The notes under the pieces were generated by a model. That model was not told the DNA's origin and did no database searches. It saw only the letters and a program-made list of their open reading frames with translations. Shown here one piece after another: positions 1-64,000 of a stretch of DNA of 64,000 nucleotides (the first letter of the stretch is position 1; each line of letters begins with the position of its first letter). The stretch is from Arenibacter arenosicollis (GTDB lineage Bacteria > Bacteroidota > Bacteroidia > Flavobacteriales > Flavobacteriaceae): assembly GCF_014397245.1 (NCBI RefSeq), contig NZ_JACLHY010000008.1, positions 1 through 64,000 on the forward strand, written 5' to 3'. The position numbers and the translations under genes are program-made.

Positions 1-193
1 GCGGCTCCCCACCCTGGACAGGGAGGGGTGGATTCTTTTCCGACAGCAAGTCGGGGAAGAAGACGGGGCGGGTAGAAAGCCCGAAAAAATAGAGATTGCA
101 CTAATAGCCACATCACTATAGCCCAAGGATGCACACTACCCCTTCCGCCTTCCCGACAAAAAGGTGGTCGGGATGCCACCTTCCCCTGCGAGG
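1..193. repeat. Direct repeat unit, copy 1 (cut by window edge)
   Basis: This stretch recurs at 451-643 with the same length and only a few substitutions. It contains a segment with a GGTGGATTC core and a short hairpin (CCGACAGCAAGTCGG), followed by the opposite-type arm with CCACCTTCCCC. The trailing module at 235-322 (ACAAGGTTTT...TGCAGGATT) also recurs, at about 641-726. It is probably one end of a longer array outside the window. The same vocabulary (GGTGGATTC, CCACCTTCCCC, CCCCTTCCG) reappears in the island at 15.6-16.9 kb, so this looks like a dispersed, palindromic intergenic family. Confidence 0.85.
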
Positions 194-450
194 GGAAGGA
201 GCTCCCAAGGCCTAACCATCAAAAGGCAGTCCTACAAGGTTTTTAAAACCCTGTAGGACTAATAAAATCACCCAACTGAGATACCTACAAGGTTTAGAAA
301 ACCTTGCAGGATTAGAAACAGGCTGATAAAAAGCAAAAAATTGCGGCTCCACAGTTACGCAAAAATCAATTAAGGATGACGCCCGGTTTTAGCAATATTC
401 AAATAAAATAGATTCTTTCTGGACTATTCTATTTGACTTACCTGCCAAAA

Positions 451-643
451 GCGGCTCCCCACCCTGGACAGGGAGGGGTGGATTCTTTTCCGACAGCAAG
501 TCGGGGAAGAAGACGGGGCGGGTAGAAAGCCCGAAAAAATAGAGATTGCACTAATAGCCACATCACTATAGCCCAAGAATGCACACTACCCCTTCCGCCA
601 TCCCGACAAAAAAAAGGTCGGGATGCCACCTTCCCCTGCGAGG
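451..643. repeat. Direct repeat unit, copy 2
   Basis: Second copy of the 193-bp unit found at 1-193, offset by exactly 450 bp. Differences are few: for example one base near 567, one near 600, and a few changes inside the poly-A/G stretch near 610-617. After the unit, copy 2 lacks the roughly 40 bp that separate unit and trailer in copy 1, and goes straight to the AGGTTTTTAAAACC trailer. No credible gene lies here; a 63-codon minus-strand reading frame over it is made of repeat sequence. Confidence 0.85.
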
Positions 644-732
644 TTTTTAAAACCTTGCAGGACTAAAACCATCACCCAACTGAGATACCTACTAGCTTTA
701 GAAAACCTTGCAGGATTGGGTACAGGACACAA

Positions 733-784
733 AAAAGCCAAGAGGTCCAAAAATCCTAAAATAAGATTCCAAACCTCTCGGCTT
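733..784 (-). terminator. Rho-independent terminator of the CBS gene
   Basis: Inverted arms at 735-746 and 773-784 pair over 12 positions with one mismatch. Read on the minus strand the hairpin is followed by a run of six T (733-736 and just below). It sits 10 bp beyond the stop of the leftward CBS-domain gene and so ends that transcript before the repeat island. Confidence 0.75.
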
Positions 785-793
785 TAAGTTATC

Positions 794-1213
794 CTAATAT
801 TGTTCCAATAAGTAATTCAATAAATCGGTGGTGGTTACAATCCCGACCAAGTCTCCATTCTCAACTACTGGTAAAGCATGAAATTCCTTTTTGGCCAATA
901 TTTCCACAACCTCCTTTATACTCAAGGATGGAGAAATATGTACGGGGTCTTTTACCATGACCTGTTCAATGCTCAACATATTGTAAACTGCCGTGTCCAC
1001 TTGGGAATCATCCTGTCCATAAGTATCCACAAAACTGATCCGCAACAAATCCGTTAAACTTAATATTCCAATAATCTTTTTATTGCTTACAACAGGGATA
1101 TGGCGAATCTTATGTTTTTCAAACAATTTTTCCGCATCCAATAAACTATTGGTGTGATTTATAGTAATCAAATTTGTTGTCATAATTTTTGATACTGGCT
1201 CTCTTCTTTTCAT
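794..1213 (-). CDS. CBS-domain pair protein
   Basis: A 139-residue soluble protein made almost only of two CBS motifs, roughly residues 8-66 and 85-139. Each has the usual pattern of a V.D/P.. start (VSKIMTTNLITI; MVKDPVHISP) and a HxxPVV / LxGIxTxxDLL end (HIPVVSNKKIIGILSLTDLL; HALPVVENGDLVGIVTTTDLL). Stand-alone CBS pairs bind adenine nucleotides and act as energy or redox sensors on a partner; the partner is not visible here. The ATG at 1213 is preceded by a possible -7 box at 1295-1302. It is monocistronic, with its own terminator. Confidence 0.85.
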   Translation of the reverse strand: MKRREPVSKIMTTNLITINHTNSLLDAEKLFEKHKIRHIPVVSNKKIIGILSLTDLLRISFVDTYGQDDSQVDTAVYNMLSIEQVMVKDPVHISPSLSIKEVVEILAKKEFHALPVVENGDLVGIVTTTDLLNYLLEQY

Positions 1214-1605
1214 ACTCTAATATATTTTTATATTAATTAATAGTCCGTTGGTTAAAAAATGGAGTTCACATGTTTAATTAACAACATTCACTATCAAATT
1301 TAATGGTGAGATTTAACTGATCAACCAACACTATAAATATCGTCAGCATTCCGTACAAAAAACATGATATAAATCAGCCTAAACAAATACTACTTGTTAT
1401 CCTTTACATCCTTCCCAATGAAGTGGTTCCGTCAGAAAATAATAGGACTTAATATGTTTTTTTATGATTTATTATGTAACAATTTACAATGCCCTACGTT
1501 CTAACTGGTATCGGATGTTACCAAAAACAGCTTAATTAAAACCTTATTCCAAGCCTATATTTTGGTGCCATTTGAAATAGAAAATCAATCAAAAATCAGA
1601 ACACT
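1214..1605. other. Intergenic region between divergent CBS and DUF4407 genes
   Basis: About 390 bp, AT-rich. On the minus strand 1295-1302 reads TAAATTTG, matching the Bacteroidota -7 box TAnnTTTG, and would start the CBS transcript with a leader of about 75 nt. On the plus strand near 1556-1565 a looser TATATTTTGG precedes the DUF4407 gene. I see no reading frame, hairpin or repeat of note in the rest. Confidence 0.45.
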
Positions 1606-2706
1606 ATGTTACAGCAATTTTTCATTCTCTGCTCAGGGGCAGATTCCAATATTCTCAAAACTTGCTCCAAGGGAGAGCAAAATAAATATGCCGGGATAGG
1701 TGCTACTGTCTTCTTTACCGCGGTCATGGCCTTTATCGCCAGTGCCTATGCCCTTTTCACTGTATTCGAAAATGTCTACACCTCTATTTTCTTTGGACTT
1801 ATTTGGGGACTGCTCATTTTTAATCTGGACCGATTTATTGTCTCAACCATAAAGAAGACCAATAGCTTTAAAAGTGAATTTTTGCAGGCCACCCCTAGAA
1901 TAATTTTGGCCGTGATCATCGCCATTGTTATTTCCAAACCTCTGGAAATGAAAATTTTTGAAAAGGAGATCAATCAGGTACTCCTGGAGGAAAAAAATAC
2001 GATGACGCTTGCCAATAAAGAGCAAATCGCTACCCAATACACCCCAAAAATTGAAAAGCTAAACTCCGATATTTCAAGTTTAAAAAATGAAATTGTTGGC
2101 AAGGAGGCAGAAACCAATGCCCTTTATGACACTTATATTTCAGAAGCCGAAGGTACCGCAGGAACCAAATTATTGGGCAAAGGACCTGTGTATAAGGAAA
2201 AACGGGACAAACACGATGCCGCCTTGGCCGAACTACAATCCCTAAAACAAACGAACGCCGAAAAAATTACAGCTTTGGAAACCCAAATTGCAGCCTTGGA
2301 TTTGGAATACGCCGATCAAATAACAACTACACAACCCATCATTAATAGTTTCGATGGACTAATGGCTCGTATAAACGCCTTGGATAAACTACCCTGGATG
2401 CCTTCCTTTTTTATCTTTCTTTTGTTCCTGGCCATAGAAACATCACCCATAATTGCAAAGTTATTATCCCCTAAAGGATCATATGATTATAAACTGGAAG
2501 ATGAAGAAAGTGCCATTAGGACCTGGGTTACCCAAAAAGTAAGTCAACGGGAAAAAGTATTGGAAACGGATACCCTGTTAAACAATAAAATTTACGGTGA
2601 AATAGCCGAGGAGGAAGAAATTTACAATTATAAAAAACAGAAGGCTGAGGAATTGTTGAAGTTACAGGCCAATGCCTTTCATGAGGTACAAGTAAAGAGT
2701 TTATAA
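1606..2706 (+). CDS. DUF4407 membrane protein with coiled coil
   Basis: A 366-residue protein with hydrophobic segments at about 31-52, 54-72 and 92-108, a long charged, helix-forming stretch at about 110-245 rich in K/E/Q and A, and a further segment near 264-284. The arrangement (three N-terminal helices, central coiled coil, one late helix, hydrophilic tail) and the phrase FNLDRFIV match the DUF4407 family. Members are inner-membrane proteins of unknown function found in Bacteroidota and actinobacteria. It stands alone and converges on the DUF998 gene with a 4-bp gap. Function cannot be assigned. Confidence 0.75.
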   Translation: MLQQFFILCSGADSNILKTCSKGEQNKYAGIGATVFFTAVMAFIASAYALFTVFENVYTSIFFGLIWGLLIFNLDRFIVSTIKKTNSFKSEFLQATPRIILAVIIAIVISKPLEMKIFEKEINQVLLEEKNTMTLANKEQIATQYTPKIEKLNSDISSLKNEIVGKEAETNALYDTYISEAEGTAGTKLLGKGPVYKEKRDKHDAALAELQSLKQTNAEKITALETQIAALDLEYADQITTTQPIINSFDGLMARINALDKLPWMPSFFIFLLFLAIETSPIIAKLLSPKGSYDYKLEDEESAIRTWVTQKVSQREKVLETDTLLNNKIYGEIAEEEEIYNYKKQKAEELLKLQANAFHEVQVKSL

Positions 2707-2710
2707 GGAA

Positions 2711-3331
2711 TCATAATTTTTTTATGAATATAGATACATAACATATCCAAACCAATATGGACCCTTCCAGTAATCTCTGGAAAAGTCCAAGGTAGGAACT
2801 ATTCAAGTTTCCAAGTAGCAACCACATAAAAACAATGGACATTAGGCCAAAAATTGCGGATAGTCTCCGCAAAAAGTTTTTGGATCCCAACCCCACCGCA
2901 AGAATACAGAAGGGCACTGTTAAATAAGTAAGTCCTCCTGAAAAATTATGGATAATCTGGGAAGTGGAAGGATCTATAAGTTCGGGGTTGCAGCCGGCAT
3001 CACAGGGAAAAATACCAACCACAATTGTAGCCATACCATAAAATAATCCTAGGCCCCAGAATCCTAACTTGACTAATAGACTCTTTGGCAAGACCATGGG
3101 AGAAAGAAACGCAAAGACAGACATAAGACTTCCACTGGGAATTATTGCACCCCATCTAAGAATAGGCCCATACTCCGTACCCTTGGCATAGGATTCACTT
3201 ATCAATTGCCGATTGTGACTGTACGCTTCCAAAAGAAGGCCACCAATTACAGAAGCTGCCACAAAGAATATTACCCCGCCTAAACCAGACCAAAAAATTA
3301 CGTGTTTTATTTTATACAATTTTTTAACCAT
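2711..3331 (-). CDS. DUF998 family membrane protein
   Basis: A 206-residue hydrophobic protein with about six predicted transmembrane helices. The marker stretch GIFPCDAGCNP near residues 107-117 and the following H-x-x-S/G tract (IIHNFSGGLTYL) are typical of DUF998 proteins, whose role is unknown. It ends 4 bp from the convergent DUF4407 stop and starts just upstream of the end of the hydrolase gene, with 21 bp between them, so it is probably transcribed with the upstream minus-strand gene. Confidence 0.7.
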   Translation of the reverse strand: MVKKLYKIKHVIFWSGLGGVIFFVAASVIGGLLLEAYSHNRQLISESYAKGTEYGPILRWGAIIPSGSLMSVFAFLSPMVLPKSLLVKLGFWGLGLFYGMATIVVGIFPCDAGCNPELIDPSTSQIIHNFSGGLTYLTVPFCILAVGLGSKNFLRRLSAIFGLMSIVFMWLLLGNLNSSYLGLFQRLLEGSILVWICYVSIFIKKL

Positions 3332-3352
3332 ATCCTACTTGGCATCAACATT

Positions 3353-4354
3353 TCAATTCCCCCACATCCTTCCCCAAAGGGCTGTCATGAGTTTTTTGGC
3401 ATCCCGTTTCATTTTAGGAGTTTCTTCTACCAACAGATCACCATCCTTGGAAACCAACTTATAATTAAAGGCAAATTGCTGCTCATTGGGATCTAAACTC
3501 ATCAATCCAAATCGCAGGTCATTAAAAAACAACTGTCCGTTCTTCTCGTTTATGGTAAACCATCCTTCCGTAATTTTCTTAAGCCTCAACACCTTATCAT
3601 TCCCAGCCAAGCTGCCCAACAATTCATGGTTTTTAGGATATCTACTGAATTGAACGGGCTTATCATCAAAAAAAGAGTAGTTCCCAATTAGGTAAGCATC
3701 ACCTGCATCCACATTGGCGGACCATAGAATAGTATTAAAGGGAGACGGTCTCACATCCATTTCTTGATAAGCTATTCCTTGCTCGTCCAGACTATCCGTA
3801 ATCTTTTTAAATGCAATTCCCTTCAGTACCAGTGTCAGTCCTAAATAGGCACTGCTAACTATCAACCCCATAGTATTATAACGACCACGCATTGGCGAGT
3901 CGCGTTTTTGTCGCAGGGCCATTATGAGAAATGCCAAAAAGGGCAGGGTGTATAAAGGATCAATGACAAATATATTCTGAAAAGCCAACCTCAAGTCAAA
4001 TGGCCAAAATAGTTGGGTTCCCCAAGTTGTAAAAGCATCCAATATGGGATGTGTAAAGAGCCCCCAAAACATTAACCAGGACCAGTCTTTCCAAGTGGCT
4101 GGGCCATTTTTCTCCAATTTAAAGATAAGCCACCCGAAAATTGGGGCAAATATTACCGAAAAGAAAATAGAGTGACTAACCCCTCTGTGCAATTCTATAG
4201 CCGTAACACTATCCGTAACATAATTGGCCAAAACGTCGAGGTCTGGAATGGTGCCCGCAATGGCTCCATACAGCATAGCCTTATTACCGACTTTATTGCC
4301 TAAAACCGCTTCTCCTACCGCGGCACCCAATACTATCTGTGTAAGCGAATCCAT
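3353..4354 (-). CDS. YdjM-like membrane-bound metal-dependent hydrolase
   Basis: A 333-residue protein of the LexA-binding, inner membrane-associated putative hydrolase family (YdjM/DUF457). The N-terminus MDSLTQIVLGAAVGEAVLG, the stretch PDLDVLANYV, the HRGVSHS motif near residues 55-61 and HPILDAFTTWGT near residues 102-113 hold the conserved Asp/His residues that define the family. Four to five membrane helices fill the first 185 residues; the rest is soluble. An in-frame ATG ten codons further upstream (4384) exists, but family alignment favours the start at 4354. Substrate unknown. Confidence 0.8.
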   Translation of the reverse strand: MDSLTQIVLGAAVGEAVLGNKVGNKAMLYGAIAGTIPDLDVLANYVTDSVTAIELHRGVSHSIFFSVIFAPIFGWLIFKLEKNGPATWKDWSWLMFWGLFTHPILDAFTTWGTQLFWPFDLRLAFQNIFVIDPLYTLPFLAFLIMALRQKRDSPMRGRYNTMGLIVSSAYLGLTLVLKGIAFKKITDSLDEQGIAYQEMDVRPSPFNTILWSANVDAGDAYLIGNYSFFDDKPVQFSRYPKNHELLGSLAGNDKVLRLKKITEGWFTINEKNGQLFFNDLRFGLMSLDPNEQQFAFNYKLVSKDGDLLVEETPKMKRDAKKLMTALWGRMWGN

Positions 4355-4440
4355 TATGTTTTTTATTCTAAAGGCCTCAGCCAATATTAACTACGAAAGT
4401 TAAGGAAATATTCGCACCCCCATCAACCCTCCCAAGTAGA

Positions 4441-6213
4441 CTATTCCGCTATTTCCATCTTCTTCAATAAGAAAGAGGCATTCATATTTTTACAGATTCC
4501 TGTTTTGAAGGTATAATCAAAATGAAGTTCGTTGTCTATAATTTCGGCATCAAAATAATAATTTTTAATCTGTGGTAGGTCTTCTGAAGCTTCACACAAA
4601 CTCAGATCATGGGTAGCAATGATTCCGGTGGATTTTGAGGCCACCAACTTTTCAACAAACTTCCGCGAGCCAATGGCCTTGTCCATGCTATTGGTCCCTT
4701 TTAGGATTTCATCCAAAACAATAAAATATTTGTCGTTCTGAATTTCATCTACGATAAACTTCAACCGCTTTAATTCGGAGAAGAAATAGGATTCATCATC
4801 CGTAAGGGAATCCGTGGTACGCATGCTGGTAATTAATTTGATCGGTGAGTACTCTGCTGCAGATGCACATACCGGAAGTCCAACATTGGCCATGACTATC
4901 TGAAGGGAAACTGTCCTTAAGAAAGTACTTTTTCCCGCCATATTGGCCCCTGTTACAATGAAAAATTGTTCCTTAATGATGTTGATATCATTCGGAACTG
5001 CCTTCTTGGGGTCCAATAAAGGATGTGATGCCCTTACCGACTTCAGCACTGTCTCGTTCTCCACCAGCTTTGGATAAGTATATGACGGGTGGTTATGGGC
5101 AAAATTCCCCAAACTGTTATAGGCATCAAAAATAGCAATGGTATGGAACCAATTTTCCACTTTTAAGCCATGTTTGCCTACCCACTGCTCTATCCTATAT
5201 GCTTGACGCAAATCCCAAAGAAAAAACCCATTTCCAAGCAAGGCAAAAAACATATTGTTCCGTTGATCCAAAGCACTAAGTATTTTCGAGAACTCCTTTA
5301 ACACCTTTGATGCCAACTGTTCTTTGGAAACAACGCTATTCCTTTTCTCTTTTAAAAGGTCAGAAGTAAATTCTTCTTCTTCTATTTTTAAAATCAACTT
5401 TTGATATTGTTGAAAGGTGCTTTGTACCATATTGGCATCTGAGGCCAAAATTGAAGTCTTTTTCAGGTAAAAGCCACTGATCAACAAACCGAGCAAAAGA
5501 ATAATAAAAATGGGAAAACCTGGTAAAATTCCCAGCAAATAACCCCCAATTAAAATCACGGAAACCAGGGAGAATACATTGGGCAGAAAGCGCATTGCCT
5601 TGGGCACATATGCCTTATATCCTTTGAGCCATGATACTATGGTCTTGGTGGTGGTATCCGTTTTCACCATGATAGCGATAGCTGAAAATTGCTGTCTCCA
5701 ATCGGGCATTTGTGCTAGCTCCTCCACCGCTTTTTGTTTGGACTCAATAACATCGATATTATTGGACAAGAGCATTTCCACCAACATATCACTGCCTTGG
5801 TTCAATGCAGTGCGATTGCTATACTGATAAAACGAACCTTTCCCAAACAGGTCGATATCCTGGGCAAAATAATGTGTAGGATTCTTGTATTGAGAACCAT
5901 CGGGAAGATGATGAAAATTGCGTTCCAGTACTTGAATTTCAGTTTCGCTTATTTTGATCAGCGCCAATAACTTATCCCTTTCGTACTGTAAGTCCGTATG
6001 CTTGGAAACCAAATATAAGAATATGCCGATGGTAACGATAATTATCCCTAGGACCAATTTTGTGTCGCCAAAAACAAGGTAGATCAAGGTAATTGCAATA
6101 ACGAAAAGAATCAAGCGAACAGCACTTGATAGGGCTAGTCGCTGTTTTACCCTACCTAATAACTCTTGGTGAGCTTCAACTCTTTTTTTATAAAATACTT
6201 TTAAGTGTTCCAT
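4441..6213 (-). CDS. Membrane-anchored MutS-like ATPase
   Basis: A 590-residue protein whose C-terminal third is a MutS-type ATPase: Walker A TGANMAGKST (from T421), the region SMRTTDSLTDDESYFFSELKR, Walker B FIVLDEILKGTNS and the D-loop/His stretch IIATHDLSLCE. There is no N-terminal mismatch-binding domain. Instead two hydrophobic pairs lie at about 30-68 and 212-250. This architecture is a recurrent Bacteroidota MutS-related protein and is often auto-named mismatch repair MutS, but it lacks the Phe-x-Glu DNA-reading motif, so a role in mismatch repair should not be assumed. It forms a run with the YjbR gene 34 bp upstream. Confidence 0.8.
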   Translation of the reverse strand: MEHLKVFYKKRVEAHQELLGRVKQRLALSSAVRLILFVIAITLIYLVFGDTKLVLGIIIVTIGIFLYLVSKHTDLQYERDKLLALIKISETEIQVLERNFHHLPDGSQYKNPTHYFAQDIDLFGKGSFYQYSNRTALNQGSDMLVEMLLSNNIDVIESKQKAVEELAQMPDWRQQFSAIAIMVKTDTTTKTIVSWLKGYKAYVPKAMRFLPNVFSLVSVILIGGYLLGILPGFPIFIILLLGLLISGFYLKKTSILASDANMVQSTFQQYQKLILKIEEEEFTSDLLKEKRNSVVSKEQLASKVLKEFSKILSALDQRNNMFFALLGNGFFLWDLRQAYRIEQWVGKHGLKVENWFHTIAIFDAYNSLGNFAHNHPSYTYPKLVENETVLKSVRASHPLLDPKKAVPNDINIIKEQFFIVTGANMAGKSTFLRTVSLQIVMANVGLPVCASAAEYSPIKLITSMRTTDSLTDDESYFFSELKRLKFIVDEIQNDKYFIVLDEILKGTNSMDKAIGSRKFVEKLVASKSTGIIATHDLSLCEASEDLPQIKNYYFDAEIIDNELHFDYTFKTGICKNMNASFLLKKMEIAE

Positions 6214-6247
6214 TTAGGAATTTGAGATATGTATAATTCGAATATTT

Positions 6248-6607
6248 TTAATCCAATGCCTTAAGTTCGGCTTGTACTTTCTTGGTCAGTCCGGCCACAA
6301 CCAATTCATAGGAATGGTCTATCAATTCCCGGACCAATGTTGGAGCCAGCCCTTCCAAATAAAGAGTGTTCCAATGTACTTTACTCATGTGGTATCCAGG
6401 AGTGATTTTACCGTCATAGGTTTCACGCAGTTCAATGGCTCTTTCAGGACCGCATTTTAAGTTGGCCTGGGACGGAATCCTTTCCAAGGGAACAAGGGCA
6501 AACATTTTACCCATCACCTTGAACACCAAGGTTGAGGCATCAAAAGGAAATTCTTCGGTAACGCCCTTTTTAACAATACAATGCTCCCTGAATTCCTCTA
6601 TGTTCAT
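6248..6607 (-). CDS. MmcQ/YjbR family protein
   Basis: A 119-residue protein of the MmcQ/YjbR fold (CyaY-like, double-wing DNA-binding family). Supporting features are the N-terminal LREH/FREHCIVKKGVTEEFPF block, the V..KMFALV strand, the PERAIELRETY stretch and the late HMSKVHWNTLYLEG motif near residues 73-86. Family members are small, often nucleotide- or DNA-associated proteins without an established cellular role. The ATG lies 2 bp from the stop of the upstream acetyltransferase gene, so the two are probably translated together. Confidence 0.85.
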   Translation of the reverse strand: MNIEEFREHCIVKKGVTEEFPFDASTLVFKVMGKMFALVPLERIPSQANLKCGPERAIELRETYDGKITPGYHMSKVHWNTLYLEGLAPTLVRELIDHSYELVVAGLTKKVQAELKALD

Positions 6608-6609
6608 AG

Positions 6610-7155
6610 TTAGATTATTATATGTCCATCATCCTCTGCCAACAGCTCAAGGGAGTCCCACACCATCCGGCATTTACGCACTTCTTTGTCGCCTATATCA
6701 TTTCCCACCACCGTTTCCAAATTTACTCCCCCTAAACGCTCATAGAAGCCTATAGCACCTACATTGTTCTCCAGCACCCACAGATACATTTTGGCATTGG
6801 GATCATTTCTTAAAACTTCGCGAGCCACTAACTTCATTAGATGCTTACCTATTCCAAGGCCTTTAACTACACTCGAAACATGCAAATTGTCCAAGAGGGT
6901 GCCGTATTGGACATCTTCGTTTTTGTAAGCACAGGCAAATCCACAAATTCCACTGACCTGTTCGGCCACCACGACATATTGATCGGGAGAGGGACTGGTT
7001 AGTCTATGTTTCCATACACCTTCCCTTTCCGAAGCTGCTTCCACATCCAAAAAATGATCGCTAAAATCGCCCCTGTAATGCTGTTGCCAACTTTTCACAT
7101 GCAATTCTGCGATTTTTTTATAATCCAAGGGACTCGCCTCCCTATAGGTAACCAT
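6610..7155 (-). CDS. GNAT family N-acetyltransferase
   Basis: A 181-residue GNAT protein. The N-terminal strand-helix MVTYREASPLDYKKIAELHVKSW is typical, and the acetyl-CoA binding motif A (V..GLGIGKHLM, near residues 92-104) follows the LDNLHVSSVVKG strand. The late N..AI.FYERLGG motif is present as NNVGAIGFYERLGG. The substrate is not predictable. It is the middle gene of a short leftward run with the Dabb gene 8 bp upstream and the YjbR gene 2 bp downstream. Confidence 0.9.
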   Translation of the reverse strand: MVTYREASPLDYKKIAELHVKSWQQHYRGDFSDHFLDVEAASEREGVWKHRLTSPSPDQYVVVAEQVSGICGFACAYKNEDVQYGTLLDNLHVSSVVKGLGIGKHLMKLVAREVLRNDPNAKMYLWVLENNVGAIGFYERLGGVNLETVVGNDIGDKEVRKCRMVWDSLELLAEDDGHIII

Positions 7156-7163
7156 AAACTATC

Positions 7164-7559
7164 TTAAATACCCAAGGAGTCGTAAACAATGACCTTGGTC
7201 CATAAACTGCTGGATTCCGCTACAAATAGGTTGTGGGCCTCCTCCGTTTGATACTTCTGCTGAGCATCTGCAGATTCAAAAGAAACCACCAATGAATAAG
7301 TAAAGGACCCATCTACCACATCGCGCGTTGCTTTTGGGGGTACACCCACAAAATTGGTCTTGGCGTATTTGGAATCTCGCATAAACTTCAAGATCGATGT
7401 CTCAAAAGCCTTTCTATCCTCCACACTATCTGGGTTCTTTAACCAAAAATAAACGGTATGCACATAATTGGAATCAAAGTTCTTCATGTTTTCTTTGTTT
7501 TGACCATAGCTGTAAACGGTCATTGTTAAAAATATTACGGTATAAATTAAAGTTTTCAT
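7164..7559 (-). CDS. Dabb (stress-responsive A/B barrel) domain protein, exported
   Basis: A 131-residue protein with an N-terminal signal sequence (MKTLIYTVIFLTMTVYSYG, cleavage near 19-20) and one Dabb domain: HTVYFWLKNP at the start, a central GVPPKA strand, and SFESADAQQKYQTEEAHNLFV near the end. Dabb proteins are dimeric ferredoxin-like barrels; some act in polyketide or stress responses, most have no known substrate. A periplasmic copy is less common than a cytosolic one. It heads a leftward run with the GNAT and YjbR genes. Confidence 0.85.
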   Translation of the reverse strand: MKTLIYTVIFLTMTVYSYGQNKENMKNFDSNYVHTVYFWLKNPDSVEDRKAFETSILKFMRDSKYAKTNFVGVPPKATRDVVDGSFTYSLVVSFESADAQQKYQTEEAHNLFVAESSSLWTKVIVYDSLGI

Positions 7560-7669
7560 AATTAGGTTTGTTTTTTAAAGCTGCCCCAAGCCTCCACCTA
7601 TAAGATTGGATCCTAATCTGCTAAAATAAAAAACAATTATCCAAATTGGACCCTTTGAACAAAAGGAAA

Positions 7670-8293
7670 TTACTGATCTAAAAACTGCTTTTTGCGATTG
7701 CTCATTTCCAAAGCAGAATAGTCCAGTTTCCAGCCAATGGTTTCCACAATTTTCTCTATTAACAGTACCGCTTCCAAGGCCTCTTTATTGGCCGTATCCA
7801 TTAGACCACTTTGGGGAATTTTATCCCTTATATGTTGCTTTGCCTCCATATTCAATGAAGTAAGATCTGTTGGTGTAAAAGAATTGAAAAGTCCGTTCTG
7901 TATATCGTAAAATTGTAGTTCAGGGGCAATGGATAAAATTTCGGCCTGTGGAAAATTGGTAAGAATAATTTTCTTCTTATCGTTATCGGCATGCATTTGT
8001 AGTTTCTTTAGATCAAAACCAATATGCGCCTTGGCGTTTATGATAATCAAGGCCTTCTTCTTACTGCTTACCAAACTCAGAAAGCGTTCTTTGGTGTTTT
8101 CATACCTATATATCTCGGCAAAGTCGCCCTCTACCGTTATTAATTTACAGACGCTTTTTATCTTATCCAACAGAATGGTGGACTGATGTTCCGTGAGTTC
8201 CTTGTTTCTTTTTTTTCGAAAAAAAGAAAATACCCAGTACATAGCAATGGCCCCCAAAATAAGGCCCAAAAAAAGTTCCAATATATCACTCAT
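7670..8293 (-). CDS. DUF4230 domain protein
   Basis: A 207-residue protein with one N-terminal membrane anchor (about residues 4-25) and a basic stop-transfer segment RKKRNK, followed by a DUF4230 domain (ICKLITVEGDFAEIY..., AHIGFDLKKLQ, the ILSIAPELQFYDIQNGLFN region). Family members are membrane-anchored proteins of unknown function. Its start overlaps the end of the DUF4260 gene by 8 bp, so the two are translationally coupled with the cyclase gene upstream. Confidence 0.8.
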   Translation of the reverse strand: MSDILELFLGLILGAIAMYWVFSFFRKKRNKELTEHQSTILLDKIKSVCKLITVEGDFAEIYRYENTKERFLSLVSSKKKALIIINAKAHIGFDLKKLQMHADNDKKKIILTNFPQAEILSIAPELQFYDIQNGLFNSFTPTDLTSLNMEAKQHIRDKIPQSGLMDTANKEALEAVLLIEKIVETIGWKLDYSALEMSNRKKQFLDQ

Positions 8294-8657
8294 CTTCGTT
8301 ACCTATTTCTCCTAAGTGGGTGTATTTAAACCCCTTGTTATATTTAAGTCCATAGCCAAATATCCTATCCATGGAAGCATGGGAAAATAGGATAATCCCT
8401 ATTAACTGACACAAAGGTAATGAAAGATAAATCCCGAGAAAATAAATAGCGATGGCCAAACCCTTATGATGGAATATATTATACCCGATAGCACCTATCC
8501 TATTATCTACTAGATAACCCAGCATTCCAATATCGGGCACCAAAATTAGACCAGCAAACCACCACCAGTTATATGGCAACAAACTAAAGAGATAAATTCC
8601 CAGAAGAAACATTAGTAATTCTTCTGCTTTTAAAAGCAATTGCATCCCGCTTCGCAT
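8286..8657 (-). CDS. DUF4260 membrane protein
   Basis: A 123-residue protein with four hydrophobic segments and the DUF4260 signature: WWWFAGLILVPDIGMLGYL, GAIGYNIFHHKGLAIA, and the C-terminal FSHASMDRIFGYGLKY. No function is established for the family. It sits between and overlaps both neighbours: its first base region meets the cyclase stop at 8657 and its end overlaps the DUF4230 start. Confidence 0.85.
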   Translation of the reverse strand: MRSGMQLLLKAEELLMFLLGIYLFSLLPYNWWWFAGLILVPDIGMLGYLVDNRIGAIGYNIFHHKGLAIAIYFLGIYLSLPLCQLIGIILFSHASMDRIFGYGLKYNKGFKYTHLGEIGNEDE

Positions 8658-9406
8658 TATTCCTCTATTAAATATAGAACGGGTCTGCTGGGACTGGCAT
8701 CATTTTCAAACGCCGCCATCTGTAAATTCAGAAAATACTTCCCGTCCGTAATGGAATTAGCCACGAAAATAAACTCGGTTATCGTTGCTTGCAGACGCCG
8801 TTTTCCGTCGTAATTCCAAAAAGTTTTATGTGCCAACAGGGCTCCGTCATCCTTTTCCTTATCCACAGAAGGAAGATCCACCAACAAGTGCTCCACTCCT
8901 TTATCCACCAAAAATTGGGCGGCGGATTCCAGCAGGTATGGGGGATTGGTATTGGCATACTGCCGGGTCATTTTATCCTTTAGGTTGGGAATGGTCCTAA
9001 TAATTACGGCCTCCCTATTTTTATTGCCCAAGGCATACTGCAATTGCTTTTTGGAGATTACAAAATCCCCATTTATTTTTTCTGGGGCTATGGTAATAAC
9101 CTCGGCCATAAAGAAGAATTTGGACAAACAATTGTTTACGGAATAAAACTCATCCGTAATATGCCCTACGCATTCCGTATGGGTGCCATGGGCATGCGGA
9201 TTAAAACTAATATCGTTGAAATTGGTCGAGGCCCCTTCGGAAACCTTGCCAATAAATTCACCTTCGCTATGGGGCTCAATTTTTGGCGGATCTACATACC
9301 ATGCATTTACATTGGAACTTTTACCCGTAATGGGAATAGAGATGTCCAAGGGCTTGGAAAGATCGATAGTATAATTTTTGGTGTTGTGTTTTATAATGGT
9401 TTTCAT
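8657..9406 (-). CDS. Cyclase family protein (kynurenine formamidase-like)
   Basis: A 249-residue metal-dependent hydrolase of the cyclase family. The diagnostic motif HxHGTHxE..GH appears as HAHGTHTECVGH near residues 71-82, with Glu where kynurenine formamidases usually have Asp. Later conserved pieces are VIIRT, PPYL, GVEHLLVDLPSVD and HKTFWN. Kynurenine formamidase is one possibility, but no other tryptophan genes are nearby and the motif differs, so substrate is open. It is the first gene of the leftward set with DUF4260 and DUF4230. Confidence 0.8.
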   Translation of the reverse strand: MKTIIKHNTKNYTIDLSKPLDISIPITGKSSNVNAWYVDPPKIEPHSEGEFIGKVSEGASTNFNDISFNPHAHGTHTECVGHITDEFYSVNNCLSKFFFMAEVITIAPEKINGDFVISKKQLQYALGNKNREAVIIRTIPNLKDKMTRQYANTNPPYLLESAAQFLVDKGVEHLLVDLPSVDKEKDDGALLAHKTFWNYDGKRRLQATITEFIFVANSITDGKYFLNLQMAAFENDASPSRPVLYLIEE

Positions 9407-9430
9407 GTACGCTGAACTTGTTAATCATGC

Positions 9431-10564
9431 TCACGACAAGTTAACCAAAAATAAATCGGCTGCAATCCCATCGCTCAAAAATTTGCCTTTTTTCGAGACC
9501 AATAAATGATCCTTTTCTACGTAAAGTAATCCGTCCACTATTTTTTTATGAGCCTGTTGCGCCAAATAGGCATAAAACTTCTGGCCAAACTCGGTTTTTA
9601 TTCGCTCCAGGGATACACCCCAAATGGTTCTCAAACCGGTCATGACATATTCGTTATAACGATCTGTTTTGGACAACACCTCAGTTTCCATGGGCAGCTC
9701 GTTCTGGGCAATCGCTTTTATATATTTTGCATTGTTATTAATATTCCACCCTCTTCTAATCCCGTCATAGGAATGCGCAGAAGGACCTATTCCCAAATAT
9801 TTTTTTCCTTGCCAATAAGCGGTGTTATTGCGAGAGAAATATCCGGGTTTCCCAAAATTAGAAATCTCATAATTTACAAATCCGGCTTCTTCCAATTTCT
9901 GGACCAAAATATGGAAATGGGCTTCTGCCAATTCATCATCAACCGGTGGAATAAGTCCTTTATCTATAAATGCTTTTAAGGCGGTTTTAGGTTCTACGGT
10001 AAGGGCATAACTGGAAATATGGGGTACTCCATAGTCCAAGGCCTTTTCTATGTTGGAAATCCATCTTTCATTGGTCATTCCGGGAATACCATAAATAAGA
10101 TCGATGGAAATATTATCAAAATAAACCTTAGCCAGAGAAATACATTCCGCAGCTTCCTGGGCATTATGTGCCCTGTTCATCATTTTCAGGTCTTCGCCGT
10201 AAAAAGATTGAATGCCTATACTAAGTCTATTGATCGGGGAATTGGCCAATTCCATTGTTTTTTCCTTGGACAGATCATCTGGATTGGCCTCCAAGGTTAT
10301 TTCTGGTTCAGCTACCACGGTGTAATTACTATAAACTGCCCCAATTATCTGGTCGATTTCTGCCGTATTCAAAACCGATGGCGTTCCACCCCCAAAGTAA
10401 ATGGTCTGCACCACCTCATCCTTAAACTCTTCTTTTCTAAACTCCAACTCCTTTATTAGTACCAATACCATAGCCTCCTTCTTCCCCATATTGGTCGAAA
10501 AATGAAAATCGCAATAATGGCAGGCCTGCTTGCAAAAAGGAATATGTATGTAGATGCCGCTCAT
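9431..10564 (-). CDS. hemW: HemW-like radical SAM heme chaperone
   Basis: A 377-residue radical SAM protein. The cluster motif CKQACHYC (C-x3-C-x2-C) lies at residues 10-17 after the IYIHIPF lead, and GGGTPS follows near 58-63. It lacks the fourth Cys (C-x3-C-x2-C-x-C) that marks true coproporphyrinogen dehydrogenase HemN; the sequence is CxxxCxxCDF here. HemW proteins bind heme and deliver it to acceptor proteins. A true HemN is encoded separately at 49641-51002. The ATG is only 4 bp from a seven-base tandem repeat. Confidence 0.85.
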   Translation of the reverse strand: MSGIYIHIPFCKQACHYCDFHFSTNMGKKEAMVLVLIKELEFRKEEFKDEVVQTIYFGGGTPSVLNTAEIDQIIGAVYSNYTVVAEPEITLEANPDDLSKEKTMELANSPINRLSIGIQSFYGEDLKMMNRAHNAQEAAECISLAKVYFDNISIDLIYGIPGMTNERWISNIEKALDYGVPHISSYALTVEPKTALKAFIDKGLIPPVDDELAEAHFHILVQKLEEAGFVNYEISNFGKPGYFSRNNTAYWQGKKYLGIGPSAHSYDGIRRGWNINNNAKYIKAIAQNELPMETEVLSKTDRYNEYVMTGLRTIWGVSLERIKTEFGQKFYAYLAQQAHKKIVDGLLYVEKDHLLVSKKGKFLSDGIAADLFLVNLS

Positions 10565-10568
10565 TTTT

Positions 10569-10615
10569 TCAGTGGTCAGTGGTCAGTGGTCAGTGGTCAG
10601 TGGTCAGTGGTCAGT
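10569..10615. repeat. Heptamer tandem repeat (TCAGTGG), 6.7 copies
   Basis: Six exact TCAGTGG units plus a TCAGT remainder, with no mismatch. It fills most of the 60 bp between the stop of the four-helix-bundle gene and the hemW start, ending 4 bp before the hemW ATG. A unit of seven is not a codon multiple; unit-number change would alter leader length and spacing rather than protein sequence. Confidence 0.95.
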
Positions 10616-10624
10616 AAAATTAAC

Positions 10625-10990
10625 CTATTTTGAACCAAACTTTTCAGGATTATTAATCATAAAATAGATTAGCTTCCCGATTTCCTGACTTTCACTTACC
10701 ATCTCATCGAATATTTCCTTTTTTATATATTGACATTCCATCGCATATTCCATCCATACTTGGGTTTCTAAATTCTCAGCATCGCTATCGGTTAATTTAT
10801 TGATGAAATATTTAGGATAAAGTCGCTTAGCGTAAGATTCGGCAATATTAGCCGAAACACTTCTGGAAGATCTTCTTATTTGATCGGTCAAGGAATATCT
10901 TTCATCCTTAGGAAAGGTTTTGGAAATTTCAAAAATCTTCATTGCCAAGGCAAAAGATTTTTTATAAGCCAATAAATCCTGAAATCTCAT
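10625..10990 (-). CDS. Four-helix-bundle protein (S23/23S rRNA intervening-sequence protein family)
   Basis: A 121-residue helical protein beginning MRFQDLLAYKKSFALAMKIFEISK and carrying FPKDERYSLTDQIRRSSRSVSANIAES, the hallmark of the four-helix-bundle family first found inside 23S rRNA intervening sequences. Here it is an orphan copy away from rRNA. These genes are patchily distributed and commonly flanked by short repetitive words, as here (TCAGTGG array downstream; TTACTGATTA-like words at 10990-11120). A possible -7 box (TATTTTTG on the minus strand, 11016-11023) precedes it. Biological role unknown. Confidence 0.9.
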   Translation of the reverse strand: MRFQDLLAYKKSFALAMKIFEISKTFPKDERYSLTDQIRRSSRSVSANIAESYAKRLYPKYFINKLTDSDAENLETQVWMEYAMECQYIKKEIFDEMVSESQEIGKLIYFMINNPEKFGSK

Positions 10991-11175
10991 AACTACTGAT
11001 TACTGTTCAATACATCAAAAATAAGTCTTCGAATTAATTGGCAAAGAGGTCTGACCAAATTTTTCACGGTTGGCTGTTGCCTTACTGTTTACTTATTACT
11101 GATTAATGTTCACTATATATCGGCTTAAGGATTACTATCAATACCCATGATATATTATTGTCAATTGCTAATTGT

Positions 11176-11733
11176 TTATTGTTTATTGATTTTGTCACCG
11201 TTTTGTTTCACAAAAGCATCCCAACCGCTATAGCTTTTGCCCACTTCAATACGTCCTTCGTTATAAAAATGACATACGGCAGCGGCCAGGCCATCTGTAC
11301 TGTCCAGGTTTTTGGGGAGCGACTTTAATCCCAGTACACTTTGTAACATTTTGGCCACCTGTTCCTTACTGGCGTTTCCGTTCCCGGTAATGGCCATTTT
11401 AATCTTTTTCGGCAGGTACTCGGTGATGGGGATTTGGCGTGATAATCCTGCGGCCATGGCAACACCCTGGGCCCTACCCAACTTGAGCATGGATTGTACG
11501 TTCTTCCCAAAAAAAGGTGCCTCAATGGCAATTTCATCCGGGTGGTAGGTGTCGATGAGTTCTATAGTGCGTTCAAAAATTAGTTTTAGCTTAGTATAGG
11601 GGTCGTCATATTTCTGAAGTAGAAGTTCGTTCATCTGAAGAAACTCCATCTTTTTATTCACCACCTTAATTAAGCCAAAGCCCATAATGGTGGTTCCAGG
11701 ATCAATACCCAATATTATCTTTTCGTTTGCCAA
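11176..11733 (-). CDS. ruvC: Holliday junction resolvase RuvC
   Basis: A 185-residue RuvC endonuclease, which cuts Holliday junctions with RuvAB. Conserved acidic residues are visible: the Asp of GIDPGTT near residue 11, the Glu of IAIEAPFFGKN near 69, and the final STDGLAAAVCH with its Asp near 146. The start is the TTG at 11733: no ATG or GTG lies in frame upstream before a stop, and any later Met would remove the catalytic Asp. It follows the lipoprotein gene by 31 bp in a leftward run. Confidence 0.93.
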   Translation of the reverse strand: MANEKIILGIDPGTTIMGFGLIKVVNKKMEFLQMNELLLQKYDDPYTKLKLIFERTIELIDTYHPDEIAIEAPFFGKNVQSMLKLGRAQGVAMAAGLSRQIPITEYLPKKIKMAITGNGNASKEQVAKMLQSVLGLKSLPKNLDSTDGLAAAVCHFYNEGRIEVGKSYSGWDAFVKQNGDKINKQ

Positions 11734-11764
11734 TGCAGGAGTTATTTTAGGTTTATACCGTTGA

Positions 11765-12241
11765 TTATTTAGAATTCACAATAATTGGAATCCTAAATTT
11801 TGAGGATACAGGCACCCCTCGTTTTAAGGCGGGCGATAATGGGGGTAGTTCTTTTAGACTTTGGGTGATGATACTTCGAAATTCTGGAATCTGATTTTCA
11901 ATATCCTCGTTACGCTGCACTTCCAAGACAGATATTTCTCCTTTGTAGTCCACCAAAAAATCCACGTATATAGAGGTATTGATGTCAGACACAAATTGAA
12001 ACTCAAAATCCTCCAGAGTCTCGGTGTATTGAGACAAAAGGGTATTTTGAAAACAATCCAATTGCCCCGATTTATCCATCATTTCATCACAATCCTCAAA
12101 TAGGGGATATCGATCAACCTCATTGAAATTTATATTGCGCATTTCCTCATTTACCAATTCTTGGGTTTTTTCTTCATTGGAAGTAAACCAGTCGCAAGAG
12201 GTAAAAAGACAAAAACAAGCCAAAACCGCAACTTTCCTCAT
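11765..12241 (-). CDS. Lipoprotein resembling a TonB C-terminal domain
   Basis: A 158-residue protein with a lipoprotein signal (MRKVAVLACFCLFTSC, acylated Cys at 16). The mature part shares the layout of the two TonB_C modules in the BlaR1-like protein upstream: PLFEDCDE, then DCFQNTL, then a V.FLVDYKGEISVLEV strand pair, then SLKELPPLSPALKRGVPV and a final FRIPIIV strand. Sequence identity is low, so this is a diverged third module. It is probably a periplasmic-facing lipoprotein of the same operon. Function unknown. Confidence 0.7.
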   Translation of the reverse strand: MRKVAVLACFCLFTSCDWFTSNEEKTQELVNEEMRNINFNEVDRYPLFEDCDEMMDKSGQLDCFQNTLLSQYTETLEDFEFQFVSDINTSIYVDFLVDYKGEISVLEVQRNEDIENQIPEFRSIITQSLKELPPLSPALKRGVPVSSKFRIPIIVNSK

Positions 12242-12283
12242 GTATGCCAGATTCTGGGCGGAAATTACAATTTTTTGATCAAT

Positions 12284-13423
12284 TTAAGGGGTATCCATAT
12301 GAATTTCCTCCTTTAATTCCACTATCCTTTTAGAGGTGAATTCCGAGAAATAATCTTTTTTACCACCAAATTTATTCAGATATTCCTCGTAGCATTTTAG
12401 AGACTTTTCAGGTTTCTTATAATGTTGATCGGTCAATAAGCAAACTTCGTACTTATAAAGATATCCTGAAGGGTCTTCTATAAAAGCCCTTTCGTAATAT
12501 TTGATGGCCAATTCTAGATCGTTTTGTTCCACTGCCAATCTGGCCAAAGCATTGTATTCCTTATCCAACACCACTTTTTGTACTTCAATTGATTTTTTAA
12601 TGTAAATTTTGGCGCTATCCAGTTGTTGTAATTTAGAATAGGCACTCCCTATACCAAATAGTGCAACAGGGTTCTCCTCATCAAACGTTAAGAGATTTTC
12701 GTAGGCCTCCTTTGCTTTCTCGTACTTTGCCATGGCAAAATAAGAATACCCCATTTCTTCAAAAATATATTCCTTATGCTCTCCCAATTCAACCAGCCTT
12801 TCAAAATAAGGCAAAGCAAGCCATATTAAATTATCATTGTAATTGGCGAGGGCCTTTAGGTTGATTAGGCTCACATCATTTTCATAAAAATTTAAGCCTT
12901 TATTTACATATTTTAGGACCGAATCCCGTTCTCTTTGCATTACATAGTATTTTCCCAATTGAAATATACTGCGCAAATGGGTGCTATCCAGTTTTACCGA
13001 CTTCTTATAGGCAGCAATACCCTCTGGAAAAAGATTTAATTCCTTTAATGCTTCTCCCAAATAGTAAAAATATTCAGGATTTAGATTATTCTTTTCGGCT
13101 AATTCAGAAAAAACCAACCTTGCAGCACCATATTTCTTAAGTTTTAGATACAGCTTTCCAAGCTCGTACTTGGCCAATACATGTGAACTGTTTTTCTGCA
13201 CTATATTGTCATACTGTACCAGTGCCTTGTCGTAATTTCCCATGGCATTATAGGCCCGGGCAATTTGCAATTGGGCGCTGTAAGAGCCTTCCTTGGCATA
13301 TTCATTTATGGCCAGCGCGTAGTTACCATCGGCGTAGAGGCTGTCGGATACAGCCAAGGTCGATGATTGGGCTCCGACCTTGGCAACTGATAGAAGAAAA
13401 AGAATTCGGAACATTGTTTTCAC
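12284..13423 (-). CDS. Exported tetratricopeptide repeat protein
   Basis: A 379-residue protein with a short signal sequence (SVAKVGAQ near the cleavage site) followed by about nine TPR units from residue 30 to 350, recognisable by A..Y...G.Y..A and Y..A...Y patterns. The start given is GTG at 13423; an ATG three codons later (13414) is nearly as good. It begins 4 bp after the BlaR1-like stop, so it belongs to the blaI-blaR operon and may act as an extracytoplasmic scaffold for the sensor. Confidence 0.8.
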   Translation of the reverse strand: MKTMFRILFLLSVAKVGAQSSTLAVSDSLYADGNYALAINEYAKEGSYSAQLQIARAYNAMGNYDKALVQYDNIVQKNSSHVLAKYELGKLYLKLKKYGAARLVFSELAEKNNLNPEYFYYLGEALKELNLFPEGIAAYKKSVKLDSTHLRSIFQLGKYYVMQRERDSVLKYVNKGLNFYENDVSLINLKALANYNDNLIWLALPYFERLVELGEHKEYIFEEMGYSYFAMAKYEKAKEAYENLLTFDEENPVALFGIGSAYSKLQQLDSAKIYIKKSIEVQKVVLDKEYNALARLAVEQNDLELAIKYYERAFIEDPSGYLYKYEVCLLTDQHYKKPEKSLKCYEEYLNKFGGKKDYFSEFTSKRIVELKEEIHMDTP

Positions 13424-13427
13424 CCGC

Positions 13428-15071
13428 TTACTGCAATTTAAAAGTTATAGGTATTGAAAAAGGTACACTAACTGGCTTCCCTTGATATATGCCGCCAGTC
13501 ATGTGGGGCAATAAAGAAATGATTCGAGCGGCTTCATCCTCCAAAATCTTGTCTGGTCCGCGCAGGCGAACATTGCCTATACTTCCATCTTCTTGAATAG
13601 TGAACATAACATTTACCCGGCCTTGAATGCCCTTTTCTTGTGCTTCTTCAGGGTATCTAAAATTCTTCCCAATATGTCTTTGAATCTTTTCATGAAAACA
13701 TGTCCTAGGATCCGTGGCCTCTTCACAACCCGGAAAAACCGGAACTTCATCCACGACTGCAAAAGGAACGTATCCGCTACCGTCATAGTTAAATGTTCGG
13801 GGTTGGCCTGCGTTCTCTTCGCTCCCTTCAAGCTTAAAGGTAATAGGAATCGAAAAAGGAACCCGGACTTTCTTTCCGTTTTCTTGCCCGGCAGTCATTT
13901 GGGGCAATAAAGAAATAATCCTGGCTACCTCATCCTCCAAAACTTTATCCGGTCCCCGCATCCGAACATTGCCGATACTTCCATCTTCTTGTATAGTGAA
14001 CATCACATTTACCCGTCCCTGAATTCCTTTTTCCTGAGCTTCTTCAGGATATCTAAAATTTTTGCTAATGTGTTTTTGAATTTTCTTATTGAAACAATCC
14101 CTAGGATTTACAGAACCCTCACAACCAGGAAAAACCGGAACTACTTCTATAGAGGCAAAGGGCACATCTATGGATGACTGCAATTTTACATTTTCCTTGT
14201 CGGCAATACTACTATCCTCTTCACAAGAGGTATATACCAGTATTCCCAAGATCAAGGGTATTATTGACAAATACTTTAATTGCCAAACTTTCTTTGATTT
14301 TGATTTTTGTAACATGACGATTCGTTTTTTGACTAATGATGATTTAAAAAATTGATTGATGAAAGAAATATGTTGGGTCTGAAAGACCTGCGACAACAAC
14401 AATTGATACTGCTCCGCCTTATGGGTCTTGGCCACTTTTGCATCGGCGATGAACTCGTGCAATTCGGAAACCCTGTTTTGATATATGTAGACCAAGGGGT
14501 TGAACCAGCCTAGAATGCGCATCAATTCAAAGAACAACAGGTCCCAGGTATGCCTTTGTTCTATATGTACCAGCTCGTGCTGAATAATGCTTTGATGATC
14601 ATTTTCCAACACTTGGTCGCCCAAAAAGATGGACCTGAAAAATGAAAAGGCCATAGCACTGTTCCGTACCACCACTCTGGTAAATTTTTGAAAATAATGG
14701 ATCTCGCCCTGGGCTTTGAGTCGGTTTATTTGGTATAGTTTATAAACAAATAATACTGCTGCAATGAACATTCCGCCAAAAAAGATTATTTCGGTCGCCG
14801 AAAGATTTAAAGAGTGTAAATTTTCAGGAGAAACAACCGCTCCTTCCGACATATCAGTACCCCATAAATATTCCGGATACAAAAAATATTTAGGAGAAAC
14901 GGAAGTCCTTAAAGCCTCGATCTTTATCCATGGTAACAACAAAGAAAGTACAAATGTCCCCATCAGGTAAGCCCTGTTCCATTGAAAAAAGGTTTCCCGC
15001 TTAAGGAACAGATCGTAAACGATCAAAAACAATAACTGGAAGGCCATGCATTCTAGAATATACTGTATCAT
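13428..15071 (-). CDS. BlaR1/MecR1-type M56 peptidase with two TonB_C domains
   Basis: A 547-residue membrane protein. Hydrophobic segments lie at about 2-22, 35-52, 93-113 and 267-281. The zinc-protease motif HELVH is at 165-169, with NPLVY and LHEFIADAKV typical of M56 peptidases. In place of a penicillin sensor, the extracytoplasmic tail holds two near-identical TonB C-terminal-like modules, about 310-414 and 441-547; both contain FRYPEEAQEKGIQGRVNV and both open with VPVFPGCE. The start overlaps the BlaI stop by 4 bp (ATGA). It is expected to sense an envelope signal and cleave BlaI. Confidence 0.9.
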   Translation of the reverse strand: MIQYILECMAFQLLFLIVYDLFLKRETFFQWNRAYLMGTFVLSLLLPWIKIEALRTSVSPKYFLYPEYLWGTDMSEGAVVSPENLHSLNLSATEIIFFGGMFIAAVLFVYKLYQINRLKAQGEIHYFQKFTRVVVRNSAMAFSFFRSIFLGDQVLENDHQSIIQHELVHIEQRHTWDLLFFELMRILGWFNPLVYIYQNRVSELHEFIADAKVAKTHKAEQYQLLLSQVFQTQHISFINQFFKSSLVKKRIVMLQKSKSKKVWQLKYLSIIPLILGILVYTSCEEDSSIADKENVKLQSSIDVPFASIEVVPVFPGCEGSVNPRDCFNKKIQKHISKNFRYPEEAQEKGIQGRVNVMFTIQEDGSIGNVRMRGPDKVLEDEVARIISLLPQMTAGQENGKKVRVPFSIPITFKLEGSEENAGQPRTFNYDGSGYVPFAVVDEVPVFPGCEEATDPRTCFHEKIQRHIGKNFRYPEEAQEKGIQGRVNVMFTIQEDGSIGNVRLRGPDKILEDEAARIISLLPHMTGGIYQGKPVSVPFSIPITFKLQ

Positions 15072-15430
15072 TCCTTTTCCTTTTTAATGTCCTTGAGTAT
15101 TGATTCCAATTCTGAAAGACTCATATCATTCTTTTTCATAAAAAAGGAGACCATACTTTTAAATGAGCCCTGAAAATAGCCGTCTACCAATTTGTTGATG
15201 GACTGGTTGCCGTAATCCGATTTCTTTACTAACGGAAAATAAAGATAGCCCCTGCCCTCTTGTTCGTGGTCTACAAAACCTTTGCTTTCCAAAATGCGCA
15301 CAATAGTGGAAACTGTATTGTACGCTGGTTTGGGTTCCGGCAATTCGTCAATTATGGCGGCCACGTTGCATTTCTGCAACTGCCATAATACCTGCATTAC
15401 TTCCTCTTCTGCCTTGGTTAATTGTTTCAT
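15068..15430 (-). CDS. BlaI/MecI/CopY family repressor
   Basis: A 120-residue winged-helix repressor. The N-terminal LTKAEEEVMQVLWQLQKCNVAAI and the recognition region PKPAYNTVSTIVRILESKGFVDHEQEGRGYLYFPLV are typical of BlaI/MecI. These proteins bind palindromes as dimers and are inactivated by proteolysis by the partner M56 protease, encoded immediately downstream with a 4-bp overlap. Three palindromes built on AACT...AGTT lie directly upstream and are the likely operators. Confidence 0.92.
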   Translation of the reverse strand: MKQLTKAEEEVMQVLWQLQKCNVAAIIDELPEPKPAYNTVSTIVRILESKGFVDHEQEGRGYLYFPLVKKSDYGNQSINKLVDGYFQGSFKSMVSFFMKKNDMSLSELESILKDIKKEKE

Positions 15431-15436
15431 TTAACT

Positions 15437-15500
15437 AACTTTTTAGTTGAACACTATAACAAATATAACTAAATATTTAGTTTAAACTAATTTTTTAGTT
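15437..15500 (-). promoter_or_regulatory. BlaI operator array and promoter
   Basis: Three palindromes with the same half-sites: 15437-15448 (AACTTTTTAGTT), 15467-15482 (AACTAAATATTTAGTT, perfect 16-mer) and 15485-15500 (AACTAA-TTTT-TTAGTT). On the minus strand 15460-15467 reads TATATTTG, a perfect -7 box, so the central palindrome abuts the box and the first lies just after the predicted start point. Repressor binding there would block initiation. The half-site TTAGTT/AACTAA differs from the TACA/TGTA core of staphylococcal BlaI sites. Confidence 0.75.
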
Positions 15501-15558
15501 AAAAAATTGATTTGAAGCTATAGCTAGCGTCATACTCATACTAGAATTTTTTTATTCT

Positions 15559-15596
15559 GAATTCTAAAGAGGCACGGGCGTGACACTCGCGCCAGC
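15559..15596. repeat. Island flank repeat, left copy
   Basis: The block beginning GAATTCTAAAGAGGCACG and ending CGCGCCAGC recurs at 16983-17042 on the far side of the triplicated units, where a 20-bp palindromic stretch (17011-17030) is inserted in it. A second flank word (CTAGCGTCATACTCATACTAG at about 15521-15541) recurs in changed form at 16917-16942. The paired flanks suggest duplication or insertion of the whole block between them. Confidence 0.7.
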
Positions 15597-15612
15597 AAGA
15601 GGTCAGCAAGAG

Positions 15613-16035
15613 GAAAACACACCCCTAACCCCTCTCAAGAGGGGAATTTTGGAGTATTCAATATTGGATTTAACGCAAGATTAATTATCGTTCTTTTATG
15701 AACCCTCATCCTAAATGACCCTCAGGAGCTTTGGCTGCGCATCATTCTTTTAATTACACGAAAAGGTCAGCGTTTCTAACCCCTTCCGGCTTCTCCTTTG
15801 TCGAACCCACCTTCCCCTGATTAGAGAAAGGAGCATTTTTTAAGCATTTCATTGTGTGACATAAAACCATAAGTATAATCATTGTAAGCTCCTTCCCTTG
15901 GTTAAGGGAAGGTGGATTCTCGGCTAGCAGCCGAGGAGACGGAAGGGATTGGTGTCCTAAGTCCTTGGAAAAGCCAATAGTCCTGATAGAATATAAGTAG
16001 GGCATAGATTCCTAAATATAATACTAGCAAGCAGT
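15613..16035. repeat. Tandem intergenic unit A
   Basis: First of three tandem copies. Each starts GAAAACACACCCCTAACCCC, has a small hairpin CCCCTCTCAAGAGGGG, and then a large imperfect inverted repeat; here the arms are 15780-15834 and 15888-15950 around a 53-bp AT-rich loop. Arms carry CCCCTTCCGGCTTCTCC / GGAGACGGAAGGG and CCACCTTCCCC / GGGAAGGTGG. No transposase is encoded. Apparent 60-80 codon frames over it are repeat sequence. Confidence 0.85.
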
Positions 16036-16484
16036 GAAAACACACCCCTAACCCCTCTCAAGAGGGGAATATTGGGGTATTCAATATTGGATTAAAAGCA
16101 AGATTAATTTTCTTTATTTTATGAACCGTCATCCTAAATGACCCGCGGGAGCTTTGGCTGCGCATCATTCTTTTCATTAAACGAAAAGGTCAGCGTTTCT
16201 AACCCCTTCCGGCTTCTCCTTTGTCGAAGCCACCTTCCCCTGATTAAAGGAAGGAGCATTTTTTTGGCATTACATTGTGTTACAGTAAAACTATGTGTTT
16301 AATAATTGTAAGCTCCTTCCCTTGGTTAAGCCTGTCCCGCGTTTTCCACGGGAGGACAAGGTGGATTCTTGGTTAGCTGTCGAGGAGACGGAAAGGATTG
16401 GTGTCCCAAGTCCTTGGAAAAGCCAATAGTCCTGATAGAATATAGGTAGGGCATAGATTCCTAAATATAATACTAGCAAGCAGT
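16036..16484. repeat. Tandem intergenic unit B
   Basis: Second copy, about 26 bp longer than unit A. The extra bases come from a nested palindromic insertion near 16330-16361 (GCCTGTCCCGCG...GGGAGGAC) placed where unit A has GGGAAGG. The large inverted arms are about 16203-16257 and 16312-16399. Confidence 0.85.
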
Positions 16485-16875
16485 GAAAACACACCCCTAA
16501 CCCCTCTCAAGAGGGGGATTTTGGAGTATTCAATATTGGATTTAACGCTAGATTAGTTTTCTATCTTTTATGAAGCGTCATCCTAAATGACCCGTGGGAG
16601 CTATAGCTGGGCATCATTCTCTTCATTACACGACAAGGATTGCGTTTCTCACCCCTTCCGGCTCCTCCTTTGTCGAACCCACCTTCCCCTGATTGGGGGA
16701 AGGAGCATTATTTTTGCATTACATGGTGTGACAATAAAACTTAGAGTTTAATAACAACATTAGGCTCCTTCCCTTGGATAAGCCTGTCCCGCGTTTTCCA
16801 CGGGAGGACAAGGTGGATTCTTGGTTAGCTGTCGAGGTGACGGAAGGGATTGTAAGCCCAAGTCCTTGGAAAAGC
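16485..16875. repeat. Tandem intergenic unit C (3' end diverged)
   Basis: Third copy, sharing with unit B the nested palindromic insertion (about 16789-16813), so B and C are sister copies. The arms are about 16652-16704 and 16764-16850. Homology ends near AGTCCTTGGAAAAGC; the tail that links units A to B and B to C is missing. Confidence 0.85.
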
Positions 16876-16982
16876 ACATAATTTCCCATAGACAACTTAG
16901 ATTAGGAAAATCCTAAAGCTAGTGCGAGCGTCACGCTCGTACTGGACCCTTCCTCTACTAAACATATGTAGGCACGAGTGGG

Positions 16983-17042
16983 GAATTCTAAATAGGCACG
17001 AGCGTGACGCCTGTCTACCGACTGAGGCAGGCTCGCGCCAGC
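16983..17042. repeat. Island flank repeat, right copy with nested palindrome
   Basis: Copy of the block at 15559-15596, interrupted after GTGACGC by CTGTCTACCGACTGAGGCAG, whose ends (GCCTG/CAGGC with flanking bases) pair. This second nested insert starts with the same CCTGTC word as the one in units B and C. Confidence 0.7.
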
Positions 17043-17153
17043 GAAATAGACTCTGTCCTAGTGACTAACCCAATCCTTTCCCTTCCATGTAACAATTCCT
17101 CCCTATCTTCGTCAAACAGAGAACTTATTCCCGTCGGAAATCAAAACAATAGT

Positions 17154-17669
17154 ATGGATATTGCATTGTTGATTATTGGACTTCTTTTAATGTTTGTTGG
17201 CGTATTGGGCAGCTTTCTTCCGGTACTCCCTGGAACTCCAATAAGCTGGGTAGGCCTGCTCCTACTCTATCTCACCACCGCAATCCCGGATGATTGGGTC
17301 TTCTTGGGGATTACCTTGGCCATTGCAGTAATGGTTTTTGCCTTGGATTATATTATTCCGGTTTGGGGAACCAAAAAATTCGGGGGAAGCAAATGGGGTA
17401 TGATAGGTACCACAATTGGACTTTTGGTTGCCTTAATATTTCCAGTTCTGGGGTTTTTAGGCATCATTGTTTGGCCCTTTTTAGGGGCATTAGTGGGAGA
17501 GCTCATTAACAAAGCGGACCAAAAAACGGCCCTAAAGGCCGCTTTTGGATCTTTTCTCGGTTTTTTAACCGGTACTTTCCTGAAATTTATGGTTACTATA
17601 ATTTATTTAGGGCTATTTATTTATAAGGCTTGGGAATACAGATCGACATTGTTTCCGTTTTTCACCTAA
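17154..17669 (+). CDS. DUF456 membrane protein
   Basis: A 171-residue hydrophobic protein with about five membrane helices. The opening GLLLMFVGVLGSFLPVLPGTPISWVGLL and the mid-protein IIPVWGTKKFGGSKWGMIGTTIGL and FPVLGFLGIIVWPFLGALVGEL match DUF456 (YqgC-like) proteins, of unknown function. The ATG at 17154 is chosen; an in-frame GTG at 17004 would add 50 residues encoded by repeat sequence. It converges with the nitroreductase gene, 9 bp apart. Confidence 0.85.
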   Translation: MDIALLIIGLLLMFVGVLGSFLPVLPGTPISWVGLLLLYLTTAIPDDWVFLGITLAIAVMVFALDYIIPVWGTKKFGGSKWGMIGTTIGLLVALIFPVLGFLGIIVWPFLGALVGELINKADQKTALKAAFGSFLGFLTGTFLKFMVTIIYLGLFIYKAWEYRSTLFPFFT

Positions 17670-17678
17670 AAAAAATCC

Positions 17679-18230
17679 TTATAGCCATGTTACCTTCTCC
17701 TGCCATGGCCCTTTGGTAACCTCGGGAATTTCTTCATCATAATAGCCCATATAGAAAAAGCCCAGACATATTTCTCCCTGTTTCAACTCAAAAAAATCGT
17801 GCATATATTTTATAAGGCCTGGCGAACTCCAATAACTTCCAATACCCATCTCGGTACAACAGAGCCACATATTCTGTACTGCCATGGCGGTCGCCGCAAC
17901 CTCTTCCCATTCTGGCAAACTCTCCTGCGGATCTCGCTGCATACATATTGCTATAACAGCCCCAGCTTTTTTAGGATTTTGTATCAACTTTTCTACCTTA
18001 AATTGCTTCGGCTTAGGATCGGTTTCCATATATTTTAACGAAAGGAACAGCCCTAATTTTTCTTTAGCTTCCCCTTGTAGCACCCTAAAACGCCAAGGTT
18101 CTGTTTTTTTATGGGTAGGCGCAAAGTTGGCAGCCTCCAAAACCTTCTCTATAGATTCCTTGCTAATGGGTTTGTCATTATATTGTGCCGGAAAAACTGA
18201 GCGGCGCCTCTTTATTATATCAAAAATCAT
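17679..18230 (-). CDS. Nitroreductase family protein
   Basis: A 183-residue FMN-dependent nitroreductase-fold protein. The N-terminal RRRSVFPAQYNDKPIS supplies the RRS phosphate-binding segment; APTHKKTEPWRFRVL near residues 37-51 and the GIGSYWSSPG loop near 129-138 are typical of the family. Substrate not predictable. It lies 47 bp downstream of the LysR gene and is probably co-transcribed with it. Confidence 0.88.
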   Translation of the reverse strand: MIFDIIKRRRSVFPAQYNDKPISKESIEKVLEAANFAPTHKKTEPWRFRVLQGEAKEKLGLFLSLKYMETDPKPKQFKVEKLIQNPKKAGAVIAICMQRDPQESLPEWEEVAATAMAVQNMWLCCTEMGIGSYWSSPGLIKYMHDFFELKQGEICLGFFYMGYYDEEIPEVTKGPWQEKVTWL

Positions 18231-18277
18231 ATTCTTTTAAATTATTTGATTACAAACTAAAGTTATTAAAGATCTTG

Positions 18278-19168
18278 CTATGACTCGTTTAACAACAAAT
18301 TAATACAATGCCTCAAGGCAGGGTTCCTGTTATCCTCCTTCCAACAAACAGAAAGTATAGCCTTTTGCGGAATGTTCTTTAATTCTATAAATTTCACCTT
18401 CATTTGAAAACCGTATTGCAAGGAAGTGGGTACTATGGCAATGCCCAAATTATTCTCCACCAACTTAAAAATGGTCTGGGCATGTACCGATTTATGCGAT
18501 ACTTTGGGTGTAAAACCTGCGTCTTCGCATATGCTCATCACCGTATCAAAATACAAAGGACTATAATCTTGGGCAAATAAAATAAAGTTCTCCTCCGCCA
18601 ATTGTCCTACATCCCTAAATTCTCTAGTAAGCATAGGATATAATTCCGGTAATACTACGGAAAAGGTATCGTTAAAGACTGGTTGAATATTAAGTCCTTC
18701 CGGCACCCTGGACAAACGCACAAATCCCATATCCAACTTATCCTTCAATATGGCATTGACTTGGGCACTGTTGGACAATTCTTCCAAATTGGTCTGGATT
18801 CCAGGGAATTTTTCTTTAAGCTTGATCAACAGATTTGGAATAACTTCTTGCATGGCAGAACCCAAGAAACCAATACGGACTTCCCCAAAATTGCCATCCC
18901 GAATGTGCCTCAACTGTTTTTGGGTAACTTCCAAATGATTTAAGATGAACTCAATTTCACTTTTCAAATATTCACCCGCGGCGGTAAGGGCTACTTTCTT
19001 TTTACTCCGAATAAATAGCTTTACGTCCAATATCTCCTCCATTTGCTTAATCTGTCTACTCAAGCCTGGTTGGGAAATACATAATTTTTCAGCAGCCTTT
19101 CTGTAATGCAACTCTTCTGCTACCGCTAAAAAATATTTAAAATGTCGGAGCTCTAATTGATAACCCAT
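18278..19168 (-). CDS. LysR family transcriptional regulator
   Basis: A 296-residue LysR-type regulator with an N-terminal winged helix (residues about 3-62: LRHFKYFLAVAEELHYRKAAEKL, SQPGLSRQIKQMEEIL) and a periplasmic-binding-like effector domain from about 90. The gene is divergent from hutH with 78 bp between, so it is a candidate regulator of histidine use. A perfect -7 box on the minus strand (19207-19214) gives a 30-nt leader. Effector unknown. Confidence 0.9.
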   Translation of the reverse strand: MGYQLELRHFKYFLAVAEELHYRKAAEKLCISQPGLSRQIKQMEEILDVKLFIRSKKKVALTAAGEYLKSEIEFILNHLEVTQKQLRHIRDGNFGEVRIGFLGSAMQEVIPNLLIKLKEKFPGIQTNLEELSNSAQVNAILKDKLDMGFVRLSRVPEGLNIQPVFNDTFSVVLPELYPMLTREFRDVGQLAEENFILFAQDYSPLYFDTVMSICEDAGFTPKVSHKSVHAQTIFKLVENNLGIAIVPTSLQYGFQMKVKFIELKNIPQKAILSVCWKEDNRNPALRHCINLLLNES

Positions 19169-19206
19169 GGTTATTAAGTATGTATATTAATAGTATTGGT
19201 GATTAT

Positions 19207-19227
19207 CAAACTTAATCAATAAATTTA
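19207..19227. promoter_or_regulatory. Divergent lysR and hutH promoters
   Basis: Minus strand 19207-19214 reads TAAGTTTG (fits TAnnTTTG) for lysR; plus strand 19220-19227 reads TAAATTTA (one mismatch) for hutH, giving leaders of about 30 and 13 nt. The two boxes almost touch, so one bound LysR protein could affect both transcripts. No clear LysR palindrome is certain. Confidence 0.45.
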
Positions 19228-19246
19228 TATTGAAAAAAATAATCCC

Positions 19247-20827
19247 ATGACTACTTCAAAAAAAATATTTTTTTTCGGGGAAGATCATCTAACTGCAGGT
19301 CTTGCTCTGGGCCTTGCTAGGGGAACGATTCAAGGACAAATCTCAGAAAAGGCAAGAAAAAAAATTCGGGCCAGTTATGAAGTCGTGGCCCATATAGTGG
19401 ACCAAGGCCAACCTGTTTACGGCATTAATACCGGATTTGGACCCTTATGTACAATAAAAATTTCCAAAGCGGAGACCAAAATTCTTCAGACCAATATACT
19501 TCAAAGCCACAGTGTAGGTGTAGGTACGCCCATAGAGACCGAAATAGCCAAATTGATGCTTATTTTAAAGGTCCATTCCTTGGCCCAAGGTTATTCTGGC
19601 ATTGCAGAAACTACCTTGGACCGAATAATATGGCACATAGACAATGATGCCATTCCAATAGTACCCTCACAAGGTTCAGTAGGAGCGTCCGGTGACCTTG
19701 CTCCCTTATCCCATTTATTTTTACCTCTAATAGGATTAGGAAAAGTCAGGTATATAAGAAAATTGATTTCCACAGCTCAACTCCATAGAATTTATGGCCT
19801 AGAACCCTTGGAATTGGGACCCAAAGAGGGACTGGCGTTAATAAATGGCACACAATTTATTGCTGCACATGCCGTAATGGTCATAGACAAAATGCACGCT
19901 AGCCTTACTCATGCCGATATCATTGGGGCTATGATGATCGAAGGGCTCCAAGGAAGTGTAAAACCCTTTTTTAAGGAACTGCATGAACTACGGCCATTTA
20001 AAGGAAATAGTCATGTAGCCACAAGAATCCGTTTCCTATTGGAAGATTCCGAAATAATGCAGGACCACATTGATTGCGAACGGGTTCAAGACCCCTATTC
20101 CCTTAGGTGCATCCCTCAAGTACACGGTGCTTCCAGAAATGCTTGGTTACATTTAAAGGAACTATTGGAGATAGAGTTAAATTCAGTTACGGACAACCCT
20201 ATAATCATAAATGAGGAATTAACTATTAGTGGAGGGAATTTTCACGGACAGCCTTTGGCCATGGCCTTGGATTACGCCTGCCTGGCCGCCTCTGAGCTGG
20301 GAAATATCTCGGACCGCCGTATTTATTTGGCCCTGGAAGGCAACAGTACAGGAGTACCCAAATTGTTGATGAAAGATACCGGCATCAATTCGGGTTACAT
20401 GATCCTACAATATACAACAGCGGCCTTGGCCAGTGAAAACAAGGGTTTGTGTTTCCCCGCCAGCGCCGATAGCATCCCCACGTCCTTAGGACAGGAAGAC
20501 CATGTAAGTATGGGTTCTATCAGTGGGAGAAAAGCCCTGCAGGTCCTAGAAAACGTGGAAAAAATCTTGGCCATAGAACTCCTTACAGCAGCACAGGCTT
20601 TTGAATTTAGAAAACCCATGAAATCGGGAGTATTATTGGACGAAGTCCATAAGGAGGTTCGTAAAAAAGTGGCCTTTGCCCATAAGGATAGGGTTTTTTC
20701 AGAGGATATTGAAAAAGGAATAGATATGATCAAAGACCGCAGTATTATCCTGACGGTGCAAAAAACCATGAAACGGAACAAACTGAAAATGAACTGTCCT
20801 TATGAATTGGAATTTGAAGAATATTAG
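19247..20827 (+). CDS. hutH: Histidine ammonia-lyase
   Basis: A 526-residue aromatic amino-acid ammonia-lyase. The MIO prosthetic group forms from A147-S148-G149 within GSVGASGDLAPLSH. Other family blocks are YGINTGFGPL near 60, SVTDNPI near 325 and FHGQPLAMALDYA. The lyase family also includes tyrosine enzymes, but the direct downstream hutI and hutU make histidine-to-urocanate the likely reaction. First gene of the hut run; hutI starts 48 bp after its stop. Confidence 0.9.
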   Translation: MTTSKKIFFFGEDHLTAGLALGLARGTIQGQISEKARKKIRASYEVVAHIVDQGQPVYGINTGFGPLCTIKISKAETKILQTNILQSHSVGVGTPIETEIAKLMLILKVHSLAQGYSGIAETTLDRIIWHIDNDAIPIVPSQGSVGASGDLAPLSHLFLPLIGLGKVRYIRKLISTAQLHRIYGLEPLELGPKEGLALINGTQFIAAHAVMVIDKMHASLTHADIIGAMMIEGLQGSVKPFFKELHELRPFKGNSHVATRIRFLLEDSEIMQDHIDCERVQDPYSLRCIPQVHGASRNAWLHLKELLEIELNSVTDNPIIINEELTISGGNFHGQPLAMALDYACLAASELGNISDRRIYLALEGNSTGVPKLLMKDTGINSGYMILQYTTAALASENKGLCFPASADSIPTSLGQEDHVSMGSISGRKALQVLENVEKILAIELLTAAQAFEFRKPMKSGVLLDEVHKEVRKKVAFAHKDRVFSEDIEKGIDMIKDRSIILTVQKTMKRNKLKMNCPYELEFEEY

Positions 20828-20875
20828 ATAGCAAGTAGTGGACCTTGGCCACTGGACTTTAGAAATAAGACAAAA

Positions 20876-22123
20876 ATGAAAAAATACACCCTCATCGGAC
20901 CTTTTAAGCAAATCTTGACTATGGGTGGATTGCCCCTTAAAGGTGCATTATTGGACCAACAATTAACTATTATTGAAAATGGGGGCATCATAATTGTCGA
21001 TGAAAAAATATACGCCGTAGGACCTTATGCTCAAGTATCAGAAGAAGCGAATAATTTAAATGCCGAGAATTTACTCATCCTTTCCGAAATGATATGCATT
21101 CCTGGATTTATTGATACCCACACCCACATTTGCTTCGGAGGTAGCCGGGCCAATGACTATGCCCTGCGAAATTCAGGAAAAACATATCTCGAAATTGCCA
21201 AGTCCGGAGGCGGAATCTGGGACACGGTTACCCAAACAAGGAAAGCCAGCACACCTGAACTTATTAGCTTAATAACGGAAAGAGCAGAAAGACATATAAA
21301 CCATGGGGTGACTACTATAGAAGTAAAAAGTGGCTATGGCCTTTCGGTACAGGAGGAACTTAAAATGCTCAGGGCTATGGCATCGGCAAGGGAAGAATGT
21401 AAATCGGATCTGGTTCCTACCTGTTTGGCAGCCCATATGGTTCCAAAAGATAATAATGGCACGGCAGATGACTATCTACTGGAAATAAGCACAGAGCTGT
21501 TTCCTATTTTAAAAAAAGAAAGGTTAACACAAAGGATTGATGCCTTTATAGAGGAAGGCGCCTTTTCTCCAACATCAATAGCTCCCTATTTTGATAGGGC
21601 CAAAGAAATGGGATTCGATATCACCGTACATGCCGATCAATTTTCTACTGGAGGAAGTGCAGTAGCCGTAAAATACAATGCTATCAGTGCCGATCATTTG
21701 GAAGCCAGCGGAGAAAAAGAAATTCAATTGTTGGCCAAAAGCAATACCATTGCCACTGCCTTGCCAGGAGCTTCCATAGGGTTGGGATGCAACTATACCC
21801 CAGCACGAAAACTATTGGATGCAGGCGCTGCTGTGGCGATTGCCAGTGATTGGAATCCAGGATCGGCACCCATGGGAAACCTGTTGACCCAAGCTGCAAT
21901 TCTGGGCACCTTTGAAAAATTGACCAATGCAGAAGTGCTGGCCGGGATTACCTATAGGGCTGCCGCAGCTTTGGGCTTAAGGGATCGCGGTAAAATTGAA
22001 ACCGGACTTTTGGCCGACCTAATTGCATTTCCTACCGGAAATTATAAAGAAATACTCTATCAACAAGGTATGTTGCTACCCTCCCTAGTTTGGAAAAAAG
22101 GAAGATTGGCTGTAGAAGTATAA
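20876..22123 (+). CDS. hutI: Imidazolonepropionase
   Basis: A 415-residue amidohydrolase that opens imidazolonepropionate to formiminoglutamate. The metal-binding motif DTHTHICFGG is near residues 80-89, VHADQFS near 250, and the late ASDWNPGSAPMGNL stretch carries the last Asp. The order hutH-hutI-hutU with short gaps indicates one transcript. The stop is 11 bp before the preferred hutU start. Confidence 0.95.
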   Translation: MKKYTLIGPFKQILTMGGLPLKGALLDQQLTIIENGGIIIVDEKIYAVGPYAQVSEEANNLNAENLLILSEMICIPGFIDTHTHICFGGSRANDYALRNSGKTYLEIAKSGGGIWDTVTQTRKASTPELISLITERAERHINHGVTTIEVKSGYGLSVQEELKMLRAMASAREECKSDLVPTCLAAHMVPKDNNGTADDYLLEISTELFPILKKERLTQRIDAFIEEGAFSPTSIAPYFDRAKEMGFDITVHADQFSTGGSAVAVKYNAISADHLEASGEKEIQLLAKSNTIATALPGASIGLGCNYTPARKLLDAGAAVAIASDWNPGSAPMGNLLTQAAILGTFEKLTNAEVLAGITYRAAAALGLRDRGKIETGLLADLIAFPTGNYKEILYQQGMLLPSLVWKKGRLAVEV

Positions 22124-22134
22124 AACCTCAAAAA

Positions 22135-24156
22135 ATGAATGGACCGATGACGACAGAGAATTTTAAAGCTCAAATATTGCAGGGTATTCCAAAAGAATTA
22201 CCAATAAAAAAAACCTATCCCAAGATTACAAGTAGGGCTCCCAAACGCAGGGACATCCTTTCCTTGGAAGAGAAAAAACTGGCCATAAGGAATGCGCTAA
22301 GATATTTTCCAGCAGATTGGCACGAAACCCTAGGCAAGGAATTTGCAGAGGAATTGAATACGTTGGGCAGAATATATATGTACCGCTTTAAACCAGACTA
22401 CGCTATACACGCCAGATCCATTGATGCATATCCGGCAAAAACTGCCCAGGCGGCCAGTATTATGTTAATGATCCAAAACAATTTAGATCCCAAGGTAGCA
22501 CAACATCCCGAAGAACTTATAACCTATGGTGGTAATGGAGCCGTTTTTCAGAATTGGGCACAGTATCTTATTACAATGCAATATTTGGCTACTATGACCG
22601 CCGAACAAACCTTGCATATTTATTCCGGGCATCCCATGGGTCTTTTCCCTTCGTCCAAAGAAGCACCAAGAGTAGTAGTCACCAACGGGATGATGATCCC
22701 CAACTATTCCAAGCAGAACGACTGGGAGAAATATAATGCCCTGGGAGTTACCCAATACGGGCAAATGACGGCAGGATCCTACATGTACATTGGCCCGCAG
22801 GGAATAGTACATGGCACCACCATAACCGTTTTGAACGCCTTTAGGAAAGTCCTGAAAAATGACGAATCTGCTAAAGGCAAAATATTCCTCACCTCTGGAT
22901 TGGGCGGTATGAGCGGGGCCCAAACCAAAGCCGGAAATATTGCTGGTTGTATTACTATTTGCGCAGAGGTAAATAAAGCTGCCGCGGAAAAAAGACACCA
23001 ACAAGGTTGGGTAAACGAACTTCTGGTAGACCTGGACCAATTAACTAAAAGAGCTAAGCAGGCCATGGAACGGAATGAAGCTGTTTCCTTGGGCTACATA
23101 GGCAACATTGTAGAGGTGTGGGAAAAGTTTGATCAGGAAAATTTATTTATCCATCTTGGTTCAGACCAGACCTCGCTTCATAACCCTTGGTCCGGGGGTT
23201 ATTATCCGGTAGGGCTAACTTTTGAAGAATCCAACCTTCTTATGAGGACCCAACCCGAAGATTTTAAACAAAAGGTACAAGCCTCATTAAGAAGACAGGT
23301 ATCGGCCATTAACAAACATGCGGCCAAGGGCACCTATTTTTTTGATTATGGCAATGCTTTTTTATTGGAAGCATCTAGGGCAGGAGCAGATATAATGGCC
23401 AATAATGGCAAAGATTTTAGATACTCCTCTTATGTCCAAGACATCCTAGGCCCCATGTGTTTCGATTACGGCTTTGGACCCTTTAGATGGGTATGCACAT
23501 CGGGAGACCCAATGGACTTACAAAATTCAGATGACATTGCTTTACGTACCATGGAAGAAATGCTGATTACCGCTCCGCCAGAGATTCATCAGCAAATGAG
23601 GGACAATATAAAATGGATACGTGAAGCGGCATCCAATAATTTGGTGGTTGGCTCACAGGCACGCATACTATATGCAGATGCAGAAGGAAGGACTAAAATT
23701 GCTGAGGCCTTCAACAACGCCATCAAGTCGGGCGAAATAACTTCACCTATTGTTTTGGGAAGGGACCACCACGATGTGGGCGGTACAGATTCCCCTTTTA
23801 GGGAAACCAGCAATATTTATGACGGAAGCAGGTTTACGGCAGATATGGCAATCCAAAATGTTATTGGCGATAGTTTTAGGGGTGCCACTTGGGTGTCGAT
23901 CCACAACGGTGGTGGGGTAGGTTGGGGCGAGGTTATCAATGGAGGTTTTGGATTGGTTCTGGACGGTTCCGAAGATGCCTCTAGACGTTTAAAAAGCATG
24001 TTATTTTACGATGTAAACAATGGCATATCCAGAAGAAGTTGGGCCAGAAATAAGGAGGCAATATTTGCCATAAAACGGGAAATGACTCGTACTCCGGAAT
24101 TGAAGGTAACCTTGCCCAATTTGGTAGAAGACGAATTGTTGGAAAGATTGTTTTAA
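22135..24156 (+). CDS. hutU: Urocanate hydratase, long form
   Basis: A 673-residue urocanase, converting urocanate to imidazolonepropionate with NAD+ as cofactor. The block YGGNGAVFQNWAQYLITMQYL is mid-conserved, GLGGMSGAQTKAG is the dinucleotide site, and FGPFRWVCTSGDP contains the active-site Cys region. Classic pseudomonad enzymes have about 555 residues; this length matches the longer type known from animals and Bacteroidota. The ATG at 22135 is preferred: an upstream in-frame TTG at 22090 would overlap hutI. Confidence 0.93.
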   Translation: MNGPMTTENFKAQILQGIPKELPIKKTYPKITSRAPKRRDILSLEEKKLAIRNALRYFPADWHETLGKEFAEELNTLGRIYMYRFKPDYAIHARSIDAYPAKTAQAASIMLMIQNNLDPKVAQHPEELITYGGNGAVFQNWAQYLITMQYLATMTAEQTLHIYSGHPMGLFPSSKEAPRVVVTNGMMIPNYSKQNDWEKYNALGVTQYGQMTAGSYMYIGPQGIVHGTTITVLNAFRKVLKNDESAKGKIFLTSGLGGMSGAQTKAGNIAGCITICAEVNKAAAEKRHQQGWVNELLVDLDQLTKRAKQAMERNEAVSLGYIGNIVEVWEKFDQENLFIHLGSDQTSLHNPWSGGYYPVGLTFEESNLLMRTQPEDFKQKVQASLRRQVSAINKHAAKGTYFFDYGNAFLLEASRAGADIMANNGKDFRYSSYVQDILGPMCFDYGFGPFRWVCTSGDPMDLQNSDDIALRTMEEMLITAPPEIHQQMRDNIKWIREAASNNLVVGSQARILYADAEGRTKIAEAFNNAIKSGEITSPIVLGRDHHDVGGTDSPFRETSNIYDGSRFTADMAIQNVIGDSFRGATWVSIHNGGGVGWGEVINGGFGLVLDGSEDASRRLKSMLFYDVNNGISRRSWARNKEAIFAIKREMTRTPELKVTLPNLVEDELLERLF

Positions 24157-24388
24157 TAATCAATTATATTTTGGTCAATTGGCAATGGCACGTGTCGATC
24201 GTCCATGTCCCAATGGCGTGATATTGGATCTCGATACAACTATTAAAGTAAAAACCTTTCCTAAATTTTATATTTTACTTGGAAACATCTATTTTTATGG
24301 ACGAAACAGTCCTTATATCGTTTTTCATTCGGGATTGTTTCTCCTTTTGTTGAAGCAAATAATCAGTAAAAAAACCATAATAAAAATA

Positions 24389-25243
24389 ATGATTCCCTGT
24401 CCTATTTGTAACAATCCCAAAACCAAATTACAATACCAACTAAAATTTAATGTACATCAATGTTCAAATTGTGGTTTTCAATTTTGTCCTGATGCCACCT
24501 TCAATAAAACTTTAGTTTCCGATCTCAACGAAGAAACTAGGGAGAAGGCACTTATCAATTTACGCAAGGAAAATTTTCAGCATATCATCACTTCCATCAA
24601 AAAGCATGGTAAAACCAAAGTCCATGGCCTGGAAGTAGGTCCCGGATATGGTTGGTTTCTGGAGGTCTGTAAAGATCACAATATTAGTTGTGAGGGAATT
24701 GAGCCTGAAACCCGCTTTAATGACCGCTACCAAAAGGAAGGTCTGCAAGTGAAGAATGGTTTTTTCCCACAAGACCTCTCGGAACAGTTACTGTACGACT
24801 TTATTGCCTATAATGATGTTTTGGAGCATTTACCCGATTTAAAGGGAATAATGAAAGCTAATTATAACTTGCTAAATTCCGATGGGCTTTTGATCATTAA
24901 TTTACCACAGCAAGACGGAATAATTTATTTCATTTCCAAAATAGCCTATAGATTTGGTGTAAAATCCATATTGGACAGAATGTGGCAATTTAATTTTCAC
25001 AGCCCGCACTTGAGCTATTTTACAAAACGTACCTTGTTGCGGCTGGCCAAGGACAACAATTTTGAACAGGTAGAATCCTTTCCATTGAAAACCATCAATT
25101 TATCAGAAATATCCGATAGAATAGAACAAGATAACCAACAAGGGTATCTAATGAGATTGGCTACTAAAATTGGCGTATTTTTTCTATTCCCATTTTTACA
25201 AATATTCCCTGACACCCGATGTTTTGTTTTTAAAAAAGTATAG
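24389..25243 (+). CDS. SAM-dependent methyltransferase with zinc ribbon
   Basis: A 284-residue protein. A zinc ribbon (CPICNN...CSNCGFQFC, residues 3-31) precedes a class I methyltransferase domain with motif I as GLEVGPGYGWFLEVC near 79-93 and a NDVLEHLPDL stretch near 143-152. This layout occurs in small-molecule or glycan methyltransferases near polysaccharide genes. The ATG at 24389 starts right at the ribbon; the in-frame TTG at 24179 adds 70 residues without family support. It lies 232 bp after hutU and before two glycosylation-type genes, so it may not belong to the hut transcript. Confidence 0.85.
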   Translation: MIPCPICNNPKTKLQYQLKFNVHQCSNCGFQFCPDATFNKTLVSDLNEETREKALINLRKENFQHIITSIKKHGKTKVHGLEVGPGYGWFLEVCKDHNISCEGIEPETRFNDRYQKEGLQVKNGFFPQDLSEQLLYDFIAYNDVLEHLPDLKGIMKANYNLLNSDGLLIINLPQQDGIIYFISKIAYRFGVKSILDRMWQFNFHSPHLSYFTKRTLLRLAKDNNFEQVESFPLKTINLSEISDRIEQDNQQGYLMRLATKIGVFFLFPFLQIFPDTRCFVFKKV

Positions 25244-25395
25244 TAAGAAGATAATTGGAATTTAATTCTGCCATGGAAATAAAGTAATTATTAATAGGTC
25301 TGTGGATAATATAGGTTGTTATTAAATATGAAAGAGCGGCTAGGAAGTTTGTAATTTTTTGCCGCTAAAACCAAGAAAAAAAATTACCAAACTCG

Positions 25396-27798
25396 ATGAT
25401 TGCAGTAATACCAAAGTTCACCAAGGCTATATACAGGATTACCGGTTATAACAGCAACAACTACAACTCATTTAAAAATCCGGTTTTTATTTTACTAGGC
25501 ACCCTATTGTTGTTTGTACTGATACTGGCATATTCCAATCATTTCTTAAATGGTTTTCATTTTGACGATAGCCATACTATAGAAGATAACAATGCTATTA
25601 AAGAGGTAGACGTAAAAGCATTTTTCAAGGATGCCACCACCTTTAGTTCACTCCCTAGCAATCAGACCTACCGGCCATACACTACCCTTGAAAACGCCAT
25701 AGATTATAAACTGGGAAATGGTTTGGACCCTTTAGCATTCCATATTCATATTTTTATATTCTTCATATTCACCTGTGCCGCGCTCTGTCTTTTTGTAAAA
25801 AAACTATTGGACAGTCTGAAATTTTCCAACTACAACCAATTTTGGGGACTACTGGTCGCCGCGGCATTTGGTCTACTATGTGCCAATGCAGAAACGGTAA
25901 ATTATATTATTCAACGGTCGGAAATTATTGCAGGATTTTATGTCTTATTAGGATTTGTTGCATTTTTAAGTGGCGGAAAATGGCGGAAATGGCATCTTTA
26001 TCTTATTTTCCCCTTTATTGGCTTCTTTTCCAAGGAAATGGCCTTGGTTTTTTCGCCGCTATTATTTCTTTATTTTTTAGTATTTGAGGAAGAAGTAGAC
26101 CTTTTACACTTCTATAGGGCAACTGAGTTTAAAAAATGTATCCGCTCCTTTGTCAAGGTGTTTCCTTCCTTTATACTGACTGTAGCGTTTTTAGTGTTCT
26201 ATTTTAGCATGTTGCCGGATACCTTTGCCCCAGGAGGACCTGATAGGTACAATTATCTAATTACCCAGCCGTTGGTAATGTGCCACTATATTTTGACCTA
26301 TTTTATTCCCTATAACCTTTCTGCCGACACTGATTGGAAGGCCTTTGAGTCCATTTTGGATTATAGGCCGATTTTGGGGATAATTGGTATAGGTCTTTTG
26401 GCTTATTTGGCATTAAAGGCATCCAATAAAAAGGAAACCAAATTATTTTCCTTTGGCATGTTGTGGTTTTTCATCTCACTACTGCCATCTTCTTCCGTTC
26501 TTCCTTTTGCAGAAGTATTAAACGACCACCGAAGTTTTATACCCTATATGGGCCTAACAATAGCTTTTGTTTTTGGCAGCAAATATATACTTGAAACCTA
26601 TTTTCCAAGAATATTGAACACACATATTGGTCAATATTCAGTGGCCTTGTTCATCATCTTTTTCTTGACCGCCAATGCCTATGGCATTCACCAGCGAAAT
26701 AAAGTATGGAAAGACGAGCGTAGTCTTTGGAAAGATGTTACCATAAAAAGTCCTGAAAACGGCCGTGGCCATATGAATTATGGACTTGCCCTTATGGCAG
26801 ATGCAGATTATGCCAATGCCGAAATATCATTTAATAAGGCCTTGGAATATTCCCCTAATTATTCCAGTATTTATACCAATCTTGGTATTTTAAAAAATGC
26901 CATAGGCGATAAGGAAAGTGCAGACAAAAACTTTAAAAAGGCCTTATCACTAAGTGATTCAAACCATAAAACCAAATACTTTTACGGACGGTATTTATTT
27001 CAAAATGACCAATTTAAAGAGGCCATAGATTATTTCACCCAGGTAAATAACCTTACTCCCAATTATCTTGACACCCGGGAATATATCCTAAAATCCTTTC
27101 ATAAACTTGAGGATTGGGAAAATATGAAAAACTTTAGCAATGAAGTTTTGGCAAAATGGCCAGAAGATAGCACCGCTAAAAAATACTTGGATATTGCCTT
27201 GAACAAAAAATCCATTCTTGCCGCCCTTGAAGAAGAGGTAGCCGGTGCTCCAAGCCCTGAAAAATACTTAAATTTAAGTTTGCAATATTTCAATGCCAGC
27301 AACTATGAAGATTGTATTAGAGCAGCCGGAAAAGCTTTGGAATTAAAACCTGAATACGCTGATGCCTACAACAATATAGGTATAGGCCATTTTTATTTAT
27401 TGAATTATGACCAGGCCATAGAGGCTTACCAAAAGGCATTGGAGTTAAAACCCTCCTATCAATTGGCAAAAAACAATTTGGAAAATGCTATGGATAAAAA
27501 GAAGAGTACCGCCAATGTAACCGCCAATTTATCAGATAAGGAAGTATCAAATTATTATATAAATCTTAGTCTTGAATATTACAAGAAAGAAAAATATCAG
27601 ACCTGCATTGCAGCTGCAAGGAAATCCATAGCAATATCACCTAACGCCATTGCCTATAACAACATTTGTTCCGCCTACAACGAACTAAACAAATACCAGA
27701 AGGCAATAACCGCATGTAATGAAGCTCTAAAATTAGATCCGAACTCTAAGTTGGCAAGGGGAAATTTAAGTTACGCCAAACAACAGGCTGGGAACTAA
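25396..27798 (+). CDS. TMTC-like GT-C O-mannosyltransferase with TPR domain
   Basis: An 800-residue protein: one hydrophobic helix near 30-50, a luminal/periplasmic loop with FHFDDSHTI (acidic pair of GT-C enzymes, near 56-60), TYRPYTTLE, about eight more helices to residue 430, then TPR units from about 450 to 795. The loop order FDD, YRP, NAETVNYIIQRSEI, FSKEMAL and HRSFIPYMG parallels eukaryotic TMTC1-4, which O-mannosylate proteins using lipid-linked mannose. Acceptor and sugar here are unknown. The GT2 gene 54 bp downstream could make the lipid-linked donor. Confidence 0.75.
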   Translation: MIAVIPKFTKAIYRITGYNSNNYNSFKNPVFILLGTLLLFVLILAYSNHFLNGFHFDDSHTIEDNNAIKEVDVKAFFKDATTFSSLPSNQTYRPYTTLENAIDYKLGNGLDPLAFHIHIFIFFIFTCAALCLFVKKLLDSLKFSNYNQFWGLLVAAAFGLLCANAETVNYIIQRSEIIAGFYVLLGFVAFLSGGKWRKWHLYLIFPFIGFFSKEMALVFSPLLFLYFLVFEEEVDLLHFYRATEFKKCIRSFVKVFPSFILTVAFLVFYFSMLPDTFAPGGPDRYNYLITQPLVMCHYILTYFIPYNLSADTDWKAFESILDYRPILGIIGIGLLAYLALKASNKKETKLFSFGMLWFFISLLPSSSVLPFAEVLNDHRSFIPYMGLTIAFVFGSKYILETYFPRILNTHIGQYSVALFIIFFLTANAYGIHQRNKVWKDERSLWKDVTIKSPENGRGHMNYGLALMADADYANAEISFNKALEYSPNYSSIYTNLGILKNAIGDKESADKNFKKALSLSDSNHKTKYFYGRYLFQNDQFKEAIDYFTQVNNLTPNYLDTREYILKSFHKLEDWENMKNFSNEVLAKWPEDSTAKKYLDIALNKKSILAALEEEVAGAPSPEKYLNLSLQYFNASNYEDCIRAAGKALELKPEYADAYNNIGIGHFYLLNYDQAIEAYQKALELKPSYQLAKNNLENAMDKKKSTANVTANLSDKEVSNYYINLSLEYYKKEKYQTCIAAARKSIAISPNAIAYNNICSAYNELNKYQKAITACNEALKLDPNSKLARGNLSYAKQQAGN

Positions 27799-27852
27799 AA
27801 GAATAGAGGGGAAAGATATAATAAACAAAGAATCCTAATTAACACGGCAACC

Positions 27853-28815
27853 ATGGAAATGCAGAAATATAGCTCCAAGAGAATCGCAGTTGTAATCCCA
27901 TATTACAATGCCTCAAATGAAATATTACTCGTTATTTCCAAATTACCGGAATACATACAGTATGTAATAATTGTAGACGACAAAAGTCCAACCCCATTAC
28001 CCAAGGAGGATTTGGAAAAACTTGTACATGCCAAGGCAACCCTATATTTTTTAGAAAATACCATTAATTTAGGGGTTGGTGGTGCTACCAAAAGAGGTCT
28101 TGAAGAGGCCATTGCAATTGGTGCAGAAATTATAATCAAGGTCGATGCAGATGACCAGATGGACCTTAGCTACCTTCCAGATTTACTAGACCCTTTAATT
28201 GCCAATAAATGCGATGTAGCCAAAGGCAATAGATTTAAGGACCTAACAGCCTTAAGAGCCATGCCTATTGTTCGTAGAATTGGGAATTTAGGCTTATCGT
28301 TCCTTATTAAATCAGCAACAGGTTATTGGCACAACTTTGATCCCACAAACGGATTTCTGGCCATTAAAACCGATGTTTTGAGAAAGTTGGATTTCAGCAA
28401 ACTTGCCAACCGTTACTATTTTGAAACCTCTCTTTTGTCCCAACTATACTTTGAAAAAGCAGCCATTAAGGATGTCCCTATGCCCGCCATATATGGGGAG
28501 GAACAATCCAATATGAAAATATGGAAAATGCCATTTGTCTTTGGAGCAAGGCTGACCAACACTTTTTTAAAACGTATTGTAAAAGAATACTTTTTGTACG
28601 ATTTTAATATTGGGTCGGTATATCTGTTATTTGGTTTTCCACTTTTTATGTTCGGTCTTATTTTTGGTATTTCGGAATGGATATATTACGCCAACATAAA
28701 TACCTTTGCCCCTACAGGAACCATAATGATCGTTACCCTATCCATTATATTGGGATTTCAACTTATCCTTCAAGCTATACAATACGATATTATAAATGCG
28801 CCAAAAGCACAGTGA
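27853..28815 (+). CDS. GT2 polyprenyl-phosphate sugar synthase-like glycosyltransferase
   Basis: A 320-residue family 2 glycosyltransferase. It has the VVIPYYNASNEI start, the VDDKSP motif near 43-48, the KVDADDQMD metal site near 96-104, and NRFKDL...PIVRRIGN as in dolichyl-phosphate mannose synthases. Two C-terminal hydrophobic helices (about 248-270 and 283-306) anchor it, as in GtrB/ArnC-type enzymes that load a sugar on undecaprenyl phosphate. Placed directly after the TMTC-like gene, it is the likely donor synthase. Confidence 0.82.
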   Translation: MEMQKYSSKRIAVVIPYYNASNEILLVISKLPEYIQYVIIVDDKSPTPLPKEDLEKLVHAKATLYFLENTINLGVGGATKRGLEEAIAIGAEIIIKVDADDQMDLSYLPDLLDPLIANKCDVAKGNRFKDLTALRAMPIVRRIGNLGLSFLIKSATGYWHNFDPTNGFLAIKTDVLRKLDFSKLANRYYFETSLLSQLYFEKAAIKDVPMPAIYGEEQSNMKIWKMPFVFGARLTNTFLKRIVKEYFLYDFNIGSVYLLFGFPLFMFGLIFGISEWIYYANINTFAPTGTIMIVTLSIILGFQLILQAIQYDIINAPKAQ

Positions 28816-28988
28816 AAAATCGACAGGTATCTTAAAAAATACTTGGCAACACTTGCTCGCATCACATGGAAAAACACTAATATTGATATAGGAGTTTTCA
28901 CACTTATCAAATGCTTTATTTTGTTCATTATTCACCTAGAATAAATTCATCGGTTAGTTGGGCCATCAACCTATAAAATTCAATAAGA

Positions 28989-29960
28989 ATGCACACCTAT
29001 TCCAAAACCGACTCATTGCTATGGACAGGCCGCAAGTCTGGTCAACAATTCTACCTGCATGAAAAAGTAGTTTTCGTAGATCTTAATACTGATAAATTTC
29101 CCAGTATCAATACACCGGCTTGGGCAGTATTGGGATATGCCTGCGATGAGGGGGTTAAAAGGAACGAAGGTCGAATTGGTGCCGTCCTAGGCCCAGATGC
29201 CATAAGAAAGCAACTTGCCAAGCTACCCAATCACCTGTTAGAAAGTACTTTATTAATGGATGTGGGAACCATAGATTGCAAAGACGGGGATTTAAAAAAA
29301 ACGCAAACCGTTTTGGCACGTACCGTGACCCAATTACTAATGCAAAACACCTTCCCAATTCTTATTGGAGGTGGACATGATATTGCCTTTGGCCATTACA
29401 ACGGAGTAAAAAAATATCTAGCCGCGGAAGGCGGGAAAAAAACCATTGGCATCATCAATTTTGACGCCCATTTTGATCTTCGCCAAAACGAAACCAATAA
29501 TAATTCCGGAACACCTTTTTATCAAATTGCCCAAGAATGCAAATTGGACAAGTCCGAATTTAAATATATGTGTTTGGGCATTCGTGAGGATGCCAATAGT
29601 AAAATCCTATTTGAAACCGCAAAGGAATTGGGGGTCTCCTTTATTGAAAAAAAACACTTCAACCTCTTACATTTCAATAAAATAAAGAAGGAAATAGAGG
29701 ATTTTATAGCAGATGTAGACCACATCTATACAACTATTGATATGGACGGGTTTTCATCGGCCTACGCACCAGGCGTTAGTGCAGCTTCCCCAATGGGCTT
29801 CTCCCCAGAAATGGTTTTGGAATGCTTAAAAATTATTATCGATTCCAATAAAATGATAAGTCTTGATATTGCTGAAATGAATCCTACTTATGACATTGAT
29901 CAACAAACGGCAAAATTGGCTGCCTCGTTAATTCATTTTGTAATTTACAACTCCCACTAA
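28989..29960 (+). CDS. hutG: Formimidoylglutamase
   Basis: A 323-residue ureohydrolase (arginase superfamily) that releases glutamate and formamide from formiminoglutamate, the last step of the hut pathway. The dinuclear manganese ligands appear as GGGHDIAFGH near 120-129, NFDAHFD near 157-163, and DMDGF near 251-255, with PGVSAASP after it. Together with hutH, hutI and hutU the window holds the full four-step pathway. It is separated from hutU by three unrelated genes and a 173-bp gap. Confidence 0.9.
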   Translation: MHTYSKTDSLLWTGRKSGQQFYLHEKVVFVDLNTDKFPSINTPAWAVLGYACDEGVKRNEGRIGAVLGPDAIRKQLAKLPNHLLESTLLMDVGTIDCKDGDLKKTQTVLARTVTQLLMQNTFPILIGGGHDIAFGHYNGVKKYLAAEGGKKTIGIINFDAHFDLRQNETNNNSGTPFYQIAQECKLDKSEFKYMCLGIREDANSKILFETAKELGVSFIEKKHFNLLHFNKIKKEIEDFIADVDHIYTTIDMDGFSSAYAPGVSAASPMGFSPEMVLECLKIIIDSNKMISLDIAEMNPTYDIDQQTAKLAASLIHFVIYNSH

Positions 29961-30007
29961 TATCCATTTTTTTTAAATTCAATATTAATTTCAACAATTC
30001 AGTGGTA

Positions 30008-31165
30008 TTATTCCAACCATGAACGGTAATATTTGCCATCATCAATATCCATAGCTGCCTTGGTTATTTGCAATGGTCTAAAAGTATCTATCATTACAGC
30101 CAACTCCTCAGTTTTGGATTTTCCTATACTGGCCTCATAAGTACCTGGATGTGGGCCGTGGGGAATTCCCGCCGGATGCAATGAAATATATCCTTTATCT
30201 ATATTCTTACGGCTCATAAAGTCGCCATCCACATAATATAATACCTCATCGGAATCTATATTGGAATGATTATATGGGGCAGGTATGGACTGGGGGTGAT
30301 AGTCGTACAAGCGCGGCACAAAGGAACAGACCACAAAGGCAGAGGTCTCAAAAGTCTGATGCACTGGAGGTGGTTGATGTACGCGTCCTGTAATGGGTTC
30401 AAAATTATGTATGGAAAAGCCATAGGGATAATTGTACCCATCCCAACCAACAACGTCAAAAGGGTGCGAGGCATAAACCAAATGGTGCAATTGTCCCTGT
30501 TTTTTTACTTTGATCACAAAATCGCCCAACTCATCATGGGTTTGTAAATTCTGCGGCAATTTGAAATCCCGCTCACAAAATGGCGAATGTTCCAAGTGTT
30601 GACCAAACCAGTTCCTATATCTTTTTGGCGTGTAAATGGGATGATATGATTCGGCAATCAACAACCTATTCTCCTCACTATCAAAGCTAATCTGGTGGAT
30701 CATTCCACGGGGAATAATAAGATAATCCCCATACTCGAACTTTATTTCCCCCAACATGGTTTTTAAAACTCCTGTGCCTTTGTGAATAAACAACATTTCA
30801 TCGGCATCCGCATTTTTATAAAAATAATCGGTCATGGATTTTTTGGGTGCTGCAAGCGAGATATGTACATCCGAATTGAACAACATGACTGTTCTACTTT
30901 CCAAATAATCGTTCATGGGCTTCACTTCAAAACCTTTGAGTAATCTTGACTTTATATTATGCGACACCATGGCTTTAGGGGAAACGTCAAAGGACTTCCC
31001 CACTTCCTTTACCATGGTAGGTCTATGCAGATGGTACATAAGTGATGACATACCATCAAAACCAATGGTTCCGAACAGTTGTTCATAATGCAGACTACCG
31101 TCCTTTTTCTTAAAAATAGTATGTCTTTTGGGGGGAATTTTACCTAATTTATGATATAAGGGCAT
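30008..31165 (-). CDS. hmgA: Homogentisate 1,2-dioxygenase family protein
   Basis: A 385-residue cupin dioxygenase. The iron-binding region is visible as NIDSDEVLYYV with Glu and LHPAGIPHGPHPG with two His near residues 332-344; the central VVGWDGYNYPYGF and HQPPPVHQTF blocks are family-specific. Canonical enzymes run to about 440 residues; the short length is normal for Bacteroidota members. It opens homogentisate in tyrosine/phenylalanine breakdown. It is convergent with hutG; no other tyrosine genes are present here. Confidence 0.85.
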   Translation of the reverse strand: MPLYHKLGKIPPKRHTIFKKKDGSLHYEQLFGTIGFDGMSSLMYHLHRPTMVKEVGKSFDVSPKAMVSHNIKSRLLKGFEVKPMNDYLESRTVMLFNSDVHISLAAPKKSMTDYFYKNADADEMLFIHKGTGVLKTMLGEIKFEYGDYLIIPRGMIHQISFDSEENRLLIAESYHPIYTPKRYRNWFGQHLEHSPFCERDFKLPQNLQTHDELGDFVIKVKKQGQLHHLVYASHPFDVVGWDGYNYPYGFSIHNFEPITGRVHQPPPVHQTFETSAFVVCSFVPRLYDYHPQSIPAPYNHSNIDSDEVLYYVDGDFMSRKNIDKGYISLHPAGIPHGPHPGTYEASIGKSKTEELAVMIDTFRPLQITKAAMDIDDGKYYRSWLE

Positions 31166-31561
31166 AACTCTATCGTTATTAATGATTCCTAACTAAAAAT
31201 ACGATAAAATAAGTATTATCTAAAATTATCCGATTCAATTAAGGAGCAGATGAAGGATGGGCAAAAACAATGAAATATAAAATGTTCTGAAAATACGACT
31301 ATTCTAGGCGATAGTAAGAGGAGCAGCACCTTAAAATGCCTTAACTCAAGACAGTGCAAACAAAAAAAGCCTCCCAATATGGAAAGCCTTTCATCGGTTC
31401 TTGTCGGGCCAAATTTGCATCTGGACGGTTCGACAAATACAACCTTGCCTCAATTTACATTGAGACACAACACAACAGGACAAAGATAATAAAGGTTTTT
31501 AGATTTTCCTTGTTTGGAAGATCTTATTTGGACAATCATCCTATCCCCTATTTTAATTTGG
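31166..31561. other. Intergenic region between hmgA and the NrtR-like gene
   Basis: About 395 bp. It holds a small perfect hairpin (CTCAAT-TTAC-ATTGAG, 31449-31464) and outer words TTGTCG/CGACAA near 31401-31436 that could pair, but no T tract follows. Short frames across it (up to 74 codons) have no protein-like composition. I see no gene. Confidence 0.4.
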
Positions 31562-32266
31562 TTAGAGTACAAAATTGAACCCTGATTCTTCCAGTCTTTT
31601 GTACTTTCCATAATCGAACCTATATAAAAAGGCTCCTTTTTTTGAGGTAGATTTATCCTTTTCATCCAGTTTTATAAGCAAATTGAAGGACAATAATTTC
31701 TTTCTAAAATTACGATCATCCAATTTGGTCTGATAAATGGCCTCGTATAATGATTGAAGCTGTGGAATAGTAAATTTTTCCGGGAGGAGTTCAAATCCAA
31801 TAGGTCTAAGTGTGGTTTTCTGCTTTAATCGCTCCAATGCATCGGCGATCATTACGTTGTGATCAAGGACCAAATCCGGGATATCTTCCAAAGCAAACCA
31901 TTTGGCGCCATGCAATTCTACTTGCTCCCTATCGTAATCGTTAATTCTGATCAGGGCGTATTGGGCAATGGAAATACATCTTGCCCCAGAATCCCTGTCA
32001 ACATCGCTATACACCCTTAGCTCCTCCAAAAAAATATTTTCCAAGCCTGTAAACTGGAGAAGCACACGCCTAGCGGCATCGGATACACTCTCCTCTTCAT
32101 CCACAAAACTGCCGATTAAGGACCATTCCCCCTTAAAGGGATCTATTCTTCTCCTGAAGACCAAAAGCTTCAATATGCCCTCGTCAAAACCAAAAACAAT
32201 GCAATCCGTTGCCACAAGTATTTTAGGCTGCGCAATATAAGTCCGTCTATTCTCCAAAGCCTTCAT
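31562..32266 (-). CDS. NrtR-like regulator (Nudix domain with degenerate box plus winged helix)
   Basis: A 234-residue protein: Nudix fold at about residues 10-145 and a C-terminal helix-turn-helix at about 150-225 (TIPQLQSLYEAIYQTKLDDRNFRKKLL). The Nudix box (GSFVDEEESVSDAARRVLLQ) keeps the first Gly and Glu but has Arg and Leu/Gln in place of the REUxEE glutamates, so hydrolysis is unlikely. This layout fits the NrtR/AraR regulators, which bind ADP-ribose or sugars. Target not visible. A TATTTTTG box (32291-32298, minus) gives a leader of about 18 nt. Confidence 0.82.
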   Translation of the reverse strand: MKALENRRTYIAQPKILVATDCIVFGFDEGILKLLVFRRRIDPFKGEWSLIGSFVDEEESVSDAARRVLLQFTGLENIFLEELRVYSDVDRDSGARCISIAQYALIRINDYDREQVELHGAKWFALEDIPDLVLDHNVMIADALERLKQKTTLRPIGFELLPEKFTIPQLQSLYEAIYQTKLDDRNFRKKLLSFNLLIKLDEKDKSTSKKGAFLYRFDYGKYKRLEESGFNFVL

Positions 32267-32476
32267 TTCATCTATAATTCACTAAAATATCAAAAATATA
32301 TTTCATATCAACAAAAGCCTATATTTTATACCCCATTAACCTAAGTATAAAAAAACAATGATATACGGCCATACCCAAAAATGATTTTTTTAGCAAAACA
32401 CCTGTAATTACCCCTATACATTTAGCAGTCATTTAACATCAAATCTCCTTGATTATAAATAACTTGTAATAAAAAG

Positions 32477-32704
32477 ATGAGAAATATAGCTATGTTTTGG
32501 GTGGCCGCTACAACGATGGTTTTAATTTCCCTTACCATCATGGCCGCAATGAATTTTCCTTTTAATTGGATTTTTTACATTACTGTTCTAGGGCAGATAA
32601 TGCTTGTATATATGTTTTTTAAGGTGCTTACGGACAACTATACCACGGACAGGACCTTTGAGGACTTTTATGAGGATAATCCGATAAAGCATGAAATTAG
32701 TTAG
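32477..32704 (+). CDS. Small two-helix membrane protein
   Basis: A 75-residue protein with two hydrophobic helices (about 5-25 and 28-50) and an acidic tail (TFEDFYEDNPIKHEIS). I do not recognise a named family. Codon use and the clear membrane topology support a real gene. It is divergent from the NrtR-like gene and its end overlaps the convergent universal stress gene by 8 bp. Confidence 0.65.
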   Translation: MRNIAMFWVAATTMVLISLTIMAAMNFPFNWIFYITVLGQIMLVYMFFKVLTDNYTTDRTFEDFYEDNPIKHEIS

Positions 32705-33599
32705 AAGTTGATACTTCCCTGCCCTTTTTACTGTTGGGCGGAGTTCCCATACCCAATTCCGGTATTACCAATAATGGTATTTGGGTGTGAAAGGCCAAAC
32801 GTTTAATTACAGGTTCGCGGGTCATTTTCTCCATATAGCTGTGCTGATAATTGAGCATGGCCAACAAATGAATGTCCAATTCATTTGCAAAAACTTCCAA
32901 GGTCTGGGAAACGGAATTTAATTCTGAAATGGTATGAACGTAATGTTCTACCTCACCTAAATACTTCCTTAACATATTTAGGTTAAATTGCTGTACTTCA
33001 GTAAGAGATTTAATCTCGTATTGAACATGAACAATCCTAATGGCCGCCTTAAATGACTTTGCCATTTTCAATAAAGGCCTTAGTTCGGAAGTAGTATAAA
33101 AACGGTTAAAATCTGTTGCAAAAGCGATTTCCGAAGGAGTTCTAAACTTAAAATGTTCTGGAATGGCGAGAACTGGACAGTTTTTTATCGATTTTATTAT
33201 TCTTACCGTATTGCTTCCCATGAACACCTCCTCCATTCCGGATGCGCCCTTGGTTCCTGTAACCACTAAATCTATTTGATGGGTTTCTATGATATTCTTT
33301 ATTTCATCTACCAAGAGACTAAAGGAGGAAATGGTTACAAACCTATGTTTGGGATTGTGATACTTTTTCTGGATCTGCTCCATTAACTGTTCTAAACCTT
33401 TCTCGGAATTGGACTTTACTACATCCTCACAAGCTTTCCCAACGGCCCCTGTTGCCATAAACCTACTATGGGCAATGGTGGGTGTATAAGTATTTAAAAT
33501 ATAGAACTCGCACTCCTGATGCTTATAAAGTGAAATTGCATATTTGGTTGCATTCCAAGCATTGGGAGAAAAATCTGTAGGTAATAATATCTTTTTCAA
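32697..33599 (-). CDS. Universal stress protein, tandem domains
   Basis: A 300-residue protein with two USP domains. Domain 1 (1-146) has ILLPTDFSPNAWNA and the ATP-type loop GTKGASGMEEVFMGSN. Domain 2 (about 150-285) has lost a clear loop and is degenerate. The start is TTG at 33599: an in-frame stop lies three codons upstream and the USP strand KKILLPTDFS begins directly. It carries an FNR-type site and -7 box (33648-33690), which makes it a likely oxygen-limitation gene. Confidence 0.9.
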   Translation of the reverse strand: MKKILLPTDFSPNAWNATKYAISLYKHQECEFYILNTYTPTIAHSRFMATGAVGKACEDVVKSNSEKGLEQLMEQIQKKYHNPKHRFVTISSFSLLVDEIKNIIETHQIDLVVTGTKGASGMEEVFMGSNTVRIIKSIKNCPVLAIPEHFKFRTPSEIAFATDFNRFYTTSELRPLLKMAKSFKAAIRIVHVQYEIKSLTEVQQFNLNMLRKYLGEVEHYVHTISELNSVSQTLEVFANELDIHLLAMLNYQHSYMEKMTREPVIKRLAFHTQIPLLVIPELGMGTPPNSKKGREVSTSN

Positions 33600-33647
33600 A
33601 CTGGTCTAAATTTTATAAATGCCTTTTAGGAGGCAAAAACTACAGCG

Positions 33648-33690
33648 TAAAATTATAGGAAGTTAAAAACCTGAACTATGACATTTATCA
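33648..33690 (-). promoter_or_regulatory. Predicted FNR-type promoter of the universal stress gene
   Basis: Dyad TGACATTTATCA at 33679-33690 and, on the minus strand, -7 box TAATTTTA at 33648-33655. The centres are 33 bp apart, the same spacing as at the ccoI, ccoS, hemN and fnr promoters, and place the site near -40. Confidence 0.6.
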
Positions 33691-33877
33691 GCTTTTGTGG
33701 ATGGTATGGACTGGTTAATATTAAGCAAGTAAAACCTAGCTAAATAATGGCTTACTGCGGAATTACAACCTAAAAAAAGAAATAACAAAAACGAATAATG
33801 GCCCTTCTTAGAATATTTGAATGTTCTGGCTGAACGGAATACAATTATAGAAACAGTGGGAAATATGGTAAACTGGA

Positions 33878-34564
33878 TCAGGATCCCTTTGCAACATCAT
33901 TAAGACCCTGCCTATTGGCTATGGCCACTTTTTTTCCCGATGCCTTAATCAACCCCAATTTTTTGAATTCAGAAATAATACGGATTGCAGATTCTGTCGC
34001 TGTCCCAACTACATTGGCAATGTCTTCCCTTGATAATGTTAAGGCCAAATAGCCATTTTGATCCTCACCAAAATTTTCCTCCAAATAAATAAAAGCTTCG
34101 GCTACCCTTTGTTTAACTGTTTTTTGGGACATATTAACTATAACGTCATCTGCCTCCTTTAGATCGTGGGCTATATGTCTCAGAACTTCCACAGCAAAAT
34201 TGGGATTGCTATTTAAGGTATCTATAATAGCATCCTTAGGAATAAAACATACCTCCATATCATTTACCGCAATGGCACTTAAGTTGGCCACTTCTTCAGT
34301 AATTACGGAGCGCTGGCCCAAAACTGCGCCTTTTGTTGCCAGTTTTACTATTTGATCTTTGCCGTTGGGACTTAATTTGGACAACTTGGAAACCCCATCC
34401 CTCACACAATATACACCATTGAGCTTATCTCCTTCCCCAAAAATGATTTCTCCTTTTTTTAAAATTTTGGTAGTTTTAGTATCTGAAACCCTCTTCAACT
34501 CCTCCTTGTTCATTGCGCGTAAGGAATTGAATTGACGAATAATACAATTTTCACATCTGCCCAT
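33878..34564 (-). CDS. CRP/FNR family regulator
   Basis: A 228-residue regulator: cyclic-nucleotide-binding fold (about 25-140) and a winged helix (about 147-222). Its recognition helix carries TESAIR, with Glu191 and Arg195 at the positions that read TGA in FNR/CRP. Cys residues are at 4, 7, 53 and 106; the C4-x2-C7 pair and C106 resemble part of the FNR iron-sulfur ligand set, but the third N-terminal Cys is missing, so oxygen sensing is plausible, not shown. It is divergent from the copper ATPase gene and shares a dyad with it. Confidence 0.85.
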   Translation of the reverse strand: MGRCENCIIRQFNSLRAMNKEELKRVSDTKTTKILKKGEIIFGEGDKLNGVYCVRDGVSKLSKLSPNGKDQIVKLATKGAVLGQRSVITEEVANLSAIAVNDMEVCFIPKDAIIDTLNSNPNFAVEVLRHIAHDLKEADDVIVNMSQKTVKQRVAEAFIYLEENFGEDQNGYLALTLSREDIANVVGTATESAIRIISEFKKLGLIKASGKKVAIANRQGLNDVAKGS

Positions 34565-34586
34565 ATATTCATAATTACCTGATGGA

Positions 34587-34660
34587 CAAATTTAAAGGTT
34601 ATATCTTGGGGAAAAACTGACAATTGTCATGTTTTGGAATGGTAAACGTGACCATCTTTG
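34587..34660. promoter_or_regulatory. Shared FNR-type operator between fnr-like gene and ccoI
   Basis: The perfect 12-bp dyad TGACAATTGTCA lies at 34618-34629 in the 121-bp divergent gap. On the minus strand TAAATTTG (34587-34594, perfect -7 box) starts the regulator; on the plus strand CATCTTTG (34653-34660, one mismatch) starts ccoI. Both box centres are exactly 33 bp from the dyad centre, so one site can serve both promoters symmetrically at about -40. Confidence 0.68.
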
Positions 34661-34685
34661 CAACCGGGTATTAAGCAAATAATCT

Positions 34686-37067
34686 ATGGATAAAGCAACT
34701 TGCTATCATTGTGGTGACGATTGCGGGAGAACTCCCATAAATCATAATGATAAAACCTTCTGTTGTGTTGGTTGCAAAACTGTCTATGAGATTTTTGCCA
34801 ATAACGACTTATCCTATTATTATGACCTGCAGTCTGCAGCGGGCGCCTCACCTAAGGAAATTGAAGGTAAATACGACTTTCTGGAATCCAAAAACATTAT
34901 AGAAAAACTTATAGAGTTCAACGATAATGGCACCCAAATTATAAATCTATATATACCGCATATACATTGTAGTTCCTGTATTTGGATATTGGAAAACTTA
35001 AATAAACTAAATACCGGTATTAATAGTTCTCAGGTAGACTTTCCTAAAAAGACCGTAAGGGTCACCTATAATTCCGACAAGATTACCCTTAAGGATTTGG
35101 TGCTTCTAATGTCCAGAATTGGATATGAACCCTACATTTCCTTGGACGACTACGACAAAAAGAAAAAAGGCATAGACCGTAGTTTATCGTATAAATTGGG
35201 TATTGCCGGTTTCGCATTTGGAAATGTCATGTTTCTTTCCTTCCCTGAATATTTTGAGGTCGGGGAATATTGGTTGGAACAATTTAAAGGCGTTTTTAGA
35301 TGGCTAATGTTTGCCTTTTCCTTACCTGTGGTATTCTATGCCGCACAGGATTATTTTATTTCAGCCTATAAGGGTATAAGATCAAAATTTTTGAATATTG
35401 ATATCCCCATTGCGCTGGGAATTTTAGTTTTATTCCTTAGGAGTACCGTCGAAATTATTTTCGATTGGGGATCTGGCTTTTTTGATAGCCTAACAGGATT
35501 GGTATTCTTTTTACTTTTAGGCAAATTCTTTCAGCAAAAAACATATTCCTATCTTTCTTTTGAACGGGATTATAAATCGTATTTCCCCATTGCGGTGACT
35601 AGAATCACAAGTAAAAACACCGAGGAGAACACTCAGGTATATGACATTAAAGCCGGAGATAGGCTCCTTATAAGAAATGGGGAATTAATTCCTGTGGATG
35701 CAATTCTGATTAACGGCAATGCCAAGATCGATTACAGTTTTGTTACTGGGGAATCGGAACCTGTAGACAAAAAATCCGGAGATAAAGTTTATGCCGGTGG
35801 ACGACAACTGAGCAGCGCTATCGAAATTGAGACCTTAAAATCGGTTTCCCAAAGCTACCTTACCCAACTTTGGAGCAATGCCGTTTTTCAACAGGATAAA
35901 TCAGGAAGTTTTCAAACCTTGACCGATAGTATAGGTAAAAGATTTACGATTGCCGTCTTGACGATAGCCTTTGTCTCAGCATTTATATGGTTAATTATAG
36001 ACCCCGGCAAAACCGTAAACGTCTTTACCGCAGTACTCATTATTGCGTGCCCTTGCGCCATTGCCTTAGCCGCACCCTTTACCTTAGGCAATATGCTGCG
36101 AATTTTTGGACGGAATAGATTTTATTTAAGGGATACGCAGACTATTGAACAATTGGCACAGATCGATACCGCTATTTTCGACAAAACAGGCACTATTACT
36201 ACTGCTGAAAAGGGACATGTATACTATGAAGGACTGGAATTGACCAGCGAAGAAGAGTCCTTGTTAAAAAACACCTTACGATCGTCCAATCACCCATTGA
36301 GTAGAAAGCTATATGATATGTTGGCGGAACAAAACATTGTGCCCCTCGAGGAATATGAAGAATATTTGGGACAGGGGATTAAGGGTTCAACCATTACGGA
36401 TAGCGTTAAAGTTGGTTCGGCTGCCTTTGTCGGCAATACTCAAACAGACAATACCGAAAACACCTCGGTACACTTTAGCTCCAACGACCAATACAAGGGC
36501 TGTTTTATTTTTCAGAACCAATATCGGGATGGGGCCTCAGAAACCTTCCAAAGAATGTCCCAAGATCTGGAATTGGCAATACTATCAGGTGACAACGCTG
36601 GCGAAAAATCCAATCTTACCAAATTATTACCAGAAGGAACTCCTTTATATTTTAATCAAAAACCGGACAGCAAGCTCCAATTCATTAAGTCGCTCCAAGA
36701 TCAAAATAAAAAAGTAATGATGGTAGGTGATGGCCTAAACGATGCCGGAGCTTTAGCGCAAAGCAATGTAGGTATAGCCATATCAGAAAACGTAAATGTT
36801 TTTTCCCCCGCCTGTGACGGTATTCTGGATGCTAAAAATTTCAAATTTCTGTACCAATATATTTTAGCCTCAAGGAAAGCCATTAAAATTATAAAACTAA
36901 GTTTCGTCCTTTCTTTATTATACAATGTAGTGGGATTATATTTTGCGGTTACCGGTCAATTGGAGCCCGTTATTGCAGCCATTCTTATGCCGTTAAGCTC
37001 TATCAGTATTGTACTGTTCACGACAATTGCCACCAACAGATTGGGAAGCAAACTGGGAAGGGAATAA
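34686..37067 (+). CDS. ccoI: Copper-transporting P1B-ATPase CcoI/FixI
   Basis: A 793-residue heavy-metal P-type ATPase. The N-terminal cysteine-rich domain (CYHCGDDC...FCCVGCKTVYEIF) is typical of the ATPases for cbb3 oxidase assembly; it is followed by an HMA domain with HCSSCIW, TGES near 355, the membrane motif CPC within IIACPCAIALAAPF, the phosphorylated DKTGT, the SNHPLS nucleotide site and GDGLNDAGAL. It moves copper outward across the inner membrane for the oxidase. It stands 3 kb upstream of the cco operon, under a shared dyad with the FNR-type gene, and ends in a strong terminator. Confidence 0.93.
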   Translation: MDKATCYHCGDDCGRTPINHNDKTFCCVGCKTVYEIFANNDLSYYYDLQSAAGASPKEIEGKYDFLESKNIIEKLIEFNDNGTQIINLYIPHIHCSSCIWILENLNKLNTGINSSQVDFPKKTVRVTYNSDKITLKDLVLLMSRIGYEPYISLDDYDKKKKGIDRSLSYKLGIAGFAFGNVMFLSFPEYFEVGEYWLEQFKGVFRWLMFAFSLPVVFYAAQDYFISAYKGIRSKFLNIDIPIALGILVLFLRSTVEIIFDWGSGFFDSLTGLVFFLLLGKFFQQKTYSYLSFERDYKSYFPIAVTRITSKNTEENTQVYDIKAGDRLLIRNGELIPVDAILINGNAKIDYSFVTGESEPVDKKSGDKVYAGGRQLSSAIEIETLKSVSQSYLTQLWSNAVFQQDKSGSFQTLTDSIGKRFTIAVLTIAFVSAFIWLIIDPGKTVNVFTAVLIIACPCAIALAAPFTLGNMLRIFGRNRFYLRDTQTIEQLAQIDTAIFDKTGTITTAEKGHVYYEGLELTSEEESLLKNTLRSSNHPLSRKLYDMLAEQNIVPLEEYEEYLGQGIKGSTITDSVKVGSAAFVGNTQTDNTENTSVHFSSNDQYKGCFIFQNQYRDGASETFQRMSQDLELAILSGDNAGEKSNLTKLLPEGTPLYFNQKPDSKLQFIKSLQDQNKKVMMVGDGLNDAGALAQSNVGIAISENVNVFSPACDGILDAKNFKFLYQYILASRKAIKIIKLSFVLSLLYNVVGLYFAVTGQLEPVIAAILMPLSSISIVLFTTIATNRLGSKLGRE

Positions 37068-37123
37068 TCCAAAGTTGAACTGTGGCAGCTTGAACACACT
37101 TTGTGAACATACTTCAACAAATA

Positions 37124-37154
37124 AAAAGGCAACTGTTTAGAACAGTTGCCTTTT
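37124..37154. terminator. Bidirectional terminator between ccoI and the cytochrome lipoprotein gene
   Basis: A perfect 14-bp stem (37124-37137 with 37141-37154) and a TAG loop, with A4 at one foot and T4 at the other. It ends ccoI on the plus strand and the convergent lipoprotein gene on the minus strand. Confidence 0.9.
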
Positions 37155-37198
37155 ACTTATATACTATCTTAAATGGTTTATGAAGAAAGCTGCCTCTC

Positions 37199-39847
37199 TT
37201 ATTTCTGTTGCTCCAAATACGCTACCAACGAAGCCATTTCCTCATAACTAAGGGCATTTACCAACCCAGATGGCATCATAGAGGTTTCGAGTTCCTTTCT
37301 TTCAGCGATATTGGATTTCTTAAGTTGGGTTGCCGTACCTACAATATTTCTTATGGTAAGATCGGTAGCAGATTCCTGGGTTACAAACCCAACATAATTA
37401 TCGCCTTCTTTAGTCTGTATCTGCACCGTTGAAAACCCTTGGGAAATGGAAGCATTTGGTTTCAGAATAGATTCGGCGATATGCTCCCTGTTCATAATAG
37501 AACCTATTTGCCCCATAAACGGGCCTTTCATTACTTCACCTGAAGCTACACTATGACAAGTAAAACAAGCCTGCGTTTTAAAAATTTCCTTGCCTTTTTC
37601 CGGATCACCTTTTATTTTTTTCAGTGCAATCATAATATCTTCAATGGAAGCCTCACCAATTTGTCCTTTTTTATTTTTGATCTTTTCCAGGTCTATTGCA
37701 GGCATATCTTCCTTGGGAGCGGTTATTTCCACAGTTCCAAAATCATCAATCGCCAATCGGTACTTGCTGTTCAGTTCTGCATATAATTCCTTTTCTTCTT
37801 CAGAAGTTTTTTCCCATTCCCCTTTTAAAAAGGAGCGGATTACTGGCGTATAATCCCATTCTACCGTTTTATAGTATGGACCATGGGTATCCGGACGGGT
37901 ACTCCACCACCAAGAAGTATCGTAGGGCGCCTCTTTGTGATAAATACGCGCCAAGGTATTTATGATCTTATTCCTAAAAACGGAATCATCTGTTTTTTCA
38001 TAGGCCTTGATCAATCCATCCACAGCCTTAGGACTATGCATATATCGCATTGCCCACAACGCTAAATCCTTTTGTTCGGTATTTAAAGCGCTTACACATG
38101 CATCCACTGCGTCTAATTTCACCAAAGTCTTGACCGCCAAATGTGGAATAATGATTTCCGCATTAGGCTTTGCATGGGGTCCTTCCGTACCCATCCCAGG
38201 AGCTTGAAAGGAATTTGGAACCGGAATTTCCAATAAAGACTTGGCCACTTCCTTTTTCCCCAATCTTCCCAAACCAACAATTGCCGCCGCCTTTACTCGG
38301 TCAGAATCAGATTTCAATGCATTTAAGAATGGTTCTGTAGGCACATTATCAATGGAACCCATTCGGTCCGATAGGGCCCTTAGGGCAAATTCCTGGACTT
38401 GTGGGTCTTCTGTAAGGGACACCAAACGGTCTATTCCAGCCGCACTCGCTAATTGGGCAAAAGTGAATATTCCTGCAGCACGTACCTCCAATGGTAAAGT
38501 GCTATCTTCCACCAACTGCCATACTTTATCGGCCCCTTTACCTCTTTTAATTAATTCATATTGGGCACTTAGACGTGTCTTGGCATTATCTGCCTTTAAT
38601 AAATCTACCAAACTACCGGTCCAGAAAAAATCCTCCAAAATGGGGAATGGCTCGTAATTATAGTCTTCAGGTGTAACCCTGACCACATAGCCTTTATCAG
38701 GACTACCAGAATATCCTGCACCATCCCAAGCTGAAAGATACATAACTCCAGCACCGTCCACATCCACATCGGTTATTTGAGGCAACTGGATAAACTCCTC
38801 CTCATCCTGGATAAAACTAGCCTTATTTTCAGTAAGCCTATGGAAGTACAAGTAGCTTCTACCCCAATCAGCCATCATTGGAACATTATTATATTTTTCC
38901 GGCCAACGGTTGTCGTTCATATAAAGTGATCCGGTCCCCGAACCTCCACCTACATCTACCAATGCGGGAAGAATCTCTTCGGTAAAATGCTTAAAGAGAA
39001 CAGGGTATCCATATTCCCCGGATTGTATCTGATGGATGAATCTTATGTTCCATCCACCACCATCATTGGTATTGCCCCTAGTGTAGATATTCATGAACGG
39101 GTCAATGGCCACGTCGTAAATATTTCGTAATCCATGGGTATAAACTTCCATTTCTGTTCCATCCGGACGAACCCTAACAACTCCTCCGCCCAACATGGTC
39201 AATTGGGTTCCATCGCGATCTGTAGCATTATGGAAACCAAAATCACCTACGGCAATATATATCCACCCGTCTATTCCCATTTGAATACCGTTGGTGGCAT
39301 GATCCGTTCCTCTCTCCTGTAGATATTTGGAATTACTTAGGTTCTTTATTAAAACTTTGGCGGGGCCATCGGCCACCCCATCCTTATCCAAATCCTCAAA
39401 TACCACCAAATCCATATTAAAAGCTTTTCCCGTTTCTGGAGAAAAGGTAGTGTGCAACACAAAAACTTGATCACCTATGGCCAAAATACCTCGAGGGTTA
39501 TCTACCTGGGCAAATTCCGTGTGGGAATCCATAATGCCATCGTGGTTACAATCTACCAATCGCTTTATAAACCCTTTGTTTATTTCCTTGCCTAGGGAGC
39601 CCATCATATCTACCCCTACAAAGACCTCCCCTGTGGCAGCTACGGCCATACAGGCAGGACTTGGAGTTAGGTCAGGACCAGAGAATCCAGTTATTTTCAA
39701 ATCCTTTGGCCAATTTAAAACCTGAGCCAAAGAATCCGATGAGGGATAATTTATTGCCTCGGTACTTGGAGTACATGGGGCCTCCTCATGTTTACAACTT
39801 AAAACAATCAAACTTGAAAATAAAATTAAGCCTGCCTTTTTAAACAT
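37199..39847 (-). CDS. Lipoprotein with beta-propeller, HEAT repeats and cytochrome c domain
   Basis: An 882-residue lipoprotein (lipobox LSC, Cys near 18). A sorbosone-dehydrogenase-like six-bladed propeller covers about 45-400 (GLRNIYDVAIDPFMNIYTRGN), HEAT-like helical repeats about 440-680, and a C-terminal cytochrome c domain with CFTCH at 761-765 and a likely Met ligand in SMMPSGL. This is the PVC-type membrane-bound dehydrogenase/heme-binding architecture seen in Planctomycetes and Bacteroidota. Substrate unknown. It lies between ccoI and ccoS but on the other strand; no FNR-type dyad precedes it. Confidence 0.85.
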   Translation of the reverse strand: MFKKAGLILFSSLIVLSCKHEEAPCTPSTEAINYPSSDSLAQVLNWPKDLKITGFSGPDLTPSPACMAVAATGEVFVGVDMMGSLGKEINKGFIKRLVDCNHDGIMDSHTEFAQVDNPRGILAIGDQVFVLHTTFSPETGKAFNMDLVVFEDLDKDGVADGPAKVLIKNLSNSKYLQERGTDHATNGIQMGIDGWIYIAVGDFGFHNATDRDGTQLTMLGGGVVRVRPDGTEMEVYTHGLRNIYDVAIDPFMNIYTRGNTNDGGGWNIRFIHQIQSGEYGYPVLFKHFTEEILPALVDVGGGSGTGSLYMNDNRWPEKYNNVPMMADWGRSYLYFHRLTENKASFIQDEEEFIQLPQITDVDVDGAGVMYLSAWDGAGYSGSPDKGYVVRVTPEDYNYEPFPILEDFFWTGSLVDLLKADNAKTRLSAQYELIKRGKGADKVWQLVEDSTLPLEVRAAGIFTFAQLASAAGIDRLVSLTEDPQVQEFALRALSDRMGSIDNVPTEPFLNALKSDSDRVKAAAIVGLGRLGKKEVAKSLLEIPVPNSFQAPGMGTEGPHAKPNAEIIIPHLAVKTLVKLDAVDACVSALNTEQKDLALWAMRYMHSPKAVDGLIKAYEKTDDSVFRNKIINTLARIYHKEAPYDTSWWWSTRPDTHGPYYKTVEWDYTPVIRSFLKGEWEKTSEEEKELYAELNSKYRLAIDDFGTVEITAPKEDMPAIDLEKIKNKKGQIGEASIEDIMIALKKIKGDPEKGKEIFKTQACFTCHSVASGEVMKGPFMGQIGSIMNREHIAESILKPNASISQGFSTVQIQTKEGDNYVGFVTQESATDLTIRNIVGTATQLKKSNIAERKELETSMMPSGLVNALSYEEMASLVAYLEQQK

Positions 39848-40227
39848 ATTCTATGAAGTTAAAAATTTATTATTACGCTCTTGATTGAAAATTTTGGCCA
39901 AGGATTGCCGAATTTTCAACAGAGCTGGGCAAAACTAAAAATCTTTCACATAATTCCTTGTTTAAAATGAATTATTCGGGCATAAAACACAAAATTTTGG
40001 ATTAATCCCATTTTATTGGCTTCCTCACTAAAACAAACCTATTAATTATGATATCCCTTCTTAAACGAATCATGCGATGAAGTCACCACAAAAAGTTGAG
40101 GATTGAAGAAAGTGTAAAATAAATATGCTCTAGGAGAGAAGAACTTTCAATATTTTATCAAAACCTGACAAATGTCATATAATACCATATTCTCCATGTT
40201 TAGTTTTACGCCTTAATTCAGGTAGGT
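39848..40227. other. Intergenic region upstream of ccoS
   Basis: About 380 bp between divergent genes. The right end holds the FNR-type promoter of the cco operon (40166-40208). The rest is AT-rich without a reading frame, hairpin or repeat I can support, and no clear promoter for the leftward lipoprotein gene is visible. Confidence 0.5.
40166..40208 (+). promoter_or_regulatory. Predicted FNR-type promoter of the cco operon
   Basis: Dyad TGACAAATGTCA at 40166-40177 and -7 box TAGTTTTA at 40201-40208 (matches TAnnTTTG except the last base). The centres are 33 bp apart. The leader to the ccoS ATG is about 14 nt. Confidence 0.65.
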
Positions 40228-40434
40228 ATGAGTGTAATTTATTTATTGCTGTCATTGAGTATTGTTATAGCCGTCATATTTTTTGCGGCTTTTATTATTG
40301 CCACCAAGAATGGTCAATATGACGATTCCTATACCCCATCCGTTCGCATGCTTTTTGAAGATGAACTTGTAAAAAGTACTACTGCGCACACCGAAAAAAT
40401 ATCTAACCAAAAAAGTGAAAGTCAAAAATTGTAA
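40228..40434 (+). CDS. ccoS: cbb3 oxidase maturation protein CcoS
   Basis: A 68-residue protein with one N-terminal membrane helix (MSVIYLLLSLSIVIAVIFFAAFI) and a YDDSYTPSVRMLFED tail, as in CcoS, which is needed for heme and copper loading of the cbb3 oxidase. First gene of the operon, 2 bp before ccoNO. Confidence 0.9.
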   Translation: MSVIYLLLSLSIVIAVIFFAAFIIATKNGQYDDSYTPSVRMLFEDELVKSTTAHTEKISNQKSESQKL

Positions 40435-40436
40435 TT

Positions 40437-42638
40437 ATGGAAGTACAACAGTTTTATTACGATAACAAAATCGTAAAAAAATTCCTTTATGCAACTATGT
40501 TTTGGGGAATTGTAGGAATGTCGGTAGGTTTATTACTTGCCTTTATGTTTCTTTTTCCAAATTTAACCGATGGGATATCTTGGTTGAGTTTTGGCCGCTT
40601 AAGGCCTTTACACACCAACGCGGTTATTTTTGCCTTTGTGGGAAATGCCATTTTTGCCGGCGTTTATTATTCTACCCAGCGTTTGTTAAAGGCGAGAATG
40701 TTCAGCGATGCCCTAAGTAATTTTAATTTCTGGGGATGGCAAGCCATCATAGTAGCAGCGGCAATTACCCTGCCTTTGGGATACACCTCATCCAAAGAAT
40801 ATGCAGAGCTGGAATGGCCTATAGATTTAGCCATTGCGGTGGTCTGGGTGGCCTTTGGCTGGAACCTTATCGGGACAATGCTAAAAAGAAGACAGCGCCA
40901 TTTATACGTGGCTATTTGGTTTTATCTGGCGACATTTGTAACAGTAGCAGTACTTCATATCTTTAATAGTCTTGCCCTTCCCGTTAGTGCCTTCAAAAGT
41001 TATTCGGTATATGCAGGTGTACAGGATGCCTTGGTGCAATGGTGGTACGGTCACAATGCAGTAGCCTTCTTCCTCACAACACCTTTCTTAGGATTAATGT
41101 ACTACTTTGTGCCAAAAGCGGCCAATAGGCCTGTATACTCCTATAGATTATCCATAGTACATTTTTGGTCCCTGATATTTATTTATATCTGGGCCGGACC
41201 TCACCACTTATTATATTCCACTTTACCTGAATGGGCACAAAATTTAGGGGTTGCCTTTTCTATAATGCTGATCGCACCATCCTGGGGAGGTATGATCAAT
41301 GGACTACTGACTTTGCGTGGAGCTTGGGATAAGGTAAGAACAGACCCAGTTTTGAAGTTTATGGTGGTTGCCATTACAGGTTACGGTATGGCCACTTTTG
41401 AAGGCCCCATGCTTTCCCTTAAAAATGTAAATGCCATAGCGCATTTCAGCGATTGGATCATTGCACACGTTCACGTGGGAGCCTTGGCATGGAACGGATT
41501 CTTGACTTTCGGGATGATATACTGGTTGGTTCCAAAAATGTTCAAGACAAGGTTGCACTCACTTCCCATGGCCAATTTCCATTTCTGGATAGGTACTTTA
41601 GGAATAATACTTTATGCCCTTCCAATGTATGTTGCCGGCTTTACCCAAGCCCTAATGTGGAAAGAATTTAACCCAGACGGAACCTTGGCTTACGGTAACT
41701 TCTTGGAGACTGTAAATGAAATTATCCCCATGTACTGGATGCGCGCCATTGGAGGTACCATGTACATTATTGGAGCAATAGTAATGATTTACAACGTAGT
41801 TGTTACAATTAAGCAGGGTACCGATGTAGAGGATGAATTGGCCGAAGCTGCTGCCTTGACCAATGTATCCAAGAAAAGAACGGCCGGAGAGACCTTTCAC
41901 ACTTGGTTGGAGCGCAAGCCCATTCAATTGACCATTTTGGCTACCATTGCCATTTTGATCGGGGGAGTTATCCAGATTGTACCCACTATTCTGGTGAAAT
42001 CGAACATTCCAACAATTACAAGCGTTAAACCTTATACTCCCCTAGAATTGGAGGGGAGAGATCTTTATATCCGGGAGGGCTGTGTTGGCTGTCATTCCCA
42101 AATGGTAAGACCTTTCCGAAGTGAGGTAGAGCGCTATGGAGAGTACTCCAAAGCTGGAGAATATGTATATGACCATCCTTTCCTATGGGGAAGTAAGCGT
42201 ACTGGACCTGATCTATTAAGGGTTGGCGGGAAATATTCGGACAACTGGCACTTGAACCATATGTACGACCCACAAAGTACCTCTTCAGGCTCTATTATGC
42301 CCTCCTATTCATGGTTGGTACGCAATAGGCACGACAGGAGCAACATTCAGACCAAAATGGAGACCATGGTTACCCTTGGAGTTCCTTATTCCGAGGAGGA
42401 GATTGCATATGCCGAACAATCCATGGATAATCAGGCGACTAAAATTGAGAAAAATCTATACTCCGATCCCGATTTTGCAAAAGGGTATGAAGAGGACAAA
42501 AAATATGCCGCCGAAAACGGGGAAGAATTCATAGAAATGAAGGATAGGGAAATTGTAGCTATGATAGCCTATCTACAACGTTTGGGTACAGATATAAAAA
42601 TAAAGGAAACGGACGAAATAATTTCACAAAACAAATAA
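40437..42638 (+). CDS. ccoNO: cbb3-type cytochrome c oxidase, fused CcoN-CcoO
   Basis: A 733-residue fusion of subunits I and II. The CcoN part (to about 480) has twelve or so helices and its metal ligands: RPLHTNAV (heme b), WWYGHNAV, the copper HH at 256-257 (GPHHLLY) and IIAHVHVG near 343. The CcoO part has one anchor helix (about 500-520) and a heme c site C549-V-G-C-H553, with Met in SIMPSYSWL as axial ligand. Reduces oxygen with high affinity and pumps protons. The fusion is the normal arrangement in Bacteroidota. Confidence 0.95.
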   Translation: MEVQQFYYDNKIVKKFLYATMFWGIVGMSVGLLLAFMFLFPNLTDGISWLSFGRLRPLHTNAVIFAFVGNAIFAGVYYSTQRLLKARMFSDALSNFNFWGWQAIIVAAAITLPLGYTSSKEYAELEWPIDLAIAVVWVAFGWNLIGTMLKRRQRHLYVAIWFYLATFVTVAVLHIFNSLALPVSAFKSYSVYAGVQDALVQWWYGHNAVAFFLTTPFLGLMYYFVPKAANRPVYSYRLSIVHFWSLIFIYIWAGPHHLLYSTLPEWAQNLGVAFSIMLIAPSWGGMINGLLTLRGAWDKVRTDPVLKFMVVAITGYGMATFEGPMLSLKNVNAIAHFSDWIIAHVHVGALAWNGFLTFGMIYWLVPKMFKTRLHSLPMANFHFWIGTLGIILYALPMYVAGFTQALMWKEFNPDGTLAYGNFLETVNEIIPMYWMRAIGGTMYIIGAIVMIYNVVVTIKQGTDVEDELAEAAALTNVSKKRTAGETFHTWLERKPIQLTILATIAILIGGVIQIVPTILVKSNIPTITSVKPYTPLELEGRDLYIREGCVGCHSQMVRPFRSEVERYGEYSKAGEYVYDHPFLWGSKRTGPDLLRVGGKYSDNWHLNHMYDPQSTSSGSIMPSYSWLVRNRHDRSNIQTKMETMVTLGVPYSEEEIAYAEQSMDNQATKIEKNLYSDPDFAKGYEEDKKYAAENGEEFIEMKDREIVAMIAYLQRLGTDIKIKETDEIISQNK

Positions 42639-42641
42639 GTC

Positions 42642-42836
42642 ATGCTAAAATTTGTAAAAGGTTATATGGAAAGTATAGATGGCATAGCCACCTATCCCAT
42701 GATATCACTGCTAATCTTCTTTTTGTTTTTCACTATTCTTTTCTGGTGGGTATTTACTGCCTCTAAAGAACATATTAAGGAAGTAAGCGAAATACCATTA
42801 GAAACAGAAAACCAACCTAAAGAAGAATTATTATGA
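42642..42836 (+). CDS. ccoQ: CcoQ-like small subunit
   Basis: A 64-residue protein with one membrane helix (MISLLIFFLFFTILFWWVF) and an acidic tail, in the position of CcoQ between ccoNO and ccoP. It overlaps ccoP by 4 bp (ATGA). CcoQ stabilises the oxidase. Assigned mostly by position and size. Confidence 0.75.
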   Translation: MLKFVKGYMESIDGIATYPMISLLIFFLFFTILFWWVFTASKEHIKEVSEIPLETENQPKEELL

Positions 42837-43711
42837 AAAATATGTCACCTTGGTGGATAAGAGTCCCCGTAATCTTTTTCCTAATCTTCGGATTGATGGA
42901 GTATTTTATTGACTCCGGGGACAAACCAGCATTTATTGAATACCCTATCACCCTTCTATTTATGTTGATGGTGTTGTTCATATTGATAGGAATTGAATTG
43001 ATTCTTAAATCAGTGGAAAACGTAATGTTCCAAACATTATCCCCTGAAGCACAAAAGCGCTATTTAGAAACCAAATCGAAGCAATGGGAGTGGAAATGGG
43101 GTAAGGAATTCTGGGAAAAAATGACCGGAAACAAACCTATAGAGGAAGAAAAGGAAATTATCCTTGACCACAATTACGACGGTATCCGTGAATTGGACAA
43201 CAATCTTCCACCTTGGTGGGTGTATATGTTCTATGCCACCATAATTTTCGGTGTGGTTTACCTCGCACGTTTCCACGTATTTAATGATTACACACAGAAC
43301 ATGAAATATGAACAGGAAGTAGCTGAAGCCATGATTGCCATTGAAGAGTACAAAAAAACGGCCAAAGGCTTGGTTGACGCCAACTCCGTGGAACTTTTGA
43401 CTGAGGCTTCCGACATTAAGGCCGGGGCTACTATTTATAGCTCCAATTGTGTAGCCTGCCATATGCCGGATGGCGGTGGAGCTATAGGCCCGAATCTTAC
43501 GGACGAACATTGGATCTTGGGAGGCGGAATCAAAAACGTCTTCCATACCATTTCTGAAGGCGGTAGGGACGGTAAGGGAATGATAGCTTGGAAACAGACC
43601 CTCAAACCAGTCGAAATAGCACAAGTGGCCAGCTTTATTCTTAGTGAAATAAACGGCAAGGTCCCAGCCAATCCAAAGGCCGCTGAAGGAGAAATCTGGA
43701 CCTGGGAGTAA
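42833..43711 (+). CDS. ccoP: cbb3 oxidase subunit CcoP, single-heme form
   Basis: A 292-residue protein with N-terminal helices near 8-26 and 36-55, a further helix near 127-146 (PPWWVYMFYATIIFGVVYLARFHVF), and one cytochrome c domain with CVACH near 207-211 and GPNLTDEHW after it. CcoP of proteobacteria has two CxxCH motifs; only one is present here. It passes electrons from cytochrome c to CcoO. Third structural gene of the operon. Confidence 0.88.
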   Translation: MKNMSPWWIRVPVIFFLIFGLMEYFIDSGDKPAFIEYPITLLFMLMVLFILIGIELILKSVENVMFQTLSPEAQKRYLETKSKQWEWKWGKEFWEKMTGNKPIEEEKEIILDHNYDGIRELDNNLPPWWVYMFYATIIFGVVYLARFHVFNDYTQNMKYEQEVAEAMIAIEEYKKTAKGLVDANSVELLTEASDIKAGATIYSSNCVACHMPDGGGAIGPNLTDEHWILGGGIKNVFHTISEGGRDGKGMIAWKQTLKPVEIAQVASFILSEINGKVPANPKAAEGEIWTWE

Positions 43712-43779
43712 ATTCCTAATATACCTTATTGAACACATTTTAACGCATACCCAAAATTCCAAAAAAGCATTACATATAA

Positions 43780-45198
43780 ATGGCACAGGACCAGGACAAT
43801 TTTAGGGATTCCATAGGAACTATAAATGAGGATGGCAAAAGGGCTTGGATATTCCCCAAGAAACCCAGTGGAAAGTTTTATGAATATCGCAAATATGTAA
43901 GTTATGTTCTATTGGCCTTCCTTTTTCTGGCACCCTTTATAAAAATAAATGGCAATCAGTTCTTAATGTTCAATGTTCTCGAAAGGCGTTTCAACATATT
44001 TGGATTTCCATTTTGGCCACAGGATTTTCATCTATTTGTAATTTCGATGATAATCGGGGTAATTTTCATAGCCCTCTTTACCGTTGCTTTTGGTCGAATT
44101 TTTTGCGGTTGGATGTGCCCCCAAACCATCTTCATGGAAATGGTTTTTAGGAGGATAGAATTTTGGATCGATGGCGACCGTGGTGCTCAAATACGTCTTA
44201 GCAAACAACCATGGAATGCTGAAAAAATCAGAAAACGAGGCCTTAAATTAATTGTTTTCTTCATTATTTCCTTTTTGATCGCCAATGTTTTTTTGGCTTA
44301 TTTAATAGGAAGTGACCGCTTAATGCAATATATCACGGATGGACCCTTACAACATGTAAGCACCCTAGTATCACTTTTAATCTTTACTGCGGTATTCTAT
44401 TTTGTATTTGCCTGGTTCAGGGAACAAGTATGTATCATAGCTTGCCCTTATGGAAGGATGCAAGGCGTATTACTCGACAATAAATCTATTGTTGTGGCCT
44501 ACGACCATAAACGTGGAGAAGCGGAAAATGGTCGAAAAAAGTTTAGAAAAGGAGAGGATAGAAATGCGCTTGGAAATGGCGACTGTATTGATTGTTTCCA
44601 ATGCGTAAACGTATGCCCGACCGGTATAGACATAAGAAATGGGACTCAGTTGGAATGCGTCAATTGTACAGCTTGTATAGATGAATGTGATACCATAATG
44701 GAAAAGGTAAACCTTCCTAAAGGACTTATACGTTATGCCAGTGAAGACAACATTGAGAAAAAGTCCAAGTTTACATTTACCCCTAGACTTAAAGGGTACA
44801 CGGCAGTACTCGTTATTCTAACTGGGATATTGATCGGCATGTTGTTTTTGAGAAATGAAGTAGAAGCCAATATCTTAAGACTGCCTGGACAACTATACGA
44901 GCACAAGGAAGGCAATATAATTAGCAATGTTTACACTTATAAGTTAGTAAATAAAACCACCGAGGACATTACGGATGTGAGTTTTAAACTGTTGTCGCAC
45001 AAAGGGACCATCAATCTAGTTAGGCATGAACATTTTATAGTACCTGCACAAGAAAGGGCCGAAGGAACCTTATTTGTAGAAATAAATAATTCGGCTTTGG
45101 AAGGTGACAAGAACAAATTAAGGATTGGAGTATATAGTGGGGAAGAATTAATTGAAACGGCCACCGCCAGATTTTTAGCCCCTAGAAGCTATAAATAA
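43780..45198 (+). CDS. ccoG: cbb3 oxidase accessory ferredoxin-like protein CcoG
   Basis: A 472-residue membrane protein. It carries a CGWMCPQTIFMEM motif, CIIACPYGRMQG, and a double 4Fe-4S ferredoxin segment (CIDCFQCVNVCPTG near 265-278 and CVNCTACIDECD near 287-298), with helices at about 40-60, 90-110, 155-180, 195-215 and 345-365. The C-terminal domain is an immunoglobulin-like fold. CcoG/RdxA helps reduce copper for oxidase assembly. It is 68 bp after ccoP. Confidence 0.92.
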   Translation: MAQDQDNFRDSIGTINEDGKRAWIFPKKPSGKFYEYRKYVSYVLLAFLFLAPFIKINGNQFLMFNVLERRFNIFGFPFWPQDFHLFVISMIIGVIFIALFTVAFGRIFCGWMCPQTIFMEMVFRRIEFWIDGDRGAQIRLSKQPWNAEKIRKRGLKLIVFFIISFLIANVFLAYLIGSDRLMQYITDGPLQHVSTLVSLLIFTAVFYFVFAWFREQVCIIACPYGRMQGVLLDNKSIVVAYDHKRGEAENGRKKFRKGEDRNALGNGDCIDCFQCVNVCPTGIDIRNGTQLECVNCTACIDECDTIMEKVNLPKGLIRYASEDNIEKKSKFTFTPRLKGYTAVLVILTGILIGMLFLRNEVEANILRLPGQLYEHKEGNIISNVYTYKLVNKTTEDITDVSFKLLSHKGTINLVRHEHFIVPAQERAEGTLFVEINNSALEGDKNKLRIGVYSGEELIETATARFLAPRSYK

Positions 45199-45278
45199 AT
45201 TAAACACTGGGCAGAAGTCAAAAAAGATTAAAAACCAATTGGATTTCCCTTTGGAAAACACAACTAAAAGAATAAGCT

Positions 45279-45737
45279 ATGAAAATTAATTGGGGAACCG
45301 GAATTGTGCTAGCCTTCATCGGATTTATAAGTTTTATCCTATTTTTTGTAGTCCGCATGAGCATGGACCACAAAGCCAATCATGATCTGGTAACCGAGAA
45401 TTATTACAGAGCGGAATTGGGCTATCAGAATGAAATTGATGCCGAAAACAATGCCCATGCCAAAGAAGTTGACCTTAAATTGGAAACAACGGATAAGGGT
45501 TTAAAATTAGTATTCCCAAAAAACTTGGATATAGAAAATATTAAAGGTACAGTGTCCCTTTACAGGCCATCTAACAAGCACTTGGATTTTGACTTACCTG
45601 TAAGTTTATCCAAAGACTATTTGCTCATACCTGACAATCGTTTGTTGGATGGTCGCTGGGACATTAAAGTATTCTGGGAATACCAAGGCGAGGTTTACTT
45701 GTTCAAGAAAAAAATAACCTATCACAATAATAAATAA
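45279..45737 (+). CDS. ccoH: FixH family protein (CcoH)
   Basis: A 152-residue protein with one N-terminal membrane helix (about 7-27) and a periplasmic beta domain that reads as a FixH fold (LVTENYYRAELGYQNEI, SLYRPSNKHLDFDLP). It helps CcoI and oxidase assembly. It lies 80 bp after ccoG and 23 bp before the SafE-family gene. Confidence 0.85.
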   Translation: MKINWGTGIVLAFIGFISFILFFVVRMSMDHKANHDLVTENYYRAELGYQNEIDAENNAHAKEVDLKLETTDKGLKLVFPKNLDIENIKGTVSLYRPSNKHLDFDLPVSLSKDYLLIPDNRLLDGRWDIKVFWEYQGEVYLFKKKITYHNNK

Positions 45738-45760
45738 ACACAAAAGTACCACACAAAACT

Positions 45761-46462
45761 ATGTTGTTATCTGCCTTAATCATGGGACTAATGGGAAGCT
45801 TTCACTGCATTGGAATGTGCGGTCCTATTGCCTTCATGTTGCCGGTAGATCATAATAAACCCGCCAAAAAATTAATGCAGGTTTTTCTTTACCATTTGGG
45901 AAGGCTTACTTCCTACAGTATTCTTGGTCTAATTTTTGGATTTTTGGGCAAAGGACTTTATGTATTTGGAATGCAACAAAGGCTTTCCATCATTATTGGG
46001 GTCCTGATGATTACAGTAATACTTATTCCCTATAAAACTTTTAACAAGTACAATTTCTCCAAACCTATATATTCCCTATTGTCCAAAGTAAAAAGCCGAC
46101 TTGGAAAAGAATTACAGAAAAAAAGTCCAGATACATTTTTAACCATTGGCCTCCTTAATGGACTACTTCCCTGTGGGTTAGTTTATATAGCCCTCTTTGG
46201 TAGTATCGCCACGGCCAGCCCATGGCTTGGAGCGCTATTCATGGTCTTATTTGGAGTGGGAACCATCCCCTTGATGACCTCTGCTGTTTACTTTGGCAGT
46301 ATGCTAAAAGGCAGCGCCAAAAAATCGGTTCAGCGATTGATTCCCGTTTTCGTGGTCCTAATAGGGCTATTGTTTATATTAAGGGGAATGGGACTTGGAA
46401 TCCCCTATATTTCACCGGAACCTGTTTTGGAGGTAGTTACCAGTACTCTGGATTGCCACTAA
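45761..46462 (+). CDS. Sulfite exporter TauE/SafE family protein, cco-linked
   Basis: A 233-residue membrane protein with six helices, opening MGLMGSFHCIGMCGPIAF and carrying a second LNGLLPCGLVYIA block near 127-139. This short two-Cys type is found in cco/fix operons as a likely copper or heme-delivery factor (SenC/CcoS-linked), not as a sulfite exporter. Last gene of the operon. Confidence 0.85.
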   Translation: MLLSALIMGLMGSFHCIGMCGPIAFMLPVDHNKPAKKLMQVFLYHLGRLTSYSILGLIFGFLGKGLYVFGMQQRLSIIIGVLMITVILIPYKTFNKYNFSKPIYSLLSKVKSRLGKELQKKSPDTFLTIGLLNGLLPCGLVYIALFGSIATASPWLGALFMVLFGVGTIPLMTSAVYFGSMLKGSAKKSVQRLIPVFVVLIGLLFILRGMGLGIPYISPEPVLEVVTSTLDCH

Positions 46463-46604
46463 AAGCCCCTTCCCACCCGTAAATCAGATTTGTAGTACTT
46501 GTAAAAATAGTGTAATTTTCTAGTGCACTGGAATCCCCTGTTCTTAAACATTTGGGATTGAACTGGACAATGGCCAGGTGCAACCGGACCTTAAACAACG
46601 ACCA

Positions 46605-47474
46605 ATGAAAAAAGTTATACTTATCTGTTATCTTATTTTAAATGCAACCTTTTTATTTTCCCAAGGGGAAAAAGTCAACGTAATAGTCTTCGGAGCCCAT
46701 CCCGATGATTGTGATATTGATACTGGTGGCACTGCCATATTACTCGCAAAAATGGGACATAATGTAAAGTTTGTATCCCTAACCAATGGTGACGCTGGTC
46801 ATTATGCCATGGGCGGTGGGGAACTTGCCAAAATAAGGATTGCAGAGGCCAAGGAAGCTGGTAAAAGGTTTGGAGTGGAATATACGGTACTGGACAACCA
46901 TGATGGGGAATTGATGCCTACTTTGGAAAATCGCCTAAAGGTGATACGCGAAATTAGAAAATGGAATGCCGATGTAGTGATTGCCCCGCGACCCAATGAC
47001 TATCACCCAGACCACAGGTATACGGGTGTTTTGGTGCAAGACGCAGCCTATATGGTCATAGTCCCCAATGTGGCCCCAGAAGTACCACCTCTCCAAAAAA
47101 ATCCGGTTTTTCTATACTCTGAAGATGGTTTTCAAAAACCTAGTCCTTTCGAACCGGATATCGCCGTAATAATCGATGCCGCTTTTGATCAAAAAATTTA
47201 TGCCATGTCGGCACACAAATCACAGTTCTTTGAATGGCTTCCCTGGACCGCCGGCAATTTGGAAAAAGTACCCAAGGATGATAAGGGCAGATTGGAAATG
47301 TTGGCCAATTGGAGGTCTCAAGCTCCCAATGAAGCCCTTTTGCAATGCGCTGAAAAGTGGTACGGCAATAAAGCTTCCAACGCTAAACATATAGAGGGAT
47401 TTGAAATATGCGAGTACGGCAAGCAACCCTCCGATGAGGAAATAATGATGCTATTCCCCATGCTTAAAAAATAG
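46605..47474 (+). CDS. Exported PIG-L family deacetylase
   Basis: A 289-residue protein with a signal sequence (MKKVILICYLILNATFLFSQ) and a PIG-L/LmbE zinc deacetylase domain: AHPDDCDIDTGG near 34-45 and PNDYHPDHR near 130-138 hold the zinc ligands. Family members remove acetyl groups from N-acetylglucosamine-type sugars. The ATG at 46605 gives a clean signal peptide; a GTG 27 bp upstream does not improve it. It is monocistronic and convergent with the amidohydrolase gene. Confidence 0.88.
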   Translation: MKKVILICYLILNATFLFSQGEKVNVIVFGAHPDDCDIDTGGTAILLAKMGHNVKFVSLTNGDAGHYAMGGGELAKIRIAEAKEAGKRFGVEYTVLDNHDGELMPTLENRLKVIREIRKWNADVVIAPRPNDYHPDHRYTGVLVQDAAYMVIVPNVAPEVPPLQKNPVFLYSEDGFQKPSPFEPDIAVIIDAAFDQKIYAMSAHKSQFFEWLPWTAGNLEKVPKDDKGRLEMLANWRSQAPNEALLQCAEKWYGNKASNAKHIEGFEICEYGKQPSDEEIMMLFPMLKK

Positions 47475-47502
47475 TATAGAATGTAGTTTTATGCGTGTTT
47501 AA

Positions 47503-48570
47503 CTAGTCCAGTATCTTTTTGGCATTTTCGTTATACACCTTTTTCAAAACTTCATCACTAAGTCCCAAACCGTTAAAGGACCAATGATAGGATGAAATAT
47601 TCTTATCGTAAAAATGCTCATCCTCGGTTTCCAAAATGCGAAATGTTAATTCGTACATTTCTGGGTCAGTGCCCATATCCGTACCATATACCAACTTGTC
47701 CTGATACTTTTCATAAAAGCGTTTTGTATATCGGGGAACAGCGGCCGTTTCTGCAAATCTTGCCGATATATCGGCATACATATTGTCATATTTACCCAAT
47801 AGCCTTCCAAGAATTTCCAAATCATGGCTACAATTAGCAAAATGGCAAGCTATAAAAGTGGTCTTTGGATTTTCCTTAACAGCATTTTCTAGAGTAGTAA
47901 TTAATTGCCCATGGGTCAACAACCCCTCCTTTTGAGTATCTATGCGCCATTTGTAAGCGTTCATCAGACCATCATTATGAGCGTCCATGGGTTGGTACAT
48001 CCACATTGGATCAGCAACATGTATGCTCACCGGCATACCCAATTCCCCACATTTTTCCCAAAGGGGCTTCATCCTTGGATCATCTGCATGCATTCCAATT
48101 GCCGGTGTGGGTTTGGAGTAAAAAAAGCCAAGGCCTTTATCGCCCAATTCACCAACTCCCTTAGCTCCCATTTTATAGCATCTTTCCAATTCCTTCACAG
48201 CCCGTTTACTCCAGCCTTTCTCGTTGTAACCAGTAAAATCGAAACCACACCAAAGTTCAAAACGGTCTCCATATTTGGAATAAAGGTTCACAATACTATC
48301 AAAGGACTTCCCGGTTTGATAGGTAAGTATAATGGATTTTGCAACGCCAAATTTGTCCATTGTCTTTACCCATTCCCTTATTTCCTGTTCCGACTTAGGG
48401 TTGGGGTGCGAATGAAAATCTACCACCGGAAATTTAGCTTTGGCTATTTTGGTCTTGGGAATATTGTAAATGGATACAGGATCGTAATCCTTTAATAAAA
48501 TATCTTCCTGCGCTCTAACAGTATTGGAAATAAAAACAACCGAAAAAAAAATGATGGCATAAACTTTCAT
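47503..48570 (-). CDS. Exported amidohydrolase (amidohydrolase_2 family)
   Basis: A 355-residue protein with a signal sequence (MKVYAIIFFSVVFISNTVRAQ). The TIM-barrel hydrolase shows VVDFHSHPNP near 48-57 (H-x-H-type metal site), SIHVADP near 180, ACHFANCSHDLE near 239 and YGTDMGTDP near 295. Family members include decarboxylases and lactonases; substrate unknown. A TATATTTG box (minus, 48618-48625) precedes it with a 40-nt leader. Confidence 0.85.
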   Translation of the reverse strand: MKVYAIIFFSVVFISNTVRAQEDILLKDYDPVSIYNIPKTKIAKAKFPVVDFHSHPNPKSEQEIREWVKTMDKFGVAKSIILTYQTGKSFDSIVNLYSKYGDRFELWCGFDFTGYNEKGWSKRAVKELERCYKMGAKGVGELGDKGLGFFYSKPTPAIGMHADDPRMKPLWEKCGELGMPVSIHVADPMWMYQPMDAHNDGLMNAYKWRIDTQKEGLLTHGQLITTLENAVKENPKTTFIACHFANCSHDLEILGRLLGKYDNMYADISARFAETAAVPRYTKRFYEKYQDKLVYGTDMGTDPEMYELTFRILETEDEHFYDKNISSYHWSFNGLGLSDEVLKKVYNENAKKILD

Positions 48571-48734
48571 ATCGAGGATTTTTTGGAATAAGTTGATACT
48601 AACAAACCCATGTCCCTCAAATATAACGATTTAAGCCATACTTCGTACCACTAATTTAACACAACAGGAATAAAAACCAAAGTAATTAAATTGGGTTTAA
48701 AGTTTCATTAACCCTGATACTTTTTCTGAAGTCA

Positions 48735-49556
48735 TTAAATTTTAAAAGTGATAACAGGTATTTTGGAATGATTGGTCACATCCTCCCCTATACTACCCAT
48801 AAGAAAATGGGAAAGTCCTTTTCTGCCATGTGTGGGCAAACCAATTAAATCGGCATTTCTACCTTCACTAAAGCTAAGTATTCCCCTTTCTACGGTATAG
48901 TCATTATATATCTCGACCTCCAAACTCGCTTTCGCCAAATGTAGAAACTTATTAATTTTCTTAAAGGCATCTTTTGTGCTCAAGAAATTATCTCCCGGTG
49001 TATTAATATTTACCAAAATCAATTCTGCAGCAAGCTTATCTGCCAATTTTTTTGCCCTGTGAAAGGCTTCTAGGTTTTCCTCCTCAAAATCACAGGCAAA
49101 CACAAATCTCTTCACCTCGAAACCCTCAATATAATCCTTGATTACCAAGACCGGAATATTGGAATTTCTTACCATTTTTTCGGCATTGGAACCCACAAAA
49201 ATTTCCTTGATCCCATCTGTCCCTTGAGAACCCATTACAATTAGATCGGCACCGTGCTTTTCTGCAATGGCATTCACTTCGCTATACACCTTATGATGTT
49301 TAACAATAGGCGTAGTTTTGATGCCCTTTAAGTATGGTTTATCCAAAAATGTTTCGAACCTTTTTTCTGCCAATTTTATTAAAAAAACAGCTTGCTCGTA
49401 ATGTGCCTGCTCATTGGATGAAACAAGAGCTTCCGACAATTCCAGCATATGCAGGACGAAAATCTCAGAGCCATATTTTGTGGCGATGGAAGCTGCCGTT
49501 TTTAGAGCATTTTCGGATTGTTCTGAAAAATCTACGGGTACTATAATTTTTTTCAT
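48735..49556 (-). CDS. Universal stress protein, tandem domains
   Basis: A 273-residue protein with two complete USP domains. Both ATP loops are present: MGSQGTDGIKEIFVGSN near 107-123 and LPTHGRKGLSHFLMGS near 240-255. Paralogue of the gene at 32697-33599. No dyad with the 33-bp spacing is found upstream, unlike that gene. It lies downstream of hemN with an 84-bp gap. Confidence 0.9.
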   Translation of the reverse strand: MKKIIVPVDFSEQSENALKTAASIATKYGSEIFVLHMLELSEALVSSNEQAHYEQAVFLIKLAEKRFETFLDKPYLKGIKTTPIVKHHKVYSEVNAIAEKHGADLIVMGSQGTDGIKEIFVGSNAEKMVRNSNIPVLVIKDYIEGFEVKRFVFACDFEEENLEAFHRAKKLADKLAAELILVNINTPGDNFLSTKDAFKKINKFLHLAKASLEVEIYNDYTVERGILSFSEGRNADLIGLPTHGRKGLSHFLMGSIGEDVTNHSKIPVITFKI

Positions 49557-49640
49557 CTGTTTATGTTTATTAATAATTTTAAACTACGAATTAAATATTG
49601 AGCCCGATCATTAGGTCACCAAAACAGGCCTTTGAATCAA

Positions 49641-51002
49641 CTAGATCGTCATTGAAAACAATCTTGTATCCGGCGCTTTACGATGTAGGAACAGATCGAA
49701 CGCCATACATACATTTCGCACAAAGGGCCTTCCCTTTTCAGTAACATAAATGCTGTCTGAAGCTATTTCCACCAACCCATCCAAAGCCATTTCACTTAGC
49801 TTATCCTTTACGGCACCCAACTCTCTGAAAACTTCATGTTGATTTTCCCAACTAGTCTTAAATCTACACATTAAATTTAAGATATGCTTGCGAATAATCT
49901 TGTCTTCCTTAGTTAAAATGTGTCCTCTGTAAATGGGAATAATATTATTTTCAACAAGGTGGCTGTACTCTTCCAAGTTTTTTACATTTTGGGTAAAACT
50001 ACCCCAACTATCACTAATACTGGAAACTCCCAAACCAATCATTACACGTGTTTTAGAAGCAGTATAGCCCATAAAATTTCTATGCAACGTCCCATTCTCC
50101 ATGGCTTTATACAGCGAATCCGTTTTTAGTGAAAAATGATCCATTCCTATTTCGGAATAACCAACCTCACCCAACAAGGCCTTTCCCATTTCATACTGCT
50201 CCCGTTTTATTTCTGCCGTTGGCAGGTCCGAATCTTTATAGCCTCTTTGTCCATTTCCCTTTAACCAAGGAACATGTGCATAACTATAAAATGCCAAACG
50301 GTCCGGCATTAACTCCTTGGTCTTCAAAATTGTTTGGGTAACATCGTCTTTGGACTGGAAGGGCAAACCAAAAATAATATCATGTCCTACCGAAGTATAC
50401 CCAATTTCTCTGGCCCATTCGGTAACATTTTTCACATTGGCAAAAGGTTGCAACCTATGAATGGCAAGCTGAACCTTTTTATTATAATCCTGAACCCCAT
50501 AACTCACTCTTCTAAAACCTACATTGTAAAGGGCCTGTAGATGTTCTTTGGTGGTGTTGTTTGGATGTCCCTCAAAACTAAACTCATAATTCTTCGCATG
50601 GGTAGCAGACTTAAAAATACTATTTATGAGTCGGGTCAAATTTTCAGGGGAGAAAAATGTTGGAGTCCCCCCGCCCAAATGAAGTTCCTTTATTCTTGGT
50701 TTTGTATCAAACAAATCGCAATAAAGCTTCCACTCCTTTAAGACATTACTTATATATGGATCTTCAACTTCATGTCTTTTGGTTATTCTTTTATGGCAGC
50801 CGCAAAATGTACAAAGACTTTCACAGAACGGTAGATGAATATATAGGCTTATTCCTTCGTCCTCATTACTTACATTAAAGCTACCGATCAATGTGGATTT
50901 CCATTGCTGGCCCGAAAAAGAATCCAAATCCCAATAGGGAACAGTAGGGTAACTAGTATAACGGGGACCGGGAATATTATATTTTTGAACCAAATTGGAC
51001 AT
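49641..51002 (-). CDS. hemN: Oxygen-independent coproporphyrinogen III dehydrogenase
   Basis: A 453-residue radical SAM enzyme. The motif CESLCTFCGCHKR (C-x3-C-x2-C-x-C) near residues 59-67 is the four-Cys form typical of true HemN, and GPRYTSYPTVPYW at the N-terminus is family-specific. It converts coproporphyrinogen III to protoporphyrinogen IX without oxygen, which suits growth at low oxygen. The promoter (51028-51070) carries the FNR-type dyad. Confidence 0.95.
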   Translation of the reverse strand: MSNLVQKYNIPGPRYTSYPTVPYWDLDSFSGQQWKSTLIGSFNVSNEDEGISLYIHLPFCESLCTFCGCHKRITKRHEVEDPYISNVLKEWKLYCDLFDTKPRIKELHLGGGTPTFFSPENLTRLINSIFKSATHAKNYEFSFEGHPNNTTKEHLQALYNVGFRRVSYGVQDYNKKVQLAIHRLQPFANVKNVTEWAREIGYTSVGHDIIFGLPFQSKDDVTQTILKTKELMPDRLAFYSYAHVPWLKGNGQRGYKDSDLPTAEIKREQYEMGKALLGEVGYSEIGMDHFSLKTDSLYKAMENGTLHRNFMGYTASKTRVMIGLGVSSISDSWGSFTQNVKNLEEYSHLVENNIIPIYRGHILTKEDKIIRKHILNLMCRFKTSWENQHEVFRELGAVKDKLSEMALDGLVEIASDSIYVTEKGRPFVRNVCMAFDLFLHRKAPDTRLFSMTI

Positions 51003-51027
51003 AAGCAGTTTTTGTATAAGATTGCAA

Positions 51028-51070
51028 CAAAAATACCATGATGGGGCTTATTAAAATATGACACTTATCA
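51028..51070 (-). promoter_or_regulatory. Predicted FNR-type promoter of hemN
   Basis: Dyad TGACACTTATCA at 51059-51070; on the minus strand TATTTTTG (perfect -7 box) at 51028-51035. Centres 33 bp apart; leader about 20 nt. Confidence 0.65.
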
Positions 51071-51276
51071 GGTTTCGCAATCGCTAATAAATGTTTCGTT
51101 CTGCTTTCACCCAATTTGAAAACCTAAATACACTTCTTCCCTTCATAAAATAGAATGCCTAGAAACGAGAAAAGCGTGAAATACCATACAATTCAAAACT
51201 AAATTTTTAAATAATGCGTTCTAGAAGTCCTTTTATGATAAAAACTATATTTTTGTAAACTTAAAAACAACCAATT

Positions 51277-52167
51277 ATGACATTACTTTTAATGGCGGCC
51301 GGCAGCGGTAGCCGATATGGAAAACTTAAACAATTTGATGATTTGGGCCCTAAGAACGAATTTCTAATGGAATTCGGCATCTATGATGCCCTCAAAAATG
51401 GTTTTGATCATATCGTTGCCATTACAAAAAAGGAAAATGTAGATTTCTTAAAAGATCACTTATCCAGCAGATTGCCAAAAAATGTAAAATTGGATGTTTT
51501 GGCCCAAGAAATCTCCGATCTTCCCGAAGGAGTAAGTTTTACTGGAGACAGGGCAAAACCTTGGGGTACAGCACATGCTGTTTGGACAGCAAGAAATGTA
51601 ATTGACAAACCTTTTGCCATAATTAATGCGGATGATTATTACGGAAAAAATGCCTTTGAAAGCGCCGCTGAATTTATCAAAAACAATGGTAAGAAAGAGA
51701 CTTATGGTCTAATTGCCTATACCCTTAAAAACACCTTATCCGAGCACGGATCTGTTTCAAGAGGTGTGTGTAAGTCAGAGAATGGAAAACTAACCTCCAT
51801 AAACGAACATACTAAAATAGAAGCCCAAGATAATGTGATTATAGATACGGATTCTGGCACCAAATTTACTGGTGAAGAATTGGTCAGCATGAACTTTTGG
51901 GTTTGTCAACCTTCTATATTTCCATTCATTACAGATTATCTTAAAGGTTTTATTGCCAATAAGGACAATATTGCCAAAGGGGAAATTTATCTACCTTTTG
52001 CTATAAAAGAAATGATAAACAGTAATTTGATAGATGTGGATGTAATTCCTTCAGCCAGTCAATGGTTCGGAGTTACCTACGCCAGCGATAAGGAAGTAGC
52101 TGTTTCCGAATTACAGCGTATGACAGACGATAATGGCTACACCTCCCCGCTATGGGACAATGTTTAG
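51277..52167 (+). CDS. Sugar nucleotidyltransferase
   Basis: A 296-residue NTP_transferase protein. It opens LLLMAAGSGSRYGKLKQFDDLGPKNEFL, the nucleotide signature, and has the NADDYYGKNAF metal site near 106-116. Paired with the NahK-like kinase 12 bp downstream it most likely turns a sugar 1-phosphate into a nucleotide sugar, as in N-acetylhexosamine salvage. A TATTTTTG box at 51248-51255 precedes it. Confidence 0.8.
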   Translation: MTLLLMAAGSGSRYGKLKQFDDLGPKNEFLMEFGIYDALKNGFDHIVAITKKENVDFLKDHLSSRLPKNVKLDVLAQEISDLPEGVSFTGDRAKPWGTAHAVWTARNVIDKPFAIINADDYYGKNAFESAAEFIKNNGKKETYGLIAYTLKNTLSEHGSVSRGVCKSENGKLTSINEHTKIEAQDNVIIDTDSGTKFTGEELVSMNFWVCQPSIFPFITDYLKGFIANKDNIAKGEIYLPFAIKEMINSNLIDVDVIPSASQWFGVTYASDKEVAVSELQRMTDDNGYTSPLWDNV

Positions 52168-52179
52168 ATCAACTAATTC

Positions 52180-53253
52180 ATGATTACAGAAAAAACAGTT
52201 GAGCTCAACGAGCTTTTGGAAAATTTCTCCATAGAAAGGAAAACATATCAATTCCAAGGGATTAACCAGGGCTATATTAATGACACCTATTTAGTATTGG
52301 ACAACAATTACCCGTTGTATATTCTTCAGCGGGTAAACCATAACGTTTTTAAGGATGTACATGGTCTAATGGGCAATATTGCAAACGCTTTCGAATTTTT
52401 GCAGGACCAAGATTATACTCCCATTGATCTCTTAAAAACCGATACGGCCAATTCCTACTATAAGCATGCAAAAACGGGGTATTGGAGGTTGATGACCTAT
52501 ATTAACAACACTACCGCCTATGACAATGCCACCGATACTGAAATTGCATTCCAGGCCGGTAAGGTAGTCGGGAAATTCCATCAACTGTTGGCAAATGCAC
52601 CAATGGACAACTATGTGGATACCATACCACAATTCCATGATCTTTCATTACGGCAAAAGCAATTTGAGGAATCCCTTTTATCCGCAAAAAAGGAAAAATT
52701 GGAAACATCCAAAGCAGCTATTGCTTTTGCAAAGGAAACACTGGAAAAACTAAGAATATTGGATAATTCCAAGTTGCCTTTACGAGTTTGCCATAACGAC
52801 ACCAAATTAAATAACATCCTTTTCTCCAAGGAAGAAAATAAGGCACTCTGCCTTATAGATTTGGACACTATTATGAAAGGGTATTTTTATTTTGATTTTG
52901 GCGATGCCATAAGAACAGTTGCCAATACGGCTGCTGAAGATGAACAGGATCATGACAAGATTACTTTTGAGAAGCCGTTGTTTGAAGCCTTCGTAAAGGG
53001 CCTGGAGAGTAACGGTGCCTTTTTATACAAGGAAGAAATAGACCTACTGGCCTGGGGAGCCGTATTTATGCCCTTTATACATGGATTAAGGGCCCTAACC
53101 GACTACCTGAACGACAATATATATTACAAGGTATCTTACGAAAACCAAAATTTGGACCGCTGTCTTAGTTTGTTCGATTTTACCAATAAGGCGCTTCAGG
53201 AAATTGGGTACATGACCCAAGTGGTGAAGGAGGGCTTAACACCCATAGATTAA
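52180..53253 (+). CDS. NahK-like N-acetylhexosamine 1-kinase
   Basis: A 357-residue phosphotransferase of the choline/aminoglycoside kinase fold. LRVCHNDTKLNNILF near 206-220 is the catalytic loop, CLIDLDTIMKGYFYFDFGD near 227-245 the metal-binding segment. The order of these blocks and the YPLYILQRVNHNVFKDV N-terminal strand resemble bifidobacterial NahK, which phosphorylates GlcNAc and GalNAc at C1. It shares an operon with the nucleotidyltransferase. Assignment by memory of the family; other hexosamine kinases remain possible. Confidence 0.72.
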   Translation: MITEKTVELNELLENFSIERKTYQFQGINQGYINDTYLVLDNNYPLYILQRVNHNVFKDVHGLMGNIANAFEFLQDQDYTPIDLLKTDTANSYYKHAKTGYWRLMTYINNTTAYDNATDTEIAFQAGKVVGKFHQLLANAPMDNYVDTIPQFHDLSLRQKQFEESLLSAKKEKLETSKAAIAFAKETLEKLRILDNSKLPLRVCHNDTKLNNILFSKEENKALCLIDLDTIMKGYFYFDFGDAIRTVANTAAEDEQDHDKITFEKPLFEAFVKGLESNGAFLYKEEIDLLAWGAVFMPFIHGLRALTDYLNDNIYYKVSYENQNLDRCLSLFDFTNKALQEIGYMTQVVKEGLTPID

Positions 53254-53276
53254 TTCTATTTGGACACAGGGAGCAA

Positions 53277-54293
53277 TTAAACCCTCTTTGTGGAATCCCT
53301 TACTATTAGACTGGTTTTAATGACCTTAGTAATATTATCGGTGTTTTTATTGTTCTCAATCCTTTCTATGAGCACTTTTGCCGCCGTTTCACCAATAAAG
53401 GTTCCATGCTGACTTACTGCAGTAAGTGCCGGTGTTACGTAACGGGACAATTTGCCATTAGTAAATCCGACCACGGAAATGTCTTCCGGCACTCTATATC
53501 CCCTCGCCTTGATCAATCTCAAGACCTCTACCGCCGTAATTTCATCCAAAGCCATTATACCGTCAATAGGCTTATAATTCAACATGAAGGTCAAAAGGAC
53601 CTCTAGGTCGTCTTTCTTGCCAACCCTTAGTATTAATTTGTCATCATAAGGAATATGGGCCTCTTTTAGGGCTTTCTTATATCCATTCACCCGCAATCTA
53701 CCAACGCTTGAATGGTCAATTGCGGTAACCAATGCAACCGTTTTACAACCGAGATTTAAAAAATATTTAGTGGTTTTATAGCCCGCCTCAAAGTCATCGA
53801 CTATTACCTTATCACATAAGATTTCATCAGAAACCCTATCGAACATAACCAAGGGAACCTGTTCATCCAGTATATTCTGAAAATGACCTAGGTGATTTTT
53901 AAACTGGGTTTCCTCTGCCATGGACACTATTAGACCATCAACCGTACCACCTCCTAAAAATTCCAAAGTTGCCACCTCCTTTTCATAGGACTCATTACTG
54001 ATACAGCTAAGTAAGCTATACCCACGTTCGTTTGCTACTTTTTCTATCCCCGAAAAAACTTGGGTAAAAAAATAATTGAGAATATTGGGCACCACTATCC
54101 CAATGGTTTTGGTCTTCTTTTGCAGTAGACTTAAGGCTACCTTATTGGGCCTATATTTATGTTCCTTAGCGTAAGTTTGAATCTTAAACTTTAACTCCTG
54201 GCTAATTTCATGGCTATCATTGATGGCCTTGGAAACCGTTGAAATGGAAACATCAAAAAATTGGGCAATCTCCTTTAGGGTTATTTTTTTCAT
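53277..54293 (-). CDS. LacI family transcriptional regulator
   Basis: A 338-residue repressor with a LacI helix-turn-helix (ITLKEIAQFFDVSISTVSKAINDSHEIS, residues 3-30), hinge near 47-60 (YRPNKVALSLLQKKT) and a ribose-binding-type sensor. It lies 123 bp after xylA on the same strand; a 13-bp palindrome (ACCGAATTTCGGT, 54307-54319) lies just upstream and a CGAAAACGCTTTCG site lies upstream of xylB, so it is the probable xylose-operon repressor. Confidence 0.9.
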   Translation of the reverse strand: MKKITLKEIAQFFDVSISTVSKAINDSHEISQELKFKIQTYAKEHKYRPNKVALSLLQKKTKTIGIVVPNILNYFFTQVFSGIEKVANERGYSLLSCISNESYEKEVATLEFLGGGTVDGLIVSMAEETQFKNHLGHFQNILDEQVPLVMFDRVSDEILCDKVIVDDFEAGYKTTKYFLNLGCKTVALVTAIDHSSVGRLRVNGYKKALKEAHIPYDDKLILRVGKKDDLEVLLTFMLNYKPIDGIMALDEITAVEVLRLIKARGYRVPEDISVVGFTNGKLSRYVTPALTAVSQHGTFIGETAAKVLIERIENNKNTDNITKVIKTSLIVRDSTKRV

Positions 54294-54306
54294 AGAATCA
54301 ACTTAA

Positions 54307-54319
54307 ACCGAATTTCGGT
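54307..54319. promoter_or_regulatory. Palindrome upstream of lacI-type gene
   Basis: ACCGAATTTCGGT is a perfect 13-bp palindrome, 14 bp from the LacI ATG. It is a candidate autoregulatory site; it shares the CGAA/TTCG element with the site upstream of xylB but lacks the AACG core. Confidence 0.4.
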
Positions 54320-54416
54320 AAAATAACTCCCATTATAATACTTTTAAAAGATATTTTGTAAAATCTTTAGATTGCAATATGTCAATTGCCCAATTTTCTA
54401 ATAATAAATATGCTTG

Positions 54417-55742
54417 TTATATGTATTGATTGATGATGTTCTCGAACAACTCTTGTTTTCCACTCTGTAATTGTAATTCCCCATTTTCTTGGGCCATTTT
54501 ATACAGTGCCTCCAAATTAAGTTTCCCGTTCTCGAAATCTTTTCCTTTTCCGGAATCGAAAGAACTATATCTTTCCGCCAGCATTTTCTCATAGGCAGAG
54601 GAAGAAATGATTTTATCGGCGGTAATCAACGCTCTTGCAAAGGTATCAGCCCCTCCAATATGTGCATGGAAAACATCGTCCAAATCCGTGGAGTTTCTTC
54701 TTATTTTCGCATCAAAATTTACTCCACCACCTTGCAGTCCTCCAGCTTTTAAGAAGACCAACATGGCTTCGGTAGTTTCTTGAATATTGTTTGGAAACTG
54801 GTCCGTATCCCATCCATTTTGGTAATCCCCCCGGTTGGCATCTATACTGCCCAACATTCCAGCTTTAGCAGCTACTGCCAATTCGTGCTGAAAAGTGTGC
54901 TGCGCCAAAGTAGCATGATTTACCTCTATGTTTATTTTAAAATCCTTTTCCAAGCCATATTCACGAAGGAATCCTATGGCAGTGGCCGTATCAAAATCGT
55001 ATTGGTGTTTGGATGGCTCCATAGGCTTGGGCTCTATAAAAAAGGTACCTTTAAATCCTTGGGCTCTTGCATAATCCCTTGCCATTCCCAAGAATTGGGC
55101 CATATGGTCCAATTCGCGGCCCATATCTGTATTTAGCAGGGACATATAACCTTCCCTTCCTCCCCAGAAAACATAATTCTCGCCGCCTAGGGCTATGGTA
55201 GCATCCAAGGCCAATTTTATCTGCCCACCTGCTCTTGCCACAACATTAAAATCCGGGTTGGTAGCTGCCCCGTTCATATAGCGCGGATTGGAAAAACAAT
55301 TTGCTGTTCCCCAAAGCAATTTAATGCCGGAAGCCGCTTTCTTCTCCTTTAGGTAATCCGTGATTATGGACAACCGCTTTTCCGATTCTGCAAACGTAGC
55401 CCCCTCTTGAATAAGATCAAAATCATGGAAACAAAAATAATCAAAGCCCATTTTACTGATAAATTCAAAAGCGGCATCCGCCTTATCTTTTGCCGCCTGT
55501 ACCGGATCCGATGCTTGATCCCAAGCAAAATTTTGGGTCCCAGGTCCAAACGGATCTGCTCCCTGTCCGCAGAAGGTGTGCCAATAGGCAATGGCAAATT
55601 TAAAATGTTCGCGCATGGTTTTACCAGCAACCACCTGATCTGGATTGTAATATTTAAATGCCATAGGATTATCAGATTCCTTTCCTTCAAATTTAATGTC
55701 TCCGATACCCTTAAAGTATTCTTTGTTTCCTATTATTGCCAT
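54417..55742 (-). CDS. xylA: Xylose isomerase
   Basis: A 441-residue class II xylose isomerase, converting xylose to xylulose. [17 protein letters not shown] holds the catalytic His, [17 protein letters not shown] near 233-249 the metal-binding Glu and Lys, and [14 protein letters not shown] and DANRGD near 275-302 further ligands. The length matches the long class II enzymes. It follows xylB by 10 bp in one transcript. Confidence 0.96.
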
Positions 55743-55752
55743 CTCTTTGTTT

Positions 55753-57234
55753 TTATGATTTAATGATTAGTTCCAATTCTTTTTTCCAATTTTCATATGC
55801 CTTTTGATAAGCACTCTTATCCTTCAACGGTTTAAAAGTCTTTACATGGTCGTTATTGGTTATATAAGTTCCAAATTTTTCAAATCCGCCTTCTTGGATT
55901 CCAGCGGCACGTGCAGCGCCAATTGCCCCTGTGGTATTGTAAATTTCAATTTCCTGTGACACTAGAGTTGCTACGGTATTGGAGAAAATTTCGGACCGAA
56001 ATAAATTGTCGTTTCCTGCACGCATTACCTCTATGTTTATTCCGTCCGATTTCAAGATTTCCATACCATAGACAAAGGAAAAGGCTATGCCTTCCAGAGC
56101 GGCCCTACAAATATGTGCCTTGCCATGATTATTTAGATTGATGTTTACCAGTCTGGTTCCTACCTCCATATTGTTCAACATGCGCTCCGCTCCGTTACCA
56201 AAAGGAATTAAACATACTCCGTCCGAGCCTACAGGAATTTCGGAAGCCAAAGTATTCATTTCCTCATAAGAGTCCACATCCAAATTATTCAACAGCCAAC
56301 GGTATTGAATTCCAGCTCCATTGATGTTTAATAATTTACCAACTCTTGGAGTTTTTTGGGTATAGTTGACGTGTGCAAAATTGTTCACCCTAGTACTCTC
56401 CTTACCAGAAAGATTATCCGTAACAGCGTATACTACCCCTGACGTACCACCTGTCGCCGCTACCTCTCCGGGATTAAACACGTTTAGGGACAAGGCATTG
56501 TTGGGCTGATCTCCCGCCCTATAAAGTATGGGAGTACCTATGGCCAAACCACTTTCTTCTGCACCTTGCTCATCTATTTTGGATTGAAGGCTAAAAGTAT
56601 CTACAATATCCGGAATAAAAGACTTGGGAATACCGTAATGCTCCAACAACAGATCGGCCACTGAATCCTGCTCAAAATCCCATAGGATCCCTTCCGATAA
56701 GCCAGAAATAGTAGTATTGATAACATTTGAAAAACGATAGGCTATATAATCTCCTGGCAACATCAACTTATCCCCCAACTGGTAGAGTTCCGGTTCGTTT
56801 TCCTTTACCCATTTTAATTTGGAAGCCGTAAAGTTTGCTGGGGAATTCAATAAGTGGGTCTTACATATTTCCTCTCCTATTTCGACATAAGCTTCCCGAC
56901 CTATCTCAACAGCACGACTATCGCACCAAATAATGGACTTCCGAACGGGCTCTCCCTGCTTATCCACCAAAACCAAACCGTGCATCTGATAGGCAATACC
57001 CACTCCCTTTATTTGGTCTTCCTCTACATCGTACTTTTGTTTAATTTTTTTAATGCCACTACAGACATACCCCCACCACTCTTTGGGGTCTTGTTCTGCC
57101 CAGCCATTTTTTAAGGCTATCATTTCCATTTCCGTTTCCGGCTCCTGCACCACCCCAACACTTTTTCCTGTGGCCACCTCCACCAAGGCCACCTTAATTG
57201 AAGAGCTGCCAATATCCAAACCCAAATAATACAT
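55753..57234 (-). CDS. xylB: Xylulokinase
   Basis: A 493-residue FGGY kinase that phosphorylates xylulose. The N-terminal [16 protein letters not shown] is the phosphate loop, [10 protein letters not shown] and WCDSRA are the sugar-binding blocks, and [11 protein letters not shown] near 279-289 the ATP motif. The ATG at 57234 is chosen; a TTG three codons earlier is also in frame. It heads the xylB-xylA set, preceded by a -7 box and a LacI-type operator. Confidence 0.93.
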
Positions 57235-57290
57235 ATGTCTCAAAATTTTATAGGATATATTCCCAATATGGAAATCCTAGAAGATATAAT

Positions 57291-57459
57291 CAAATATATT
57301 AAAATCTATATCACGGATAGCATTTTGACTTCCAGGAAATCAAAAAACGAAAGTAGATGCCAATAAAAATTTTTAGGACTTTCTCCTTGTAATAGATTAA
57401 AAATCAGGAATTTGTAATTTTTTTTCGCAACATCACGAAACTTTCCGAAAACGCTTTCG
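57291..57459 (-). promoter_or_regulatory. xylB promoter and LacI-type operator
   Basis: Minus strand 57291-57298 reads TATATTTG, a perfect -7 box, giving a leader of about 50 nt to the xylB ATG. At 57446-57459 lies CGAAAACGCTTTCG, a near-palindrome with the AAACG/CGTTT core common to LacI-family sites. The two are about 150 bp apart, so repression by this site alone would need a loop or a second promoter nearer the operator. Confidence 0.5.
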
Positions 57460-57530
57460 TAGAATTAGGGAATCAAAGTTGACATTCAGCAACCAATTCT
57501 ATCGGACTATATTTGAACCTATTAGTAAAT

Positions 57531-58115
57531 TCAGTCCTTTTTCTTGCTTACCAAACCTTTGGTGAACTCGTTCAATGTTTCTACTTTTTCCTCGAAGTCA
57601 CCTTTTATGGTTTTTCGGAATTCGTTTAAATTTTGCACCAGATCATCTATATTCTCTGGAATTACATCTTCAAAAAATTGTCGCAGGCGCTTTGCGGTTG
57701 TGGGCGACTTACCGTTGGTAGAGATAGCAACTTTAACATTGCCCTTGGTTACGATCCCGCCCATGTAAAAATCACAAAAAGGAGGATTATCCGCTACATT
57801 AACTAGGATATGCCTTTCCCGGCAATCGTGATATACTTGTTCGTTTACAGCAACTTTATCGGTAGTGGCAATAACCATATGACGGCCTTCCAGGTAGGTT
57901 TTATTGTAACAATCCTTAGTTATTTTTACTTGATGTTTTTTGGCAAGTTCCAATGTTTCATGCAAAAATTCAGGCGCCACCATTTCCACTTGGGCATGGG
58001 GACTGGATTTAAGCATAAAAGTCAGTTTTTCCAAACCAACATTACCTCCCCCCACAATCAAAATATTGAGCTGGGACACCTTTAAAAAAATGGGGTATAA
58101 TTCATTCCTTTCCAT
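57531..58115 (-). CDS. Siroheme synthase N-terminal domain protein (precorrin-2 dehydrogenase)
   Basis: A 194-residue stand-alone precorrin-2 dehydrogenase/ferrochelatase domain (as in CysG-N and Met8p). ILIVGGGNVGLEKLTFML gives the NAD-binding turn, VMVATTDK-like stretch HMVIATTDKVAVNEQV and NVADNPPFCDFYMG are family blocks, and STNGKSPTTAKRLRQFF is the CysG-N dimer segment. It makes siroheme for sulfite/nitrite reductase with a separate methyltransferase not in this window. The ATG at 58115 is preferred; an in-frame GTG at 58148 lacks support. Possible TATCTTTG -7 box at 58189-58196. Confidence 0.88.
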   Translation of the reverse strand: MERNELYPIFLKVSQLNILIVGGGNVGLEKLTFMLKSSPHAQVEMVAPEFLHETLELAKKHQVKITKDCYNKTYLEGRHMVIATTDKVAVNEQVYHDCRERHILVNVADNPPFCDFYMGGIVTKGNVKVAISTNGKSPTTAKRLRQFFEDVIPENIDDLVQNLNEFRKTIKGDFEEKVETLNEFTKGLVSKKKD

Positions 58116-58416
58116 ATTGCCTCTTGTTTTATTCCAATACACATGCACTTTTCAACAATTGCTTTTACCAATAAAAAAGCAATCCATTCAAAGATAAGGC
58201 ACAAAATGATAGACCCTCTTTCATTTTGGATAGATTTTCAAATACACCAAAGTGTTTTTGTTAATTCAATGGAATATAGTGTTCATTTTTTTATTGCCAT
58301 ATTTAAAAGTGCTAATTTCGAGATCCAAAACTCTAAACTAACTTCAAACGATGCCTTTGCGTTCTTTTCATAATGAAATTAGCGATCGGCACCGGCACTA
58401 CTCTAATTTATTAAAT

Positions 58417-60702
58417 ATGATCAACTACAAGAAAATTAAAAATCAAATGATATCCTTATTGTTATTGTTAACTTGGATAACATATGCACAAGAACCTGTA
58501 GATTATGTAAACCCATTGGTGGGAACGGATTCCAAACCAAGCATGTCCAATGGAAATACTTACCCTGCCATAGCCATGCCATGGGGCATGAATTTCTGGA
58601 CCCCTCAAACCGGTAAAATGGGAGATGGCTGGGCATATACCTACTCAGCTGATAAACTAAGAGGGTTTAAACAAACGCATCAACCCTCACCTTGGATGAA
58701 CGATTACGGCCAGTTCGCCATCATGCCCCTTACGGGAAAAACAAGATTTACCGAGGATGATAGGGCCAGTTGGTATTCACATAAATCAGAGATTGTAAAA
58801 CCATATTACTATAGTGTTTATTTAGCAGATCATGACATTACAACCGAAATTACCCCCACAGAAAGAGCGGCCATGTTCCGGTTCACCTTTCCAGAAAATG
58901 AAAATTCACACGTTGTACTTGATGCTTTGGACAAAGGTTCCTATGTAAAAATTATTCCAAAAGAACGTAAAATAATAGGGTATACGACCAAGAACAGCGG
59001 TGGGGTACCAGATAATTTTAAAAATTACTTTGTGATGGTCTTTGATAAGGACTTCGAAACCACCAAGACTTTTAACGGGGAGCAACTATTGGAAGGTCTG
59101 GAGATTGAAACCGACCACGCCGGTGCCATTGTAAGCTTTAAAACAAAGAAAGGCGAGGTCGTTATAGCCAAAGTGGCCTCCTCTTTCATTAGCTATGACC
59201 AAGCTGAATTGAATTTAAAGGAACTTGGCTCCGATGATTTCGATACTATTAAAAAAAATGGAAGGGCTGCCTGGAACAAGGAGCTGGGAAGAATAAAAGT
59301 GGAAGGTGGAAGTGTAGATCAATTCAGGACCTTTTACTCCTGTCTGTATAGATCATTACTTTTTCCAAGAAAATTCTTCGAATATGACGCTAACGGAAAA
59401 GTGGTGCATTACAGCCCATACAGCGGTGAAGTATTGCCGGGGTATATGTTTACCGACACGGGATTTTGGGACACGTTTAGAGCATTGTTCCCTTTTCTTA
59501 ACCTAATGTATCCAGAACTTAACACCCAGATACAAGAAGGTTTGGCCAATGCCTATAAAGAAGGTGGCTGGTTGCCGGAATGGGGAAGTCCAGGCCTAAG
59601 AAATGTTATGGTGGGTAACAATTCTGCTTCCGTTGTGGCAGATGCCTACCTAAAAAATGGAGACACCAACTCCTATGACATTGCCACCTTATACGAAGCG
59701 TTGATCCACGGAGCCAACAATGCCGGACCTTTGACAGCGGTAGGAAGAGCAGGGGTAGATTATTACAACAAACTTGGCTATGTGCCTTATGACGTAGGCA
59801 TCAATGAAAATGCTGCAAGAACCTTGGAATATGCGTATGACGATTTTACAATTTATCAATTGGCCAAAGCCTTGAACAAACCAAAAAAGGAAATCAACCT
59901 TTATAAAAAACGAAGTCTGAATTATAAAAATCTGTTCGACCCAGAGACAAAATTAATGCGAGGCAAAAATGAGAATGGTGAATTTATGGCCCCCTTTAAC
60001 CCTTTTAAATGGGGTGATGCCTTTACCGAAGGTAATAGCTGGCATTACACCTGGTCCGTTTTTCACGACATCCAAGGATTGGCAAATTTGATGGGTGGAA
60101 ATGACGCCTTTGCCGCCAAATTGGATAAAGTATTTTCATTACCACCAGTTTTTGATGAGAGTTATTACGGCTCTGTAATCCATGAGATAAGGGAAATGCA
60201 GGTTGCCAATATGGGCCAATATGCCCATGGCAATCAACCAATTCAACACATGCCTTATTTGTATAATTTCGCAGGACAACCTTGGAAGACCCAATATTGG
60301 GTAAGGGAAACCATGGATCGTATGTATACCCCGGCACCTGATGGTTATTGTGGGGATGAGGATAATGGCCAAACCTCAGCCTGGTACGTATTTTCCGCTA
60401 TGGGCTTCTATCCTGTTTGCCCAGGAACAGATCAATATGTTTTAGGTACCCCCTTGTTCCAAAAAACAACACTTATATTGGAAAATGGGAAGGAAATTAA
60501 CATCAATGCTCCTAACAATAGTACTACCAACAAATATGTAAATGCGCTGACTTTAAACGGCAAGGCCTATTCCAAAAACTGGTTGAGCCATCAAGAATTG
60601 GTTCAAGGGGCTGTATTGAATTTTGACATGTCCGATACTCCAAACAAAAATAGGGGAACCAAAACCGAGGATTTTCCTTTCTCGCTATCTAACGAAAAAT
60701 AA
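58417..60702 (+). CDS. GH92 family alpha-mannosidase, exported
   Basis: A 761-residue secreted glycosidase with a signal sequence (MISLLLLLTWITYAQ near 11-25). VDYVNPLVGTDS, PAIAMPWGMNFWTPQTG, and the late GYCGDEDNGQTSAWYVFSAM with its Glu/Asp pair near 650-665 are the GH92 signatures; these calcium-dependent enzymes trim alpha-mannosides. An ATG at 58351 would add 22 residues without signal function. No SusC/SusD genes are next to it. Confidence 0.9.
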   Translation: MINYKKIKNQMISLLLLLTWITYAQEPVDYVNPLVGTDSKPSMSNGNTYPAIAMPWGMNFWTPQTGKMGDGWAYTYSADKLRGFKQTHQPSPWMNDYGQFAIMPLTGKTRFTEDDRASWYSHKSEIVKPYYYSVYLADHDITTEITPTERAAMFRFTFPENENSHVVLDALDKGSYVKIIPKERKIIGYTTKNSGGVPDNFKNYFVMVFDKDFETTKTFNGEQLLEGLEIETDHAGAIVSFKTKKGEVVIAKVASSFISYDQAELNLKELGSDDFDTIKKNGRAAWNKELGRIKVEGGSVDQFRTFYSCLYRSLLFPRKFFEYDANGKVVHYSPYSGEVLPGYMFTDTGFWDTFRALFPFLNLMYPELNTQIQEGLANAYKEGGWLPEWGSPGLRNVMVGNNSASVVADAYLKNGDTNSYDIATLYEALIHGANNAGPLTAVGRAGVDYYNKLGYVPYDVGINENAARTLEYAYDDFTIYQLAKALNKPKKEINLYKKRSLNYKNLFDPETKLMRGKNENGEFMAPFNPFKWGDAFTEGNSWHYTWSVFHDIQGLANLMGGNDAFAAKLDKVFSLPPVFDESYYGSVIHEIREMQVANMGQYAHGNQPIQHMPYLYNFAGQPWKTQYWVRETMDRMYTPAPDGYCGDEDNGQTSAWYVFSAMGFYPVCPGTDQYVLGTPLFQKTTLILENGKEININAPNNSTTNKYVNALTLNGKAYSKNWLSHQELVQGAVLNFDMSDTPNKNRGTKTEDFPFSLSNEK

Positions 60703-60746
60703 GAAACAGCGCCCTAAGAGGACTGGAAGATAAAGTGCAATAGCAA

Positions 60747-60782
60747 TCTGTTCGAGCCTGACAATATAAAGGCTCGAACAGA
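60747..60782 (+). terminator. Terminator downstream of the GH92 gene
   Basis: A perfect 12-bp stem (60747-60758 with 60771-60782) and 12-base loop, 45 bp after the stop. The T tract after it is weak (TATACTTC). Confidence 0.65.
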
Positions 60783-60813
60783 TATACTTCTAATAAAAAT
60801 TTCTTTTCTCAAA

Positions 60814-60862
60814 TTAAAAACGGCAGCCCCTAGAAAGCAATTTATAGCTTTAGGACTGCCGC
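60814..60862 (-). terminator. Terminator of the proline operon
   Basis: Outer CGGCAG/CTGCCG arms with an inner CTAGAAAGC/GCTTTAG pairing (60821-60862), followed on the minus strand by a run of five T. It lies 41 bp beyond the proA stop. Confidence 0.75.
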
Positions 60863-60902
60863 ACCGATATTCAAAATCCCGCTGGGGACTATAGTTTTTC
60901 TA

Positions 60903-62102
60903 TCACACTCTTATTTGTCCATTCCCATGGACATAATATTTGTTGGTTACCAATTGTTCCAAGCCCAATGGCCCCCTATGGTGTAATTTATCTGTACTGA
61001 TGGCCAATTCGGCACCAACACCCATTTGTCCGCCATCGGTAAACCTAGTAGAAGCATTGTGGTATACGGCAGCACTATCTACCTGATCCATAAACTCTTT
61101 GGCCACATCACTGTTTTTGGTCATTATGGTAGCCGAATGCCCTCCTGAATATTTGTTGATCATTTGAACTGCCCCATCCAAATCCTCTGCAGCCCCTAAA
61201 ACACACTTCATTGCCAAAAATTCTTCATACCAAATATCTTCGTCCTTTATTTTAGAGCTTTCAGGAAGTACTTCAGCTACCTTATTATCCACTAAAACAG
61301 AAACTCCGCGCTCACTTAGGATGGCCTTAAGCTCTTTGATTCTACTCGAGAAATCATCAATATTTACATCGACCAAAATTTTGTCCAGCGCATTGCAGGC
61401 CGAAATCTTATCGGTTTTGGCGTTGAGGATTACCTCCAAACTTTGCGCCCAATCCGCATCCTTGTCAACATATAGGAAATTATTGCCCCTTCCACTGACC
61501 AATACGGCACATTTGGCATGTTCCTTTACAAAGGCGATCAATCGCTCTCCTCCTCGAGGTACTATTAGGTCCAGCTTTTCGGTAGGATTCCTCAAAAAGG
61601 CCTGAGTTTCTTCCCTATTCATATGAAGCAATTGGATCCAGTTGTCATCCAAACCATTTTCTTCAAGTGCTTGATGCCAGCATTTTTCCAATACAATATT
61701 ACTGTGAACGGCTTCCTTTCCTCCTTTCAACAAAATTTTATTATTGGCCTTAAAAGCCAAAACGGCAGCTTCAATAGTAACATCCGGTCTAGATTCATAA
61801 ATGATCATTATGGTTCCAAAAGGGGCTGTTTTATTTTCAATTTTCAATCCGTTTTCAAGTACTTGTTCAGATTTTATTTTACCCACTGGATCTTGCTGTT
61901 GAAGGACCTCCGAAATGGCTCCGATCATTCCTTCCACTTTTTTTTCATCTACAATGAGCCGATCGTACATTGCCCTGTCCTCTTTATCAAAAAGATCAAG
62001 GTCTTTTTTATTTGCAGCTATAATTTCAGGTTTTTTGCTTTCCAAAATACTCATCATGGATCGCAACACCTTATTTTTTATTTCTGTATCTAATAATTTC
62101 AT
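60903..62102 (-). CDS. proA: Glutamate-5-semialdehyde dehydrogenase
   Basis: A 399-residue gamma-glutamyl phosphate reductase of the aldehyde dehydrogenase fold. IIYESRPDVTIEAAVLAFKANNKILLKGGKEA near 98-129 binds NADPH, and DKISACNALDKILV near 231-244 holds the catalytic Cys. Reduces gamma-glutamyl phosphate in proline synthesis. Third gene of proC-proB-proA, 25 bp after proB; terminator follows. Confidence 0.95.
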   Translation of the reverse strand: MKLLDTEIKNKVLRSMMSILESKKPEIIAANKKDLDLFDKEDRAMYDRLIVDEKKVEGMIGAISEVLQQQDPVGKIKSEQVLENGLKIENKTAPFGTIMIIYESRPDVTIEAAVLAFKANNKILLKGGKEAVHSNIVLEKCWHQALEENGLDDNWIQLLHMNREETQAFLRNPTEKLDLIVPRGGERLIAFVKEHAKCAVLVSGRGNNFLYVDKDADWAQSLEVILNAKTDKISACNALDKILVDVNIDDFSSRIKELKAILSERGVSVLVDNKVAEVLPESSKIKDEDIWYEEFLAMKCVLGAAEDLDGAVQMINKYSGGHSATIMTKNSDVAKEFMDQVDSAAVYHNASTRFTDGGQMGVGAELAISTDKLHHRGPLGLEQLVTNKYYVHGNGQIRV

Positions 62103-62127
62103 TCGTTTATTTTTTCGTTACTAAACC

Positions 62128-62898
62128 TTATACCGTAATCTTGGTACCTACGTTCTTCCCTTCAATAATATCCAGAATAACCCGCTTTCTTTTTCCATTG
62201 GCTATATAGGTAGGAATATTCTTGGAAGCGGTCTGCTTAGCGATATTTAGTTTGGAGCCCATGCCACCTCTACCTTCGGCCTCACCTTTATCAATGGACT
62301 TTATATACTGTTCCACATTCTGATCTACGCTAACGTTCTCTATCACTTCCGTATCCTTATCATCTGGATGTCCGGTATATAGTCCGTCCGTATCCGTTAG
62401 GATAATCAATTTATCAGCCTTGGTAAGTTCTGCAACCAGACTTGCCAACTCATCGTTGTCAGAAAACATGGATTTGGTTAGCGAAACCGCATCATCCTCA
62501 TTGGCAATAGGTACTACCCCCTCGGCCAACAAGCCCTCATAACAATTGATCATATTATCGCGATGGTTTCCAGGGTTAAAATCCCGTTTTGTAGCCAGTA
62601 CCTGTGCACATTTCATTCCATAATCTTGAAATATGTTGTAGTAATGGCGCATCATCCTAGGTTGCCCAATGGCCGAATATACCTGTCGTCGAGTTGCCTT
62701 ATCCGTTATCTGACTCTCGCCCATCACTTCCATTCCGGCAATTACCGACCCTGAAGAGACCAAAACGGACATTATATTCCGCTCGTACAATTCTGCTATC
62801 TGTTGTACCAAATGATCAAGAACAGGCTTAACGATCCTGTTGTCCTTGTTGGTCATTACATTGGTACCTACTTTTATGACTACTCTCTGTTTATACAT
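62128..62898 (-). CDS. proB: Glutamate 5-kinase, PUA-less
   Basis: A 256-residue amino-acid kinase. VIKVGTNVMTNKDNRIV is the phosphate loop, VSSGSVIAGMEVMGE near 46-60 the glutamate site, and FSDNDELASLVAELTKADKLIILTDTDGLY near 145-174 the central core. The PUA domain present in E. coli ProB (367 residues) is missing; the kinase is otherwise whole. Its start is 3 bp from the proC stop. Confidence 0.94.
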   Translation of the reverse strand: MYKQRVVIKVGTNVMTNKDNRIVKPVLDHLVQQIAELYERNIMSVLVSSGSVIAGMEVMGESQITDKATRRQVYSAIGQPRMMRHYYNIFQDYGMKCAQVLATKRDFNPGNHRDNMINCYEGLLAEGVVPIANEDDAVSLTKSMFSDNDELASLVAELTKADKLIILTDTDGLYTGHPDDKDTEVIENVSVDQNVEQYIKSIDKGEAEGRGGMGSKLNIAKQTASKNIPTYIANGKRKRVILDIIEGKNVGTKITV

Positions 62899-62901
62899 AT
62901 C

Positions 62902-63708
62902 TTATTTGTCCTTTCCCAGCTCTACTGCTCTATTAAAAGCGGAATAGGCTGCTTCTTTTATCAGTTCCTTTACATTGTTATCTTCCATAGAATCCAATGC
63001 TGCCCTAGTCGTCCCTCCTTTAGATGCTACTCTATCCATCCAAGAATTGGGGGAAAGATCGGATTGATTGAATAGGTCTACGGCTCCTTCGAAGGTGTGA
63101 CTTACCAACATCTTGCTATCATTGGCCGAAAAGCCCATTTTTAAGGCAGCTTCCATCATACTCTGCATAAAATAAAAAACGTATGCAGGTCCACTTCCTG
63201 AAATTCCAGTGGAGGCATCAATAAATTTTTCGGAACTCACTAAAATAGATTTTCCAGTGGTATCCAATAAATTTTCTATAGTCAATAATTCTATTCTAGA
63301 TACCTCTTCCGAAGCCGTATATGATGTTACACCTTTCCCTATCTGCGCCGGCAAGTTTGGCATTGCCCTGACAATTTTATGAATCCCGAGCCCTTCTTGC
63401 ATCGATTTTATGGTTACCCCGGCCATAATTGAAATAACAATTTGTCCTTCATTGACGAGGCTTTTCATCTTCTTAAATAAATCCTCACTATGGTAAGGTT
63501 TCACGGCAATAAAAATAAGATCTGCCTTAGGTACACAATCCTCTAAATTTTCGTGTACTTCAAAATGTAAAATCTTTTTTAAGGACAAGGTCTTCTCTTG
63601 AGAACTGTCCAAAATCATTAAATTTCTTTTTTTAAGTAGTTTTGATTTTGACATGGCCTCCGCGTAGGTCAATCCCATGTTCCCAGCCCCAATTACTAAT
63701 ACTTTCAT
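62902..63708 (-). CDS. proC: Pyrroline-5-carboxylate reductase
   Basis: A 268-residue Rossmann protein. VLVIGAGNMGLTYAEAMS is the dinucleotide fold, VKPYHSEDL near 68-76 and AMPNLPAQIGKGV near 115-127 are family-specific, and GISGSGPAYVFYFMQSM near 168-184 and GGTTRAALDSME near 231-242 close the active site. Last step of proline synthesis; first gene of the operon. Confidence 0.95.
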   Translation of the reverse strand: MKVLVIGAGNMGLTYAEAMSKSKLLKKRNLMILDSSQEKTLSLKKILHFEVHENLEDCVPKADLIFIAVKPYHSEDLFKKMKSLVNEGQIVISIMAGVTIKSMQEGLGIHKIVRAMPNLPAQIGKGVTSYTASEEVSRIELLTIENLLDTTGKSILVSSEKFIDASTGISGSGPAYVFYFMQSMMEAALKMGFSANDSKMLVSHTFEGAVDLFNQSDLSPNSWMDRVASKGGTTRAALDSMEDNNVKELIKEAAYSAFNRAVELGKDK

Positions 63709-64000
63709 GTATTGTTTTTAAGTTATACTTTATTTACACCCCATTTGGTACAATAACCGTGCGATTACCCTTTTAACGATATAGAGTTTAACTGTTGATA
63801 TGGCATTATCATAGTTAAAATTTATACCCAAGCGCTAGCCTTTGCTATAGCTAGGATTGAAGCTTTTAAAAAACTCGGATAAATATGGGTTTTGGCCACT
63901 GGACATGCTTTAAGCCATTTCCAGAACCTGACAAAATGGTGCAATTGAGCAGAAACACAAATGAAAAACCAACCAAACAGTGGGATTGGCATGCTAAAAA

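Follow-up and report, generated by a model that had tools for sequence, protein, structure and literature searches.

The described systems closest to the locus analyzed here are the FNR/ANR regulons (E. coli FNR, Pseudomonas Anr), whose targets include cbb3 oxidase and universal stress protein (Usp) genes and whose class II sites are centered at −41.5. The FNR half-site is TTGAT, and the consensus operator is TTGAT-N4-ATCAA. The cbb3 oxidase is also a target of the rhizobial FixLJ-FixK2 system, and the dormancy regulon of Mycobacterium is controlled by DosR, a NarL-type regulator. The hemN gene is an Anr target (PMC6588701). PMC8510549 places Crp/Fnr homologs of the Flavobacteriales and Saprospiraceae in a MalR-like, carbon-sensing group, a proposal different from the low-oxygen reading developed below. 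Our literature search, with most subscription papers outside its scope, found neither the present site nor a cysteine-shifted Bacteroidota FNR in titles and the beginnings of abstracts.

RESULTS

Five promoters share a dyad at a fixed distance

The window, i.e., the whole 64,000-nt stretch of Arenibacter DNA analyzed, contains the four dyads and five −7-like boxes that an earlier note on this DNA had placed there, and in all five cases the box lies 23 nt from the dyad, equivalent to 33 bp center to center. On the minus strand, dyad TGATAAATGTCA (33679 to 33690) and box TAATTTTA (33648 to 33655) serve a Usp gene (32697 to 33599, minus strand; Pfam Usp, 2e-21). The perfect palindrome TGACAATTGTCA (34618 to 34629) is common to two divergent promoters, one with box TAAATTTG (34587 to 34594, minus strand) for an FNR-type regulator gene (33878 to 34564, minus strand), the other with box CATCTTTG (34653 to 34660, plus strand) for a heavy-metal P-type ATPase gene that is ccoI-type by place and domains (34686 to 37067, plus strand), in agreement with the double role previously ascribed to this middle dyad. 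Dyad TGACAAATGTCA (40166 to 40177) and box TAGTTTTA (40201 to 40208) precede the cco operon, all on the plus strand. The operon starts with a 68-amino-acid open reading frame (40228 to 40434) at the position of CcoS, followed by a fused ccoNO (40437 to 42638; NCBIfam PRK14485, 1355.1 bits against a cutoff of 1080), ccoP (42833 to 43711; FixP_N and Cytochrome_CBB3), ccoG (43780 to 45198; Fer4_18 and FixG_C), ccoH (45279 to 45737; FixH), and, at the end of the cluster, a DsbD_2 family membrane protein gene (45761 to 46462; domain match). The last dyad, TGATAAGTGTCA (51059 to 51070), and box TATTTTTG (51028 to 51035) belong to hemN, encoding oxygen-independent coproporphyrinogen III oxidase (49641 to 51002; TIGR00538, 431.6 bits against a cutoff of 324.95), directly 3′ of which is a second Usp gene (48735 to 49556; domain match), all on the minus strand.

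The box consensus TANNTTTR, part of the original description, holds in full for four of the five boxes and fails for that of ccoI, which has C for the first T. In Flavobacterium psychrophilum, the −7 box was mapped at −12 to −5 (PMC9723704), and with this borrowed position the center of the site would fall at −41.5, consistent with the class II activator distance suggested earlier. The same study describes cbb3 as strongly upregulated and haem enzymes as upregulated under oxygen limitation, and its main text has no occurrence of Crp or of FNR (PMC9723704).

The dyad-box pairing extends beyond the window

The dyad alone is weak evidence, being only about twofold enriched: with up to one mismatch, the window has 11 matches versus a mean of 6.27, with 10 of 100 shuffles reaching 11, and the whole genome has 30 oriented exact matches versus 15 with the reversed control. 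The pair of dyad and box is another matter. In its TGAYANNTRTCA form, it occurs four times in the window versus a maximum of 0 in 300 Markov-1 simulations, and in its TGAYNNNNRTCA form also four times versus a simulated mean of 0.017 and maximum of 1, a count far above chance. Since the pattern used in these simulations was derived from the window itself, independent tests were sought outside it. Genome-wide, the exact dyad occurs at 24 places (48 orientations, the four dyads of the window included); a full box stands at gap 23 in 9 of these orientations and at any other gap from 0 to 79 in 0 or 1, as expected from the 33-bp rule first proposed. Own-genome regions totaling 298 kb, picked for their matches and including the window, have 27 full boxes at gap 23 and at most one at any other gap from 0 to 59; control stretches amounting to 160 kb yielded no such box. 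With up to two mismatches, the composite pattern gave 99 matches versus 46 for the control. A generic sigma-70 promoter scan yielded nothing above shuffles (46 found versus a mean of 52.1).

More broadly, the site can be written as TGAYNNNNRTCA; its usual form is (C/A)TGAY-N4-RTCAT, with T-rich DNA after it. In 45 sites, the base before TGA is C in 34, A in 10, and T in 1, and the base after TCA is T in all; the half-sites of the FNR consensus TTGAT-N4-ATCAA are not those of this set. The narrow dyad TGACANNTRTCA was dropped as the full motif because TGAYNNNNRTCA shows an equal gap preference and captures more sites. The spacing in the first description of the motif was correct; the site itself is wider, and the five promoters make up only a minor fraction of those found across the genome.

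Conservation across the family

Among 199 genomes of the family, 1416 dyad-plus-box matches were detected versus 29 with the reversed pattern, and 173 of the 199 genomes sampled had at least one. The best 80 named relatives, which are close kin and not independent, contributed 210 full boxes at gap 23, the next highest gap having 14. For the regions upstream of cco and hemN, the gap was 23 in 45 of 47 loci, with 1 elsewhere, and the hemN site was kept in 27 of 28 cases. The ccoI, cco, and hemN sites are retained across genera, and the genes concerned (cco, ccoI, hemN, and usp) fit low-oxygen life, as previously noted. AT-rich palindromes lying close to AT-rich promoter boxes could produce such pairs by chance or composition, and the dyad by itself is indeed common; the exact gap preference, the reversed-pattern controls, and the cross-genus conservation nevertheless make an artefact exceedingly improbable. 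The pairing is confirmed as real and as belonging to a larger set of sites.

Upstream of the fnr-type gene, a core-matching dyad is present in 73 of the 80 named relatives. The ccoI side of these 73 carries nAnnTTTR in 70 (first base C in 58, G in 8, A in 4, and T in 0); the first T of the ccoI box appears to be avoided among relatives. One genus (g128) departs from the spacing at ccoI in 4 of 17 loci, where 24 nt replace the usual 23. On the fnr side, the full box is found in only 53 of the 73 and is missing in 20, and autoregulation was for this reason discarded as a general rule for the fnr-type gene.

A probable Fe-S sensor with a shifted cysteine set

The FNR-type protein has the domains of classical FNR, cNMP_binding (66.9 bits) and HTH_Crp_2 (53.4 bits; Pfam cutoffs 27.5 and 27), and scored 106.1 bits with the NCBIfam Fnr model PRK11161, below the cutoff of 228. 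The classical CX2CX5C plus a distal Cys is not its arrangement: C4 and C7 are present and the third position is N13, an Asn conserved in 109/109 close sequences and in 35/40 of a wider family set (the rest S or G). The distal C106 aligns with an FNR Cys in PDB sequence 9qlt. The four cysteines C4, C7, C53, and C106 are shared by 109/109 close sequences, 39/39 more distant family orthologs, and 23 of 27 further, more distant sequences of the phylum, and Cys53 occurs in none of 31 other Crp-type proteins. Among the 65 aligned sequences with CxxC, Cys53 without a third N-terminal Cys is the pattern of 61; the reverse, a third Cys without Cys53, is seen in 2 (E. coli FNR and L338), and 2 (L217 and L333) have both, with the third Cys nearby. 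The L276 protein has CX2CX4C, its residue 53 being Phe and its residue 106 Cys. The FNR-type protein of the window probably senses oxygen through an Fe-S cluster, with a shifted cysteine set. An AlphaFold2 model built with 44 sequences (mean pLDDT 63.9, pTM 0.45) was too weak for ligand geometry. Of the solved structures, the one closest in sequence was PDB 2gau, a Crp/Fnr family member that we take to be PgRsp.

Two candidate kinds of reader

All 117 genomes with an ortholog of the FNR-type protein (E < 1e-50) have dyad-plus-box matches, with a median of 7; of the 31 in which no match to the regulator was detected, 23 have none. Thirty of these 31 also lack CcoNO at E ≤ 1e-50, the remaining match being weak (33%). 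Most of the 31 genomes are small, and no more than 16 of them combine a completeness of at least 90% with a contamination of at most 5%, so the joint absence of sites and cbb3 may reflect reduction or gaps. One genome (G147, 73% complete) has 7 composite matches and no detected regulator match, and another (G040) has CcoNO and no site within 1 kb upstream.

In genomes without an FNR-type ortholog, picked from 51 mostly for having motif matches, the cco site (dyad and full box) is kept in 18 of 19 with full CcoNO and the hemN site in 13 of 14, which does not support the earlier view of the 33878–34564 protein as the one regulator. Candidate alternative readers are proteins with a receiver domain fused to a Crp-type module (REC-Crp). 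Another contig (C2) of the same genome has a stretch of about 50 kb that is rich in Usp genes, with 15 composite matches. It includes both REC-Crp genes of this genome (C2:93426-94493 and C2:114610-115662), whose products have REC, cNMP_binding, and HTH_Crp_2 by Pfam; PAS histidine kinases adjoin them, and the first kinase/REC-Crp pair has a site in front of it. In other genomes, REC-Crp proteins were called by length, sequence start, and text pattern only, and REC-Crp-like proteins of about 350 amino acids were present in 13 of 13 ortholog-less genomes examined for Crp-type helices. The recognition helix is TATESAIR in the FNR-type protein of the window versus [TIM][AS][TS]E[TS]xIR in 17 of 17 REC-Crp-type sequences. 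Because ortholog-less genomes keep the sites and carry REC-Crp proteins with nearly the same helix, the operator is probably common to both kinds of protein.

Control by the FNR-type protein alone, with the REC-Crp proteins reading other sites, would suit the position of its gene next to ccoI under a common palindrome and the presence of at least one site in every ortholog-bearing genome; it is unlikely given that cco and hemN sites persist without the ortholog in the genomes selected as above, and that the recognition helices are nearly identical. The converse, in which the REC-Crp proteins are the main readers and the FNR-type protein modulates only ccoI and itself, would account for that persistence and for the clustering of both genes with 15 matches and the site before the first pair, and is quite unlikely in view of the dyad retained beside the fnr-type gene in most named relatives and the median number of matches where the ortholog occurs.

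DISCUSSION

Judging from sequence comparison, the sites probably turn on genes for low-oxygen respiration and survival, and they are present in most of the related bacteria examined. We consider it likely that one operator, read by both FNR-type and REC-Crp proteins, drives these genes as a class II activator site. The mechanism that we infer, i.e., binding, activation, oxygen sensing, and cluster ligands, would have the dyads act as operators of a Crp/Fnr-type activator, a dimer of which would sit on (C/A)TGAY-N4-RTCAT, with its center at −41.5, 33 bp ahead of the −7 box. There it would directly abut a T-rich −33-like element and recruit the main flavobacterial RNA polymerase. The readers would be the FNR-type regulator of the window and REC-Crp response regulators, the latter working with PAS histidine kinases. 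Low oxygen would then switch on the genes for the cbb3 oxidase, for its copper pump, for haem synthesis by the oxygen-independent route, and for universal stress proteins, along with other survival genes. A more specific version, to which we give even chances, combines a Bacteroidota FNR with its cluster on C4, C7, C53, and C106 (CX2C-X45-C-X52-C) and a phosphorylation-gated REC-Crp arm on the same −41.5 operator; a single promoter set would integrate oxygen and kinase signals, and the REC-Crp arm would have replaced the FNR arm in some genera.

The data yield an exact rule, combining operator and promoter, that can be searched for and that probably marks low-oxygen control in a major family of marine and soil bacteria. 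They also raise two testable questions: whether this FNR, which also occurs outside the family, has one of its cluster ligands relocated to residue 53, and whether signals from two-component systems and redox state converge on a single operator via related DNA-binding domains.

Compared with the FNR/ANR regulons, the flavobacterial system has in common a Crp-fold regulator with an N-terminal CxxC and a Cys aligned to a distal FNR Cys, an N4-spaced dyad with TGA/TCA halves, a predicted class II position, and hemN as a probable target. It differs in that the Arenibacter protein lacks the third N-terminal Cys of FNR and has an extra conserved Cys53, in the half-site (C/A)TGAY versus TTGAT for FNR, in the Bacteroidota −7 box TAnnTTTG, and in an operator apparently common to REC-Crp proteins. 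As in DosR-controlled dormancy, many Usp and low-oxygen survival genes would stand under one repeated operator, although regulator type, site, and phylum differ. With FixLJ-FixK2, the flavobacterial system would share the use of two-component signaling together with a Crp/Fnr regulator for microoxic life (PMC9104804 and PMC6710368); there, FixLJ induces fixK2 from above, whereas here the receiver is fused to a Crp-type DNA-binding domain that probably reads the operator of the FNR-type protein. PgRsp of Porphyromonas gingivalis is likewise a Bacteroidota Crp/Fnr regulator, and it differs in binding haem (PMC6955866). The alignment with PDB 2gau begins at residue 18 of the FNR-type protein and pairs Cys53 with Tyr and Cys106 with Leu.

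A dyad at a fixed distance from the -7 box

The earlier note had placed TGACAnnTRTCA-type dyads before the Usp gene (33679-33690), between the divergent fnr-type gene and ccoI, which share one (34618-34629), and before the cco (cbb3 oxidase) operon (40166-40177) and hemN (51059-51070). All four were found, together with the five -7 boxes (TAnnTTTR), and the fixed spacing it proposed was exact: 23 nt from dyad to box in every case, i.e., 33 bp from centre to centre. The ccoI box (34653-34660) reads CATCTTTG, its first T being absent. A second Usp gene (48735-49556), encoded on the hemN strand, follows hemN directly and may be transcribed from the hemN promoter.

The dyad without a box is weak evidence. 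With at most one mismatch it matched 11 times in the window (control mean, 6.27), and its exact, oriented form occurred 30 times in the 5.4-Mb genome versus 15 for the reversed pattern. With the box at gap 23 (the composite), four window matches were obtained with each of two patterns derived from the window itself, TGAYANNTRTCA and TGAYNNNNRTCA, against maxima of 0 and 1, respectively, in 300 simulations; as evidence the pair is strong. The genome-wide search agreed: at 24 exact dyad places read in both orientations (48, the window's four places included), a full box stood at gap 23 in nine, and at each other gap from 0 to 79 in none or one.

Conservation at fnr/ccoI, hemN, and cco

The window regulator, an FNR-type protein (33878-34564, reverse strand), is 98% identical to its A. 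hampyeongensis counterpart. Among the best 80 of 540 named relatives (regulator 76 to 98% identical), 73 have a core-matching dyad 5′ of the fnr-type gene; 53 of these 73 carry a full box on the fnr side, and 70 carry nAnnTTTR at gap 23 on the ccoI side. Across the 80 loci, gap 23 was tallied 210 times and the runner-up gap 14 times. The first base of the ccoI box in the 70 relatives was C (58), G (8), or A (4), never T; lack of this T suggests a weak core promoter that would depend on an activator. Exceptions were a more distant locus, L228, with a T-first box (TATATTTG) on the ccoI side, and one genus (g128) with the ccoI box at gap 24 in 4 of 17 loci.

At hemN, 27/28 loci have the dyad with a full box at gap 23 (2 of the 30 genomes entered had no hemN match): 14/14 genomes with an ortholog of the regulator, drawn from the best matches, and 13/14 without one. 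The single miss, G108, has TTACTTTG; in G195 the site lies 362 nt upstream. The cco genes of 18/19 ortholog-less genomes also have dyad and full box, in a set of 20 taken from 51 mostly for having composite matches, one of the 20 being without full CcoNO (the fused subunit). Genome G040 (cco locus L250) has CcoNO and no dyad within 1 kb upstream.

The consensus of 45 cco and hemN sites, taken from 47 loci with no genus contributing more than two (core and box full matches by choice), reads (C34/A10/T1)TGAY-N4-RTCAT, T-run, 17 nt, TAnnTTTR. The final T of RTCAT is present in 45/45 sites, and positions 14 to 17 (dyad first base = 0) are T in 42, 41, 32, and 36 of 45; this T-run would be a -33-like element abutting the dyad. 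A Flavobacterium psychrophilum study places a TAnnTTTG box at -12 to -5 (PMC9723704). With the box centre thus at -8.5, the dyad centre would fall at -41.5, the class II position, from which the bound regulator would activate. The same study reports the cbb3 oxidase strongly up and haem biosynthesis enzymes up under oxygen limitation; its main text does not mention Crp (PMC9723704).

Further sites in the genome

Allowing two mismatches, the composite occurs at 99 places in the whole genome (10 with zero mismatches, 26 with one) versus 46 for the reversed control. Many are grouped on contig C2 at about 75-132 kb; C1 (465-476 kb) and C28 carry lesser groups. In 298 kb of regions picked for holding matches, window included, the wider core TGAYNNNNRTCA had 27 full boxes at gap 23, and no other gap between 0 and 59 had more than one; eight 20-kb control stretches had none. 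Fifteen of the 27, at 14 places, lie in C2 75-124 kb. Behind these sites there are consecutive universal stress protein genes (identified by protein starts, not Pfam), a patatin, a cation ATPase and, as second gene behind another site, a PEP-utilising dikinase. Phosphotransacetylase-acetate kinase (pta-ackA) faces one such dyad with a degenerate box (GATCTTCG, two mismatches), and for an M50-CBS protease the match is close (TATCTTCG, one mismatch); Hsp20 and a phosphorylase are nearby, with no site assigned to either. The whole Usp-like-rich stretch (C2:75000-132000), dense in composite promoters, resembles a low-oxygen survival island.

Two probable readers of one operator

The C2 stretch also encodes two PAS histidine kinase/REC-Crp pairs, the first preceded by a site; REC-Crp denotes a receiver domain fused to cNMP_binding and HTH_Crp_2, the domains of the window regulator. 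In this genome the regulator has two matches besides itself, both REC-Crp fusions, among four HTH_Crp_2 matches in all above the Pfam cut-off. A protein of ~350 aa with a similar helix was found in 13/13 ortholog-less genomes examined; 12 fit a text pattern for the receiver domain and the last starts like the others. The recognition helix contains E[TS]xIR in 17/17 REC-Crp-type sequences, where the window protein has ESAIR, with Ile at the place before Arg where FNR has Ser, a contact residue. One operator is thus probably common to an FNR-type and a REC-Crp arm. Fourteen other paralogs mostly differ in the helix; TAKESLVR and TTEEQVIR come closest. Some genomes may therefore have a third kind of reader.

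In 199 family genomes, grouped by best match to the regulator, TGAYNNNNRTCA-N23-TANNTTTG gave 1416 matches versus 29 for the reversed control. The 117 genomes with an ortholog (E below 1e-50) held 1064, none being without a match; the 51 with a weaker regulator match held 337 (three without any), and the 31 with none held 15 (23 without any). These 31 are mostly small, and no more than 16 reach 90% completeness with contamination of 5% or less, so the association is one of co-occurrence and does not amount to proof; CcoNO at E<=1e-50 was found in one of them, a weak match with 33% identity. In a phylum set of 296 genomes, matches versus control were 281 versus 5 (30 family genomes), 24 versus 0 (6 others of the order), and 112 versus 7 (37 others of the class). 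The other 223 mostly had 0 or 1 each. Genome G459, from another family of the phylum, had 28, far above the other listed non-family genomes, and has a cysteine-shifted FNR-type protein (L340).

A shifted cysteine set

Aligned to the solved FNR-type sequence 9qlt, the regulator's C4, C7, and C106 match cysteines, N13 lies opposite the third N-terminal Cys, and C53 lies opposite Ala. All four cysteines are present in 109/109 close sequences, 39/39 more distant family orthologs, and 23/27 best phylum matches fetched for the purpose (one, L338, from the same family); Cys53 is in 0/31 other Crp-type proteins (32 of 36 entered loci yielded a row, one being the window protein itself). CxxC occurs in 65 alignment rows, of which 61 have Cys53 without the third N-terminal Cys, two the reverse (E. 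coli FNR and L338), and two both (L217, L333). Because this pattern is near-reciprocal, we infer that C53 replaces the missing cluster ligand; the structure model was too poor to judge it as such. The regulator would sense oxygen through a cluster on these ligands. L338 (G283) and the paralog L276 (G108) represent another FNR-like type within the family, whose cysteine set is near-classical: CX2CX4C and a Cys at the place of 106, with none at 53.

Relation to known systems

A literature search found no description of this system, which does not prove its absence from print. The window protein differs from classical FNR in failing its cysteine signature, NCBIfam cut-off, and half-site, whereas the mode of working would be the same as in the FNR/ANR class II regulon.
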